Assembly: GCF_041260155.1 (NCBI RefSeq)
Contig: NC_091947.1
Location: 32,311,528 to 32,375,527 of the forward strand
From: Ptychodera flava
Lineage: Eukaryota; Hemichordata; Enteropneusta; Ptychoderidae
DNA length: 64,000 nt
Reading direction: 5' to 3'
Shown here: positions 1-64,000 of the stretch, in pieces
Numbering within the stretch: position 1 is the first letter of the stretch
Layout: each line of letters begins with the position of its first letter
Notes under the pieces: generated by a model
What the model was told of the DNA's origin: nothing
Database searches by the model: none
The model's input: only the letters and a program-made list of their open reading frames with translations
Made by a program: the position numbers and the translations under genes

Positions 1-1150
1 TGCCAGGATGAAAATGGCCTAAAATTGGGGTAAAGGTTTGCACTGCCGACCACACAACCCAGTCATAAATTATTATAGGTCTCCCCTCCTCTGGGTCTGT
101 CTGTGTCTGTGAACGTATCTCATGAACAGCTGATCGGATTGAAATCAAATTTGGCATATAGATTTTGTATCGAAATTGCAATTACTAGATAGGTTTTGGT
201 GGATATCGCTAACATATTAACAGTCATTGCTCGTATTTTCATGACAATATGACGGCGGCGCAAAAATATGGACACCAGAGAGCGCTATCCTATTACATTT
301 CAACAGCTAGCTGTCTACACTATCAGAATAGGTAGCAAAAAGAAATCAAAATGTTTGAGGGCACAATACTTATATGTGAAAAATTCTATATTGTTTCTGA
401 TTGTTAAATTATATTGTAAAATCTCTCCTTCAGATGCTGGTTGAACAGAAATGTGCGTTTATTGAAAAGCATTCACCTCTATCTACAAGTTGCTAGCTAA
501 ATCCTATTTTGTTGTAATATTCGTTTACCACATGGAAGCATATTATCAGTAGGTTAGGAGGTCAAATATGACTTATTCTGATTGAATTTATCATCGTAAA
601 AAAGAATTATATTATGCTTCCATGCGCCATTCTGATTGGACGAGAGCTCATTCCACCGATGCTAAAATACTGTTTTAGCACTGCTAGCAGTGCTAAAACG
701 GGCCCTATAAAACCAGCATTTTTCGAAAACTGCCCGGTCGGTGCATTTGAACGTACATATCTAAACCATAGACCCTCGAGAAAGACCGAAACAGTCCACT
801 TTGTTTCAAAGGCCGAACGCATCAGTTATACCTTGCTGGTGCGTTTGTTATTGACTTTGTCAAATTTAATCCGGTGATAATCTGGTGAGAGCGTCCACAG
901 ATTAGTAATTTACCCTTGATTACTTTGGCTAATTAGGCACTCAAACTCATCAGATAATAGACGCAGCATGTTGATAAAACGTATACGCAAGATTGTCAAG
1001 GGCAGTGCTAAGTTAAGACCGAAACACCAAAGGTTGGTAGAATATATCTTTATTAGCGATACAACGAAACACCTACCCACCCCTGGGGACGGACATGTAG
1101 ACAACCCCCTGTGGTTGCATGCGAATAAATGCAATGTCGATATGAACATA
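1..1150. other. left flank outside the MULE, no gene seen
   Basis: This is host-side flank of the 40-kb Mutator-like insertion. I see no convincing exon. Bases 60-240 resemble the degenerate intergenic repeats that recur later in the window (wording like a run of 'ctgtctgtgtctgtg' followed by AT-rich sequence). A perfect 28-bp palindrome sits at 672-699. Short open frames here lack any motif and overlap on both strands, so I leave them uncalled. Confidence 0.5.
672..699. repeat. perfect 28-bp palindrome
   Basis: The left half GTTTTAGCACTGCT is followed directly by its exact reverse complement AGCAGTGCTAAAAC. It could be a hairpin, a dimeric protein-binding site or the centre of a small foldback MITE. 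No target duplication was identified. Confidence 0.8.
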
Positions 1151-1159
1151 ATGCGTATT
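1151..1159. repeat. 9-bp target site duplication, left copy
   Basis: ATGCGTATT occurs immediately outside the left inverted repeat and again, in the same orientation, immediately outside the right inverted repeat at 41229-41237. A 9-bp duplication is the classic footprint of Mutator-family transposases. Confidence 0.9.
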
Positions 1160-1477
1160 GGCTTATGATGAACAACGAAATAGATACATAACGAAATCGC
1201 GAAATCACGAAATGGCATTATTTCCACAACCCCCAAAATTTTTCCCAATATAATCTAATATTTATATAATGTCCGTGACCACAGCAGTTGGTTTACTGGG
1301 TTTAATGAACGGATTAGGTACGTAACGGAATATTTTGAAGTGATTTCAATCACGGTCGAACTACAAAGTGATACATGGCGAAATCATGGGCCACCATGAA
1401 AATATCAGTATGAACACGTACTCCCACAGTCACTACAGTACCTGTTTAGTCAGGGGAGGCTGTGAACTTCACAAATC
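1160..1477 (+). repeat. left terminal inverted repeat of MULE
   Basis: It aligns along its full length, with scattered mismatches and small indels, to the reverse complement of 40907-41228. Shared landmarks are GGCTTATGATGAACAACG at the outer end, a mid-section around ACCACAGCAGTTGGTTTACT, and CTGTGAACTTCACAAATC at the inner end. Homology stops abruptly at both ends, as expected for a transposon terminal repeat. Confidence 0.92.
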
Positions 1478-1942
1478 CTACTCTGATTCATGATTTGGGA
1501 TTATGTAGGACATGCCGCACCGGCATTTTACGTATGCCGCGCCGCTGAAGGACGCCATTTTGATAACCGCATTCGAGAATAATAAAGATGAAAGTAGTCA
1601 CGGATTCGGATTCATTTTCGGTTTCGGGTTCGAGAGACTGAAAGCTGTCAAATGTTTACGACAAACTCATTGATTTTTATCTATATCGCCAGGCAAATAC
1701 TTGGAGGTATATGAATGATTCATCACAATCTTTGATTCTACTCTTACGTTTTTTATCAACTACAGTTTCTTTATAATTTTATCACGCGTGTAATTTTTAT
1801 CAACTCAAGAGGGCGTTATATAACATCGACGAGTTTGTTATTGTTCTTATCTGTAGGTTTATGAATAATTCGTTAGTTTATTTGCATTGGTCATATAATT
1901 ATGTTAAAATGTCATGACAACCTTTCTTTGAATCTCTGATTC
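1478..1942. other. MULE 3' internal sequence, no gene seen
   Basis: This stretch lies between the left inverted repeat and the LINE relic. It is mixed in composition. The part around 1508-1565 is more GC-rich, with repeated 'atgccgc' words. No exon, hairpin or tandem array is evident. Confidence 0.5.
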
Positions 1943-2089
1943 AGTTATTCACAACACATTGCCTTCTCTAACGCTGGCCCTAAACTATGGAATGCACTAC
2001 CACTTGACATCAGAGAATCTACAAACTTAGAAACTTTCAAAAGAAAGCTGAAAACTCGCATGTTCACCAGAGCATACAGTGTGGCTTAA
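1943..2089 (+). pseudogene. 3' end of a CR1/L2-type LINE reverse transcriptase ORF
   Basis: One plus-strand frame encodes about 48 residues ending in a stop at 2087-2089. It contains AFSNAGPKLWNALPLDIR followed by a Leu/Glu-Thr-Phe-Lys-Arg-Lys-Leu-Lys stretch. This is the characteristic C-terminus of CR1/Jockey-superfamily LINE polyproteins (consensus GPKLWNSLP..IR....TFKxxLK). The upstream endonuclease and RT are absent, so it is a 5'-truncated dead copy. A short 3' UTR follows with GCGCTATATAA and an ATTGATTGATTGA tail near 2160, typical of this group. Family level is confident; the exact clade is not. Confidence 0.8.
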
Positions 2090-2165
2090 CCATTGAGCGT
2101 AACAGAGCAAAACTTCTGTTTTGGATTTTGGCGCTATATAAACTTTTGCAAATTGATTGATTGAC
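2090..2165 (+). mobile_element. 3' UTR and ATTG-repeat tail of the truncated LINE
   Basis: The sequence after the stop reads into TTTTGGATTTTGGCGCTATA and ends with tandem TTGATTGATTGA. Short 3' microsatellite tails rather than poly(A) are usual for CR1/L2-group retrotransposons. Confidence 0.65.
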
Positions 2166-3640
2166 AATGACACAACAATCGCGCCGACAAATTGCGCCCT
2201 CTTAAGGAAATTAGAGGAAAATGCACTATTTTTGAATTTGTCATACATTTTTAGTGAAGATATACTAACAATATTTATACTGTATAAAGCATACTAAATA
2301 TGCAGCCACAATGTGCATTTAAAATATTGTTTTAATGACAAATAGGTCTTTAAATGACTCGTAAAAGTAGCAAAAACAGCTACAAATGTAACTCAGAAAG
2401 ACCAATCATTCAGTATCTTTCACTTACTAATATCTCCAATGAAACAAAAATAACCCGAACAATGTCACAAGATAGAACTTTGCCCTTTAACAACTGCTCA
2501 AAATCCTGCGCATAATAGGTCATTGGTCTGCTGCTTCTTTTCTCATTTTGACATTTACTTTTCTAGTTGAAGTTCCTCAATGTCATTGCAATGTTTTATT
2601 TTTGTTGGTGTTAGCTCTATTTACCCTGTCTTGCCTAATTTCATTACAAATTGTATAGATGTGAAGAAACTGTATCCTCATTTTGTTTATCCATGGTATA
2701 CACTTGTTTAACTGTGATACATGAATGCCATACAGTACATAATTTTACAACATTAAATTTATTTCAACATGAACTGGGTTTCACAACATCAGTGTACACT
2801 TACTGAACTGTGTACTGTACTGTGTCAGAAGTACAAGGCTGGAAAAAAACTCAGTGTTTATCAAAGGACATATTGAAAGGACAAAGTCTAAAACAGTCGA
2901 CCAAAGACAATGTTTGCATGTATAGAAAAACCTCAGGTCAGGGGTTAATGCAGGGCTGGTATTAACCCCAGACTGGCAAGCGCTGACCTGCATTCAGATA
3001 TAAGATACATGTATCTACCCTCACATAATCAAAGACTTTGTTTACTTGTATTATGTTACTGGGAGATTAACACAGACATTCCACTGACTTGTCCTGTCTG
3101 GAAAATGAATTAATATACACAAAAAAGTACAAAAGCACAAGGTATGATTTTGTGTGCAAGTTTGGCAGCAAATATTTTAAAATTTTAGGTTTTCAAATAT
3201 TTTTTTATAATTTCTTGACACTTTTTAAAATCCTCCAGTGCCCCTGTGAAATAAAACAATGTGTCCAAAACTAAAATAATGCACATTTAGTTTGTAGAGC
3301 ATTGTTTAAACCTTGTAGTTTTATCACATTGTGGTGATCACCAAACGAACATTTAACAGTGGTGTTTACTTCAATTGGGTAATTTCACACATTTCTCAAA
3401 TGATAAATTGGCATTATTAATCTCCCAGTCACATTTGAGTATGTTTTTATGGGTTTTCAATGATAAAAAAGGTCAAATTATAGTGACTCTGTCACTTTTG
3501 ATAAACATGCAGAACATCAAAGAACAAAACAAAACAAATACAACAAATGTATGTGTCAACAGATTTCTGAATACTTTCTTAGTTTATAGTTTTTGTTGTC
3601 TTTTTTGATACCAACTTATCTTTAAGGCTGAGCTCCATCC
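2166..3640. other. AT-rich MULE internal DNA without recognised genes
   Basis: No splice-consistent coding frame or repeat structure was recognised. The short open frames present (for example near 2781-2993 and 3375-3608) are low-complexity, hydrophobic or cysteine-rich translations of AT-rich DNA with no motif. Confidence 0.45.
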
Positions 3641-4965
3641 TATATTTAGGCATTTTTAGAACAATTTCAGAGTGAATGTACACTTTCAGTTTTTTGGTCT
3701 GAAAAGCACATCTTAAGTACATTTTCATTATGATTTAATGTAAGGTTCCAAGATAAGAAATTGACCTTTTTATGCCAATAATTCTCTAGTGGTTAATAAG
3801 CTCAGCACCCCCTTACATTATACATTTTCTGAAAGCCTAGATATAGGGGAAGATTTTGGTAATCACAGTGTCACCATTGTTTACATAACTATCACGTGAC
3901 AGGTAATTTGCATAATTTGCATAACCTTTCCCTATATTTCATCTCAATACTTCAAAATATCTGATTCAAACTTGCTGGAATGCAAGCTGTCACAACGCTC
4001 TTTAAAAAAGTGTCTCACATTTTTATATCTTGCCTAGTTGTTATTTTAGCACAATTTTAAAGAAATAAACTAGGGTTAAATTCCTGCTCTGGAAGTTTTT
4101 CTGGCTTAAAAAAACTGTTTAAGAAGGTTTCAAAAAATTCTGAGACACACTTTTGAAGATCTAAAGGACAGCTTGCAATCACACAAAGTTCAGCCATATA
4201 TCTAAAAGAATTGAAACAAAACATAGGGAAAACCGATTTTTGAAAGGTTATGCAAATTACCTGTCACATGATAATTATGTAAATAGTGATGACACTATGG
4301 TAACCAAAATGTTTCCCTATTTCTAGGCATTCCAAAAATATATATAATTTACTTTGGTACTGAGCTTATTAACCGCTAGAAAATTGTTGGCATAAAAAGG
4401 TTGATTTCTTGTCTTGGAACCTTAACTGAAAACATATGAAGGAATTTGACATGTGACCAAGATGACAGCTACAATTTTCAACGTGTTTGGCTAAATAATC
4501 TGAAACTTTGCACAGAGTAACTTAGAAACATAACTTATTGATTGAAGTAATATAAATGATTTAAGTAATTTATCCATTGAATACAGCTAAAACAAGCTAT
4601 GAACTGTATTCTTCTTGGGGACATTTTTATTGTATTCAATGAATAATTTACTAGCATCAAACCTTTTAGTTCAATCAATATCATATATGTCCAAGTTACG
4701 CCATACAAATTTCCAGAAGATTGGGCGTATTTGTTTTCGAGATATTTCTGTCATGCTAAAATCATGCAAAATTGAAGCAGCCATCTTGGTCACCAGACTA
4801 AATTCTATTTGCATATGTAAAATATAGCTTTATATGTTTTCTGTGAAACTAAATGCTAATGAAAATGTCATGCTGAAAATTTGCTTTCTGGTCCAAATAT
4901 TCATATACAGTGAACTTTTTCTAAAACTGCCTCAGGTGAAACCTATCCATAATGTTTCACCCTAC
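3640..4965. repeat. composite foldback element (nested inverted repeats)
   Basis: Three sets of arms pair. The middle pair is strongest: about 3742-3990 with about 4190-4423, beginning TAAGGTTCCAAGA and ending TCTTGGAACCTTA. An outer, more divergent pair is about 3645-3740 with about 4840-4965. A separate palindrome of about 400 bp (4440-4835, arms around GTGACCAAGATG and CATCTTGGTCAC) appears inserted between the middle and outer right arms. It looks like a foldback transposon or large MITE invaded by a smaller one. It abuts the 3' end of the MULE gene at 5008. No ORF is present. Exact boundaries are uncertain. Confidence 0.75.
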
Positions 4966-5007
4966 TGACACTTCTTTTATTTGTACGAAATATGTTCAAA
5001 TTGATGT

Positions 5008-6463
5008 TCAAATTTTCCTCCAAGTGTTTAAAGTGTCCTGTTTTAATTGATGTCTGACAGCATCAGGTACAACAACTAAACCTTTCCAAAAGTATGGATG
5101 TCGTTTACGCAGGCATTTTGGATCAACATCATAAAATGCATCACGTTGTCTCCATTCAGTGTATACCCACTGGCCCTCTTTATTGTGGTATTCATACCTC
5201 TCTTTGTGTACACTTATAACATCAAAAGGGGCACATAGAAAATTTCTTGGGAATTCAATACTGCATGATTTACAACGTTTGCATTCGGCAAGTCTTTAAT
5301 AAAGGCCAAGGTAAATGGATTGGCATTGTGGTATGGTTGAGTGTACCGACAGACAACAGGTTGGTCAATTGTACAGTTGACAGTGTCCAATATTGGCTGC
5401 ATTCTCAATTATTTGCACCCTTTCGGGCACCAGGTTTTCTGCTCAATCCCTTTGGCATGGTAGATTTCAACACTGTGGAAACACTTGGACCACCTTGGTT
5501 TTTGTACAGGGTAAGAATTTCTTCAAGTTGGCACAAAGTTTCAGCTACAACCAAAACATGCTCACATATTCCATTAAATTGTGTATAGTGCTTACATTTG
5601 TTTTCACAGGTTATTTTTGTTGATTCTTTGATCTACCAATTTGTATACATTAACTGTCATCCTCATCAAGGACACAGTATTTATGTTCATTCAAATTAAT
5701 TACTTCATGGTGTGATAAAATAATTTCAGCTCTTGACCATATTTTACCCAACTGCCAAGCTGCTAAACATTTAATTTGACAGTTTTCTTGGACACTGACA
5801 GCCGTTTAGTTATCGGTAGTGGTGAAACATGTTGACATATGTTATCACTTTCAAATACAAGCCTCAAGTGTGATTTTCGTTGTGAATCTGACATTTCCAT
5901 CCATCTCACAGCAGCTACTTCCAAATCTTTATAACCATCAGCAAGTCTGTATTCTCCCATGTTGAAAATGGCCTTTTTCAATTCCTCATACTGCTCATTT
6001 ACCAATGTTTTAACTTTTCCAAGAAATCAACAACATCATGTTTCAACCAATCAGTATGATCCTTGAGTACATGGTTTATAGATTCATTTCTCATATTCGT
6101 CGACTTATTTGGGGGTTACAAGACCAGCCTTTATGCGGATAGGTTTCAACATGTTGTTTACTATGATAGAAGAATAATGTTTCTCAAGCCAATCAAGAAA
6201 TACATCAGATTTCCATTCTTCTTTCAATGTTAACAATCTGTCTTTAAATTCCTCACTATCGTCACAATCAACTAGGCCATATCTCCTGACATTTCCAATT
6301 TCTGAACCTAAAATATCTGCAATGATCTCATGTATTTCATTTGATCAAAACCCAAAGACTTCAATTTTTTCTTTAAGTCATCTTCAACATGGGCAAAACA
6401 CCTAAGATGGACAGATGTGCCAGATACAGTGGGATATGCATTTTCAAAGGAATTTATCAGTGC
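5008..6463 (-). pseudogene. MULE transposase, C-terminal half (CxxH motif, SWIM zinc finger)
   Basis: Read on the minus strand this region encodes, across several frames, the second half of a Mutator-type transposase. In order it has: a frame beginning ALINSFENAYPTVSG and then HLRCFAHVEDDLKKKL (the LRCxxH motif between catalytic Asp and Glu); an acidic DSEEFKDRLLTLKEEW helix likely carrying the third catalytic residue; STNMRNESINHVLKDHTDWL; VNEQYEELKKAIFNMGEYRL; a SWIM finger with C-x3-C around TCENKCKHYTQFNGICEHVL; and a C-terminal Cys cluster near ECKRCKSC with RKRHPYFWKGLVVV. It stops at 5008-5010. At least four frame changes occur (near 6340, 6110, 6005 and 5290, with others possible), so it is broken. 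Its N-terminal half lies at 31455-32779, separated by the ISL2EU insertion. Confidence 0.82.
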
Positions 6464-6465
6464 AG
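6464..6465. repeat. 2-bp target duplication (AG) of the ISL2EU element, left copy
   Basis: AG precedes CAGGGCTTGACA on the left and follows TGTCAAGCCCTG on the right (31453-31454). Deleting the element plus one AG restores the MULE codon series Thr-Ala-Leu-Ile across the junction, which supports a 2-bp duplication independently of the repeats. Confidence 0.75.
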
Positions 6466-6590
6466 CAGGGCTTGACAATTCCTATCGCCCGACGCCCGGG
6501 ACAAGTGAAATTTACGTTCGGGCAAGTCAAAAATAAAATCTGGTCGCCCGCCGGACAAGTTGTTTATACAACTTCTGGCGCAATCAACGC
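6466..6590 (+). repeat. ISL2EU left terminal and subterminal repeat region
   Basis: It begins CAGGGCTTGACAATT and then carries GGGACAAGTGAAATT, GGGCAAGTC and CCGGACAAGTTG. The mirrored region at 31350-31452 has the same GGACAAGTGAAATT words. Repeated 8-mers of this type near both ends are likely transposase-binding sites (inference). Confidence 0.7.
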
Positions 6591-6597
6591 GAACCTA

Positions 6598-7332
6598 AGG
6601 GACCGTCTCAGATTGTCGCAGAGTTCAAGAAACGAAATTTCTTCGTTTAGATCTAAACCCCTCCCCCCTCCCCTAAACGAAACTTCAAAAGTGCGAAATG
6701 TTCATGTCTGCCTGAGAGTACAATGTTGCATTTTGCTATAGCTACTAAGACGTATTCCCCTTGCCACATTACAATTAAAGTAATCGATCAGATTTGAGTA
6801 CTAACAGGGCATTTTACCGCATAAAGTTTCATTTTATTTTACTTTCCTTTTTGCATCTCTTGTGCTGTTATTTGTCTTTGTGAACACGCAATTTGTACTT
6901 GGTAGGGGCGGTAAATAAGCGAAAAACTTTGACAAGGGGTCCAGGCATGTTCAATCATATTAAAACGACTATGACCAGGTGGCATAACAATTGAGAATAA
7001 AGACATCTAGTGGTTAGAGCAGACGCTTATAAATAGCACATTTTTAAAAAATGATACTTTTTGTCTTTGTATAATTTGATGAATGAAATGTTTAGGATAC
7101 AATGTTCCTATCGGTAAATTGTGTTTGGGGCACAAACGAGATGGAAACAGTTACAAATTTGTTGGCACGAGTGTGCAGTTTTTCTTTAATTTAAAATAAA
7201 CACACGAAAACTTGTGATCACAAATAAAGTGCGAAAGTGAAGTTCACTAATTGAATGGAGGTCAAACCCCCTCCCCCCATAAACGAATAAATTTCGCTTT
7301 TTGAACTTCTGCGACAATCTGAGACGGTCCCT
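6598..7332. mobile_element. 735-bp MITE with about 120-bp inverted ends (AGGGACCGTCTCAG)
   Basis: The left end AGGGACCGTCTCAGATTGTC and its continuation to about 6712 match the reverse complement of about 7206-7332, including the unusual GAAATTT..TCGTTTA and C-rich segment. The interior has no coding capacity. Flanking dinucleotides are TA on the left and AA on the right, so the duplication is unclear. It lies inside the left end of the ISL2EU element. Confidence 0.75.
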
Positions 7333-8185
7333 AAGTTGCGGTGTCGCCCGATTTGCGTTGTCGTTCACACAAAATAAATGTCAATCACTGACTTTTTAGA
7401 TACAACTGGACGTTCTTCTGCGATTCATTTGCCGACTCACACAATGTTGCAATTTTTCGATGATCGACATGAAATTGTTTCATCGTCCAATTAAAAAGTT
7501 GCTTAAAACTTGGCGTAAACAGCATTTCTTTGTTGTATGCTGACTGCTCCGCCCCAATAAATTAGGTAAAAAATTGCAAAACCCAATGCCATAGTGCTTT
7601 CTATTGGCAATCGACCGTGCAGTACTTCAAAATCATTTATGCGGCCTCGCGAGGTAGACGAACATTGTTGGCAGATAGTTTGTGGAGTGATCGCTGTAAA
7701 TATGAGTATTTTACGGTAATATTTCCACTAATGCAAACAAGGCATTGTGCATTTTTCGCGAGCCAAGCGTAATTTCCACTCCGCAGACCTACGCAAAAAC
7801 CAAGCAAAGTTGTTGCCGTAAAGAGGTACGTAGTTTACGACGATGGGCATTGTGTAACTCTGAGAAACGACATTGTGATGATTTACGACGGCGCCACGAG
7901 GGCAAGCGTGAGTGGGATCGTCTGAGGATCGACGACTCGATGTGATGATCGATGTTTCTGACAAGAGATCTAAACATAAGCGTTATGATGAGGAAAAACG
8001 CCGTAGACGTTATCTCCCGAAATGGAATTTGGAAAGCACAGTGGCCTTGGTTGAAATATGACGGTTCCAAAATGTTCAGTACGTCGTGTCTCAAAACCTC
8101 ACCATAGTCCGTGACGCGGATACGGCCATCTTTGATTTGTGCGATGCATTGTGGGATTGTTTGGGGACACTGCTGTTGCCGTGCA
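7333..8185. other. ISL2EU internal/5' region before the LINE, no gene recognised
   Basis: The sequence is less AT-rich from 7600 to 8160. Overlapping frames on both strands between 7728 and 8094 are rich in Arg/Asp/His but show no recognised motif. After removal of the LINE this segment would continue directly into the THAP exon, so it may contain promoter or 5' UTR sequence of the transposase gene (inference). Confidence 0.4.
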
Positions 8186-8193
8186 ACATCAGC
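8186..8193. repeat. 8-bp target duplication of LINE (ACATCAGC), left copy
   Basis: ACATCAGC at 8186-8193 recurs at 11898-11905, directly bracketing the LINE's 3' tail and 5' end. Confidence 0.6.
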
Positions 8194-11100
8194 TAATCAT
8201 TCTTTATTAACACGTAATAATTCCCTGAGGAATTAAAAAAGGTTACAGATCAAAACATACAACAAAAAAAAGAAAAAAAAAAGGAAATGTTACTTGAAAA
8301 AGAAGAAGAAAAAAAAAGAGAAAAGTCAAGTTTGGGGGGGGTTTCTGTCTTGTCAAAAGACCAATTTTTATGTACTGTGCAAGTTTGATTGTGCATATAT
8401 TGTTGCTCATAATTTCTATGAATTTTGTATCATCATCTAATGAGGAGAAACTCAGAATATTAGATGAGATATGATAGAATAGACACTCTCTGTCTTTTTG
8501 GTGTAATTTACAGTACATAATAAAGTGTTTTTCATCATCTAACTGATCTATACAAGTGGGACAAATTCTTTTTTCCACAGGTATTTTAGAATGTCTGCCT
8601 GTCTCTATTTTTAAATTGTGTGAACCAAGTCTAAATTTGCTCATTATATTTCTTAATTCATAGTTTTGTAATTTTATTAAGTATTCTTCCAGGCCAAACT
8701 TTTGTTTGTATAATCTGTATGTCCTTAATTTATTTTTTGATTTAGTATTTGATCTGTTATCATTATTAAGGTCACTTTTCCACTGTGTTATAAATGAGTC
8801 TTTTAGGTTACAATGTATCTTGTTCAATATAGATGCTGATAATTTAGTGGAAGGAGAATCTAGAATGTCCATACCAGACAGTTTGACTAGTGACTCAGTT
8901 GTTTGATACCATTTACTTTTTACACTTGAATTAAATAAACATGATTTACTTAACAAATTGTTGTGTGATTCTACTAAATGGTTATAATATTTAGGTAATT
9001 GATTTTTTACACATGTGTCCAGTGGGTAGCGGCCCAGTTCTCCGTATATACCCAATTTGGGAGTTGATCTAGGAACACCTAAAATATAGCGGCAGAAGCT
9101 CAGATGTACATCCTCAATGGGCGAGTTGGTATTGCATTCATCTCCCCAAACCTCACAGCCATACGTCAAAATGGGTTTATTAATTTATCAAATAAAGACA
9201 GCATCAATGGTATGCTAAGATTTGAATTAGATGATAATTTTTCTTTCAGAGAAAACATTGCCTTTTGTCCCTTAATTTGAGGTTTTTCATGGCTTCTTTA
9301 AATTTGCCATTAGGGCATAATACTAATCCAAGATAATTAAATCTATTAGTAGTTTCAATTTCTTTTCCTCCAATATAGAAGGTATTTTTATCAAGTAATC
9401 TATTGCTTTTATTAAAAATCATAACTTTAGTTTTCTCAGTGTTGGCAGTTAATTGCCATTTTTTTGAATATTCGTAAAAACTATCGAGGCTATTTTGAAG
9501 GCCAGTCTTGGAAGTAGATAAAACAACAATATCATCTGCATAAAGGAGACATTTCACGGCACATTGTTCATATAAGGGGATTACATGATTGGTTATTAAA
9601 AATGGTGGGCAAATCATTTATAAATATATTAAATAGGGTTGGGCTTAAGTTGCACCCCTGTTTAACCCCTACAGTAGAGTTGAAACATTGTGTAAGTCCG
9701 GTCTTAGTTTTTATTTTATAGTTAACATTCATATACATATTCTTTATGATTTCATACATTTTACCATTGACTCCACTTTTTAAAATTTACCGAATAGGCC
9801 ATCGTGCCAAACTTTATCAAACGCTTTTTTTAGGTCAATAAAACAAGCATAAATTTTAGGTTGATGTTTTTTATTTGCAGATTTAGAGTCAGTTTTACTG
9901 TACAGATAATTATTGATAATGGATTTTAGTATAAATAGGTTGTCGGTTGTACGGCTACCTCTTCTAAACCCGAATTGTTCGTCGTTCAATATTTTATTTC
10001 TTTCTAAATATGAAATTAATCTTTGATTCAAAATGCTATTGAATAATTTTCCAAGACAACTTGAAATTGCAATTCCTCTATAGTTAGCAGGATTAGATTT
10101 TGAACCTGATTTATGAATTGGTACAATTAAGCCGGTGTTCCATGAAGTTGGGAATTTACCACTATTAAAGACTAAGTTGAAAAGTTTTTCTAAAGCAGGT
10201 ACAATAATGCTATCTCCACATTTCAACATTTCATTACAGATCAGATCCTCAGATGAGGATTTACGATTTTTCAGAAGCATCACCGCTTTTTTAATTTCAC
10301 TGGCTTGAATTGGACCATTTAGTTCAGAGTTCAATGAACTAGTTTGGGAATATATTCTTTCAAATTCTTCAAGTTTAAAGTCACCATTATTAGTATTATC
10401 ATCTTTATTCTGGTTTAGTAGCCCATGAAAATGTTCAACCCATTCATTGGCAGATATTAATTCTTCTGTAGATTGTGAAACTGAGTCGTTATCAAGTTCT
10501 TTTATTTTTTTCCAAAACTGGGAGGTGTCACCTTTCAATTGTTCAATTTCATGCAGCTGTCTAGCTTTAAATTCCTTCTTTTTGTTTTTAATTAGTTTTT
10601 TATATTGTTTTCTTAAGGTAAAATATGATATTCTAATATGAGAACAGTTAGGGAATCTGACTATTAATTTTGCTAATTTATTCACTTCCTTTCTTAAAGA
10701 AAAACAACTTTGATTAAACCATCTCTTTTGTTTTAAATTACTTCTTTTAGTTCTTTTCTTTGGAATTATTTTAGTTGCTGTTTGATCGGCAATATTAATT
10801 AGTAATGTCTGGAAATCTGCAATTGCTTTATCTGGGTTATCATAATCTCGAGCAATAAATGAGTTTATTTCAGAATCCTTTATTTGTGTTAACATGTGTT
10901 TATAGTTTAGTTTTGCAGAGTCATTCCATATATACTTATTCGGAAGGGGCTCCAAATTATTGTTTATCTGTATATGATGTATGTAGTTTACGTTTTTAAC
11001 TATGTTCATAGAAATGGATATGGGACAGTGATCTGAAAGTTCTGTCAGGCCGTGAACTCTGAAATACTGAATGGATTTATAAATGTTCTTTGAACTTATT

Positions 11101-11897
11101 ACAAAGTCTATGGCACTGCTACCGTTTGGGGAGTGGAAAGTATATTGTCCAACTGAGTCACCCACTGTTCTACCATTTGCTATCACCAAATTACAATCAA
11201 TACACATTTGTGTTAATTGTCTTCCGAATTTGTTTACACTGTGACTTGAGTTAATGTCCATGTTTGATCTTTTTATGAAATTATCTATCGAATAATTTGC
11301 TGGGAGAGGCAGATACTGACTGCCATCATCACAAATTGTGTCATTCAAATTCCCTATTCTGGCATTAAAGTCCCCTAAAAGTAAAATGTTTCCCTCAGCT
11401 GAAAATGTAATTATGTCTTTTTCTAAAATATCGAAGATATTTTGATTTGTTTTACTGTAAATTTTTGAGTTTTCTGGGGGTATATAAATACATCCTATAA
11501 ACAGGTCATTAGTGTTTGATACCAGACTTTCGTCTAGTTTCAACCATAGAAAATGTGATGAGTAACCAGGAACTTTTGAAATAAATTTTTTAAAAATGGA
11601 CTTGTACAAGACAGCGACCCCCCCACGAGAACTCCTATGATTATTAATAGCTCTATCTAAACGGGTGATTTCAAAATCAGCTAAAGCAGTGGGAAGATTA
11701 ATGATACTATTACAGTTAAGCCAAGTCTCCTGAATACAAATAAAATCAAAAGTCTTCACAAAATTAATAAAAACTGGATCATAGAATTTTTTTGCCAGAC
11801 CTATAATGTTCCAGCTTTCCACCTTTAGGGCAGGTAGGTGTGAGTTTCGGTTGTCCATCAGAAAAGGAAATACTGAGTAACCAAGCGAGCATACAGC
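8194..11897 (-). mobile_element. 3.7-kb non-LTR retrotransposon (APE-RT LINE)
   Basis: A minus-strand LINE with a short 5' segment, an APE-RT polyprotein region, a pyrimidine-rich 3' UTR (around 8240-8330) and a polyadenylation-like AATAAA near 8208 (minus strand). It is bracketed by ACATCAGC repeats. There is no separate ORF1, so the copy is either a single-ORF family or truncated just upstream of ORF2. It inserted into the ISL2EU element about 120 bp upstream of the THAP start codon and in the opposite orientation to that gene. Clade not assigned; it belongs broadly to the APE-bearing Jockey/CR1-like groups. Confidence 0.85.
8243..11858 (-). pseudogene. LINE ORF2: apurinic endonuclease plus reverse transcriptase, frameshifted
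   Basis: The intact first part (11858-9780) holds the AP-endonuclease-like domain: QETWLN, LLLGDFNAR near residue 160, SAIDFVISS, and SDHCPIS near residue 270. The start of the RT domain follows: GLIVPIHKSG, NYRGIAISS, FGFRRGSRTTDNLF and FIDLKKAFDKVWH. The RT then continues in other frames: GVKQGCNLSPTLFNIFINDL at about 9650-9750, and the catalytic YADDIVVLS box within 9617-9246. The C-terminal thumb/tail (CEVWG, ILGVPRSTPKLGIYGELGRY, a C-x2-C..H..C knuckle) is in 9169-8243. Frame changes near 9775, 9600 and 9200 break the ORF, so the copy cannot make an intact polyprotein. RNA-primed copying at a nicked target is the known activity of the family. Confidence 0.9.
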
Positions 11898-11905
11898 ACA
11901 TCAGC
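11898..11905. repeat. 8-bp target duplication of LINE, right copy
   Basis: ACATCAGC, identical to 8186-8193. Collapsing the two copies joins GCCGTGCA to GCATGCGG, which gives a plausible empty site. Confidence 0.6.
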
Positions 11906-12025
11906 GCATGCGGAAGTACATACGTTTGTTATTGTCCAAACGATCGACCGGTCTGTAAGCGCGCGTTTCTTGTTGACGTGAAATAGCCGTCTGAACGATA
12001 AAGTATTTTTAGATATTTGGTGAAG
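11906..12025 (+). promoter_or_regulatory. putative promoter/5' UTR of the THAP transposase gene
   Basis: About 120 bp separate the LINE from the THAP start codon. The sequence contains TTGACGTGAAATAG (CRE-like TGACGT) and several CpG-rich words. No TATA box is at a convincing distance. This is a positional inference only. The LINE has separated it from any more distal ISL2EU upstream sequence. Confidence 0.3.
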
Positions 12026-12087
12026 ATGGGTGGTGGTGATCGCTGTGCTGTTTTTAAGTGTAACAATGACAGAAGATACCCAAATAA
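12026..12087 (+). CDS. ISL2EU transposase exon 1 (THAP domain N-terminus)
   Basis: The exon encodes 20 residues, M-GGG-D-R-CAVFKCNNDRRYPN, then two bases of a split codon before the donor GTAAGT. C-x4-C at the very N-terminus is the first half of the THAP C2CH zinc-binding site. Joining to the acceptor at 16531 completes an Asn codon and keeps the frame into IVKMGHIHELKWHFCPPKY, exactly the spacing expected for a THAP domain. The ATG lies after AGATATTTGGTGAAG. The intervening intron is 4.4 kb but only about 0.57 kb once the 12153-16030 insertion is removed. Confidence 0.8.
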
Positions 12088-12147
12088 GTAAGTGTATGTT
12101 AGCATTTGTTTAGTCTGAAGGCGGAACCCAATGTATAAGCTAGACTG

Positions 12148-12152
12148 TATAT
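12148..12152. repeat. TATAT duplication flanking the CAGTTCG element, left copy
   Basis: TATAT lies directly before CAGTTCGTGTTC and directly after its inverted copy (16031-16035). It could be a TA duplication in AT-rich sequence (Tc1/mariner type) or a true 5-bp duplication. Confidence 0.6.
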
Positions 12153-12499
12153 CAGTTCGTGTTCACTCTTAATTTAGAGATGTATTATGCGCACTCGCAG
12201 TAACGTTTTGACCCGTTGACCCTTTGTTGCGCGTGCGTAGAGCAGAAAGTTGATCGTACCTAAATGTCAGAGGTCAGAGCTAGCTCCGATCGCGCGGATC
12301 GCGCTAAGTTTTCTGCCTGACTGTCTACACCGTGTGTACTCCTTCGGAAGCTTCTGCTGTATACGGTAAACTTGCCGAATCAGGTCCACAGTTACAATAG
12401 ATTAGCAATCAACAGTAAATATACCTCTTTACAGTGATCCATGATAAATTTGTGGAACCAGCGCTTCATTTTTAACTTTCCTGGGAGCACGATGCAAGG

Positions 12500-12562
12500 C
12501 CTGCGTGGCAGGGCTGTGTGTGTTACCGGCGTTGAGACCACATAACGCCGGTACCCTGCGAC
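12500..12562. repeat. GCGTT..AACGC hairpin, relic of the GCCCWGCGTAC palindromic family
   Basis: It reads CTGCGTGGCAGGG, then TGTGTGTTACCGGCGTT, then a short loop and AACGCCGGTACCCTGCG. The wording matches the ends of the palindromic elements at 13938, 31142 and 48649, but here only a short hairpin remains. Confidence 0.6.
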
Positions 12563-13927
12563 GCAGAGCCCGCTGCCCGGACTTGTATTTCATGTTTGCA
12601 TGCACGGCAGTTGTATTTCTTTGGGTGTTAAACTTCGCCATTGTACCGTCGACTGTTTGTCCCTCCCTGCCTGTCGTTGTTGATCATTTCGAATATATTG
12701 CAATGGGGCTGTGTAGGGCTTATAATTATAAATATGATGCTGCATGGAGGTAGAAACTTCTTCCGCCATCGCCACGGTGAACGTACGTTGATGCTCCGGT
12801 GGACGACTGCGCTGCACTCTTGTCTGCAGAGGTACGTCAAAGGCGATCGTCAAAAACCTAAGCTTCCGCAATGACCCTCGGGGCTAGGCTTCCATAACTA
12901 ACGTACGTTTCTAAAACTATATTTAATTTCCCTTCCCCTCTGTCTTTTGCTTCACGCCAACGACGCCAAAGGAGTCTCGCCATAATGAGGTTGGGAGGAT
13001 CCGGACTAACGGAAGGAAACCAATTGGAGAGGAATTTTAGTCAGACGTACGACACCAGGATGATAAAATTTGCCTAAGTAAATTTGCTTCATGTGCATTA
13101 TAACGTTTGTCTAGTCAAGCTTATAGGCTGATTTTCACGGTGTTTTGATTTTGCTGTTGTTTTTGGGAAAACTATTTCCTCCAAAAACCTAGTTTGAGGG
13201 TTTTCTTTCGGTTTTGTTCTTATTTTTTTATCATCATTATATTTTTTGCACAGTGCAATGAAAGCATTTGTTCTTAGGTTAATATAAAGACACATGTCAG
13301 CAGCATATCACTCATAGTTAGTTACTCAACAGGACTGTCCATGCAGCTCTATAAAGTACTACAAAAACAAGACAGAGAAACATTTATTTACTGCAAGAGT
13401 ATACGTATTTATTTGAAAATTATAATACTTATATTGTTATACATGTTCATGGTGTTGTGAAATATAATAAAGATACTGCAATATGACTTAGTACTAGTGT
13501 CTTTTTTAATTCAGATCCTCAGTCATGAAAAGCAACACAGAATTACTGCAATAACAATACTGACTAAATTCAAGGTATCTCTTGTAGAAATACCCAAACT
13601 GCAGACCTTTACGATCCATCACCAAATTGACTAATCACAGGGCCAGGTTACTTACCCATATGACCCCATACATATATCATCTCAAAAACAAAAACTTATT
13701 ATAAATGCTTGGCAACCCTAAGATCAAAATTCTTTTACTCTCGAGAACACAATTTGTATTGTACTCTACAATATCTGATAATGCAACATTTATTTTAAAA
13801 TGGGATCAAAATCCTAAATATTTATAATGGTGTATTTCCCCTCTTATCACTAACATCGAATTCAGTTCAAGTTTGAACCCATCTAAAGTGCGGTAGTACC
13901 CACTGACTTGATTCAATTCGTATACTG
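12563..13927. other. interior of the CAGTTCG element, no gene recognised
   Basis: Mixed-composition DNA. Overlapping small frames on both strands at 12590-12874 reflect a GC-richer patch and carry no motif. From 13050 on the sequence is AT-rich with no structure I can name. Confidence 0.4.
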
Positions 13928-14039
13928 CCACTTGACGTAGCCGGCCCTGCGTATAACGCTGCATGTTCCTGGCGTTACACGGTTTGGAGGGCCGTGTAGC
14001 GCCTTAGATCAAATGAATTAATTTAGAATACATTGTGTA

Positions 14040-14290
14040 CCTTTCAAAAACCTCTCTCTTGTCATGGCAATGAATAGAAATAGCAACGGAGTAAAGATGG
14101 CAATGGAGTATAGATGGCAATGGAGTATAGATGGCAAGTGCACTTGCCATCTATACTCTTGCAATCTATACTCCATCCATTGCCATCTTTACTCCCTGCA
14201 ACCATTTCTACTGGCCATAGACTATACTAGCCCTTGATTTGTTGAGTCACTGTCAAACATAATGTCTAATTTGAATCTTCAGGCCGTTGA
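14040..14290. repeat. minisatellite block 1, GATGGCAATGGAGTATA units with palindromic core
   Basis: About 18-bp units such as GATGGCAATGGAGTATA are repeated and then inverted around TGGCAAGTGCACTTGCCA, so the block can fold back. The trailing unique part (CCATAGACTATACTAGCCCT) recurs after block 2, showing a segmental duplication of the whole module. Confidence 0.85.
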
Positions 14291-14529
14291 GCAAGGCACT
14301 TTACTCCTCAGTGCTCCATTGGGGTAGAGGGTTGTGGGTACCTCATCCTGTAAATGGGCTAGCGCCCGTTGGATGATAGACTAAATAAAAATTAGAACAA
14401 AGAAATCTGTTTGACTTGTTATAGAAATAAACCTCAGTGAAGTTTTCATTGTTCTGAATCAAACAGTGAATGATTAAAATCAATCGGCCTAAGAGCAAAT
14501 GAATTCAGTTCAAAATTCATTGTGTACCT

Positions 14530-15120
14530 TTCAAAACTTCTTTCTCGTCAAGGTTAAAAAATATAAATAGCAATGGAGTATAGATCGATAGCAATTGAGT
14601 ATAGAAAGCAATTAAGAATAGATAGCAATGGAGTATAGATAGCGATGGAGTATGGATGACAACAAAGTATCAACAGCAATGGAGTATAGATAGCAATGGA
14701 GTATAGAAAGCAATTGAGTATAGAAAGTAATTGAGTATAGAAAGCATTGAGTATAGATAGCAATTAAGTATAGATAGCAATGGAGTATAGATAGTGATGG
14801 CATATGGATGACAACAAAGTATCAACAGCATTGGAGTATACATGGCAATGGAGTTTAGAAAGCAATTAAGTATAGAAAGCAATTAAGTATAGATAGCGAT
14901 GGAGTATAGATAGCATTGGAGTATAGATAGTGATGGAGTATGGATGACAACAAAGTATCAACAGCAATGGAGTATAGATGGCAATGGAGTATGGATGGCA
15001 AGTGCATTTGCCATCTATACTCCTGCCATCTATACTCCACCCATTGCCATCTTTACTCCCTGCAACCATTTCTTCTGGCCATAGACTATACTAGCCCTCG
15101 CTTTGTTGAGTCGTTGTCAT
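14530..15120. repeat. minisatellite block 2, expanded AGCAATGGAGTATAGAT array
   Basis: It opens with CTTTCAAAACTTCTTTCTCGTC (first bases shared with block 1). It then has roughly 25 degenerate copies of 'agcaatggagtatagat' and the same inverted core and 3' flank as block 1. Long open frames on the minus strand (LYSIAIYTP-type repeats) are a by-product of the repeat period and are not called as genes. Confidence 0.85.
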
Positions 15121-15371
15121 GGTTCTGCTTGGGCAAGTCAGCCCGTTCATCGTAAATTCAACTTGTAAAAGATGTTTCCTCCCGATTTTCCTGAGCCGTG
15201 TCAAGGGCAGAGTATAGATTGAATGCGATATTTTATTTGCATAACAATTTGAGTGATATGCCAGTGTATGTGTCAAAGGTCAAACGGAGTGTAGATGGCA
15301 ATGAGTATAGATGGCAGAACACGTGTAGCGCCGGGAACACACACCATAGTACGCAGGGCTACCACTTGACG

Positions 15372-16030
15372 CAGCTGAACACTGGGATGAAACTGTGGAC
15401 AGTTGAAGGCTGTATTTTTTTCAATAAAAGAATTCCTTCACGGGCTGTTCTATAAGTCGCCATGCATAAGATCGTTATATTCTTGGTACGTCTACAAAGC
15501 TAAAACGTCGGAATTTCCCAAAATTGAAGTAGGCCGCGATGCATGTAAGAAAATGTCGAGTGTCCCCCGATGTCCCCCATGGCACAACGGCCATAAAATG
15601 CTGGCCTTTGTGTCCACCAATTGTTCATCGACAGTATTGTTCACGTGGGATGAAAAAATCGGCCAAAAAAGACACTGTACGATGGATTTGAATATAGCTG
15701 AATGAAATCATGGATATTCTGACAGAAACAACATGGCGGAAACTCTGAGAGGACCGCTGAAAGTATTGCATAAAATCTACCGGAAATCCGAACTTTCCAC
15801 CCTCGCTGGTTGCCATGACGTTAACTGAAAGTCCAAACTGTTTCTGCTTCCAAGCTTGACCCGAATATGTGTCTCGATCGCCTTTACACAAGAGCCGAAA
15901 GCACCCAGTGCGGGACGAGTGCCCTGAAAAAAATCCATGTTCGTGTCGAACGGGTCGCTTATGCAAATGTCAATCTGCGCATGCGTAGTGCTCCAAAATA
16001 CATCTCTAAATTAAGAGAGAACACGAACTG
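15372..16030. other. right part of the CAGTTCG element, unassigned
   Basis: It includes an open minus-strand frame at 15625-15966 with a mixed, protein-like composition (H, C, W, K and R) but no motif I recognise. It could be an exon of the element's own lost transposase or a chance frame. Confidence 0.35.
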
Positions 16031-16531
16031 TATATAGCGCTGTTTCCAACAAAATATTTTAAACTTCGTTTTTCTTCCATAAAATGTCATCTTAACTGCT
16101 TAAAAAGCAATCCCTTCATCATGTAGCGTTGACATGTTGACCTCTCTGTCAAAATGCAGCTAATATTTGAGTAAGTAATAGACATGAAAAACTCTTAGTG
16201 GGACAGCGCCCTCATCATTAGACATGCTTACTGCTGTTGTTATTATTGGTATACTGGTTTCACTGAGAACATACATGCCAAAGTTTTTGCATGACACTGT
16301 ACATATTGGTAAGATACATTCAAAACCATTTTCTAACCAAATTGGACCTGTATATTTCTTTTATAAGCTTTGTAAGAAATATAAATGCATCTTTTACACT
16401 GAAATTTAACATTCATTCATCAATTATGTGAAATGTGGGACGATAAAAATTCTAAATTTTGATAACAGCATTTTTTCATTCTGAAATGGAATTGAACTGA
16501 TAATTTTTATCAACATTCTTTTTAACTATAG

Positions 16532-18094
16532 CATTGTGAAGATGGGTCACATTCATGAACTGAAGTGGCATTTCTGTCCTCCAAAATATCGATCCCTCTG
16601 GCTCCGATTGATCAACAGGAAAGATTTGCTGCATATTACAGACAACACACGCATATGTAGCAACCACTTCCTTCTTGGACGACCCATGGGTGAGCACCCT
16701 CATCCTACATTGTACATGAGGGGGTATGAAGGCAAGGGAAGTCACACTGAGAACCTGATACTACAGCCTATTCTTGATCAATGGTCAGTTGCAGATCAAA
16801 CAAATTATATCACAACACGACAAGGTGCTGTGAAAAGAAAAATTCAAAATAAAGTTTCCATTTCAAAAGAGAAAAAGAAAAGAATTGATCAAGTTCCCCC
16901 CAGTGATGAAAAAATCTCTTATCCATTCAAAGATCATGATTACTGTTTTGATGAAAAACCACTCAGGGGAAACATTACCAGTTTACATAACAGCCCCTGT
17001 ACATGTACAAAATGCCAAGTGTGTGAGGCTTCATTTGCCAAGTTGAAACAAGAAAATGAAGAACTCCTCAGCAAAATAGATAACCTCCATAGCAAAATTG
17101 ATGAACTAACAAAATTATCCAAAAGTACTCAAAAAATCAGATATGACATTGATCAAATAAAAGACTCTGACACATTAGTTCACCTCCACACTGGCTTGCA
17201 AAACTTTGGTATTTTCATGTGGATTTTTAATTTGGTAAAACTAAAACTACCGCATATCCAATACTACAGAGGAGCTCAGTCAGATAAAATTAAGTCCTAT
17301 CAGCTGAATAAAAGCAAAAAACCAGGACCAAAAAGACTTCTCTCTCATAAAAATGAACTCTTGATGACACTCATGAAACTGAAATTGAATTTAACCGAAA
17401 GTTATTTGGGCTATCTTTTTGGCACATGTACTAGTCTTGTTTCCCAAGTACTATCGACTTGGCTGCCCCTGTTAGATCTTGAACTGAAACCATTGATTAA
17501 ATGGCCAAGGCAGGAAGATCTCCATTTGTACTACCCGAACTGTTTCAAAGCGTATGGCAATGTAAGAGCAATTTTATCATAGATTGCACTGAAGCACCAA
17601 TCCAACGACCATCACTGGCAACAGTCAACAGTCAAATATATTTATCATATAAGGGAAGACCAACTGCAAAAGTACTTGTGGCATGCACTCCTGCAGGCAG
17701 TGTTTCCTTTGTTTCTAAAGCAGCAGGAGGTTGCATGAGTGACAAAGAGCTTGTCAAACGATCTGGGATCACTGATCTTTTTGACCCTGGTGATACAGTT
17801 CTTGCAGACCGAGGATTCAACATTCAAGAACTCCTCCTTTACAAGCATGTACGGCTTGTCATTCCACCATACCTCAAAGGAAAGAAACAACTGACAACAG
17901 CCGAAGACAAGCAGACCAAACAAGTTGCCAATGCTAGGATACATGTGGAACGGGTGATAGGTCGAATGAAGGACTTCCACATCATGAGATCTGAACTTCC
18001 ATTAGATATGTTTGATTTATTCGATCATATTGTGGGAGTGGTGGCAGCTCTCATAAACCTTCAACCGCCAATCGTGCCAATCAACAGCAGGTGA
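16532..18094 (+). pseudogene. ISL2EU transposase exon 2: THAP C-half, coiled coil, HTH, DDE_4 domain (one frameshift)
   Basis: After the acceptor TTTTTAACTATAG the exon completes the THAP domain: KWHFCPPKYRSLW, then ICSNHF, giving the second C and the H of C2CH. There follows a basic linker, a CTCTKCQVC cysteine patch, a coiled coil (KLKQENEELLSKIDNL), and an HTH_Tnp_4-like segment (LLMTLMKLKLNLTESYLGYL). The DDE_Tnp_4 domain carries the triad in IIDCTE, VLADRGF and HVERVIGRMK. The frame changes once near 17570, in a T-rich stretch between YGNVRAI and IIDCTE; both sides are otherwise open, ending at 18092-18094. All catalytic residues remain, so the copy may be recently inactivated or the indel may be a sequencing error. 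It is the cut-and-paste enzyme of the element and lies tail to tail with the YqaJ gene. Confidence 0.87.
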
Positions 18095-18242
18095 AATACC
18101 ACCCATACCAAATGGCCCTTTTCAGGGCCACCAAATCCTCAAAAAAGAGAACTACCGTAATAAAATAAAAATTGAAGGTACTTTTCACCCCACACACATA
18201 CTTATACTAACTACTGTAAATATAGGGAAAGTATACACATAC

Positions 18243-18402
18243 TTGTGCAACTAGCTGTGGAAACGCAGCTATCTGTTGGCAGGGTAGCGGGTATTGCTAT
18301 GTGGGTCAAAGGTCCACCTGTGGTGGGGTTGACCTTTGACCTGCATAGCGATGCCCACTACCCCGCCAACAGATAGCTGCGTTTCCACAGCTATTGTGCA
18401 AC
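18243..18402. mobile_element. 142-bp palindromic MITE with 9-bp duplication
   Basis: TAGCTGTGGAAACGCAGCTA..TAGCTGCGTTTCCACAGCTA spans 18252-18393 and is almost a perfect palindrome around GGTCAAAGGTCCACC. TTGTGCAAC flanks both sides (18243-18251, 18394-18402). A 9-bp duplication with TAG..CTA ends suggests mobilisation by a Mutator-type transposase. A related solo arm is at 41815-41857. Confidence 0.85.
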
Positions 18403-18859
18403 CTACTGGGAAAAAAGGTAAGTACTAGATACTTTGCTGGTTGATGATGGTTCAAAGGTTTGTGAAAATATACACACACTTGCGTAAACATCTAGGAAAA
18501 AGGTAAGTAGATACGACTTACTAATACTGACTTTGCTGGCAGACGACGGTTAAAGGTTTGTACCCATCAATGTCTCAAGTACATGGTATTTTCTTACTCG
18601 TCAATGTGCATTGAAATCTTTCAAATCCATACGGAAACAACTTCAACAAACACAAGTGACTCACACACACATTGAGATAGTCTACCAAGTTTTGAATAGT
18701 TGATTAAGACACACTTTTCTATATGGTTTAATCATTTTTTTAATGAGATTTACTCTTCTTCATCCAAATTAGTAAATTTGAAATGCATGAAAAACACTCA
18801 AAACATTCTTTCATTGAAATCTGCTTAGTACATGTGTTGGACATCATTGTACATGAATG
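18403..18859. other. THAP gene 3' flank, no feature
   Basis: AT-rich sequence downstream of the transposase gene. An 'aaaggtaagtact' word and the phrase GAcGgTTcAAAGGTTTGT recur, suggesting a decayed duplication of about 110 bp (18410-18570). No coding signal. Confidence 0.4.
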
Positions 18860-19152
18860 TTAAAGGGACAAAGTCAACCATTTTTCATGAATTTTGTTTG
18901 ATACAAGATACTACTTATATTGTTTGACATGTTGAAAGATAATGAATGGGTGACCATGTATATATTCGACCCCGGTCTAACACACGATATATGGATCCAT
19001 CGCGAATTTGCGATGATTTCATGTATCGTGTCTAAAACCGGGGTTGAATATATGCATGGTCACCCATTCATTATCTTTCAACATTTCAAACAATATTAGT
19101 AGTATCTTGTATCAAACAAAATTCGTGAAAAATGGCCGATTTTGTCCCTTAA
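18860..19152. mobile_element. 285-bp palindromic MITE, TTAA-flanked
   Basis: AGGGACAAAGTC at the left and its inverse GATTTTGTCCCT at the right are flanked by TTAA (18860-18863, 19149-19152). The arms of about 130 bp pair around a short centre near TTCGCGATGG. TTAA duplications are typical of piggyBac- and Kolobok-mobilised MITEs. Confidence 0.8.
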
Positions 19153-19479
19153 GTACTAAAATTACTCAGATTGCACATTTTGTGTCATGTGTGCTTTGCT
19201 ATAGGTATTTTGGGCTACTTTACAATAAGAGCATCCAGTGAATTAGTTGTTACAAAGATTACATTTCCATTTCATGTTTTTTCTTTTCAAGAATATTTCT
19301 GTACCTTTAACATTAACACACTCCCAATGATACCATTGATTACAGAAATCACAGAAAATACTCATCTCAGAGGATATCTGAGGATCCTCAACACATACTT
19401 TAGTACATACTTACAGGTTATTACCCATTATCATATACCTATGCCCTGTATTGTGTCTGTACTGAGTTCAGTGACATGA

Positions 19480-19650
19480 TTTATCATGTTGATTTGCATG
19501 TCAATAAAGTGATACGCCTTGTTGATTTGCATATGAAAGGAATGATCAGCGCGTCTTTCTTTCATTCAATTGAATATTTGCATATGAAAAAGTGATACGA
19601 CCTGTTGATTTACATAACAAAGCCTGATACGGCCTGTTGATTTGCATACC
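19480..19650 (+). repeat. short tandem motif TGATACGGCCTGTTGATTTGCATA, about 4 copies
   Basis: Degenerate copies of 'gatacg.cctgttgatttgcata' occur at about 19485, 19510, 19592 and 19630. Each includes ATTTGCAT, the octamer that POU-type factors bind in animals; any function is speculative. Confidence 0.55.
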
Positions 19651-20284
19651 GGACTACTTACATGGTGGCCCCCTAATCAAAACAAACCATGGTGCCCGTC
19701 TATGATTTTGACTTTGACTACGATATCATGTCCGATCTCCAAAAGTGGCAGGGTTTTGAAGCATAGGGAAATGCGGGGTAACTAAATAAAACACATGTGT
19801 CGATATCGGATTAACCTGCTCGCAGTGCTACCAATTTGAACAAATTAAAGAGCAGAGCATCACACCGTACGGGCACTGACAGATCGATGACAGACCGCTG
19901 TTCCGTCCGTGCATATGCACAGACCGCGCAGACGACAAGCAAAAGTGCTATCGGACATGTCAGAGGACCGGCAATTCAAAAGCACAACTTTCAAAAATAT
20001 CATGTATTCATGTAAATGCGTTCTGGAAAATAATACCAAACCCAACACTTGCATGTACCGTACCGATTCGGTAGATATCCTAATGTTTGATGAACAGAGT
20101 TCAAGCATTTCTCTGCTCAAACGTCAGTGAGCCAGCTGATAGATTACGTCAGACGCTAGTATATCAATCCGCCTTGGCAAGATGACGCAAACAAATGTAG
20201 TCCATCAAGAAAAACCACAGTGAAACGTATCATATTTTAATATACGAGATTTATTCATTCAATAACGTGGGCATAGGTATATGA

Positions 20285-20445
20285 TAAAGAGGTTATCCCT
20301 CGATATCACCTCTTGGTAGGGTCATATTGCTGCTCGTGCGGTTGTGGGCCGCATCACACTCGTCTTCGACTCGTGTGATGCGGCCCACAACCGCACTCGC
20401 AGCAATACGACCCCACCAAGAGGTGATATCGAGGGATAACCTCAT
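20285..20445. repeat. long hairpin 1 (arms about 75 bp)
   Basis: The left arm begins GAGGTTATCCCTCGATATCA and the right arm ends TGATATCGAGGGATAACCTC. The apex is CACTCGTCTTCGACTCGTG. Near-perfect pairing implies a young insertion or ongoing arm conversion. Confidence 0.9.
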
Positions 20446-20576
20446 AATATCGCCTGTTCCTGATGTCGTATCAGCATGCGTGTCATTTGTGCTGCGTCAG
20501 ACACGAGACGAAGTCGAGTGTCTGACGCAGCACAAATGACACGAATGCTGATACGACACAAGGAACAGGCGATATT
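20446..20576. repeat. long hairpin 2 (arms about 60 bp), same apex as hairpin 1
   Basis: The left arm begins AATATCGCCTGTTCCT and the right arm ends AGGAACAGGCGATATT. The apex CACGAGACGAAGTCGAGTG is the near reverse complement of hairpin 1's apex, although the arms differ completely. The two hairpins are directly abutting. Confidence 0.9.
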
Positions 20577-20619
20577 GGGTAATAACCGATATATCATATA
20601 CCCATGCCCATAATTTAGG

Positions 20620-21288
20620 GAATTTTTACTAATAGAACGAAAAACCTTTAATTTTGAGGCTTTACTTTATTACGCCTTGCGCATAAATATCAGAATGTTT
20701 ATGTGAACAGGCTTCATTCATAAAGTATACGACGAAGATGTCAACATCACGCGCGACATCGCTGCAAGTCGTCCATATCTCAATGAAACCCAAGAGAAAG
20801 ACACCGGGATACAAAAATTGTCATACAGAAGAAACATTTTAAGGTGCAGTATGCTATTACAACTGTAAGCGATCAAAAACTGCTCAGCTTTAAATCTATC
20901 CAGATTTCGATCGTCGTACGGCACGGAGCTCGCGCGTAGAGGGGACGCCATTTTGTTAGTTTACCTTTAGAGTTGCCATGTCAACAATGTCGTCGCACGC
21001 GCGACATCGCTGTCACGCCACGCGCTCACTACCTGTTCGGTGGAGACCGTGCACAGTGCCGGCGCCGTGCGAACGGCAGAATGTTTGCTAGAACTTGACC
21101 AAAAAAATACCATGGGAAAACATTTCAAGACTCAACGTGATATTTCCGTATTTTGCAACCAGAAATACCCGTGTTCCCGAAGCCCTTCAAGTTTTTACGT
21201 CGGCGACATCGCTTCGCAGGCGGGAGCGGCAGCCATTTTGTTGTTTACGTTGTTTACCAACAAACTGCTAATGTAGTTCGGGAAAACT
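20620..21288. other. segment between the twin hairpins and the YqaJ gene
   Basis: A GC-richer, CpG-containing stretch. Two direct near-repeats are visible (CGCGCGACATCGCTG at about 20750 and 21000; CGCCATTTTGTT at about 20947 and 21233). They read like duplicated promoter or first-exon material, but I could not support a gene. Confidence 0.35.
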
Positions 21289-22568
21289 CTAAAACTGATG
21301 ACGTTCATCGTGCATATCTCGACGTTTACCGTGAAATATCACGGCTGATATTTTACGTTGAACGTCACTAGGATGTAGCATATGGGCATGGGTATATGAT
21401 AAATTACATATATATTCAGTAATACAAGAAGTATTCTCATTGGGATTTTCAACATGCTCATCTCTACATTCCTGTGTAACTTGTGGAGTTTGTTCAACAT
21501 TACATCCTGTCATTTCAATTTCTTTCCTTACTTTTCCATGAATAAGTTCAGGAATTATTATGGACTTAAATACAACCAAACACTTTGAATATACTTCTTC
21601 CATTAACATAGGATCAAAACATATCTCTTCGAAATGTAGATTGTTGTAGGGACTTGCTGTTTTTAAAGCAAAATAACCAACTCCAGATTCCAATGAAAAT
21701 AGTTGCCCTTGCACTTGAAAAAAATATGGATGATTGGATTTGAGTTTTATTTGCCCAGAAGATGTAATATGCAAACAAGAATCAGGGAGCTCAGCATATT
21801 TAGGGATGGACAAATGTCTCATTTTGTATGGATTCTTAACTTCAAGTGGACGAATCCCACAACAATCACACGTCACCAGTGCATCAGGAGAAGCAGCTAT
21901 TATTGGGCATCTGGGATACAAGATTAGGCCACATTGCTTAACACTCAATTTCCTATGAAACTTGCGATTCACACGAAGAAATTGTTGAATAGCAATTCCT
22001 TCATTATATTTCCCCCAATCAGTAGCTGGTGAAGAGAAAGGAGGATTGTAATTCATGACACACTTTAAGAATGATGTATTCTTGTCACTCACAGTTCCAT
22101 CTACTGACACTTTTCGTGTTACATCAAAGAGTCTAGTGGCAGTTATGCGACCAACACGATACTTATACCACATATCTGAATCAGACTGATTTACAGTTGC
22201 ATCACTGACTAACTGTACAACATTAGTGTCAATTGGGTTCATAGCACTCTCTATTAAAGTTTGTTCATCACACTGTTCAGCAAGTTCTGGTAATGATGGG
22301 GGTAAAACAGGCTCCTCAATCACCGAAGTCTCCTCTTGAGTGACGACTACTTCTTGCGTGACAGAAATTTCTGATAAATCTGGGTTTTGACGATCAGGAT
22401 CTGCTGCGATATTCATGTAACACAAAATACCAGCATTCCCACCGGTTACCTCACGTAGACCATCGAGATCCATATCTTCCACCTTTCTTTGTTGTCTGTC
22501 ATCTATAGCCCTTGGATCATACCTGAAGCGGTTAGACTTGGACACAGTTTCCTCCACGATACAGTTAC
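21289..22568 (-). CDS. ISL2EU nuclease gene, last exon: YqaJ-family exonuclease domain
   Basis: The last and largest exon of the minus-strand gene starts after the acceptor AAATATGCAG. An acidic, low-complexity linker is followed by the YqaJ/PD-(D/E)XK fold: WYKYRVGRITATRLF, WGKYNEGIAIQQF with the conserved Glu, IAASPDALV with the metal-binding Asp, and GIRPLEVKNPY supplying the ExK pair. YFFQVQGQLF then matches the conserved Gln motif. All catalytic residues are present, so the nuclease domain looks intact. YqaJ proteins trim DNA ends exonucleolytically; in ISL2EU elements a role in processing or repair during transposition is inference. The final roughly 35 residues (after ITEYICN) run into inserted repeat sequence and may not be native. 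Confidence 0.85.
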
Positions 22569-23303
22569 CTGCATATTTAACAAAGATGTATGGTTACTCA
22601 TAAAATATTCAGCATGCCTGCTGTAGTACCTTCTATCTCATCTTCTTCTTTTCATGTAGGATAACAAAGTTTGGCTCAGGAGGTCGCCATTGCATAATGT
22701 TGTTAAAAACAGTTTCCCCTACCAACACATTGATTATAGAACATTGTACAATGGTATAAGATTATACACCTGCTTCTGTAATATGGTGTTTTGTCACATT
22801 GTAAATTCAAACATTACTGAACGTAGAGAACAATGACTTAGATGCAAAGTACAATTACTTTGCTGTCTTTGGATGCTCCCTCACAATTGACATGACAACT
22901 GTTTTTATGTGAACACCACGAAAACAAGACAATCTGATCATTTGTTTTAGAATATCAATCAGGACGATTAGGTCATATGATCAAGGAAGACTAGACCAAA
23001 AGGTATGATTTTATGATAAAATATTTCTGCTGAACTGTGATTGTCTCACTGAAAATATGCAAATTCTATTGCTTACTTGTTTGGTTTTATACCAGGACAG
23101 TACTTTGTGTCTGGAGCACAAAGCAGATTCGTAGGTTGTGTAATATTGGTTGCCTAGTCAGAATGTGAACATGTGACCACTTTTAAATACAACAGTTTTA
23201 ACAGTTAGCAAAAGCTAGACACCACTGGTACGTTACTACCTCCTTTTTATTATTCTCAGTATCACTTTTAAAACTCAAGAGCACAAAGGAAGGTAAATCT
23301 CAC
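22569..23303 (-). other. intron of the YqaJ gene
   Basis: Intron between donor GTGAGA (23303 downward) and acceptor ATATGCAG. Phase 1 is preserved across it. No embedded element was recognised. Confidence 0.6.
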
Positions 23304-23470
23304 CTTGAATCTTATGTATTGTAATATCTTCAAGAAAGGCTGGCTGGTGTATTTTTTTCGGGGTATGCCACATCTGACGCCTTTCTGTCACGGTTCTGTT
23401 GACACCATGTGCCACCAACTCGATGAGGTTGTGACACACTGCAGCAATATGCTTACATGTTCCCCTGACC
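23304..23470 (-). CDS. YqaJ gene exon 3: second half of SWIM zinc finger
   Basis: After the acceptor TTTCTGCACAATAG the exon encodes VRGTCKHIAAVCHNLIEL and continues to TWHTPKK-type sequence and HKIQ, ending at donor GTGAGA. CKH is the second half of the SWIM signature CxCx(n)CxH whose CSC lies in the preceding exon. Splice phases agree at both ends (2 then 1). Confidence 0.8.
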
Positions 23471-24690
23471 CTATTGTGCAGAAAGAAAAAAGATAAATAA
23501 AATGTTACCAGATGTTATAATCTGAGATTATAAATACTTACAGTGCAAAATATTGTCTATCTCCCTTACTACATGTACCAATCAATTCATGTATATTCTA
23601 GTACATGTCAATTGACTGCTGTGTCTTGAAGTTACTTTGAAAGCTATATATACCATACCACGGACAAACAATATACATCTACATTCAGACTGGAAAAAGT
23701 TGGAAAGGTTTCTATTGTGCTGTTCCCTTACAGACTATTAAAACGCCTATGAATCTGTTCTGGTCCAATACGGGCACAAATGTTTCAAAAATGAGACGGT
23801 TAAGTCCGCCAGACCTGAGCCAGTGTAGGGATTATTTCTATCCACAACTTGCTGTGTGTATGGACTGAACTGCTTCAGAGCGATCTTAAGTTCCCTCGTG
23901 CAACAGGTATTTGTAACAAATAAACAACAACCAACATTCAATTTCTTTCGTTATGGCTGCTGAACAGAACACTACATTCTGTGACAATAGTTGGTTTGAC
24001 CACCAGATCAGTCTGATCATCTCAGTCTGAGCGGACGAAAGTTTACAGAGAATGGTGAATAGAACCTGTAGAGAAAGCCTCGTTCACAAAAATAGTGCTG
24101 AAAGGGTTCTACGAAAGAGTATAAACAGGATAGCTGATCAATTCGACTGCAAGATAAAGGCACCGAAATGGAAGTACAAAGTTGTTTACAGCAACAAGCA
24201 TAGGCAGTATGGAAGTACGAAAGCATTCATGTTAGCCGTTTTGTTACAGTGCTGAATGCTTGGCCATATACACCTTTTGAACTTGAGAGAGCACATTAAG
24301 CTGGCTTACACAACAAAACAGACTTAATTTTTTGTGTGTGCGTGTGGACACAAGCAGACTCAAACTACTTATCCCCTTTGTTTGCAAAACGCAAATAGTT
24401 TTCACAGAAACATTTCCAATTTTTTACTGTCTGAACGTAGTATGTGACACTATTTGTGATTTGCAGACACAGGAGATTAATAGTTAGAGTACGCTTAATG
24501 TCCACACACAAAATTAAGTCTTTGTTTTGGTATTTAAGCCTGTTTAATGCACCCTTTCAAGTTCAAGAGGTGTATATGGCAAAGCACACAGTATTGTAAC
24601 AAGAAGGCTGACATGAATGATGCGGTGCTGTTGTACTGCCTGATGCTGTAAGCAACTACTGTCAATCTAATTTTTATAAATATGACTCAC
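23471..24690. other. intron of the YqaJ gene, with a short hairpin-like repeat
   Basis: Intron sequence. From about 24230 to 24600 there is an inverted similarity (TTTTGAACTTGAGAG..GCACA against GTGC..CTTTCAAGTTCAAGAGG and TTAATTTTTTGTGTG against CACACAAAATTAA), indicating a foldback MITE of about 350 bp. No coding signal. Confidence 0.55.
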
Positions 24691-24934
24691 CCTCCAGGAC
24701 AAGAACAGTAGCCATCGATAATTTGACACCTTTCTTTATGGACTAATATCCAACAGGAGTATGGGTCTGCAGATATACTGGTCTCTCTAATGACCTTGGC
24801 TTTGATGAAACAATAAGGGATATCGGCAGCAACACCATGGTATTTAAGACCATTGACATGAGAGGATAGATGGAGAGATTTCCCATCTCTCAAAGACTCC
24901 TTTCCTCTGGTCTTAATACCTATCGCTTGATTTT
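24691..24934 (-). CDS. YqaJ gene exon 2: region leading into the SWIM finger
   Basis: Acceptor TTGGTTTTTTGTAG, then NQAIGIKTRGKESLRDGKS..CFIKAKVIRETSI..YSCWILV and CQIIDGYCSCPGG up to donor GTGAGT. CSC supplies the first two zinc ligands of the SWIM domain. The 244-nt length gives phases 1 to 2 and joins both neighbours in frame. Confidence 0.82.
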
Positions 24935-25854
24935 CTACAAAAAACCAAAATTGAATGATTTGAGCATCTCTGTTTAACAAGTCTTTACATAATAGTTGAT
25001 CATGCTTTAAAAGACTGCAAAAACTAAAACTATTACTATAATTATTTGTAACTAACTAGGTATTAGAATATGAATATGAATATTGCATATGTAATCATTG
25101 TAAATACTCACTTGTTATTATTTAATCATTGACCTATAAAAAAAAGAAAAAGAACTTTAAAATGAAACAATAAAAATATATATGTAACAAACAAATAAAG
25201 AAATAGCCAAAACAGCGACTGTACCGACTATATTATACATGTACACAGAGATATCATAGCTGTAAGATCAAATGATAGTACTACATGTTATTATCGTTAT
25301 AACTGAAGGAAAATGAGTAAAAAAACTTAAAAGCCCAAATTAGCTGTATCTTTTAGCATATTTTTATGACTTTACTTAGGTACACACTAATCAAAGTACC
25401 TGCTGGGACAGTATGTGCAATATTGAATGGGATAAAGATTACACTATTATTAAATGTTTGCCCACACAATGAATTGAAGTCCCATGCAAAAAAACACCAA
25501 AAAACGTGGATACTGTGCATATCTGCACTGAAGTCTTCACATAAACTGCACAGAGTAGTCCAATGTAAAATATGGGGATGAATATTTTCAACTGTTACAT
25601 TGTAGGTTCTGTTTCCATTGTTATATAATCAATTGTTTAAAATGGCGGGAAATCAAAATGACCGTTAACATTTGAATATTGAATTGTCAAATGGTTTACA
25701 AAAGAATGCTTTCCGAATGTAGAAAAAGCCCGTATCTCTTCAGAGGGTTCAATTCAGAGAGAACCAGGAGAGAGTAGGGAGATAATTTGAGGTCAACAAA
25801 CTCCACGGGTTACAGCTAGCTGGCAGGGCTTGACAAAAGGGTCGACATTGCTAA
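24935..25854. other. YqaJ intron 1, upstream of the 4.4-kb insertion
   Basis: AT-rich intron DNA. At 25824-25835 it contains a CAGGGCTTGACA word identical to the ISL2EU terminus, about 28 bp before the TAA-flanked element. No exon was found here. Confidence 0.5.
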
Positions 25855-26749
25855 GGGGAGAACCATTTGATTTCTGGGGGGGTATGGAGGATTTTGAGAG
25901 AAAAAAAATTGTCACCAGGTGAGAGAGAAGAAAAAAAAATTGATCCTGTCATGGCCTGAGAAAAAAAAATTGTCATAACAGACAGAAGAGAAAAAAAAAT
26001 TGTCACAATGCACCAGAAATAAGCAAATTTGGAAACCTTATTCTCATGTATTCTTTGCCGGCGCGCCGCCGTAGGCGGCCCAAATGTTTTACCAAAAGCA
26101 ATTCTTATGTTTCTTTTCCCAGCACTTATGATATAAGCATGCACTACATAGGTCTACTTTACACCTCAGTACACTCAATGTTTTCCTTCCATTTTCTGAC
26201 CCAAGAAATCATATTTCAGGATTTCTGTTGCAATATCTCAATGGCATAGGCACTATCTAAAGGGGACTATTTGACTTCTGTAAATTGTGAAAATTTAAAA
26301 CACAAGACAGGAGTCAATAAACTAGTGTTAAAACCAATATATTATTTTCTCAATATAAATTTGTTAGAAAGATGTACCTTGACAATGAAAAATTGAGGAA
26401 AAACAAATATAATGAAATACAATGTGTGAGCCTTGTTTTTCTGACCACAAACACCGGATCGCAAACATACCATATTCAGGCTTTTCATTAGAAGCTGGCA
26501 GCTGGAGAAATGACACAAGAAGGTCACAGATTTTCCGTTCCTGTATATTCATTTGTCTTCAGTCTCTGGCAAACAGAACTGTTTTTCACAAATTGTATTG
26601 TCATTGTTGGTTGTTGAATATTGAGACTCAAAACTGATCATGCAAAAAATGTAAAAAATATCAGTCTTCAATGTCATTTTCAAACAGTTTTACCGAGTGC
26701 AAAATAAACTGAAACTCCTCTCAATTGCACCATTAAACACATCAATTTC

Positions 26750-27000
26750 TCAAAATTTCCAATACGAGAGGGGGAACCCCCTCTCGTGCTCTCCCCCTTG
26801 GGGTATTCTAACAGTTTCACTTAGTAAACAAATTAAAAAACCTCTCAGATTGCACCAGACTGCACCATTGCACACATCAATATCTTAAAAATTTCCATGC
26901 AAGATAGGGGAAAGCCCCTGTGACACTTTCCCCCTAAGCCTCTCTCATGTTCTCCCCCTGTACTTTCAAATTCTGCCCGGTCAGATATCCTAGTGAAAAC
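26750..27000. repeat. imperfect duplication 'CTCTCGTGCTCTCCCCC'
   Basis: Two adjacent blocks (about 26700-26820 and 26830-26960) share 'cacatcaat.tct.aaaatttcca' followed by G-rich then CTCTCCCCC words. They look like a divergent tandem pair inside the TAA element. Confidence 0.5.
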
Positions 27001-27629
27001 CCTGTCATAATATCCATCCAAATTAAACAATATACTACTGTATATGATTAGATACTGCGTGATCTTTTATATCTTTATTTTATTGTGACTTTGAATTTCA
27101 TTTTGATGTGTTCACCTTTTTTGAACCATCATGAGATAGCTGATGATAGTCTAGCAGGGTACATCAGGATTTGAAGGGTCTTTACTGTTGCTGTATTTTG
27201 TAAATTTTACAATTACATGTATTGGTATTTAACTTTTCTGAGTGGGGAATGGTCAAAATTTCAGAGTTAGAGAGGATGGTTACTCAAATTCATCATGGTT
27301 GGTGAAGGGGGGAGGGTCACTCGAAATTTCGGAGTTTCAGGCCGTCAATAATGACGGCTCCCTTATATACAACGCATTACAAACTTAATGACCAATAAAA
27401 AAAAAAAGAGCGTCAATTACACTGTAGCTCCCATCCTGGACTATTTAGTGTTTGTTCTCTGGTCAGATATTTGAACATGTGTGAAAGGGATAAAGTGCAT
27501 GAAGTGAAAATACTTAAATGAAATGTACTGGAGACAGTGAAATATGTTTAATGTAATTATTCAGAATATAAATGGAAAAAATACAGAATTAGATATATCG
27601 AATACTGTGATACAACCATTAACTCAACA

Positions 27630-29610
27630 AGTCATTTACAATGACATAGTCCCCACTTGTAATAGGAGTATTAGTCTTGATGGGGCAGGAAAATGTGGTC
27701 ATTAAGAAGTATCACTGGGTGTATATGTTGAGATCTATGGCACATAGGTCTATGTTGTTGTTCCCAATTTGAAACACATGAGGCATGTCTAAGTTATGGT
27801 TCTAAATCGGGAAAAAAGATCAGACCTCTAGCAGTATTGGCCAGCCAAGAAATACATATGCGCATTATAAATGAGGTACAAGATGTGACATCTTAAGGTC
27901 TAATATCCTATCAAAATTGGAGGGTATAGAACTTGTGGTTACTGAAATATGCATATATGTATAATCAAAGGTCAAAGGTCATGGAGGTCACATGACATTT
28001 TGAAAAAAAAATTATATTGCTAATTAATCCCTATATGCCAAAAATCAGATCTCTAGCTCTATTCGCTTGCCCAGAATTAGATGTGTACATAATTAATGAG
28101 GTAAAGCGTGTGTTGTCATAAAGTCTCCCATCCTACTAAATACAAAGGACATAGCACTTGTGGTTACTTATTTATTGACATAAACATATATTTTAGGTAA
28201 AAGGTCATCGAGGTCACATGACATTTAATCAAAAAATTTCTCTCCTATAGTTATCCCTATATACCAAAAATCAGACATCCAGCTCTATTGGCTCGCTCAG
28301 AATGAGATATGTGCATAATTATTGAGGTACAGTATGTGGCGTCATAAGGTGTCCAATCATACCAAACATGAAGGGTGTAGCACTTGTGGTTACCGAGTTA
28401 TGGAAAAATATGTATATTTGAGGTCAAAGGTCACCGAGGTCACGTGACATTTTGTCAAAAAAATTGTTTTGCTAAGTTATCCCTATATACCAAAAATCAG
28501 ACCTCTAGCTCTATTGGCTCGCTCAAAATTAGATATGCGCATAATTAATGAGGTACAATATGTGGCGTCATAAGGTGTCCCATCATACCATACATGAAGG
28601 CTGTAGCACTTGTGGTTACTGAGTTATGGACAAATCTGTATATTTGAGGTCAAAGGTCACCGAGGACACGTGACATTTTGTCAAAAAAATTGTATTGCTA
28701 AGTTATCCCTATATACCAAAAATCAGACCTCTAGCTCTATTGGCTCGCTCAAAATTAGATATGCACATAATTAATGAGGTACAATATGTGGCGTCATAAG
28801 GTGTCCCATCATACCATACATGAAGGCTGTAGCACTTGTGGTTACTGAGTTATGGACAAATATGTATATTTGAGGTCAAAGGTCACCGAGGTCACGTGAC
28901 ATTTTGTCAAAAAAATTGTATTGCTAAGTTATCCCTATATACCAAAAATCAGACCTCTAGCTCTATTGGATCGCTCAAAATTAGATATGCGCATAATTAA
29001 TGAGGTACAATATGTGGCGTCATAAGGTGTCCCATCATACCATACGTGAAGGCTGTAGCACTTGTGGTTACTGAGTTATGGACAAATATGTATATTTGAG
29101 GTCAAAGGTCACCGAGGTCACGTGACATTTTGTCAAAAAATTGTTTTGCTAAGTTATCCCTATATACCAAAAATCAGACCTCTAGCTCTATTGGCTCGCT
29201 CAAAATTAGATAAGTGCATAATTAATGAGGTACAATATGTGGTGTCATAAGCTGTCCCATCATACCATATATGAAGGGTGGTAGCACTTGTGGTTACTGA
29301 GTTATGGACAAATATGTATATTTGAGATCAAAGGTCATCAAGGTCACATGACATTTTGTCAAAATATCCGAGATATCTGCGTGAACGGATGGACTCACGG
29401 ATGGACGAACAGACAGACATGACCCAATCTATAAGCTCCTGGACTTCATCCGTGGGGACTAAAAATTGTGTCACTGCATCCTTTTTGCAATATGAATACG
29501 ATGAGAAACTAAATTTTTACTTTTCGTGGCCTTATACATGGGAGTCTATGGAGATCTGCCTTATACATGGGAGTCTATGGACGTGAACTAAAAATATGCA
29601 AATTTCACCA
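27630..29610. repeat. dispersed repeat (AGTCCCCAC..GTGGGGACT) with internal satellite, copy 1
   Basis: The left portion (27630-27800) and right portion (29385-29610) match 34450-34640 and 35085-35310 nearly base for base, in the same orientation. Boundaries include AGTCCCCACTTGTAATAGG and CCGTGGGGACTAAAA. The centre differs: here it is the 226-bp array, in copy 2 a different unit of about 130 bp. Confidence 0.8.
27740..29400 (+). repeat. 226-bp tandem repeat, about 7 copies
   Basis: The phrase GCACTTGTGGTTACTGAGTT recurs at about 27930, 28155, 28381, 28607, 28833, 29059 and 29285, a spacing of 226 bp. Each unit also has GAGGTCAAAGGTCACCGAGG and TCAGACCTCTAGCTCTATTG. The three middle units are nearly identical and the outer ones diverge, as unequal exchange predicts. 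Short open frames inside are repeat artefacts. Confidence 0.92.
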
Positions 29611-30009
29611 CGATTTGCCCAAATTTGGGAAAGGTCACTCCTATGCACTTCCATACCAAGTTTCAAATCAATCGGACTTGTGGTTTCAGAGCAGGAGATT
29701 TTTTGACCAAAATGGGAGAAAATTACAAAAAAATTCATGAAAAATAGCAAGTCCAAGATACTGACCCAAGATGTGCACAATCATTTCATGTCAGCCCAAA
29801 GTACTTACATGCTAATTTTTCATGTAATCTGCTCAGTGGTTATTGAGTTTTTTCAATTTTGACTGTTTTTACATTTTTTCACTTAATTTGCATATTTTTG
29901 GCAATGACAACTTCATTTGAACAAAATCTCATCTACAGCCCATCATCCATGTACACACCAAATATCAAGATGAAATGTACAGCGGTTTTGGAGTTTTTGA
30001 TGTTGACGG

Positions 30010-30058
30010 ACAGACATACAGACATACAGACATACAGACATCACAGACATACAGACAT
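30010..30058. repeat. ACAGACAT microsatellite
   Basis: About five tandem copies of the octamer ACAGACAT interrupted once. Confidence 0.85.
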
Positions 30059-30361
30059 TTCCCTAGCCTATAAGAATAGCTTCCATTGCCATATAATACT
30101 ATATATGCACTGCTACTCCATTTGGAAAAAAAAAATTGATGCAGGTCTGACAGTAGAAAAAAAAAATTGCTGTCACTCTAAAAGGAAAAAAAAATTTGCT
30201 CCCATACCCTCTTCCTCCATACCCCCCCCCCAGAAATCAAATGGTTCTCCCCTAAGGACGATGCATGCAAGTATTGAACACGTAAATGTTAAATATAACT
30301 AAAAATCATTATATGGTAATATAGTAACACAGGTAGCTGGAGGTCAAATTAAAGTAAATAC

Positions 30362-30695
30362 TTTTGTCGAAGTAGCTTTCTACTCTGCTCTGCTCAACAT
30401 CTGGGAAGCTGTGAGGAGAGTCCTCCCATCCGAATTGAATGCCATCGGGATCTGGCAGACGGATGACACCTTCGTTCAAAACCAACTTTTGGGCTTTGGC
30501 ATCAGCGATGTCTTCAAGCTGTTCTGTGATGGGAGGTTTCCGCTGCAAATCTAGCTGCTCTGCAGCATAGCAGTTCTGCACGAGCTCATCTTTTAGGGAA
30601 ACACCGACCGGAACACCCCGCGTGATTAAAAATTGCCTCAGCTCAGGCACTGTCCAGGACTGAAATTGGCGAGCTGCCGCCGGACAAGTAGCCAT
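30362..30695 (-). CDS. YqaJ gene exon 1: SAP DNA-binding domain
   Basis: The chosen start encodes M-ATCPAAARQFQ followed by SWTVPELRQFLITRGVPVG and SLKDELVQNCY, a clear SAP motif (W..eLr.fL..RG....KdeLv). The 111 codons plus one base end at donor GTATTT, completing a Lys codon with exon 2. The frame stays open further upstream to about 31220, but that part overlaps a palindromic MITE, so I start at 30695. SAP motifs bind scaffold-type AT-rich DNA; here it would tether the nuclease. The combined protein (SAP-SWIM-YqaJ) is about 674 residues with no interruption seen. Confidence 0.75.
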
Positions 30696-31141
30696 GATGC
30701 ATGTGCTGACTGATGACCCCAAACAATCCCAGAATTCAGCGCGTCCGTCGTCATTTCCGCTATCCGCGAAAGAGACTATTGCCAAAGCATGGAGGTAGGA
30801 AGAGACTACCTCCATGACCAAACCATGCGAAATGCTTTTCTTGACAGATACGACATGTTTCGCGTTGAATCGATAAGGTCTCACGAGTTTAGTCAACCGC
30901 GTTTGGACTGTTTGGCGCATCGCAGATGAGATCGTGACGGGGACAATGATTGTGGAAATTTTGTGGGTCCCGCTGAGCCCGATAGTACGGTTTCGCTTGC
31001 CAACAATCCGATCACATGCACTCGCAATGCGTGAACCGAATGACGACGACCAGCGATAGAAACTGACCAATCTTTTTACGACGTCATTTATGCTTGCCAA
31101 AAACGGAAGCCGATGTATGATATGTACCTTCAAATTCATGT

Positions 31142-31236
31142 TAGCTCTGCGTACAGGTCTGTGAGTTCCCGGCGTTATACGGCCTCTTGTGGTGGAGGCC
31201 GTATGACGCCGGAAACACACAGACCGTACGCAGGCC
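31142..31236. mobile_element. about 90-bp palindromic MITE of the GCGTACAGGTCTGTG family
   Basis: The arms CTGCGTACAGGTCTGTGAG and CACACAGACCGTACGCAGG pair around GGCCTCTTGTGGTGGAGGCC. It shares end sequence with 48649-49025 and 13938-15361. A clean duplication is not visible here. It lies just upstream of the SAP exon. Confidence 0.75.
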
Positions 31237-31339
31237 TACTTCAATGTAAACTTTTGAAAAAAAATCGGCGTCAACATCGGCGAAAATTACCAAGATAAGA
31301 AAGCCCTGAAAGCCGCTACGGACTTCGTCGCAAGCATTT

Positions 31340-31452
31340 TGGTCTTGATTATTACAAATGGAGGACAAGTAAAATTTTTGAGAGGACAAGTGAAATTGAA
31401 AATCCACTTGTCCGACGGACAAGTGAACTGGAAAAAAAATTGTCAAGCCCTG
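31340..31452 (-). repeat. ISL2EU right terminal and subterminal repeat region
   Basis: Mirror of the left end: TTGTCAAGCCCTG at the terminus and, inward, GACGGACAAGTGAA, CCACTTGTCCG, GGACAAGTGAAATTG and GGACAAGTAAAA. Confidence 0.75.
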
Positions 31453-31454
31453 AG
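31453..31454. repeat. 2-bp target duplication (AG) of ISL2EU, right copy
   Basis: See the left copy at 6464-6465; the MULE coding frame confirms a 2-bp duplication. Confidence 0.75.
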
Positions 31455-32779
31455 TTTTTCCTTCAGTACCCCATGCAACTACTCTATCAATACCAAGGTC
31501 TTAAGTGAGTTACAGAAAAAGTCATAGTCTATTTGTTTTCTGCCCATATGAGTCATGATTGGCCCAAGCATTGTTGGATGATTATCAGTACCTTTGATCA
31601 CAAACATTGGGTGTGGAAAGGTTGTTACAATTGTGTAAAATTCACCAAGACGAAATGTTGGATCTATACCAAGGATACATTTGTAATTGTCACTGCCACA
31701 ATATCGCTTCAAATCACATAACTGTTGATTTGTGGCTGAAAATGTTTGCAGCTGTGGATTAAATTGGACTGATCTCAAAAAGTCATTTTCAGCCGCCATA
31801 GTAAACAGTTTACCATAGTCCCCAGACATTGTAGGTGCTCTGCCGCGCTTGGATTTACAAGCGTTTGTCATATTTTTTTTAGCATTGTATACTTGTCGTC
31901 TGTCCCTTGGTATATCTCCTACCGACTTGCACCCCATCACACCACCAACATCTTCTGTACATGAGCTTATTACTTTTTTTGGTGGTAAGGTTAGACATTT
32001 TTCTCGAATGTTTTGGAGTGTACTTGGCTTTGTTCTATAAAATGGTGCCCCCGCCTTCTTTTGGTTTCCATGGTTTGGAAGACTGATTTCTTTTTCAATG
32101 CCATCATCAAAGTAATATTGAATTACAACTAGAGGTAATAGTTTTCTTTCATTGTTGTACACTTTGTGTATTATTCTTTTGAAGGATGACTCGGCATGAA
32201 TGCTGTAGTGTCTCATATACAAATAGGTGTTACTGGAGGTAGACTGATTTTTTGGAACAGTTTTCACTGTTTTAACAACACCATCTGCAGTTGTTACTGT
32301 AACATATGTTTGTGGACAAGAATGTCCCCCTCGCCAAATACCATTATCATCAGCACTCAAATCTCTAACATTTATACTGGTTGTATCAACCACAAAAGTT
32401 GCATTTTTTCGTACATTGGTTGGGACAGACTTACAAACTAAATCAAAACTAATTTGATTTCCAACAATTATGTTTAATACATCTCTCCTGTTCAATCCCT
32501 TGTATATATTGCTAAAAACTGGCCACTGTCCAACGTGATTATCTGTGAAAGGTTCACTTTGTTTATCAATTACTGTTCCTTGCCCATGGTGGTCACCAGT
32601 CAGCACAGGTTGTCCTTCCAAGTTTACCTCAGATGATGATTTTCCATTATGACTAGCATGAAGCAATGCTTGCCCTGCATGAGCTTCTTCACCTGTCACT
32701 GAATGGTTATGGACTACTTCTTGAGAATGTCCTAGCTCATCTTCATCACTATCACTTGGGAGAACAATAAGGGAAAATC
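31455..32779 (-). pseudogene. MULE transposase, central exon with first DDE aspartate, split by ISL2EU
   Basis: After the acceptor TTAATTGACAG an acidic, Gln/His-rich segment leads to a WRKY/FLYWCH-like zinc patch (DDNGIWRGGHSCPQTYVTV). A basic region follows, then the catalytic start YKCILGIDPTFRLGEFYTIV with the first Asp. The frame then reads GTDNHPTMLGPIMTHMGRKQ and SLKTL. One frame change near 31500 leads into GIDRVVAWGTEGKT, which is where other MULEs have the second catalytic Asp (usually TDG); here it is TEG. The coding sequence stops at the ISL2EU end and resumes at 6463 with ALINSFENAYP. Confidence 0.85.
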
Positions 32780-33011
32780 CTGTCAATTAAGTCAGTTATG
32801 AACTTGTGACTCAAATGATATATGAACAAGGGGCTATATGACATCTTCATATACATCATTCTGCTCTGTATAAGTACATAAACTATTATTGCTTGAATAC
32901 ATGAATTTATGTGCTGTCAAGGCAGAAGACAAGTGACCATGCTGTGTTCAGGAAATGTGTAATATTCTGTGCATGAATAAAAAAAACAGAAGAGACATGC
33001 ATGCACAGTAC

Positions 33012-33089
33012 CTGATTACTATGATATCATCTGCATTGTCGTGAGTCAGATCTATGACAAAATTTGCACAAATATCCATATTTTCTGTC
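33012..33089 (-). pseudogene. MULE gene, candidate small exon
   Basis: Acceptor ATTTTCTTCAG; the exon encodes TENMDICANFVIDLTHDNAD and ends DIIVI before donor GTACTG. It is acidic and plausible, but the phase does not match the next exon, so either the boundary is wrong or the gene has decayed here. Confidence 0.5.
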
Positions 33090-33284
33090 CTGAAGAAAAT
33101 GTGAAATGGAAAATGTTAAAGAAACAGTAGCTTTAACTTCTGACAATTTTGTTGTTTTTTTTATTTCCTGTGTATTATGTTTACTTGTGTACTTTTCAAC
33201 ATACACAATGCCTAATATTTGTTGCACAAATATTTCTTGGTTATTTGTAGTTTTGTCTTGACTAATATTCAAACGTAAACTTAC

Positions 33285-33325
33285 AAGACTTTATTATTAT
33301 AGGCAAGTCCTACCCATCCAGACAC
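33285..33325 (-). pseudogene. MULE gene, candidate micro-exon
   Basis: It encodes GWVGLAYNNKV before donor GTAAGT. Joined to 33089 it reads KVLTENMD in frame. The acceptor is unclear; the best AG would create a stop. Confidence 0.35.
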
Positions 33326-33446
33326 CCCAGTGAAAAGATTTTGTGTGTCATAAGCTCTTCAACATATTGGCTGCTTGTGCAACACAAAACAAATTGCTTT
33401 ATTATAAACCCAACTTAGGCACTTTTTCATATTTGTACTCACTTAC

Positions 33447-33525
33447 AAATCCTTTCTTTGGCAACCAACTTCTTCTTTACTGTCTTTGTCTTCCCACGGG
33501 AAACCTCAGAGGGTATAACCACACT
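33447..33525 (-). pseudogene. MULE gene, candidate basic exon
   Basis: Acceptor TTTTTTTAG; it encodes SVVIPSEVSRGKTKTVKKKL followed by VAKERI, ending at donor GTAAGT. Rich in lysine, it may contain a nuclear localisation signal. Confidence 0.5.
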
Positions 33526-34314
33526 CTAAAAAAATCATTGCAGACATTAATCAAGAAATCAAGCGGTGTATAATTTTATCGCTCACAACCATGGTTGCAT
33601 TTCGACAAATTGAAACAATGTTTGAAAATTATAATGAGGCATATATTCTTCAAAAACAGTTCAGGTACACCATTAAAATTATGTCATACTTGACTATACT
33701 TCTACACATTTTGTTAAGAATAATACTAATGCAGTATTCTTTACAGAGAAATACACTGTCAGTATGTTTGAACTTTTCATTGACAACATAATGTTGGATT
33801 TGGATGACATATATTTTCCAACAGGAATTCATATCTATCCCCTTGCTTGCTGACTTGTTTTAACTTTTAGTGCTCATACAATGGAGAAGTTCCCCAGAAT
33901 TTCCTTTAATAGAAGGTCTTTTAGCTAACACTTTTAGCACAGTAATGCTATAGGGTAATCAAAGTATGTGCAAATTAAGTCACATAAATTTGCTTGAGTA
34001 CTTCTTGAGAAATTGCCTCATTATGAAATTCGTAAAACTAGGCTTAGCCTAGGAAGCAATTGATTAATAAGCCACAACCATGAAAATCTATTGAGATCTA
34101 CTGGTAGATCTTATCATGACAGTGCTAAATACTTGAACTTACATGACATACAACCCCATGGTTCTGTATATGGACAGACTGACACACAGACATAGACATT
34201 ACGAGGAAATAGGACACCTTTGGCGTTTTGTCAAAAAAGGAAAAACATTGGGGAATAATATGACCTGGCCTTGCTAAACATTTCACAGTCACAGCAACTT
34301 CTAGTTATATTTAC
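33526..34314 (-). other. MULE intron, nothing recognised
   Basis: AT-rich intronic DNA between candidate exons, without motifs or repeats that I can name. Confidence 0.4.
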
Positions 34315-34417
34315 CTTGTTAACATCAGAATACTTGAAACTGCAGTGAGATGGACTGATTACTATTCTTTCTTCCCAATCATTTAAAATGTCTTCTCTTT
34401 CATAATCCTCACAATCA
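34315..34417 (-). pseudogene. MULE gene, candidate acidic exon
   Basis: Acceptor CTGATATTTGCAG; it encodes DCEDYEREDILNDWEERIVI then SPSHCSFKYSDVNK and donor GTAAAT. The split Ser codon joins correctly to the exon ending at 35945. Confidence 0.6.
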
Positions 34418-34449
34418 CTGCAAATATCAGTATGAAGTAAACAAGTCAT

Positions 34450-35512
34450 TGGCAATGACATAGTCCCCACTGTAATAATAGTCCCCACTTGTAATAGGAG
34501 TATTAGTCTTGATGGGGCAGGGAAATATGGTCATTAAGAAGTATCAATGGAATGTATATGTTGAGATCTATGGGCACATAGGTCTATGTCATTGTTCGCA
34601 ATTTGAAACACATGAGGCATGTCTAAGTATTTAAAGACCCATTAACAAGTGGGGACTTCGTCATCAACGATGACTTTGCAAATATTTAATATCTGAAATG
34701 GCTGCTATGACAAAGATCTGTGCCCGTGTACCCAATTTGAAAGAAATCAGTTCAGACATGCCTTAGTTATGGCTTAAAACACGAAAAAATCGTAACAGAA
34801 CGGCTGCCTGGCGGCCATCTTGGATCATATTACAACAAAAATCAATATGCATATGTATGAAATAGATCAATGCCCAAATTTTAAAGAAATAGGTTGAGAC
34901 ATGCCTCAGTTATGGCTGAAAACACAAAAAATCATAACAAAATGGCCGTCTGGCGGCCACCTTGGATAGTATCACAAAACCAATCAACGTGCATCTGTAC
35001 GGGGTAGGGTACTATCCTTGTGCAAAGTTTGAAAGAAATTGACCGTGGCATGTCTGAGATATCTGCGTGAATGGATGGACGGACGGATGGATGGACATGA
35101 CCCAATCTATAAGCCCCCTGGACTTCATCCATGGGGACTAAAAACTGTGTCACTGCATCCTTTTTGCAATATGAATACAATGAGAAACTAAATTTTTATT
35201 TTTCTTGGCCTTATGCATGGGAGTCTATGGAGAACTGCCTTATACATGGAAGTCTATGGAGAGCTGCCTTATACATGGGAGTCTATGGAGGTGTAAACTA
35301 AAAAGTCCTCTAACACGGCCAAATTTGATCGCATTGTGAAACAAATCGACGTGCATCTGTATGGGGTAGGGTACTATCCTTGTGCAAAGATTGAAAGAAA
35401 TTGACCAGGGCATGTCTAATTATTTGCGTGAACGGATGCAGCGGTCGGGACGGACAGACGGACATGACCCAATCTATAAGTCCCCCTTGAACTTCGTCAG
35501 TGGGGACTAAAA
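34450..35512. mobile_element. dispersed repeat (AGTCCCCAC..GTGGGGACT), copy 2, in MULE intron
   Basis: Its ends match copy 1 at 27630-29610. The interior holds about three degenerate units of 130 bp (GCCCAAATT..GAAAGAAAT..GACATGCC..GGCGGCCATCTTGGAT) and a duplicated end (GTGGGGACTA at 35131-35140 and again at 35501-35509). No duplication was established. Confidence 0.7.
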
Positions 35513-35606
35513 CTAGACTATGCCTTTTTTGCAGTATTTCATTCACGATGGCATTTACCTGTGTCAGAATGTGTGTGGGTTGTTTTGTTTGTTTGTTTAT
35601 TTGTTT

Positions 35607-35633
35607 GTTGTTGTTGTTGTTGTTGTTGTTGTT
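35607..35633. repeat. (GTT)n microsatellite
   Basis: Nine tandem GTT triplets preceded by GTTT repeats. Confidence 0.9.
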
Positions 35634-35944
35634 TTTTGGGGGAGACGGTGGTTCTACAAGTTCATATGAGGTGTGACTGACATCATTTCCTGAGACGCTC
35701 ACCCAACTTCACACAACACTAAGGGTACCCCATGTCAACAGAACCCCTATCATCCTGTCCACATGAAAACTCTGCCACTGACAATTTGAAGTTACGAATA
35801 GTGTAAATGAACGATGCACAGCAATAAAATAAAATGAACAGGTACTGATCAGCAATTGTGCTCTGGTACAAACATATAGGCACTGCAGCACTGACATATA
35901 TTCATATATGAGTTTATATGAGGAAAAACTGCTGATAAACTTAC

Positions 35945-36012
35945 CTGGAACAGTCAAACAGTTTTCGTTTCTTTGTTTTAACCACATCATTATCACTCTT
36001 GGTGACATTTTT
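35945..36012 (-). pseudogene. MULE gene, candidate exon with basic stretch
   Basis: It encodes KNVTKSDNDVVKTKKRKLFD then C-S and a split codon before donor GTAAGT. VKTKKRKLF resembles a nuclear localisation signal. The acceptor is weak. Confidence 0.5.
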
Positions 36013-36653
36013 CTTGATTTCATTTAAATTGAAAACACAAATAGAACACTGTAAGGTTCGCATACATGAAATAAATCTGCCTTTGTATGTCCATTTCTAT
36101 AAATTCGTACATGTAACCCATGATGCATCTGCACATCCAATAATATCATGGCAGCTTGGAATAGTTTTATGTTTCTCAATGGCCAGCATGTTCTACAGAC
36201 TACAGTAAACTTACAATTTTATTTGCTCTATATATATGTGTGTACATAGTGTGTACTGTAGGTGCAATTAGAGGGTAAATAGCTTGTGAATTTCTGTTAA
36301 ACAAGACTGTCAGCCAGTTGAACTCTAAAAGAAAAACACGGTAAACTTCACACAATTACAATATATCGTTTCACAGGAAAGGATGAAAATTCACTGTGTG
36401 GATAAATGGCTGTACAAAACTAAATTAAAAAAAAATAACAAACACATTGAACTGTACCATGGACTTTGCCATGCACATGATAAGTTATTATTGTGTAAAG
36501 TTTGAAGGCCATTGGTCTGAGTAATGACACCAGATAGACACATTGACAGTCAGAACACAATTACAAGTCCTCATCCCAGTTGTCTTGTGGGGACTAAAAC
36601 AGAAGAGAAAAGAAAATAATGTCTAGGATATTTTAATTTTATAATGGACTGAC

Positions 36654-36733
36654 CTTAGTGATGGAGACTTGCTTGGACTGGCCAAGGCTGACATCATACT
36701 CACAACATCACTCATACCGGTATGGTTGTCAAC
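36654..36733 (-). pseudogene. MULE gene, candidate exon
   Basis: Acceptor TTCATCTGTAG; it encodes VDNHTGMSDVVSMMSALASP then SKSPSLR and donor GTCAGT. Serine-rich, no motif. Confidence 0.5.
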
Positions 36734-37268
36734 CTACAGATGAACAACTCATTGAATTTTTTGGAAAAATGGTATACATGCTTGTAAGTGGAACTTTGCT
36801 AAATTGGACATAACTGAATGATTGTTCAGTCAATCCAATACATGTAATTGAAGTACCTTATGTGTTACTGGTGGTGTCATAAAATTGATTCAGATTAATG
36901 TTTTTATATCAAGACATTCTTCATGGAATGATGCGAAACTACTTGATCATATCACAACCAAAGTCAGGCCAGGTATTTCTGCAATATTTCTGCCCAATCT
37001 GAGAAGCCTTTGCAATCATGTGCATTATGTCTATAAAAACTTGTGTATTTTAGCACACTAATTACTCTGATGGGTGCATTGGTATGAAATGTAGGTAGGT
37101 ACATTAGAGTGTGGATGTACATCAACATATACAATGTTCTCATAAAATGCTTAAAGGTATAGTATGAACTGTCTGGAGCTAGTATACTCTGTGAAATTCT
37201 ATATTATTTTTCCCCTGCAGAAGACTAAAGATGTATGAGCCAGTTGAGACTTAGAAAGAGTAACCTAC
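36734..37268 (-). other. MULE intron, nothing recognised
   Basis: AT-rich intronic sequence. No repeat or coding signal that I can support. Confidence 0.4.
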
Positions 37269-37366
37269 CTGCTTTGTTGGCGATTTTGTCACATCAGCAT
37301 ATGAAAAAAAAATTCAACACTGCATTCTTGTTTTGAGTGATCTGGTGGCATTTCAACGACAGTTGC
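37269..37366 (-). pseudogene. MULE gene, candidate exon 2
   Basis: Acceptor GTCTTTAACAACAG, then ATVVEMPPDHSKQECSVEF. The frame breaks in a run of nine or ten T residues, after which SYADVTKSPTKQ reads to donor GTAGGT. The homopolymer indel is one of several lesions of this transposase. Confidence 0.55.
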
Positions 37367-37656
37367 CTGTTGTTAAAGACAATATATACTTAAAATATGA
37401 CACTTATATTGGGAAATAAATAAATGACTTGCATGCATTGTCATTTTTACTTCAATGTAACACAATTCTGAAGTGATAGCTTTTGTATGTAATATGAACA
37501 TGGCAATATGCCAAATGTTTTGTGCATCAAAAACCCAAAGGGGGTCAATTTTTACCCCCAAACTGTCAATTTTTGCTGGGTACTGTCACTTGGGTGAATC
37601 TATATGGTACTTGTACTCAAAGTGATAGTCATATGTTAAACATCTACAACACTTAC

Positions 37657-37737
37657 CTTTGCTTTCCCACACAAGGGACAACTGGACAGGGATGGTAAAA
37701 CATCACTATGACAGTCGGAACATGTCCAGCTTGACAT
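37657..37737 (-). CDS. MULE gene, candidate first coding exon (zinc-ribbon-like)
   Basis: The 27-codon exon starts with an ATG in the context AGGATGTC and encodes MSSWTCSDCHSDVLPSLSSC followed by PLCGKAK, ending at a perfect GTAAGT donor in phase 0. C-x2-C-x10-C-x2-C is a compact zinc ribbon. It lies about 3.2 kb inside the right inverted repeat, as expected for the 5' end of a minus-strand MULE gene. Linking it to the transposase rests on strand, spacing and phase, not on a transcript. Confidence 0.6.
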
Positions 37738-40511
37738 CCTGTTGAGACAATAATGTATGTTTATTATTAAACCTCTTTCTCCCAAGTTAAATAACCCCTG
37801 TGAGAAAGAGGATTAACAAATAGCATATACGTAAAAGGCACCTCACACATGGTTTGCTGTAACTGTTTAACAAAAACAACAGGATCTTTTCAGTACCTTT
37901 TGGATGCAACTAATTCCAGATTATGCTACATACAATAAATTTGAATTTGAATTTTTGGATTCGGTAAAAGTTTAAGTGTGAGACAATTTATTGGCAATTA
38001 CACCCCATACAATAAGGGGGGGGGTGCACTTTGACAATATTAATTAAATGATTTTTAAAACAACAGTACATTCCATAGAAAAGCCAATATTAAGAGTCCA
38101 TTCACTGTCAAGTGCAAATATAAGATTGTTGAATGCAATGGTATTTATAGAGCCAAAGAAAATGAGATACTCTTATCCTGTCTACTTGTTCAAAGAACTT
38201 TCACTGGATTTTTGTGGAGCATGTTATTGAACACATTAAGGTTTGGTGCGCCTTTTATTTCTCATCAATAGATTTCAATGAACATTTCTGAAAGGACCAA
38301 GGATTGTCAACGAAAATTAGGGTGTCACCATGGAAATTGTTGAGATATCAAATCATTAAAATCAGTGATTTTCATATTCCTATATAGGAAAACAATGGGC
38401 TGAATAATTAAGAAATAACATGGCAGAATTTAGTATTTCCCGTGAATAGATTTTGATGAAATTTCCCCAATTGAAGGATCAGTGACTGAAAAGTATATCA
38501 ATAGAAAAAAATTGGGGGTCAACACCTCATTTTTTTAGATATAGCCAAAAGTTATAAAACCCTAAGACTTTGAAGTGCGCCCTCTGGAGACAAAGATGAG
38601 AAATCATGTTTCATATGGCAACATTTACAAGATAAACTCAGATTGTGAAATTCATGATAAATTATGTAACATAACAAAGAGTACAAGTAATTGACATGAA
38701 TAAAGCCTTCAAATCAAGGTTACTTCAGCTTTTGAATGTTACTTACTTTACCATGAAAATCACAAGGGACATTAGTGAGGGTGTTTTGTTGCATAAAGCC
38801 ACCATTTTGACTGATCTTGATCGTGCGCATCATAGGTTGCACACTATAATGGGCGCACTAAGCCTTGATACTTTACAACTTGCACAACCAAGTTGATAGG
38901 TAGACATGGCATATGTGAGGAAAATTGCTTATTTTGCATCTGTTAAAATAGTGGAGAAACTGAAGGTACAACATTTTTATTTTTTGACATTAACTGGTTG
39001 TTTCACTATTGAAGTCATTTATGCTGTTTGGCTTAATTGAATGTACTATATACAGACCTCTGAGCTCAGCACACTCACTCTACTTGTGCAGATTTATGTA
39101 AAGATTTCAGGATGACACAGGTAAGGGTAGGCTACCAGGAATTATATTTTACATATTTACGTGTTCAGCCTATATCGCAAACTTTTGTAGAGCTACAATG
39201 ACTTGACATTTCAATATTTTTCAGTAATCAGAACAACATAAAATAACTTCTCACATGAAAAAATAAAATAACCCAAATAATGTCAAAGATGGCTAATTAT
39301 TATTGTCTCTTTATGACCCCTCCCCCCCAAAAATTGAGTAAATTGAGAACATCGTTTGCATTATGACACCAGTGTTTAATTGCAAAAACGTAAATATGAC
39401 TGATGTAAAGCAGACTAAGTCGCCTCAAGGCCCTGAGCACATGGGGCCAGGGCAGCTCTTTGCCCTCCCCCCCCCCCCCCCTAGAAGAAACAAAACACAT
39501 AGGCGAGAACTGAAGTGTTGAATTGGGTTGAAAAGAATTGAGAATTGTGGGGGTTCTTCGTTATGTGAAGTCTATTTTAAAGTGAATATATTGTAACTCT
39601 GTACGCGTGCTAGCGACAATTCAATTTTTTTTTCACAATCACAGGTTGTGCACTCGCACGTGAACTGAGTGCGGGCTGCCTTTCACGTCGGCATGATGAG
39701 TTCGATTACTTCATATTGTTTTCTAACAAATTACATCGCGCAAACTAACCTTACCTGGCCTAACCCAACCTTAAGTTATTGCGCGTCCTTTCCCTCTGAT
39801 GTTACATAAAAGTTAGTAACAATAGTTTTAAAAATTTACTTACAAAAATGACAGAAAGTTAGCGTGGTAGCCAGGCATCGCCATGCTTGCTCAAGTTGTA
39901 TTCTCTTGTGAAATTTACAGCCCAAGTATTCAACCATTTCTCGACCGCGGAGTGACGTCAGGAGTGGGTGAAACGCATACGAGCGAATGATACAGAAATT
40001 GTGTGGAAAAAAGCAGAACTAAAAGTTATGTCATTTATGTATATTGAAACTTTGAATATTGTGTTGGTGGTTGAAAATCCGAACTTCAATTATTTGTTTT
40101 TCACGGCGCTGTGACGCAAAAATGACGGAAAAAAACCGCAAGTACCCGGATGGGCCGCGGTCGAGAATGCCCCAACACGACTAAAAAAAGTACATTTAAG
40201 TGATATTTGTCTCATAAAAATATGCGCTAAATGTTTCTTTCATTTTAAATAGTGATTTAACATATTCCTTAAATACAAAATCGAATCTTGCTTTGCCAAA
40301 ATGACGAATGGAATCTTCGCAAATCAAAGCCCTTGCACTGCGAGTTAGTATGGCAGAATTTTGATACATTTTGGATAACAAAAAGGATACAAAATCATAC
40401 TGAACAAAAGATGACCTGACGCAGTCGAACTTTGGGCAAGGCACACGTAGCGCTAGCGGCGTGCGTGCTGCGAAAACAATGGCCGAATTCACAGGCGCTG
40501 GACCTCGACCT
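37738..40511. other. MULE 5' region between gene and right inverted repeat
   Basis: The AT-rich part (to about 39300) has no gene I can support. 39300-39490 holds short homopolymer runs. 39600-40500 is more CpG-rich (GACGTCA, GGGCCGCGGTCGAG, CGCAAAAATGACG) and could be the MULE promoter. An open minus-strand frame at 40196-40492 has no recognised motif. Confidence 0.4.
39469..39481. repeat. poly-C tract
   Basis: About 13 consecutive C residues; low-complexity sequence, prone to length error. Confidence 0.8.
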
Positions 40512-40665
40512 TAGCTGGGTAGTCTGCTAAGTAGATCGATTTTCGGATCGATCTATTGATCCCGTAGTCGATATGCCCGCGACTGAGGTTGCAGTGGCGG
40601 GCATATCGACTACGGGATCAATAGATCGATCCGAAAATCGATCTACTTAGCAGACTACCCAGCTA
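40512..40665. mobile_element. 154-bp palindromic MITE, TAGCTGGG..CCCAGCTA
   Basis: Near-perfect inverted arms: TAGCTGGGTAGTCTGCTAAG and CTTAGCAGACTACCCAGCTA, with ATCGATCCGAAAATCGAT inside. End letters match the TAG..CTA palindromic group. No clean duplication flanks it, but weak inverted similarity (ACAGGCGCT / AGCGCCTGT) lies just outside, so it may sit inside an older palindrome. Confidence 0.8.
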
Positions 40666-40676
40666 AGGAGCGCCTG

Positions 40677-40816
40677 TGGCCGAATTAGCTGTGATATCGC
40701 AGCGGCACTTTATCGAACGCGCTCGGGTCATTGGGGTCATCGCCGATGAACCCAATGACCCGAGCGCGTTCGATACAGCCACAAGCGCCGCTTCGATATC
40801 TCAGCTTTGGCCGAAT
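40677..40816. mobile_element. 122-bp palindromic MITE with 9-bp duplication TGGCCGAAT
   Basis: TAGCTGTGATATCGC starts at 40686 and its inverse GATATCTCAGCT ends near 40807. Inner arms are ATCGAACGCGCTCGGGTCAT and ATGACCCGAGCGCGTTCGAT. TGGCCGAAT occurs on both sides (40677-40685, 40808-40816). The 9-bp footprint matches the other TAG..CTA palindromes. Confidence 0.82.
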
Positions 40817-40906
40817 TACTATTTGTATTTTACCTCGTTGGATTTGTGCAGGTGTTTGAAGATTAAAAACCTCAATTCCAAAATGTTATGGCTTTATTTC
40901 GAGAGA

Positions 40907-41228
40907 GATTTGTGAAGTTCACAGCCTCCCCTGACTAAACAGGTACTGTAGTGACTGTGGGAGTACGTGTTCACACTGATATTTTCATGCCGGCCCATGA
41001 TTTCGCCATGTATCACTACTTTGCAGTTCGACCGTGATTGAAGTCACTTCAAAATATTCCGTTACGTACCTAATCCATTCATTAAACCCAGTAAACCAAC
41101 TGCTGTGGTCACGGACATTATTTAAATATTAGATTTTATTGAAAAAAAACTTTTGAGGTTGTGGAAATGTTGTCATTTCGTGATTTCGCGATTTCGTAAT
41201 GTATCTATTTCGTTGTTCATCATAAGCC
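40907..41228 (-). repeat. right terminal inverted repeat of MULE
   Basis: Reverse complement of 1160-1477 with scattered differences; see the left copy. Confidence 0.92.
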
Positions 41229-41237
41229 ATGCGTATT
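41229..41237. repeat. 9-bp target site duplication, right copy
   Basis: ATGCGTATT, identical to 1151-1159. Collapsing both predicts an empty site reading TGAACATA-ATGCGTATT-TATCGTAGG. Confidence 0.9.
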
Positions 41238-42089
41238 TATCGTAGGATACTGTGTGCCTGTACGGAATCCCAACTTATAAAAATGCTCGGTCTCGGGCGC
41301 AGAATTTAAGACGTTCGATCTCTCAGACGTCCGTTTTCTGCATTTGGCACTTAGAGTGATGAAAATACACAAGTAAGACAACAAATACACGCAAGTTGAT
41401 ATAATATAAAAGCAATAACCCCCTTCGCAGTCGGGTATACACGAGATTTTGGTACAATTCTATATGTCGCGCATTGTACCAAAATCTCGTGTTCCTGCGG
41501 CGGGGGGGGGGGGGGGAATTGCTTAAAGAAACTTGCAAGGTTGAAAACCAGGCAGGTTTCATGATTTCAATTTTACGTTAAATTTAATGACCCGCATCAC
41601 CTCTGGTACAGGGTAAGGAAAAATTGGATCCAGGTTAGCTTTAATTCTCAAACAGGAAGCTTTCAAATTCTCAACTATTTCATACAGAGGCGGCGATACC
41701 TGTACATACAATATATACATTCTACTTAATACACACTGATATGTATGTGCCTGTCTGTCAGTGTCTGTGTCTACCGGTATTTGTATGTATAGAGACACAC
41801 ACCCGCATAGGGACGCACCCTACCCCGCCAACAGATAGCTGTGTTTCCACAGCTTACATGTATAAATTTAGATGCCATGATAACTCATCTCATGATCCGC
41901 CTCTCCAACTGCCCATCTGATAATGAGATCACTACTTTAGGATCGACTCATTCGTCTGTGAATTTCTGTAAGAGATTTCCAAGTCCCTACTCCCGTAAAA
42001 TCCGTTCCATCCATTGAGATTTGAGTGATGTACCCCTCAGGAACTCATGCGTCGAGCAAAGCGAATGAAAGTTTGCACGCTCAAAGAAA
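41238..42089. other. right flank of the MULE insertion, hairpin and G-tract
   Basis: Host-side flank. At 41430-41505 ACGAGATTTTGGTACAAT pairs with ATTGTACCAAAATCTCGT, flanked by C-rich and G-rich arms that end in a 16-G tract (41501-41516). At 41815-41857 a solo arm CCCCGCCAACAGATAGCTG..TTTCCACAGCT belongs to the palindrome family at 18252. No exon was recognised. Confidence 0.55.
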
Positions 42090-42960
42090 GTGTCCGAAGG
42101 CATGCGCCCTCTATATAATCATATAATGACTTTAAACATAATAATAAAGACGTTACACATAATAATAATGGCGTGTGCACATAATATATTGACGCTACTA
42201 AATAATATATTTACATTACCTTATAATATAATGGCCTTTTCAATTCATATAATGTTGTGCTCTAACAATATATAAGCACTGCTTAATCATATACTGTTAT
42301 TGACTCGAAATATAAAGGCATTGCCTATTCACATGTAGATGTCACCTAATTATATATTTACGGAACCTTATGATATATTGACACAACCTCATAATATAAA
42401 GGCGTCACCTAATCATATATTGACACGACCTAATCATATAAAGGCATTACTAAATCATATATTGATGTCACCTAATTATATAATAACAGCACCTTATGAT
42501 ATATTGATACCACCTTATAATATAAAGGCGTCACCTAATCATATATTGACACGACCTAATCATATAAAGGCATTACTAAATCATATATTGATGTCACCTA
42601 ATTATATAATAACAGCACCTTATGATATATTGATACCACCTTATAATATAAAGGCGTCACCTAATCATATATTGACACGACCTAATCATATAAAGGCATT
42701 ACTAAATCATATATTGATGTCACCTAATTATATATTAAGGGCACCTTTTCATATATTGATACTACCTTATAATATAAAGGCGTCACCTAATCATATAAAG
42801 GCATTCTAAATCATATATTGATGTCACCTAATTATTATTAATTATATATTAAGGGTACCTTATGACATATTGATACCACCTTATAATATAAAAGCGTCAC
42901 CTAATCATATATTGACACTACCTAATCATATAAAGGCATTACTAAATCATATATTGATGT
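42090..42960 (+). repeat. 126-bp higher-order satellite made of six 21-bp monomers
   Basis: The phrase TATAAAGGCGTCACCTAATC recurs at 126-bp spacing (about 42398, 42524, 42650, 42776). Within each 126-bp unit six related 21-mers follow each other (for example ACCTAATCATATATTGACACG, written here by its first 20 bases ACCTAATCATATATTGACAC). Because 21 is divisible by three the array stays open as a heptapeptide repeat (PNHILTR-like) over 156 codons; I treat that as a by-product of the period. The 5' part (42090-42330) is degenerate. Confidence 0.93.
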
Positions 42961-43200
42961 CATCTCATCAAATACAGCAAATAAATCTCAGAAGGCAGCT
43001 ACGGCGTTCCATACAGGTTACATGTGCCCCATCAGAGTTATATCGAATGCTTACAGTGCCCGGAAACTGGCTTAAGAGTGTTGCACGGCGCAGAGAGCCA
43101 TTCTGCAATGGGACATTTATGATGTCGGTGCCATCGAGGGTGCATCGAACAGTTGCCGCCATTGTAATTTACTGAATATCTCCCGCTTATATAAGACCAG
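42961..43200. other. unique GC-richer spacer between the two 21-bp arrays
   Basis: About 240 bp of non-repetitive sequence with balanced composition and open frames on both strands (42870-43175 plus, 42968-43162 minus). No domain was recognised. It may be the older unique sequence into which the arrays expanded. Confidence 0.45.
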
Positions 43201-43209
43201 AGCGCCACC

Positions 43210-43740
43210 CAGCGTTAAGGGGGAGATATGGACATGAACGTGTTTTTAATGAACATACGTAGTGGTTTGATGAACAAACAAATGACCTTAATGAACATAA
43301 GCATGAAAGGTTGAATAACAGCATGGTTTGATGAACATGAACGTACAATGTAAGAATATAAACATACAATTTAAGAACACAACCATGATTTTTATGAACA
43401 TAAACATGGTTTTTATGAACATGAACATACAATTTAAGAACATAAACATGGTTTTTATGAACATGAACATACAATTTAAGAACATGAACATACAATTTAA
43501 GAATATAAACGTAAAATATAAGAACATAAACATGGTTTTTATGAACATGAACATACAATTTAAGAACATAAACATCGTTTTTTTAACATAAACATACAAT
43601 TTAAGAACATAAACATGGTTTTTATAAACATAAACATACAAGTTAAGAATATAAACATACAATTTAAGAACATAAACATGGTTTTTATGAACACAAACAT
43701 GAAATTTTAGAACACAATCATCAAAACATGGAACACACAA
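43210..43740. repeat. second 21-bp tandem array (GAACATGAACATACAATTTA type)
   Basis: Two alternating 21-mers, beginning GAACATAAACATGGTTTTTA and GAACATGAACATACAATTTA, are repeated about 22 times with point differences. The minus strand stays open as a heptad-like MFMFIKT/MFMFLNC repeat, again a consequence of the period. The monomers are unrelated in sequence to those of the neighbouring array, yet share the same 21-bp length. Confidence 0.9.
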
Positions 43741-44800
43741 ATGTGTTTTTTGAATTTTGCAACACTTGGCTTGCCATAGAGATTCATTCTATGCTGGAGA
43801 TACAATAATTACGGTGAAAGTGTGTACAGTGTAAGCCTAAGAATGGACCGTCCATTTATTTTGAGTGTCGCACATATGGACGTCTTGATTGTGCTCTGGC
43901 GCAATGAGGAACAAGTAAAGCGGAATTAGCTATTTTGCTACAGTTGGATTGACTCGAGTCGACTTAGACTGATATAGCCAAAAGTTCACTGATGCGTAAA
44001 AATTGAGTCAGTTTAAGAGCTTGCCTTTGGAATATGACTCTACAAACTGCTAATAACAGGTACCGTACTGTTGAAATCTGCGAGCAGAACTGCACAATAC
44101 ATGTCTATTTTTTTCTGCGCCCACATTGTGATAGGTGGGGGGACTTGAAATATTTTGATGATATAGAGGGGAGATTTGAAATTTTTGAGGTATTGAGGGA
44201 GGGAATCTGAAAAAAAGATTTTACTCACGATTCCTCCGGTCCCCCCTAATCCTTATTTGTGAACGCAGCCTAATGATAATCGATAAAGTTTACGTCTTTT
44301 TGCAGACCGTGTAATGTACGTATGAAAGTACGCGCACTTTAGCATGGAATCACTTTTGTATTCCACAGTCTGAAACCGAAAATCACATCAGCATTCGTTT
44401 ACATTGTAGCGGCGAAAATTAAGTGGTTTCCGACAGCCTATGCCTGGCAGTCAATTGATCAGCAGATTGTCATATTTCCGAATTAATGTTACTGATGGTG
44501 AAATTGCAAAATTATATTATTCTTTTATCAATATTTGACACGAACACAGGCCAGCCTCCATCTGCAGATTCGTACATAATATTTTGCACTATATTTATGG
44601 GAGGAAATATTTCAGAAGGGAATAATTCAAAATGAACACGCCCCCTATGGTTGGGTACAAAAACGATGTTCTACCAAGACTACAAAAGTGTGGCACTCAT
44701 GTCAATTTTCTGCAATAATACATTTACAATTTATTGCAGTAAAACTGCAGTAAAAAAACGTTCACTGATGTTTATTTACAACTCTTGTAGTTTTTTAGCT
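43741..44800. other. no gene recognised
   Basis: AT-rich intergenic sequence. Short open frames near 44040-44228 have no motif. Confidence 0.4.
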
Positions 44801-44809
44801 ACTATAGAC

Positions 44810-45830
44810 AACAGTCTATAGAAGCTATTGGGATGGGTATCCGTCCGGCGTCCGTCGTCAGTCTGTGTGTATGTATGTATGTATGTATGTATGTATTTAT
44901 GTATGTCCGTTTGTGAGGCGTCCGTCCACTCAAATATCTTGAGAACCGCAGTACTTACTGATTTGATATTTGTTGTGTAGATGTAAAATATGATTATGAG
45001 AAACTGATTTTTTTAATTTTTTGATATTGTTAAAAATATGCAAATTAGCACCAAAAAGGCGTTATTGGTAAAAAATCTTCTTCTTCATAATCGCTGGTCA
45101 GACAGCTTTGTTATTTGGTATACAGGTCCCTAGGGATAACCAAACAGAGATTTGTTCAAATTGTGATGAAATATGCAAATCTGTATTTTTAAGGAATTTT
45201 TTTTGTCATTTTGGGTCAAAACTTTATTTCATCAAAACCGCTCGTCTGACAGCTTTGATATTTAGTATACAGGTTCCTACAGATGAACTAAATATGATAT
45301 ATTGAATACATGATGAAATCTGTAATTTTGTATTTTTGGTGCAATTTTTGCCATTTTTGGTCAAAAAATGTGTTTCTCAAAAACTACTTGTCTAATGCCT
45401 TTGATATTTGGTATACAGGTTCCTAGGGGTTGTCTTAGTGTGATATATTGAAATTTGATGAAATCTTCAAATTTTGTATTTTGGGGTCATTTTTTGCCAT
45501 TTTTGGTCAAAATATTTGTTTCTCAATAGTTACTCATCTGATAGCTTTGATATTTGGTATACAGGTACCTAGGCTTTATCTTAATGTAATATATTGAAAT
45601 TATGATGAAATTTTCAATTCTGTATTTTTGCAGCTAATTTTGCCATTTTTGGTCAGGCTATCCTGAAATGAGCTATCAAAGATATCCACCTTCTTCATCA
45701 ATACATGTGTCACAAAAAAGTTATTCTCTGCATAACACAGCAGAGCTCTGTCAACTGTTTGGGTCGCTTGTTTTTTTAAAATGCTGGTCAGACAGCTTGA
45801 ACATTTGGTTTACAGGTCTCTTGGATGACC
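44810..45830 (+). repeat. dispersed repeat with about 147-bp internal units
   Basis: It opens with TAGCTACTATAGACAACAGTC and GGCGTCCGTCGTCAGTCTG, then about five units carrying GACAGCTTTGATATTTGGTA and ACAGGTTCCTAGG at about 45100, 45248, 45393, 45540 and 45788. Spacing is about 145-150 bp except the last. The 'match a drug-like short phrase then diverge' structure resembles the 226-bp array, suggesting related non-autonomous elements. Confidence 0.75.
44866..44915. repeat. (TATG)n microsatellite
   Basis: About nine tandem GTAT/TATG tetranucleotides with one interruption. Confidence 0.88.
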
Positions 45831-48300
45831 TTAGTGAGATAATTTCATACAGTCAGGAAATACTTAATTTTGTATCCATGTCTATAGTAGCTTCAGGGAC
45901 TTTGGCACTATGTTTAGTTTTCTTAGACTCTGACAGACAAGTATACCACATACCGTTGGTATATTTGATTACAGAGTGATAAATTTCTCAAACAAATTGA
46001 TATACGAGTGAGCCTTAATCATTGAATAAGAACTGAATTGCTGAGTGTAATTGTGATGATAGTAAAGTGAATCTGACAGAGATCACCCTAGGAACATTCA
46101 AGCAAAGTTTAAGAGACAGGTTGTATTTGAGTTTGTTTTGTTTTGTTTTTACAAAAAATTAAAAATTTTGAAAATGCTTCAAAATACAAGTCAAATTTCT
46201 TATCCATATAATCTATAAATGCATTGACATTGTCAGTTTTAAGGTTTATATTGGAAAATTCTTTTCAAAGCTGTCGGATTTTCCCATCATTTTATATTAC
46301 AATTTCACACAGTTTTATCTTTTCCAACTAAGAGATTGCTCTGTATACCCAGGTTCTCAACCTAGTATTACTGCTCATCGTCTTCCTTCGAGAAATAACT
46401 AGCGAGAGGACGTCGGGATACAGAAATATAGTGGCTCTAAGTCTTTAAAATAACACCGTTTATTTTTTATACATGGATGTTACATTTTGCCGTGTGTTGT
46501 AGTTTCTTTCTCCTTGCTTCTCCCATCTATGCTTTCTCTGTATTTGTAAACATGCCTCTCTTTACAGCGGTTATTTGCATACAATGGCAATGTAAAATCG
46601 TCATATCATCCTTTATACATGTGGATATCAGAGAGGTTAAGATTGCATACGTGAGCGGAACGTATACGGATATCTCATCACTCAGTCTCTTCGATCTCTT
46701 ATCATATTGAAAATGATAAGAGAGCGCAGAGAGTGATGAAGTACTCATCGCTTCACGTTAATGCTGATGATGTCACGCGTTCTCTTGTCGCTTGACAGTC
46801 GTTTTCAACAGGCAGGAATATTTTCATAGGCCGATTGTCACGCTCGTTTGTTATATACTTAATCACTGACAGGGATTTCTCCTTTTCTGACTTGATGTTC
46901 ACTCTTTTAATAAGTCTAGCGTCCTCTTGTAGCTACTATAAAAGCATAAATTTGAAATGTATAAGCGAAGCAACTTGGGAAATCCCCCGCTAGCTGATGA
47001 AAGCTGTCAATTACCGGCTGTACATTGTTTGGACGTCTGGTGACGGCGTCAGCAATAAAAGCATTTTGCTCAATGTCATAGCCGTATTTAAATTCACGTT
47101 ACACAATTTATGTTTCATAAGTCTCCCAGTGAAGTTTGTGTGTTTCAAAATCAGCAAAAAGTGTGTTTTCCTGTTAGCATTCGTGTCTCCGATTGCGATT
47201 TACAAAGCGTATATCTGATGATCAAATGCCACATCGGTCATGGCCCAGATATTATGATTATAAGCGTCGGTATGCAGCGAATATTACAGTAATTTATGCT
47301 TCTTGGTTGAACACACTTTGCAAAACTGTAACTTACAAATTAATAGTAATGGCATCAAGTTGTTATTTCAGCGTATCTGCAACAGGCATATGGATGTTGT
47401 ATGTACCATCAGGCATTATTTAATAATGTTAGTGGCCTGTCGTGTTTAGTCTCACAGTGTATACTTCGATATGTAGTTTCGTTACTGAACTCTGGCTGTA
47501 ATGATTGATTTTTGATTGAATGTTTATTCGATTGGTGATAACGGTTAATTTTTGATAACTGCTCATGTTCATGGGAGCATGGAAGACATTTGAAAATGTA
47601 ATACTGAAAATTAAATGAAGTCAACATGAAATATAAAACTATTTTTGTTTATTTACAAAAGATTTTAATTGACATTTCATGATTTTTACTTTACTTTAAT
47701 ATCCCAGTATCATTTCTATATTGACCTACTTGCAGACCTACACAGCCGGTAGTTGTCAGCTGACAGCTGGCCGAGGGTTTTCCTCAGTGGCTTTGATTTC
47801 AAATTCGCTGTGGCCACACGCGGACCACACGGTAGTTTTCCTTTCGTTTTGCATTGATGCTTTTGATTTTATCGATTAGCGTCTGATTTTGAGACATTTT
47901 AGGCAATAAAAAGTTGCACTGAACGGAACAAAAGAACCCCCAGCAGTGACATCACAGAAGACTCACAGAAACTACATTGTCGTTTGTTTTACTACCATGG
48001 CTTTGTACGATTGTTCAAACTCAAACTGAAATTTCAGTAATTTGAAGTTTTATCATTGTGTTCAACGAAAAATCCTCAATACAATGCGACTGTGTTAGCA
48101 GGCAAATCGTAATGTAGACTTGCTCCAGTCTATCAAAGAGGTATATAAAATATAAAAACAGAGTATAGAAGGAATAAACTTCACCAGACATTCACGTCAG
48201 TGGTAGGTTGCTAAGCAGATCGTGGGATGTACGCGATGGTCCACAGACTTGTAAACCTTGCTAGGCCAGCCAGAAACTGCTGCCGAGAAAAGCCACGCGA
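45831..48300. other. no gene supported
   Basis: AT-rich to mixed sequence. Several open frames of 60-77 codons (for example 46477-46710 plus) are hydrophobic but have no homolog that I recognise and no convincing splice context. At 46640-46740 TGATGAGATATC / AGAGAGTGATGAAG words form a weak hairpin around TCTTATCATATTGAAAATGATAAGA. Confidence 0.4.
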
Positions 48301-48317
48301 CGCGAACCAGTCTAGTC

Positions 48318-48509
48318 TTAAAGGTATACTGTCACCTGTTCCAATTTTGCCACAGTTACCATGGAAAGAGAAAAATTTAACCAATTACAGATTTTAAGCG
48401 GGGGTCGCTCTTTAAAAACAGCGCCCTCACACGGGCATGTTGAATACCAAAGAACGCCCTTTGACCATATATGGGCATATTTAGATTACAGGTGACTGTA
48501 TACCTTTAA
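48318..48509. mobile_element. 184-bp MITE, TTAA-flanked, AGGTATACTGTCACCTGT ends
   Basis: AGGTATACTGTCACCTGT begins at 48323 and its inverse ACAGGTGACTGTATACCT ends at 48504, with TTAA on both sides (48318-48321, 48506-48509). TTAA targeting suggests a piggyBac/Kolobok-type helper. The interior is short and non-coding. Confidence 0.85.
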
Positions 48510-48518
48510 TCGGAATCT

Positions 48519-49472
48519 GTGCAAACACAGGGCCCGGCAAGAATTATTAGTGTAGGAGTTATGAATATGATCAATAAATGTCTTGTATTAAACTTCTTTT
48601 CATTATACAAGCCTTACCTGTGTCTGGTGTGTGCCTATTACTTTACCCTAGCCCAGCGTACAGGTCTGTGTGTTCCCGTCGCTATACGGCCTCCACCACA
48701 GCCCTGCAACGGTCTATGGAGATAGATGGCAATCTGCGGTCCGGATCCGGACCGCAACGAAAAAACAATCTTTTGGCCGAAATTCTACTCTATCGGGGCA
48801 AATCCTTTCCCTGCATACCTTTACCCACTAACCGACCCCAGAAAAGATGCGATTAACTTCTCCTAACGTCCGAAACCGCTCGTTTTCTGAAACATAACGT
48901 ACTCGACAAGTTGTTACCCATGGAGACCTCCATTTTGAATCTCGCCAGTTATCTCTATGGACCATTGCAGGGCTGTGGTGGAGGCCGTATAGCGACGGGA
49001 ACACACAGACCTGTACGCTGGGCTAACTTTACCCTAGCTTAGTAGCTATCTGTGTATAGTGTTTCAAAGAAAACAGTCTATATCTGTTAATTGCCCTCCC
49101 TAATTCCCTTCATTAATTTGTTCTGCCGATCACTGACGCGGGGGCTTATCGCCCTGACCAAATACCTCGTTAGCAGCTCATAAGGTAGTAGACGGACTAC
49201 CTTATGAGCTGCTAACGAGGTATTTGGTAAGGGCGATAAGCCCCCGCGTCAGTGATCGGCAGAACAAATTAATGAAGGGGATTAGGGAGGGCAATTAACA
49301 GATATAAACTGTTTTCTTTGAAATACTATACAGGGATAGCTAGCGTAAAGTAATAGGCACACACTAGACACAGGTAAGGCTTGTATAATGAAAAATAGTT
49401 TAATACAAGACATTTATTGATCATATTCATAACTTCTACACTAATAATTCTTGCCAGGCCCTGTGGTGCAAA
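48519..49472. mobile_element. 940-bp foldback (CACAGGGCC ends) with nested MITE
   Basis: The left end CACAGGGCCCGGCAAGAATT and right end AATTCTTGCCAGGCCCTGTG pair, with arms running to a centre near 49185. GTGCAAA flanks both sides (48519-48525, 49466-49472). The arm at 49026-49175 matches 49180-49345 almost perfectly (GATCACTGACGCGGGGGCTT). The left arm is interrupted by the 377-bp palindrome 48649-49025, which the right arm lacks. Terminal CAGGG and a 7-8-bp duplication resemble hAT elements, but this is only suggestive. No transposase present. Confidence 0.85.
48640..49034. mobile_element. 377-bp palindromic element, TAGCCCAGCGTAC ends, 9-bp duplication
   Basis: TAGCCCAGCGTACAGG at 48649 and its inverse CCTGTACGCTGGGCTA ending at 49025 are flanked by ACTTTACCC (48640-48648 and 49026-49034). 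The opposite arm of the enclosing foldback preserves the empty site (about 49335-49355), giving internal proof of insertion and of the duplication. It is the same family as 13938-15361. Confidence 0.88.
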
Positions 49473-51850
49473 TCGTTATGGAACGCGTGAACCATTCTGT
49501 GTTGCGTTCTCGCTACGGGTGCACTCTCAACCTATCAATTATGCGTGAACAAAGATTCCTACCCTTTCACACTGCTTTCACCATCATGTTGTGGTTTTAT
49601 TTTTGAGTTGTTGACTAATTGCTCACCAGGCGAAAGTTGACAAAGTGTAGTGGGCGGAAAGTGAAAACTAATAACCTCTGTAACACTCCAAGTGACTGAC
49701 GGGCATCGTGTAGTGTTACATCTGTCAGTTTCACGTGCATGCCGCCATCATTAACATGACTATTTTTACTAATGTATAAACCAACGTAAAATGATAACTA
49801 AACACATGTATATGGTTTCACTTTCTCATAATCAGCAGGTTGGCTGCCCGTGCTTGTAGAGAGTCTCCTCGATATACCTTAAAATACCTCTTTCAGGTTA
49901 TTGCTACTGCTATCCCACACACGTTTTCATTATCCTAAATTCTACTTTTGCGCCCCTCTTTTATGCCGTCGATATCTCACCTGTCGACGGCCCTATTTGT
50001 TTTACCGCCCGTGTACATCACGCCAGAAAAACGAACACTGGCCATGTCAAACCCTTATTGTGTAAAAATTTGCGTCATTAATATGAGGACGTTAGCCTGT
50101 TGAATAGCAGGAAAAGTACCTTGAACACGCTTGGAACTAATTTGGGATAATTCGATGATGAAGTAATGTCGATTTCACCTACAAATATAATATCATCTGC
50201 TTTTCTTTTTCTGTTACACATTTGTTTTTATGAGTAATTTGCAATATTGAAACATTCAGCTATAAGACACCTAAGATAATTGAGAAATTTGAAAAAAATG
50301 AAAATCCAATTATCACAAATAAGTTCCAATCGTGTTCTTGACAGACAGTCGAGGTATTGACACAGAGGCTCCTCTGGCTGTTCAAGACATTTAACAGTAT
50401 ATTTGTGTTCTCTAGAATTACAAATTTGAAGTATTACTCCTACTGTCAAACAGAGAAACTGTTAAGAGGACTGGAAAATGATGACTTGACAGTTGTTGCT
50501 ATTAGTGTACGTCAGTCAGGAAAACGAGGTCGACAACGTTCCAACGACATCGGTAACTCGGACATCATAGACGAAAACCGAAACTGCTATCCCCATTCCC
50601 AAGGATAGATCTTCCTATCCACGTTTAACTTTAAATTATATAGGTATTAGGTATAGTTCATTTTTGAAATGTACATTATTAAAATATTTATAAGCTACCG
50701 AACTTTAGCGCAGGAACGAAATGGGTTTAGGAAAGACAAACGTGCCAAAATCATATTTATATTAAACAGCCATTATTCGTAAAATTTACCTACATTCGTT
50801 TCATTTCTCGATTCACGCAAAGCGTTTTATTTTGAGGACAGGGGCACCCTATTTTATAAAATATTGATTAATTTGATTGATGGGAAAATGTACATCGTCA
50901 ATCAAGGTAATTTATAAGGCCAACTTTATTTTCTTTATTTATTAATGATCCTGTTAAAGATGTGCAATCTCTTGACCGTGGGATTAATATTGGGCATCAA
51001 ACTATTCTATGCTTCTTTTGTGGACGGTCAGGCCTAAACGGAATTCGAGCAGCCGTAAATCGACATCTCATCTTACCACTGTTCCATAAAATTGTCAGTA
51101 TAATGCAGGACAGAGATTTCAATATAATGCAGGACAGAGATTTCAACTCGTCAAATAACTTACATAGGCGATTTTGAAACGTGATATCCACAGGATTGGA
51201 TCGCGTTGAGCATAAAGTACCGACATGCAAGGCAGACCTGCAAAAACTTTCATCTAGCGGGTGCTCAGTAGCAATACCCGTACAGCTACGCTTATTTCTG
51301 GAGAAAAGTGAGGTTTGACCTTACATTTCACTTTGGGCGGCGTGGTCGCCAGGGATTACAAAATGAAAGACTCGTTCTGAGTTAAGCCGACGAATTTGAT
51401 AAGAAGTTCATTGAATACGAGATTTTTGAAACAAACCAAAAAATCTCCCCTGTAATAATTTATGCATCCAAAGCTAAAATGTGCCCCATCGACAATGACC
51501 GAAGCCCGGTTGCCATATTTTGAATTATGAACAAGTTACGTCCTTCTATAGTATTTGCTTGTTTCAGCGACCGAAAATTAATTTCGTCATGGATGACCCA
51601 GTCTGGTTAGGCAATGTCCCAACTTGGGTCAACAAATTTGGCGAAATGATGAAAGATATTTCAAACAGGAGGCTGCATTGTCCCGCATCTATACAAATCA
51701 TTGTCTGACAGCGACGGTATAGGCACGGTTTCAGACTCGGCGGAAGTAGAGAGGCGACACATCATGTATTATATATCCTGTCATAAAAACGAGGCAAGTT
51801 CACAAATAATGGGATTGTAAATGACAATGTATACATAGATAGTGACCAAG
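49473..51850. other. intergenic, no gene supported
   Basis: Mixed sequence. A plus-strand frame at 50357-50608 ends in an Arg/Gly-rich tail but has no recognised domain. A perfect 22-bp direct repeat, TATAATGCAGGACAGAGATT plus two bases, lies at about 51100 and 51122. Nothing else could be supported. Confidence 0.4.
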
Positions 51851-51857
51851 ACTTGCT

Positions 51858-51958
51858 TTTACCTATCTACTTACCTACCTACCTACCTACCCACCTACCT
51901 ACCTACTTAACTACCCACCTACCCACCTACCTACCTGTACACCTACCTGCACACCTAA
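51858..51958. repeat. (CCTA)n tetranucleotide repeat
   Basis: About 25 CCTA/CCCA/CACCTA units. The open frame through it (LPTYLPTHLPTYL) is a repeat artefact. Confidence 0.9.
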
Positions 51959-52129
51959 ACACTACAGTAACTAAAAACACACCTACACACAGCAGTCATT
52001 CTCAAAGCCTTTCTCAAAATTTGTCAGATGTACTCTGCCCTGGCCAGTTATCATTCTTTGAATTTTACATGGTCAAGTCTGATTCTACGAAAAGCAGCCG
52101 TGGAGCCGTCTGCATGTCAATTTGCATAA

Positions 52130-53480
52130 GGGAGCTTTCAGTAATTACAGGGGGTGGGCCGGGGAATTTCGCGAACACCTGTACCGTAAAATGTGACCCT
52201 CCTCCCCAAAACCCCCCTATCCTCAGTCTAAAATGTGACCCTCCCTCTTGTCCGACATTCTAAAACTTGACCCTCCCCCCACCACTGCGGTATTCTCCCC
52301 AGGAATAACTCAAACAGTATCAGCTAATTTACATAACAATTGGTTCAATTGTTATGTTAGGGACAAATTACAGAGGGGAGGGCTGGTGTTTTTGGAGGGA
52401 CAGTCAAATTATCACGCAAGAATTTTTGAAGAGATATGGTATTTCATACATTTTAGGGAGGGTCACCATATTTTATGCAACTATAAGAAGGCAAGATGTG
52501 GCTGATTTAGTGCTTCATCCAAAAATATCAAATCATAATACATGGAGTCTATCAGGCAAATTATTGACAATTTACCCCCACAAAACATGCTATATCTGTA
52601 TTTTATATATGTTTGATAATGTATTAAATGTACTTTGCTTGAATAGGGAAGTAAAATGAACATTTGTGTACAAGAAATTGATTTCTGAATTTCATCTAAA
52701 AAGTTGGTTCACTATCCATAGTGTCTATGATGAAATTATGAATAGTTTTTTTTGCAATACAAAAATAGGTAAATCTTTGCATTTGTGTACTCTTGATTAT
52801 TGATATTAATTTTCTTGATTAGACTAGAGTGGTTACAAGTTTATGGTTGTGTAAGAAATTTGATTTTGGAATTTCACTGAAATGTCGATTCACTATGCAT
52901 TGCGGTCTATGGTGAAACTATGAATAATTTTTTTAGTACAAAATTAGATAAATCTGTTCATTTATGTATGCTTGATTATTTAGATTATTGTTCTTGATTA
53001 GACTAGAGTGGTTACAAGTCCATGATTGTGCAAGAAATATGATTCTGGAATTTCACCAAAATGTCCTTACACTATGCATTGGGGTCTATGATGAAACTAT
53101 GAATAATTTTTTTTCAGTACAAAATTAGATAAATATGTGCATTTATGTATGGTTGATTATTTAGATTATTGTTCTTGATTAGACTAGAGTGGTTACAAGT
53201 CTATGGTTGTGTAAGAAATTTGATTTTGGAATTTCACCAAAATGTCAATTCACAATGCATGGCGGTCTATAAGTGTGTGCGTATTTTGTTGGTGATTTCC
53301 TTTTCAAGAAATATCACACGGACAATCAAATGTTTGGCTATAATATCAGCTTCTGTCAAAAGTGACCCTCCCCCCCAGATAGGTTTTAAAAAAGTGACCC
53401 TCCCCCTTGAACTGTTTTTTTTAAAGGTGACCCTCCCCCCAATTCCCCCGGCCCACCCCCTGTTATTACTGAAGGCTCCC
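52130..53480. mobile_element. 1.35-kb non-autonomous element, GGGAGC ends, TAA duplication
   Basis: The left end GGGAGCTTTCAGTAATTACA followed by GGGGGTGGGCCGGGG and the right end with the inverse CTGAAGGCTCCC are flanked by TAA (52127-52129, 53481-53483). Subterminal GTGACCCTCCCCC words occur on both sides. The interior carries a 180-bp tandem repeat. Architecture and duplication parallel the 25855-30252 element; PIF/Harbinger-type mobilisation is inferred. Confidence 0.85.
52640..53280 (+). repeat. about 180-bp tandem repeat, 3.5 copies
   Basis: TTGATTAGACTAGAGTGGTT recurs at about 52815, 52994 and 53175. Each unit has AAGAAATTTGATTTTGGAAT and a GCATTG.GGTCTATGATGAAA segment. Confidence 0.88.
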
Positions 53481-54466
53481 TAATGACTCTAATAGCTAAG
53501 CAGTGAACTTGTGAAGGGGCCGCGGCTCCACCATGCCACATCGGGTATTAAATTATGTTAGGAGTTGCAAATGCAAGTTTGCTACAGTCTATTATGGGCT
53601 GGGAGGGGTACATTATTGCTGTTTTTTTATAGTTTTGGCAATGCAAGTGAATTATGGATGCAGAAAACGAATAAAAAGGAAATTTAAACCGAGTTTGAGG
53701 TCATTGAGCATCGTCAGGCATGATAGGCCCTGAATCTGTATAGGTGTACAATTTACAATTACACGAACTCCACACTGCACTGCACTGAACACTCAGATCC
53801 AACACAAAAAAAATGAGCAGTACTTTCACGATTCGATTTGGAAAGAAAAAACGATGTATTTTAGAAGGAAATGAAAAGGCATTGCATCCCTACCGCCTAT
53901 ATCGAACTTAAAACATCAACTTTCATATCATGCTATTCAAAAAGCTGAAACACGGTGAAATGCCAGGCATAAAGAAAACGGAATGTTCATGCATCGATAG
54001 CAAGGTGCTGCATGGTATCAGCTGATCGATACGACGCTAGTAATACAGCATTCAATTGCAAACAATATCAACGGAGTTCAACAATGTTATTAATATGTGT
54101 AAAATTCATTTATAATCTTGTCTATAAATTTAATTTTCGATGGCTTCTTGAGATGAGCTGTTGTATTTTGGCGAACGGGAAAACTCGATGTAAACGGGTG
54201 CTTGATAGGTACAGTTGACAAACATACCGGACGGTCTCTGTCGCGAACAAGGTAAATCACAGGCAATGAGAAAAAACCGACGAATGAAAGCCATCGCCGA
54301 TTTCAGTCGGTATATCAGAACTACGTTACCGAGACGTTTAATAGATCTGCGGAGAACCCACAGCCGTCATGATTGTTGGTCGTAGCTGACCTCAGACCGA
54401 GACTTTGAATGACTCCGGAGTCATTTCCGTAGACGTTACCGGTCTTGAGGTTGATGACAGCTGCCG
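53481..54466. other. no gene supported
   Basis: Intergenic sequence with small unassigned frames at 53533-53733 and 54012-54218 (plus). Neither has a motif or clean splice sites. Confidence 0.35.
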
Positions 54467-54539
54467 TTATTGGTCCGTTGATGACTGGTTCGAGTAGCTT
54501 TTCGCTTGCGCATGACTATTAGAGTAAATGTGAGTTACT

Positions 54540-54757
54540 TTAGAAAGTAGACGCAAATTTTGCAAGGCTGCATTTACAAATACTTGAGGGGGCTGGAGGA
54601 AATCAAGAAGGGAGTTGGAAGTTCGAGAGTAGTATAGAGAGAGTTCGAACTGTTTGCACAAAGTGTTAGATCTGACAATAGTTTGGTTTCCCTTTTTTAC
54701 CTTTTCAGATTCCACTGGCTGGTATGAAATCTTTAGGTTGGAATCTTTAGAAGCCAC
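54540..54757 (-). CDS. candidate first exon of an unidentified minus-strand gene
   Basis: The exon starts with ATG (M-ASKDSNLKISYQPVESEKV) and encodes about 72 residues of ordinary, non-repetitive composition including LLDFLQPPQVFVNAALQNL. It ends at AAA followed by a GTAACT donor. No domain recognised. It lies head to head, 104 bp from another short candidate exon on the plus strand. Because splice support is one-sided, confidence is low. Confidence 0.35.
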
Positions 54758-54860
54758 TACTAAACCACAACCGATGCAAGTGTCAGTATGAGTTGATATG
54801 AAGATTTCGAAAACAAGACGTGGTTAAGTGTCGCTTTCTCGTGACGTAACTTTCGTAGAA
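54758..54860. promoter_or_regulatory. possible bidirectional promoter
   Basis: About 100 bp lie between two divergent candidate start codons. The sequence includes TCTCGTGACGTAACTTTCG, a CRE-like TGACGTAA element, and lacks a TATA box. Bidirectional, CpG-containing, CRE-bearing promoters are common in animal housekeeping genes; here it is an inference from position. Confidence 0.3.
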
Positions 54861-54914
54861 ATGGAAGAGAGCCAAGCCGAGGACAGCAATCGATCCAAGT
54901 GCATCATCGGATAT
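54861..54914 (+). CDS. candidate first exon on the plus strand
   Basis: ATG in a strong context (GTAGAAATGG) encodes MEESQAEDSNRSKCIIGYCY then Q and a split codon at donor GGTAGGAA. It could be the N-terminus of the SLC28-like locus downstream, whose proteins begin with a variable acidic tail, or a separate small gene. C-x4-C is also compatible with the start of a THAP domain. Not resolved. Confidence 0.3.
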
Positions 54915-56401
54915 TGTTACCAAGGTAGGAAATAAACCCAACCACTGCTATCTCAGTTCGTTTTTTCTATAAAATGTTTTAATTACGGAGACATAGCGTA
55001 GCATTCAGGATGACAACGTTTCCAATTTCCAAGACATTCTATGATTGAGCCTTTCTGTTTGAAAGGGGGGGGGGAGGGGCTGTCTGTCGCGTGTAAATTC
55101 TGTTTGCCTATACTTGTGCATTAGACGAAGTTAGCTGAAACTATTATTCGGGACAGTACAGTGTCTAGTCTTCATTGTGTATTTCGAGCTTACGTCACCA
55201 ATCATAAAGTGAACCAGCGGCATCAGTAACTTTTGAGGGTTTCATTTGTACTTTTTATACAAAATTGGATTTCTTCATAAACATAACGGAGTTTAGCCTA
55301 CCTCTTCTGTGCCCATAACCGCCAAATAATGCAGATGTCTAACGAACGACTTACAGACTACATGTTGCATGTTTAAGAATTGCGAAAAATTCCAAACTAC
55401 GAAATTTGCAGACGCTAAAAAGAAGAGGTTTTGTTTTTACGCCCGTCGTCCGAGATTAGTCCGTCTGTCGATGTGAGCTTTTTTGCGCTTGATCGAAAAA
55501 AAATAAACCAGTAAAATTACAGTGCAGTACGTGTGGCAGAAAAATAATATCTTGGCGATCTCATACCATGCTGTAAAGTTCGGAACAGTTACTTCAAGTC
55601 ATCATAAGGCCATGTTTCAGAATTAATGATGCATGTAAACATTCCTTTTCATCTCTGTATTTGAATCCTGTGAACTAAAGAAGACAAAATTAAAATAAAA
55701 ACAACTTCAATGCATCGTTTTTGCAAGTGATGTAGGATGACAACGTCTCCACTTTATGATTGGTGACGTAAACCCATCATTTTTCCTCAAACACTCAATC
55801 AAATGTTGATGAGCACTAAAATTGATCTTGAAGACTATGTACTCAATTTCATTCCCATCCAATCTGCTATTCCTGTGATAGACTATCAGCGCACAAAAGG
55901 TGCACAGAACGATGCACAAATATACCCTCAGCGGTAAAGTATTTGCTTCCATATGAACACGCCGGCAACGCGGGCGAACAAAACACAACATTGAAGTGTC
56001 AGATTTGAAAAGGTGACCAAACGAGGATATATAATTTTTCGACTTACAAGATTTGAAATATTTCCGAATGAGCAGAACATACCCTTTCTAGAATCTCACG
56101 CAAAGACTGAGAAGTTTTCTCTTTGCAGCAGTTTTCTCTTTAGGCCTAATACTCCCAACAACAGATCTGATTGGGCATTTGGTATATCTAATCTCCGCAT
56201 TATTCGTGCTGACAGACAGATTAAAAATTGTCATTTTCACTTGGAATAATATGTAGTTTTCCATTTCATTTCTACTAATATCAATGTATTCTACTAGACA
56301 TTAATGCCATGCTGGCTTACACAACGGTATGATGCTGGGAGCGAGTTCTCGATGAGCGACAACTTTGTCAATTCGTTTGTTTTTGTTTACTTTCTTTCAA
56401 G
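54915..56401. other. intron or intergenic sequence upstream of the SLC28 relic
   Basis: No exon recognised. An open minus-strand frame at 55707-55991 (Arg/His/Cys-rich N-terminus, hydrophobic middle) has no motif I can name. A short G tract is at about 55061-55078. Confidence 0.35.
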
Positions 56402-56580
56402 GGTATCGACAGAGTCGACCGTCGCCTCAAAGATCTTTGTCGAAAGTACAGGTCGACTTTGTTATATCCCCTGTACGCTATACTGCTGACAGCCTATGTT
56501 GTGTACTCGCTGTGAGCAGGGACTTCAACAGGGCTATGGCATTAGTGGCTTTGACAATATTTACCATGAGTATTGGTTGT
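56402..56580 (+). pseudogene. SLC28 relic exon: first membrane segments
   Basis: Acceptor TTTACTTTCTTTCAAG. One frame reads GIDRVDRRLKDLCRKYRSTL and then YPLYAILLTAYVVYSL up to a stop. After a shift of one base the other reads AVSRDFNRAMALVALTIFTM. Together they match the charged pre-membrane segment and first hydrophobic helices of CNT proteins, so one base appears lost near 56510. Confidence 0.7.
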
Positions 56581-56918
56581 GTATAAATCAGTTGTCAAAC
56601 ACTTTGGGCAAACATTACATGTATAAAGAGGTACTATAAAAATGAAGTATCCATCTCCCCATGTGTCAGTCACACCGAGTGTGACAGTCACTAATTTCTG
56701 TGTGACAGTCACATCGACGTTGAAACCACGATGTAGTTTGACGCACTTCTCGAAAGTGATTTCCTCATGTCAAAGAAATGTATCAGATTATTGATGTTCG
56801 CGGTAAATTTGAAGTCCATATACTCAAACAGAGTGTAACCTTACGCATCGCTAATATTTTACATATCACAACTGCTGTAGAAACTAACGTGTGTTGTAAT
56901 ATGTCTTTCTTTCACCAG

Positions 56919-57111
56919 GTTCAGTGGTGAGCTGTATGTTGGGGCATTGTTTTGCAATTTCTGTTCGGTGTCCTGATTCTTGGCTGCTGGCTTCGCGAGT
57001 TTCCGTTGGCTAGGCGATAAAGTCTACTTTTCTCTTTTTCTCGTTTACGCTGATCGTGGAGCTGAATTTGTCTTCAGTGCGTCACTTTAAGTTAATTTCT
57101 TTGTTTTCAAG
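56919..57111 (+). pseudogene. SLC28 relic exon with two stops and one frameshift
   Basis: Acceptor TCTTTCTTTCACCAG. VQW then TGA where the family has an Arg codon (CGA to TGA, a CpG transition), then AVCWGIVLQFLFGVLILG. After a frame change AAGFASFRWLGDKVYF and GAEFVFSASL, a TAA, then FFVFKV and donor GTACCG. Family counterparts are the WR.V.WG.GLQF and GF..F.WLGD segments. Confidence 0.75.
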
Positions 57112-57505
57112 GTACCGAGCGATTCGTTTTCGATATGATGAAAAGATTCAGGAGCATAATTTTCAAAGTAGGTTTATGCATTTACGAGAGGACAGACTTT
57201 AAAATGTTACCATGGTATTTCTGTTCCGCTAATTCTGGCCTCGCAAGTAAAAAGCCTTGTCGTCTCTGCGAATTTGTATGTATTACAAATGGAGTCACAC
57301 CGAAGCAAGTTTGTTTAAACTTTGACAAGGTTAAGGCGACGCTATATTAGAAGCGTTTTCTCCAGTATTTCTTTAACCGCATCATGCTTTTACTGTTTTG
57401 TTTAATTTGACCCAAAGATTAATTTCAATACTTGAGGACAGTACGTACGCTAGATAAGGCAAATAGACAAGTTTGGATATATGTGTGCGCCCTCTATACA
57501 TTCAG

Positions 57506-57696
57506 CGTTTTAAACTCTTCTCACATTGTCTTCTTGTCGATAATATTCTTCAGCTACATTCTGGCTATGCCCTATTACCCCGGAGTAATGCGGTGGATTA
57601 CACAGACATTTTAATTTTGCGGTTGTAATGCAGCACACCGTTGGAACGTCAGGAGCGGAGTCACTCTGCGCAGCCGCAAACATCTTCTCTGGATTG
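57506..57696 (+). pseudogene. SLC28 relic exon: GVMRW..GTSGAESL segment
   Basis: Acceptor CTATACATTCAG. VLNSSHIVFLSIIFFSYILA then MPYYPGVMRWITQ; one base shift near 57605; then NFAVVMQHTVGTSGAESLCA and AANIFSGL up to donor GTAAGC. It corresponds to the P.iiFfS..+.+LYY.GVMqw and GTsa.Esl.aaaNiF blocks of CNTs. Confidence 0.8.
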
Positions 57697-58097
57697 GTAA
57701 GCCTTGACAAAGGTGTTGCACATCTTGCCACTCTCCAAGTATAAGTGTCACTCTAGTATAATTAGGATTGACGGCCTCAACATGTTATTTCGCATTACTA
57801 ATAAGGCTCATGAGTGCTTTCCTTTTGTATCACTATGCGGTGCTTCCGCTTTTGCCCAAATTGATAGAAATCAGGCTAAAAGATATTCTTCTGTGTCATT
57901 CTATAACTATTGATGCAGCTGCAGTCATCGTGTATGACAAAAATATTCAAATCAGTCTTTTTTTCCGTCAAAATGTTTTTATTCGTCCGTTTTCGCTAAG
58001 TAGATGCAGTAGTGTTAGTCTTGTTATAGCGTTACCCGCTGATTTTTGGCTTTCCCTTTGCCCATAAACAAACGTTAATGGTCAGGGCGTCGCCCGT

Positions 58098-58685
58098 GAT
58101 TTCACAGGCCACCCAGACAGTATTAATGAGTTTATTATTGAGTTTTTCTCACTGTTTTTTCTAGCAGTTCCTCTCCTTTTCTTCATCACAGTCCCTCTAT
58201 GGATATGGGGACTGTCTTTATGCTCTGACTGATCGGAGTAAATAAAATAAACGGTTATATAATCCAACCTAGCCTCTTAACTCACCCATTACAAGTTTAT
58301 CTCTCATATACACATCTTGTAATTAATTAGTCAACACAACTAATTATGCTAATCCGTGGACTTATCAAGAGTTGGTCAACATTGCAAAGATAGAGATGTA
58401 AATAAAAAAGAATTTAGTAACCTTTCCTATTTCGCGATGTTGACCAACCCGTAAAATCTCTGATAAGTCCACGGATTAGCATAATTAGTTGTGTTGACTA
58501 ATTAATTACAACATGTGTGTGAACGTCTTGTAATGGGGTGTAAAATAAATAAAAGTCACAGAGGCTAGATTAGGTTATATAACCATTTATTTTATTTACT
58601 CTGATCAGTCAGAGCATGAAGAAAAGGAGAGAAATGATAGAGAAAACTGTGAGAAAAACTCAGTAATAATATTTGGGCCGCCTGT
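58098..58685. mobile_element. about 590-bp foldback in SLC28 relic intron
   Basis: Long arms of about 250 bp pair: TAATTAGTCAACACAACTAA..ATCCGTGGACTTATCA on the left with its inverse on the right, and outer GTTTTTCTCAC, TATGCTCTGACTGATC and CACAGGC segments. The loop is near 58405. Non-coding. It lies where the exon with the TEAPLL motif would be expected, so it may have contributed to its loss. Confidence 0.8.
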
Positions 58686-58865
58686 GGGTATTTCTAAACC
58701 ATGACGCAGGTATTCGGTTGGTTCATTTGATACACTTAAAACGTAACACTTGCTTCATGATCTATTCATAACAAGTAGGGTTACCGGTGAACACGTGCAA
58801 AAAGATACCAACAAATCCGATATTGTTGAAATAACACTTATCGTTTACACTCGTGTAATTAAAAA

Positions 58866-58888
58866 AGCTGGTATATATATATATATAT
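58866..58888. repeat. short (TA)n microsatellite
   Basis: About 11 TA dinucleotides. Confidence 0.9.
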
Positions 58889-59290
58889 AAACAAATCTCG
58901 ACCTTTATCTCAGTGAGACTGTGTACAAGTTAAAAATATAAATAAACAATAGATCTACCTATGCTTTTGCACTTTTCACTTGTGACCCTTGAAAATTTCC
59001 GTACCTGGACATTTTGATAAAATTTCGTCTTCCTAAGACACAAGACCAACAAAATGTTTATAGATCCTAACAGTAGTATACAAAATAGGGATTCTGGCGC
59101 ACATCTCCCTTTCAAAACCTCCATGTCACTCAGGAGGCTCACAACATGTAACCACGCAAAAACACGAAACTCTCGCCAAAAATGGGGACAAAGAGAAGGT
59201 TAAATTTACTAAACTCGGGGCACACTATTGTGAGAACACCCTCCCTTTACTGCCTAAGCCCTCACGATCGCATTATTTGTAAAATATCAG

Positions 59291-59481
59291 TTGAATGTGA
59301 TAAATCCTCATAGATCCGAGAGAAATATCTTGGAGGCAGCAACCAATGGTGCATCAGATGGTCTTAAAGTCTGTGTCAACGTAACAGGACATTTGATTGA
59401 AATCATTTCTGCGTTGGCTTTCATTGATGAAGTTTTGTCTTGGATTGGTGGAAGAGTCGATCACCCAGGGCTGACCTTACG
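59291..59481 (+). pseudogene. SLC28 relic exon, intact: NILEAATNGASDGLKV segment
   Basis: Acceptor GTAAAATATCAG, open throughout, donor GTGAGA. It encodes RNILEAATNGASDGLKVCVN, then HLIEIISALAFIDEVLSWIG and VDHPGLTL. This matches the conserved NxIEAAxxGA..a..+++N+.a.Li.f+a.laf++..L.w+G block of CNTs and is the least damaged exon. Confidence 0.85.
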
Positions 59482-59890
59482 GTGAGATGTAAACCCGTTG
59501 AGTTCTTAAACTTTTAGAATTGTACTCACAGATACTTAGTAACCTTTTTGTCCAAATTAAACTCACCAGATATGAACTGAAAATGCTCACGTGTTTCAGC
59601 ACATATTGATGTTGTATGTGAATTTGAACTTTTGCCACATTTTTGCAACTTTATTGAAAGTATTACGATCAACATACTGAACAATATTCATCACAGATTA
59701 ATTACAAGGACATTAAGTATATAAATATGTAATTGGCTGAAATTTTAGTCAGCCTGGCAGAAAGTTTTGTCAGCTTTGGTCGTCAATCTAGAAATATAGC
59801 CCATATTAGGAAAATTCATTAAATATGCAAATTAGGCATTGGCTGAAGTAAAAATGCTTAATGACTTTCAGTAATGTTAAATCATAGTAT

Positions 59891-60022
<132 letters not shown>

Positions 60023-60489
60023 AAAAGATGAATACCAGAGAGCTTAAGCTTGAAATTGTGTAGTAATTTCGGTTCATATCGAGCGCCTGAACACGCTGTC
60101 AGAGTCGGCCCATACGATTTTGAACGACTTACTTCCCATTCCACCTTTATAATGTTATCTCCATAGACATAGAGAGAGTAGTATGGGTGTTTGGCAAACA
60201 TTGATTAAAACAAACAAAACAAACAGACAAACATTGATTAAAACCTACAGCAAGGTAAAATTATTTTTTACTAAATGGACTCGATAAGAATACATGTGCG
60301 CACTTTATCAGTTTTCAAGTTTAGTACACTTTAATCCAGCTGCCTTTACTTGTAATAATGAAATGATTAAGGGACATTTTATCTTGGCAAGATTCTTCAC
60401 TCTCTTAGTATTCATTGTGGAAAGCATTATTTGATGTTCAGAGTTTTCACCGGCCCTTGATTCTGCTCTGCTCTGCCAACTTCTTACAG

Positions 60490-60674
60490 GTACACCCCGA
60501 AGTCATAGCAACCTACGCCCTGTGTGGTTTCGCCAATGTTGGTGCAGCTGTCATCTATAGGAGGACTGTCGCCTTTGTTACCGCCTCATCGAAAGGGCAA
60601 GAAGGCCATTTTATCTCTTAAATCTTTTTTGTTGGCTGGGTCGTTGGCTTGCCTTATGACGGCTTGTGTGGGTG
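60490..60674 (+). pseudogene. SLC28 relic exon: ATYALCGFAN segment, one frameshift
   Basis: Acceptor CCAACTTCTTACAG. VHPEVIATYALCGFANVGAA, then a one-base shift, then SSIGGLSPLLPPHRKGKKAI and LKSFLLAGSLACLMTACVG before donor GTAAGC. It is the ATYALCGFAN..s+GI.+GGL..+.P.R+ block of the family. Confidence 0.82.
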
Positions 60675-60742
60675 GTAAGCTTAGCTTATTATGTTCCGCA
60701 TGCATTCGATATTTTCCGAGAGTTCCTCAACATAAAAAAGCC

Positions 60743-60744
<2 letters not shown>

Positions 60745-60792
<48 letters not shown>

Positions 60793-60797
60793 AATAA
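60745..60797. repeat. (AAC)n microsatellite
   Basis: About 16 AAC/ACA triplets grading into AAT. Confidence 0.95.
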
Positions 60798-61144
60798 TTA
60801 CCTCCTGGTCCACAAACACAACAACGATAACAATCGGTATCGAACAAGTGCAGGCTTATTTGAGAGAATTAGATTAGAAGAAATGTTGGCGTTATTTACA
60901 AAATTAAGCCCATTACCTGATTTACCGGTAATTTGTAATATGACGACTTTCAGATATAGGGCACCTAAAACGTTTGATAAATTTCTACAATTAAAATGAT
61001 CCTATTGCCCGATTAGTTCAAATCGTGTTACATTTTAAAGCAGTGCATTTGTCCAATCACATGATTAAGATATGCTTGATAAAAAATATGGTTGTCTTGT
61101 TTTCAAACAAATTCTCTCTTTTTGTTTTGATCTGTCTTTTACAG

Positions 61145-61209
61145 TTGTTGCAAGATTTACGAACATGGAGCTCTCCTCTACTCTCTGTGACTTTATAACG
61201 GTCCTTTAA
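61145..61209 (+). pseudogene. possible last exon of the SLC28 relic
   Basis: Acceptor ATCTGTCTTTTACAG. In the phase left by the previous exon it encodes VVARFTNMELSSTLCDFITV then L and a stop. Only position and phase support it. Confidence 0.4.
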
Positions 61210-64000
61210 CATTTCACGTTTCATTTTCATATTTCCTTGAAATGCTAGACTTGCGATTCTCGTTGTTAATCAACAGCATGCATCTTCTAATTGTAATTAT
61301 AGCTCCATCAAATATTTACTCTGATCTCTTAAAGTTGTACACTTGACCGCCTTCATCTATTCCACGCCTGGCTTTATAGCTGTTGGTAAAGTTTCAGAGA
61401 TTTAGGGGATACAAGTCCAGTACAGTACTGTAAAAATATTGTTTTTAATAGTTTTTACAGGGATTTTATTTTCCTGGTTTGATGCTTTTATTTAACTTCC
61501 CCGTTTCTTCACGTTTTTATTGGAGTTTAAATTTACTGATTCGTCAGTCTAACAATTTAGGATAATTTGGTAGTGTAAAAATGTTGGTTTCATATGCAAA
61601 TGTGAGCTCTTTCTGCTTTACTTTTTTCAATACACTTGCTTTCATGGGAAATTTGTAATATTGCAACCTTCAGCTATGAAACACTCAACAATTATGATAA
61701 ATCTTAATGGTATTTCACACAGTCACCCGTTCTTTTCCTCTCAACGGCTTGATAAATAGGCTGCAGTAACATTTTATGCGATCTCATTGCAATAACCAAA
61801 ACTCCTCCATGATAATGTTATAGATTGTCTTTAAGGTCGCCCACTTGAAATATTAATGGAATATCCTGAACAGATTTTAGCGATACAAAACAAGTCGATC
61901 TCTCACAGGAAGAGGCGCAACTTCGAGGACAATCGGTCATAATTTGTTAAGGCGAACAATACTTCTTAAACTTTAGTGAAAGATTATTTTTTATTCATCT
62001 GTACACATTGTTGGAGCTAGAGGGTTCAAAGTACTATTTGGTCATTCAAAAATGTAGATGCAGGGACTTGCAGTACGCCTTGAAGGCACTGAGCATGGAT
62101 GTATCTTTTGTGTTAAGTATTGATTTCAAATCAGTGCCAAGTAAGGAGCCATTTTGAAATAGGTTGACATTGTTAATCGTATTGCGGTTGATTACGATAG
62201 TTCTGACATATTTATCAGTTGATGGGCAAATTTATGCTTCTTTCGAGAAAGTCATCGTATCCTGTTTATGCTTGAATTGTATTTATGTTTGTTTTCAGTA
62301 TGTATTTCGACTTAATCTGATTAAACTCCGATATAGAAATGTGTCAGTCTTTTCCAGCACCTCTCTATACCTGTCTCTCCAGAGGTGCAGGACAGCGGAA
62401 GTAAAACCTCAGAACCATTGCGCAAAAAACAATACATCGCTACGTCTGATTTTAATTACTTTGTTTCTCGTCTATTCGTTTCGTTGAATTACCATTTTAG
62501 AATAAATATAAAACGTATTAGACTATCAAATATTTACACTTTGTTTCTTCGTGGTATTTCTTTCTTGACCAAGCAACTTATCAAGCAATGTGTAAGTCCT
62601 ACAGGACATTTTCCAACTCGGTGCTGAAGTATACGATGTCGACAGAAAGTGTCGACTGTTGAGATTTGCTTTCACCAGGGCAACAAACGCGTCCTCGTGG
62701 CTAATCCATACACATAATCACTTACTTCGAACGGTACAATGGAGGTCACCATTAGGCATTATTGCTGGTACACTAGGCAGACACATGCCATATCCAATGG
62801 TTCACTAGGCAGACGTATGTCATATCCATTGGTTCACAGTGGCAAAATCGAACTTCAGATGAATAGAATAAAATACAGGTATATTAATTGTATTAAAATA
62901 CGCCGCTAATGATTGAAATGAAGCTGACGAAATTACTTGACAAGAATTCAGCATTTAAAAGCCGTTGAGTTTAAAAATACACGCTGGGAAGATGATGGCC
63001 CTTCAAATTCACTAATAATAGCACTGAATGAAAATTGATCGAGAAATACCGGTGGTATTGTGTTCGAATTGACGAGTCCTAGAAACAAAGCGACCTGCAG
63101 CATTCTGACGTGATTGAAGGAGTCCAAACTGAATCTTCCAATACATGCATAAGAGTGGTACAATAATCCGGCCGAGACGTCATACATGTAAATGGGTGAA
63201 ACAGTTTTCCAGTATTTGGTTTGTCCAACAAGTGACGGATCTTTTCAATTCTACCTAGCGCGTGAGAACCATTCCAGGATTGCAGATGTGACTGGTGTGG
63301 TCGGACATCGAGCTATCTTGATTCAGTACCATACGGAGATTACGAACTGACGAACGAGGCATTATCAAACTCGCAAGTTATGTATATGGTATTTATTTGT
63401 TTATAATCATCTATTTACTTATGGGCACCGAGGGGATGTGTGACAAAGAACGTATGGTCAATGCGCCTGTGGCATAAACAATTCACATGATTCCAAAATT
63501 CGAGTCTAAACTTTCCCGTCACGAGTTTTAAAACGTTAAAATTTTGACAGCTGAGGATTTAATTCTAATCGTTTATATGCGACCAACAGTATAAGATTTA
63601 TTGTTGTGTATGACCATGATTACGTCAAATATTAATTAGTTTGCTCATGAACTGGCTTAAATTGGTGTAAAATGAAGGTATTATTGAGAAACTTCCTCAT
63701 TGATCTTTGAGAAACTAGCCTTGTTTCGATACTTCGAATCAAATCTTAAACAAAGATTTTCGGCGAACATTAGTTACATGTAATTGGAGATCATGCAAAC
63801 TTTTGACAATTTGTTTTCTGAGTCAAGACCTTCAGAATACAGGTCTATGGAAGAACTGTTACAGTACTATTTCCCATTCAGGGCGATATACCTGTATGAT
63901 TTGCACTGAGTAAAAAGTTGGAGGCCCCCTCGCGATACTCTTGAATTTTCAAGCTACCCAAACACCCGGCCAGTATCAGTGTCTTTCGTGCCCCCTTAAT
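61210..64000. other. no gene recognised
   Basis: AT-rich sequence with a few short open frames (for example 62164-62487 plus, hydrophobic; 62948-63187 minus) and no motif. A tandem pair of about 43 bp (TTCACTAGGCAGAC.TATG) lies at 62765-62845. Confidence 0.4.

Follow-up and report, generated by a model that had tools for sequence, protein, structure and literature searches.

Which kind of transposon split a MULE transposase gene in the genome of the hemichordate Ptychodera flava, and how it came to lie there, are the questions raised by this locus. Within the window, which is the whole stretch of 64,000 nucleotides analysed here (contig NC_091947.1, positions 32,311,528 to 32,375,527), a cut-and-paste element with the ISL2EU gene set (Harbinger-like, PHIS) was very probably inserted into the MULE transposase gene, duplicating the dinucleotide AG.

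The host MULE and the insertion joint

The host MULE extends from 1160 to 41228 and is bounded by terminal inverted repeats of ~320 bp (left, 1160..1477 on the plus strand; right, 40907..41228 on the minus strand), which share ~93% identity. An exact 9-bp target site duplication, ATGCGTATT, flanks it at 1151..1159 and 41229..41237. It emerged from a trial of 483 placements at the MULE inverted-repeat ends, and 9 bp were common to 29 of 2,000,000 random point pairs in the window. Long terminal inverted repeats and target duplications of mostly 9 bp are typical of MULEs, and both are present in the host element as well, which bears out the MULE identity claimed for it in the earlier note. The host element measures 40,069 bp with its insert and 15,080 bp without it. 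No MULE domain match was obtained for the window's MULE protein in a Pfam scan, a point against the preferred explanation. PF10551 matched 4/10 scanned proteins at E values of up to 10, the best of them (1.1e-4) falling below the cut-off, and Transposase_mut matched 1/10 (4e-4), so that relatives of the host element's protein show a weak MULE domain match.

In contrast to MULEs in general, the host element here is both interrupted and decayed. The upstream part of its transposase gene (31479..32786, minus strand) forms a 435-aa open frame, which stops at 31479, ~15 codons upstream of the joint with the downstream part (5008..6465, minus strand; several frame breaks). Because of the frame break upstream of the joint and the stop codons downstream of it, the window's MULE copy is a pseudogene. 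Furthermore, the window reads GTEGK where GTDGE occurs in 9/9 of the relatives found. The aspartate of GTDGE is presumably the second catalytic Asp of the MULE transposase, and it is altered in the window's copy.

The inserted element occupies 6466..31452, with the left copy of the AG duplication at 6464..6465 and the right copy at 31453..31454, both read at the insertion edges. Its terminal inverted repeats, CAGGGCTTGACAATT, are perfect over 15 bp (6466..6480, plus strand; 31438..31452, minus strand). When the flanks are joined on the minus strand with one AG removed, they read DLGIDRVVAWGTEGKTALINSFENAYPTVSGTSVHLRCFAHV, and GTEGKT meets ALINSFENAYP. The ends, the protein continuity and the 2-bp duplication claimed in the earlier note are thus all confirmed. 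The claimed continuous codon series holds at the joint itself, where the frame stays open; ~15 codons upstream the frame breaks, and it contains stop codons downstream. The further claim that this constitutes sequence-internal proof proved too strong; the joint is suggestive, but the deletion of a stretch of any length keeps the frame one third of the time, and an uninterrupted relative was therefore needed. The earlier note had set alignment to such relatives as a check, and the uninterrupted P. flava protein P0001 reads GTDGETALINSFENAYP at the joint, with no unrelated residues and zero residues inserted or missing in the protein-level alignment. The joint in P0001 is Thr-Ala (ACN GCN), where AT has no room. 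P0001 is encoded on a 48.2-Mb contig, whereas P0010, a P. flava protein identical to the window's YqaJ open reading frame (ORF), is found on a 39.1-Mb contig. The insertion with AG duplication inside the MULE transposase gene is thus confirmed.

A perfect inverted match of at least 15 bp occurred at 6 of 2,000,000 random point pairs in the window. However, the window contains 3,381 exact inverted 15-mer pairs, so that a 15-bp end pair from a blind search would be weak evidence; the pair derives its weight from its position exactly at the protein joint.

Genes, ends and classification of the inserted element

The transposase gene lies on the plus strand. A predicted first exon (12026..12087) encodes the first half of a THAP domain, corresponds to the N-terminus of the Branchiostoma transposase P0032 and is followed by a GTAAGT donor. 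The second exon (16532..18094; start predicted) encodes the rest of the THAP domain, HTH_Tnp_4 and DDE_Tnp_4, and contains one frame break near 17,570. In a Pfam scan of the ORFs, HTH_Tnp_4 and DDE_Tnp_4 were matched with E values of 2.7e-11 and 2.9e-42, respectively, and the THAP domain, with the exon joint spliced by eye, with an E value of 7.8e-6 (27.0 bits; cut-off 23.9). P0032 shares 55% identity over 99% of the query. Convergent with this gene, on the minus strand, is a second gene incorporating a YqaJ exonuclease ORF (21289..22593; YqaJ domain E 1.2e-9), an ORF with the first half of a SWIM-like zinc finger (24687..25055) and an ORF with a SAP-like exon (30309..31235), the start of which overlaps a repeat at 31140-31238. 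The SAP and SWIM scores are under the Pfam cut-offs, which counts against the preferred explanation, as does the fact that the element is known from a single copy.

With ISL2EU (PHIS / Harbinger-like) elements the inserted element shares an animal host and the pairing of a THAP-HTH-DDE transposase with a separate YqaJ exonuclease protein. In Han et al. (2015; PMC4482050), the ISL2EU group is defined by an AT target duplication (site A|AT|T), and its ends usually start with GG; the element described here differs in its AG duplication and its CAGGG ends, although the word 'usually' makes the latter difference a lenient one. In Repbase, Spy, an element without duplications, is also filed under ISL2EU (PMC12730594). 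Measured against these descriptions, the element carries the genes of an ISL2EU without conforming to the canonical type. Its description in the earlier note as a 25-kb ISL2EU-type transposon is thus accurate as to gene contents and the 24,987 bp between the ends, but not as to the AT duplication and GG ends of the published group, and the size is inflated by later insertions. The element shows that AG can be duplicated by a transposon carrying the ISL2EU genes; should other copies agree, the published AT rule for the group might not hold generally. The ISL2EU-like element is the CAGGGCTTGACA element, with ends that begin CAGGG.

The differences in target duplication and ends from this published signature would also be explained if a genuine ISL2EU, with its AT duplications, had later entered a CAGGG-ended element of another superfamily with 2-bp duplications. 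This sequence of events is improbable. The YqaJ gene has its SAP motif just ~0.8 kb from the right end of the element, and no domain of any other DNA transposon was found in the nine element ORFs scanned (among 44 ORFs over 4500-33500). Nor was any rival end pair with a 2- or 3-bp repeat longer than 11 bp among left ends at 5000-16480 and right ends at 31000-33000. The AT-flanked pairs starting with GG do not exceed 8 bp, and the 8-bp pair (13451/32282) was rejected, since on the left it falls within a nested element and on the right within the MULE. Six of the eight occurrences of the 8-mer GGACAAGT in the window are found within 100 bp of the element's two ends, and the ends therefore belong together. 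No inverted ends were found beyond 15 bp, with short subterminal matches alone aligning besides; the best other inverted match (29 bp; 8141-8169 against 30714-30742) lies inside the element and scores 38, whereas 60 shuffles reached at most 35.

A point against a single element is that a third copy of the end, exact over its first 13 bases and correctly oriented, stands at 25824. An inner element at 25824-31452 could share the same right end, which would make the locus two nested or overlapping elements of one family. This is very unlikely, given that GG rather than AG precedes 25824, that GGACAAGT does not occur near it, and that the YqaJ gene appears to span it, with the SAP exon on one side and SWIM and YqaJ on the other. 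That the joint represents an assembly error or rearrangement rather than an insertion is hardly credible, as the perfect ends, the AG direct repeat and the reading of the uninterrupted relative all coincide at the same base.

Relatives with the gene pair of the inserted element occur elsewhere. One related contig (L031; JAAXGN010000095.1) was obtained from 16 pattern matches in the bacterial and archaeal collection, and no further contig was found among 84 genomes of the phylum under which it is filed. Although assigned to a Poribacteria genome, L031 is probably DNA of a host animal. It carries the same two genes in the same convergent layout, with the YqaJ gene on the opposite strand and apparently in several exons. 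In contrast to the window's element, the L031 arrangement (transposase 35% identical) has a PHD finger and is a compact 3.6 kb, and its ends are absent from the contig. A YqaJ protein (P0020) and a transposase (P0081) are each encoded on a 22,237-base contig, perhaps the same one. Alignment scans of 37 transposase and 15 YqaJ pattern matches in viral contigs yielded no relative. The end pattern matched 30 stretches of viral contigs, once each and never as a pair, and these matches were taken as chance.

A histone-type stem-loop behind the transposase gene

The unexpected part of this locus is not the nesting, as nested transposons are ordinary, but a histone 3' UTR stem-loop (RF00032) behind the transposase gene. 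Together with the purine-rich CAAAAAAGAGAACT behind it, the stem-loop occupies 18109..18153 on the plus strand, which is the sense strand of the transposase gene; the stop codon of that gene lies 20 nt before it. The stem (GGCCCU/AGGGCC) encloses a UUUC loop, and the flanks match the histone type. When the whole window was compared with all Rfam families, RF00032 scored 36.6 bits (E = 5.2e-7), above the curated cut-off of 34. As in replication-dependent histone genes, the stem-loop, flanking bases and purine-rich stretch follow close behind a stop codon; in contrast to such genes, it is a transposase that precedes them, and the surrounding ORFs scanned against Pfam are not histones. The published ISL2EU elements, as described in Han et al. 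(2015), also differ in this respect. Among the titles and abstract openings seen in a search of openly available journal papers, none links a histone stem-loop to a transposon.

The stem-loop of this one copy suggests that the transposase mRNA may be finished like a histone mRNA. A broader and tentative possibility is that the histone-type 3' end (stem-loop and downstream element) would place transposase production in S phase. The cells concerned would be dividing ones of the germ line or embryo, with abundant histone-processing factors, and the element could then gain copies by leaving DNA already replicated for DNA still to be copied. It is part of this possibility that the element would represent a PHIS variant which duplicates a GC-containing 2-bp target rather than AT. 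If this 3' end is used, the transposon would tie its enzyme mRNA to DNA replication via the host histone machinery, and this would provide a testable answer to the question of how a cut-and-paste element times itself to gain copies.

As a separate question, the stem-loop is somewhat more likely than not to have arisen by chance or to be a functionless captured fragment. It is known from one copy, L031 contains no RF00032 match, and the transposase here is already broken. An AATAAA at about 18,160, downstream of the stem-loop, would permit ordinary polyadenylation. Hairpin E values can also mislead: a microRNA match in a palindromic insert (18933-19080) has an E value of 1.9e-8, yet at 52.6 bits it is far below its cut-off of 117. 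It is the best of fourteen other Rfam matches, all to microRNA families in palindromes or satellites, which were rejected as below their cut-offs. Against chance or capture stand the score and E value of the RF00032 match, its position and flanks, and a shuffling test in which 100 randomised versions of the whole window yielded the core motif five times (both strands).

Proposed mechanism and later insertions

In the preferred explanation, insertion of an ISL2EU-gene-set element, the transposase, with its THAP and HTH DNA-binding front and DDE nuclease, would cut the element at its CAGGG ends, and joining to the target with a 2-bp stagger would produce the AG duplication. The YqaJ protein would serve as an accessory nuclease. 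After insertion, other transposons entered the element, expanding it from ~11-12 kb to 25 kb. With both transposases decayed, this copy can hardly move by itself now. The nesting gives the order of events, with the MULE followed by the ISL2EU-like element and this, in turn, by additional elements, the majority of them flanked by duplications of their own.

Five nested insertions with their own target duplications total 9,460 bp, which is a minimum for the later insertions; LINE and palindromic inserts occur besides. Subtraction of the five insertions and the LINE from 25 kb leaves an estimated element size of roughly 11-12 kb, compared to the ISL2EU average of about 4.8 kb given in PMC4482050. 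The five comprise an element with GGGACCGTCTCAGA ends (6599..7331; TSD TAA), which is Harbinger-type by its TSD only, one with 37-bp ends, CAGTTCGTG..., within the predicted transposase intron (12153..16030; TSD TATAT), a foldback element (18252..18393; 9-bp TSD TTGTGCAAC), which is MULE-type by its TSD only, a palindromic element with arms 89% complementary (18864..19149; TSD TAA) and a 4.4-kb element with ends GGGGAGAACCATTT (25855..30252; TSD TAA). The LINE (8243..11900, minus strand; exact ends uncertain) encodes an endonuclease and reverse transcriptase in ORFs at 9780-11900 and 9246-9617, adjoined by an ORF at 8243-9184. A 10-bp direct repeat considered as marking its ends was rejected, with 12/200 random pairs showing one too. 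The 4.4-kb element incorporates a 226-bp satellite at 27815-29364.

The insertion joint and its MULE host

The insert at 6466-31452 measures 24,987 bp between two AG dinucleotides (6464-6465 and 31453-31454), and both of its termini carry the 15-bp inverted repeat CAGGGCTTGACAATT. Fusion of the flanks minus one AG gives, on the minus strand, the continuous reading GTEGKT-ALINSFENAYPTVSGTSVHLRCFAHVEDDLKKKLKSLGF, while removal of 0, 1 or 3 bp, the three alternative spacings tried, leaves the two sides in different frames. A protein search with the joined MULE sequence returned nine proteins, the best of which (P0001, an uncharacterized P. flava protein of 490 aa; 98 % identity in local alignment) runs uninterrupted across the joint (KTFGIDRVVAWGTDGETALINSFENAYPTVSGTSVHLRCFAHVEDD), with no residue missing or extra at that point. 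The other eight relatives, with 30-38 % identity in the multiple alignment, are likewise gapless at this point, and all nine have GTDGE versus GTEGK in the window. The earlier note had proposed an insertion within a MULE transposase open reading frame (ORF) with a 2-bp duplication, and a comparison with uninterrupted relatives. The observation is confirmed, with the intact P0001 joint as the deciding evidence, and the interpretation given in the note was essentially right. The MULE frame breaks roughly fifteen codons before the joint (a 435-aa frame ends at 31479) and again after it, and judged by these breaks this transposase copy is dead.

The host is delimited by inverted repeats at 1160-1477 and 40907-41228, which are ~93 % identical to each other; directly outside them stands a 9-bp duplication, ATGCGTATT, whose two copies (1151-1159 and 41229-41237) agree exactly. 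This was the only exact 9-bp repeat among 483 placements tried at the host repeats, and nine shared bases occurred at 29 of 2,000,000 random point pairs. The total length of the host MULE is 40,069 bp, which falls to 15,080 bp once the insertion and one AG are taken out, and a first gene exon that matches the start of P0001 can be read near 33,010-33,090 on the minus strand. No MULE domain was found by Pfam in the window's own host protein, and among ten scanned proteins four gave MULE matches at E values up to 10 (best 1.1e-4, under the cut-off). For the identification of the host as a MULE, its repeats and duplication are the clearer evidence. Just beyond the MULE right end, at 41801-41854, lies a sequence matching (83-89 %) the arm of a foldback element with a 9-bp duplication at 18252-18393. 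A perfect TA repeat of 63.5 copies occupies 59893-60019.

Genes, ends and size of the ISL2EU-like element

The transposase gene of the insert, on the plus strand, comprises a predicted exon 1 (12026-12087; MGGGDRCAVFKCNNDRRYPN, followed by GTAAGT) and an exon 2 that runs from 16532 to the stop codon (18092-18094) and is broken in frame once, near 17,570. It includes HTH_Tnp_4 (2.7e-11) and DDE_Tnp_4 (2.9e-42) domains, as well as a THAP domain (7.8e-6) obtained with the exon joint set by eye. The best organism-named relative, P0032 of Branchiostoma lanceolatum (55 % identity over 99 %), has a similar N-terminus. Pieces of a multi-exon YqaJ gene are found on the minus strand, with a YqaJ nuclease domain (1.2e-9), and a SAP-like exon (6e-4) and SWIM-like finger (1.8e-3) that both fall under their cut-offs. 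A SWIM-like segment and YqaJ occur in a single chain in the Branchiostoma proteins P0016 and P0017, where the former was recognised by eye and is absent from the precomputed domain list. The YqaJ ORF stops without a PHD finger, which is listed for 5/20 YqaJ relatives. This ORF is 100 % identical to the P. flava protein P0010 over 99 % of its length, and the window thus most likely lies at the P0010 locus or is a very recent copy of it; P0010 lies on a contig of 39,134,633 bases and P0001 on one of 48,197,526 bases, so the MULE copy without the interruption would be on a different contig. The protein identical to the YqaJ ORF (21289-22593) is filed publicly as an ordinary uncharacterized P. flava protein (isoform X1). 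One contig outside the window, JAAXGN010000095.1, carries the same convergent transposase/YqaJ pair; its genes are apparently intron-split although it is filed under a Poribacteria genome, and this animal-type ISL2EU gene pair is probably contamination from the host animal.

The 8-mer GGACAAGT occurs eight times in the window (both strands), six times at no more than 100 bp from one or the other end of the insert, and this clustering marks the two as ends of one element. A scan of end pairs found no better pair around the transposase and YqaJ genes, and ends and genes likely belong together. The 13 bases with which the element end begins recur a third time at 25824-25838 (+), in the presumed YqaJ intron; this copy lacks both a partner and an adjoining AG. 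Internal to both ends, 8141-8169 and 30714-30742 form a 29-bp inverted match (86 %) containing ACAATCCCA, which we take to resemble a ZNF143-type site.

Of the insert, 9,460 bp belong to five nested insertions, each flanked by its own duplication (TAA, TATAT, TTGTGCAAC, TAA and TAA) and counted with one copy of it; 15,527 bp remain. The backbone is estimated at 11-12 kb once further sequence is also subtracted, namely a nested LINE (at least about 3.6 kb), the self-inverted stretches at 20268-20610 and 24180-24657, and 31140-31238, a repeat recurring elsewhere in the window. This last repeat overlaps the ORF of the first YqaJ exon and recurs outside the MULE at 48526-49465, as part of a larger inverted-repeat element. 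A 226-bp satellite of ~7 copies (27815-29364) lies within a nested 4.4-kb TAA-duplicating element, and pieces beside it recur at 34478-35512.

Autonomous ISL2EU elements average ~4,840 bp, and the group is described as duplicating AT within A|AT|T sites, with GG usual at the start of the ends (PMC4482050). The gene content of the insert is like that of ISL2EU, whereas its target duplication is AG. Since the P0001 joint is Thr-Ala (ACN GCN), AT cannot stand there and, on the codons, this AG cannot be an AT hidden by point mutation. Harbinger relatives with duplications of 0, 2 or 3 bp are on record (PMC12730594). The proposed 25-kb ISL2EU-type transposon holds for its end-to-end length and genes, but must be qualified for its backbone and its AG; because the defining duplication is AT, we name the insert ISL2EU-like, a variant expected to work like ISL2EU rather than a filed member.

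The succession of events most likely began with insertion of the MULE copy, whose transposase exon was then entered, at a 2-bp staggered cut, by the ISL2EU-like element. Small Harbinger-type elements, the LINE, a TATAT-duplicating element, the 9-bp-duplicating foldback and satellite-bearing DNA would then have built up in the ISL2EU-like element, and both transposases would have decayed. Nesting of transposons is ordinary in itself; added interest comes from the AG target and, above all, a histone-type 3' end.

A histone-type stem-loop behind the transposase

The sole Rfam match at curated cut-offs within the 64 kb is the histone 3' UTR stem-loop RF00032 at 18109-18153 (+), with 36.6 bits against a cut-off of 34 (E = 5.2e-7). 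The hairpin is on the same strand as the transposase gene, with a stem that begins 20 nt past the final base of that gene's stop codon, and the region reads CCAAAU-GGCCCUUUUCAGGGCC-ACCAAAUCCUCAAAAAAGAGAACU. A purine-rich downstream element has a role in the histone mRNA 3' end. The core motif occurs once in the actual window; 100 dinucleotide shuffles of all 64 kb, searched on both strands, yielded it five times. None of 200 shuffles of the 71-nt hairpin stretch folded as well as the original (z -3.57). In animal replication-dependent histone mRNAs this hairpin takes the place of the poly(A) tail and is required for replication coupling (PMC2781718). Literature searches, covering titles and abstract openings, found no paper linking the histone stem-loop with a transposon.

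The hairpin may well be without function, given that there is one copy only, the transposase upstream is broken, an AATAAA follows downstream at about 18,160 and JAAXGN010000095.1 has no RF00032 match; its curated score, position and strand, however, argue against this. For a microRNA family, a palindromic insert in the window attains an E-value better than that of RF00032 although it scores far under the cut-off of that family, and E-value alone should thus not carry the hairpin claim, which is carried by the curated score, place and strand.
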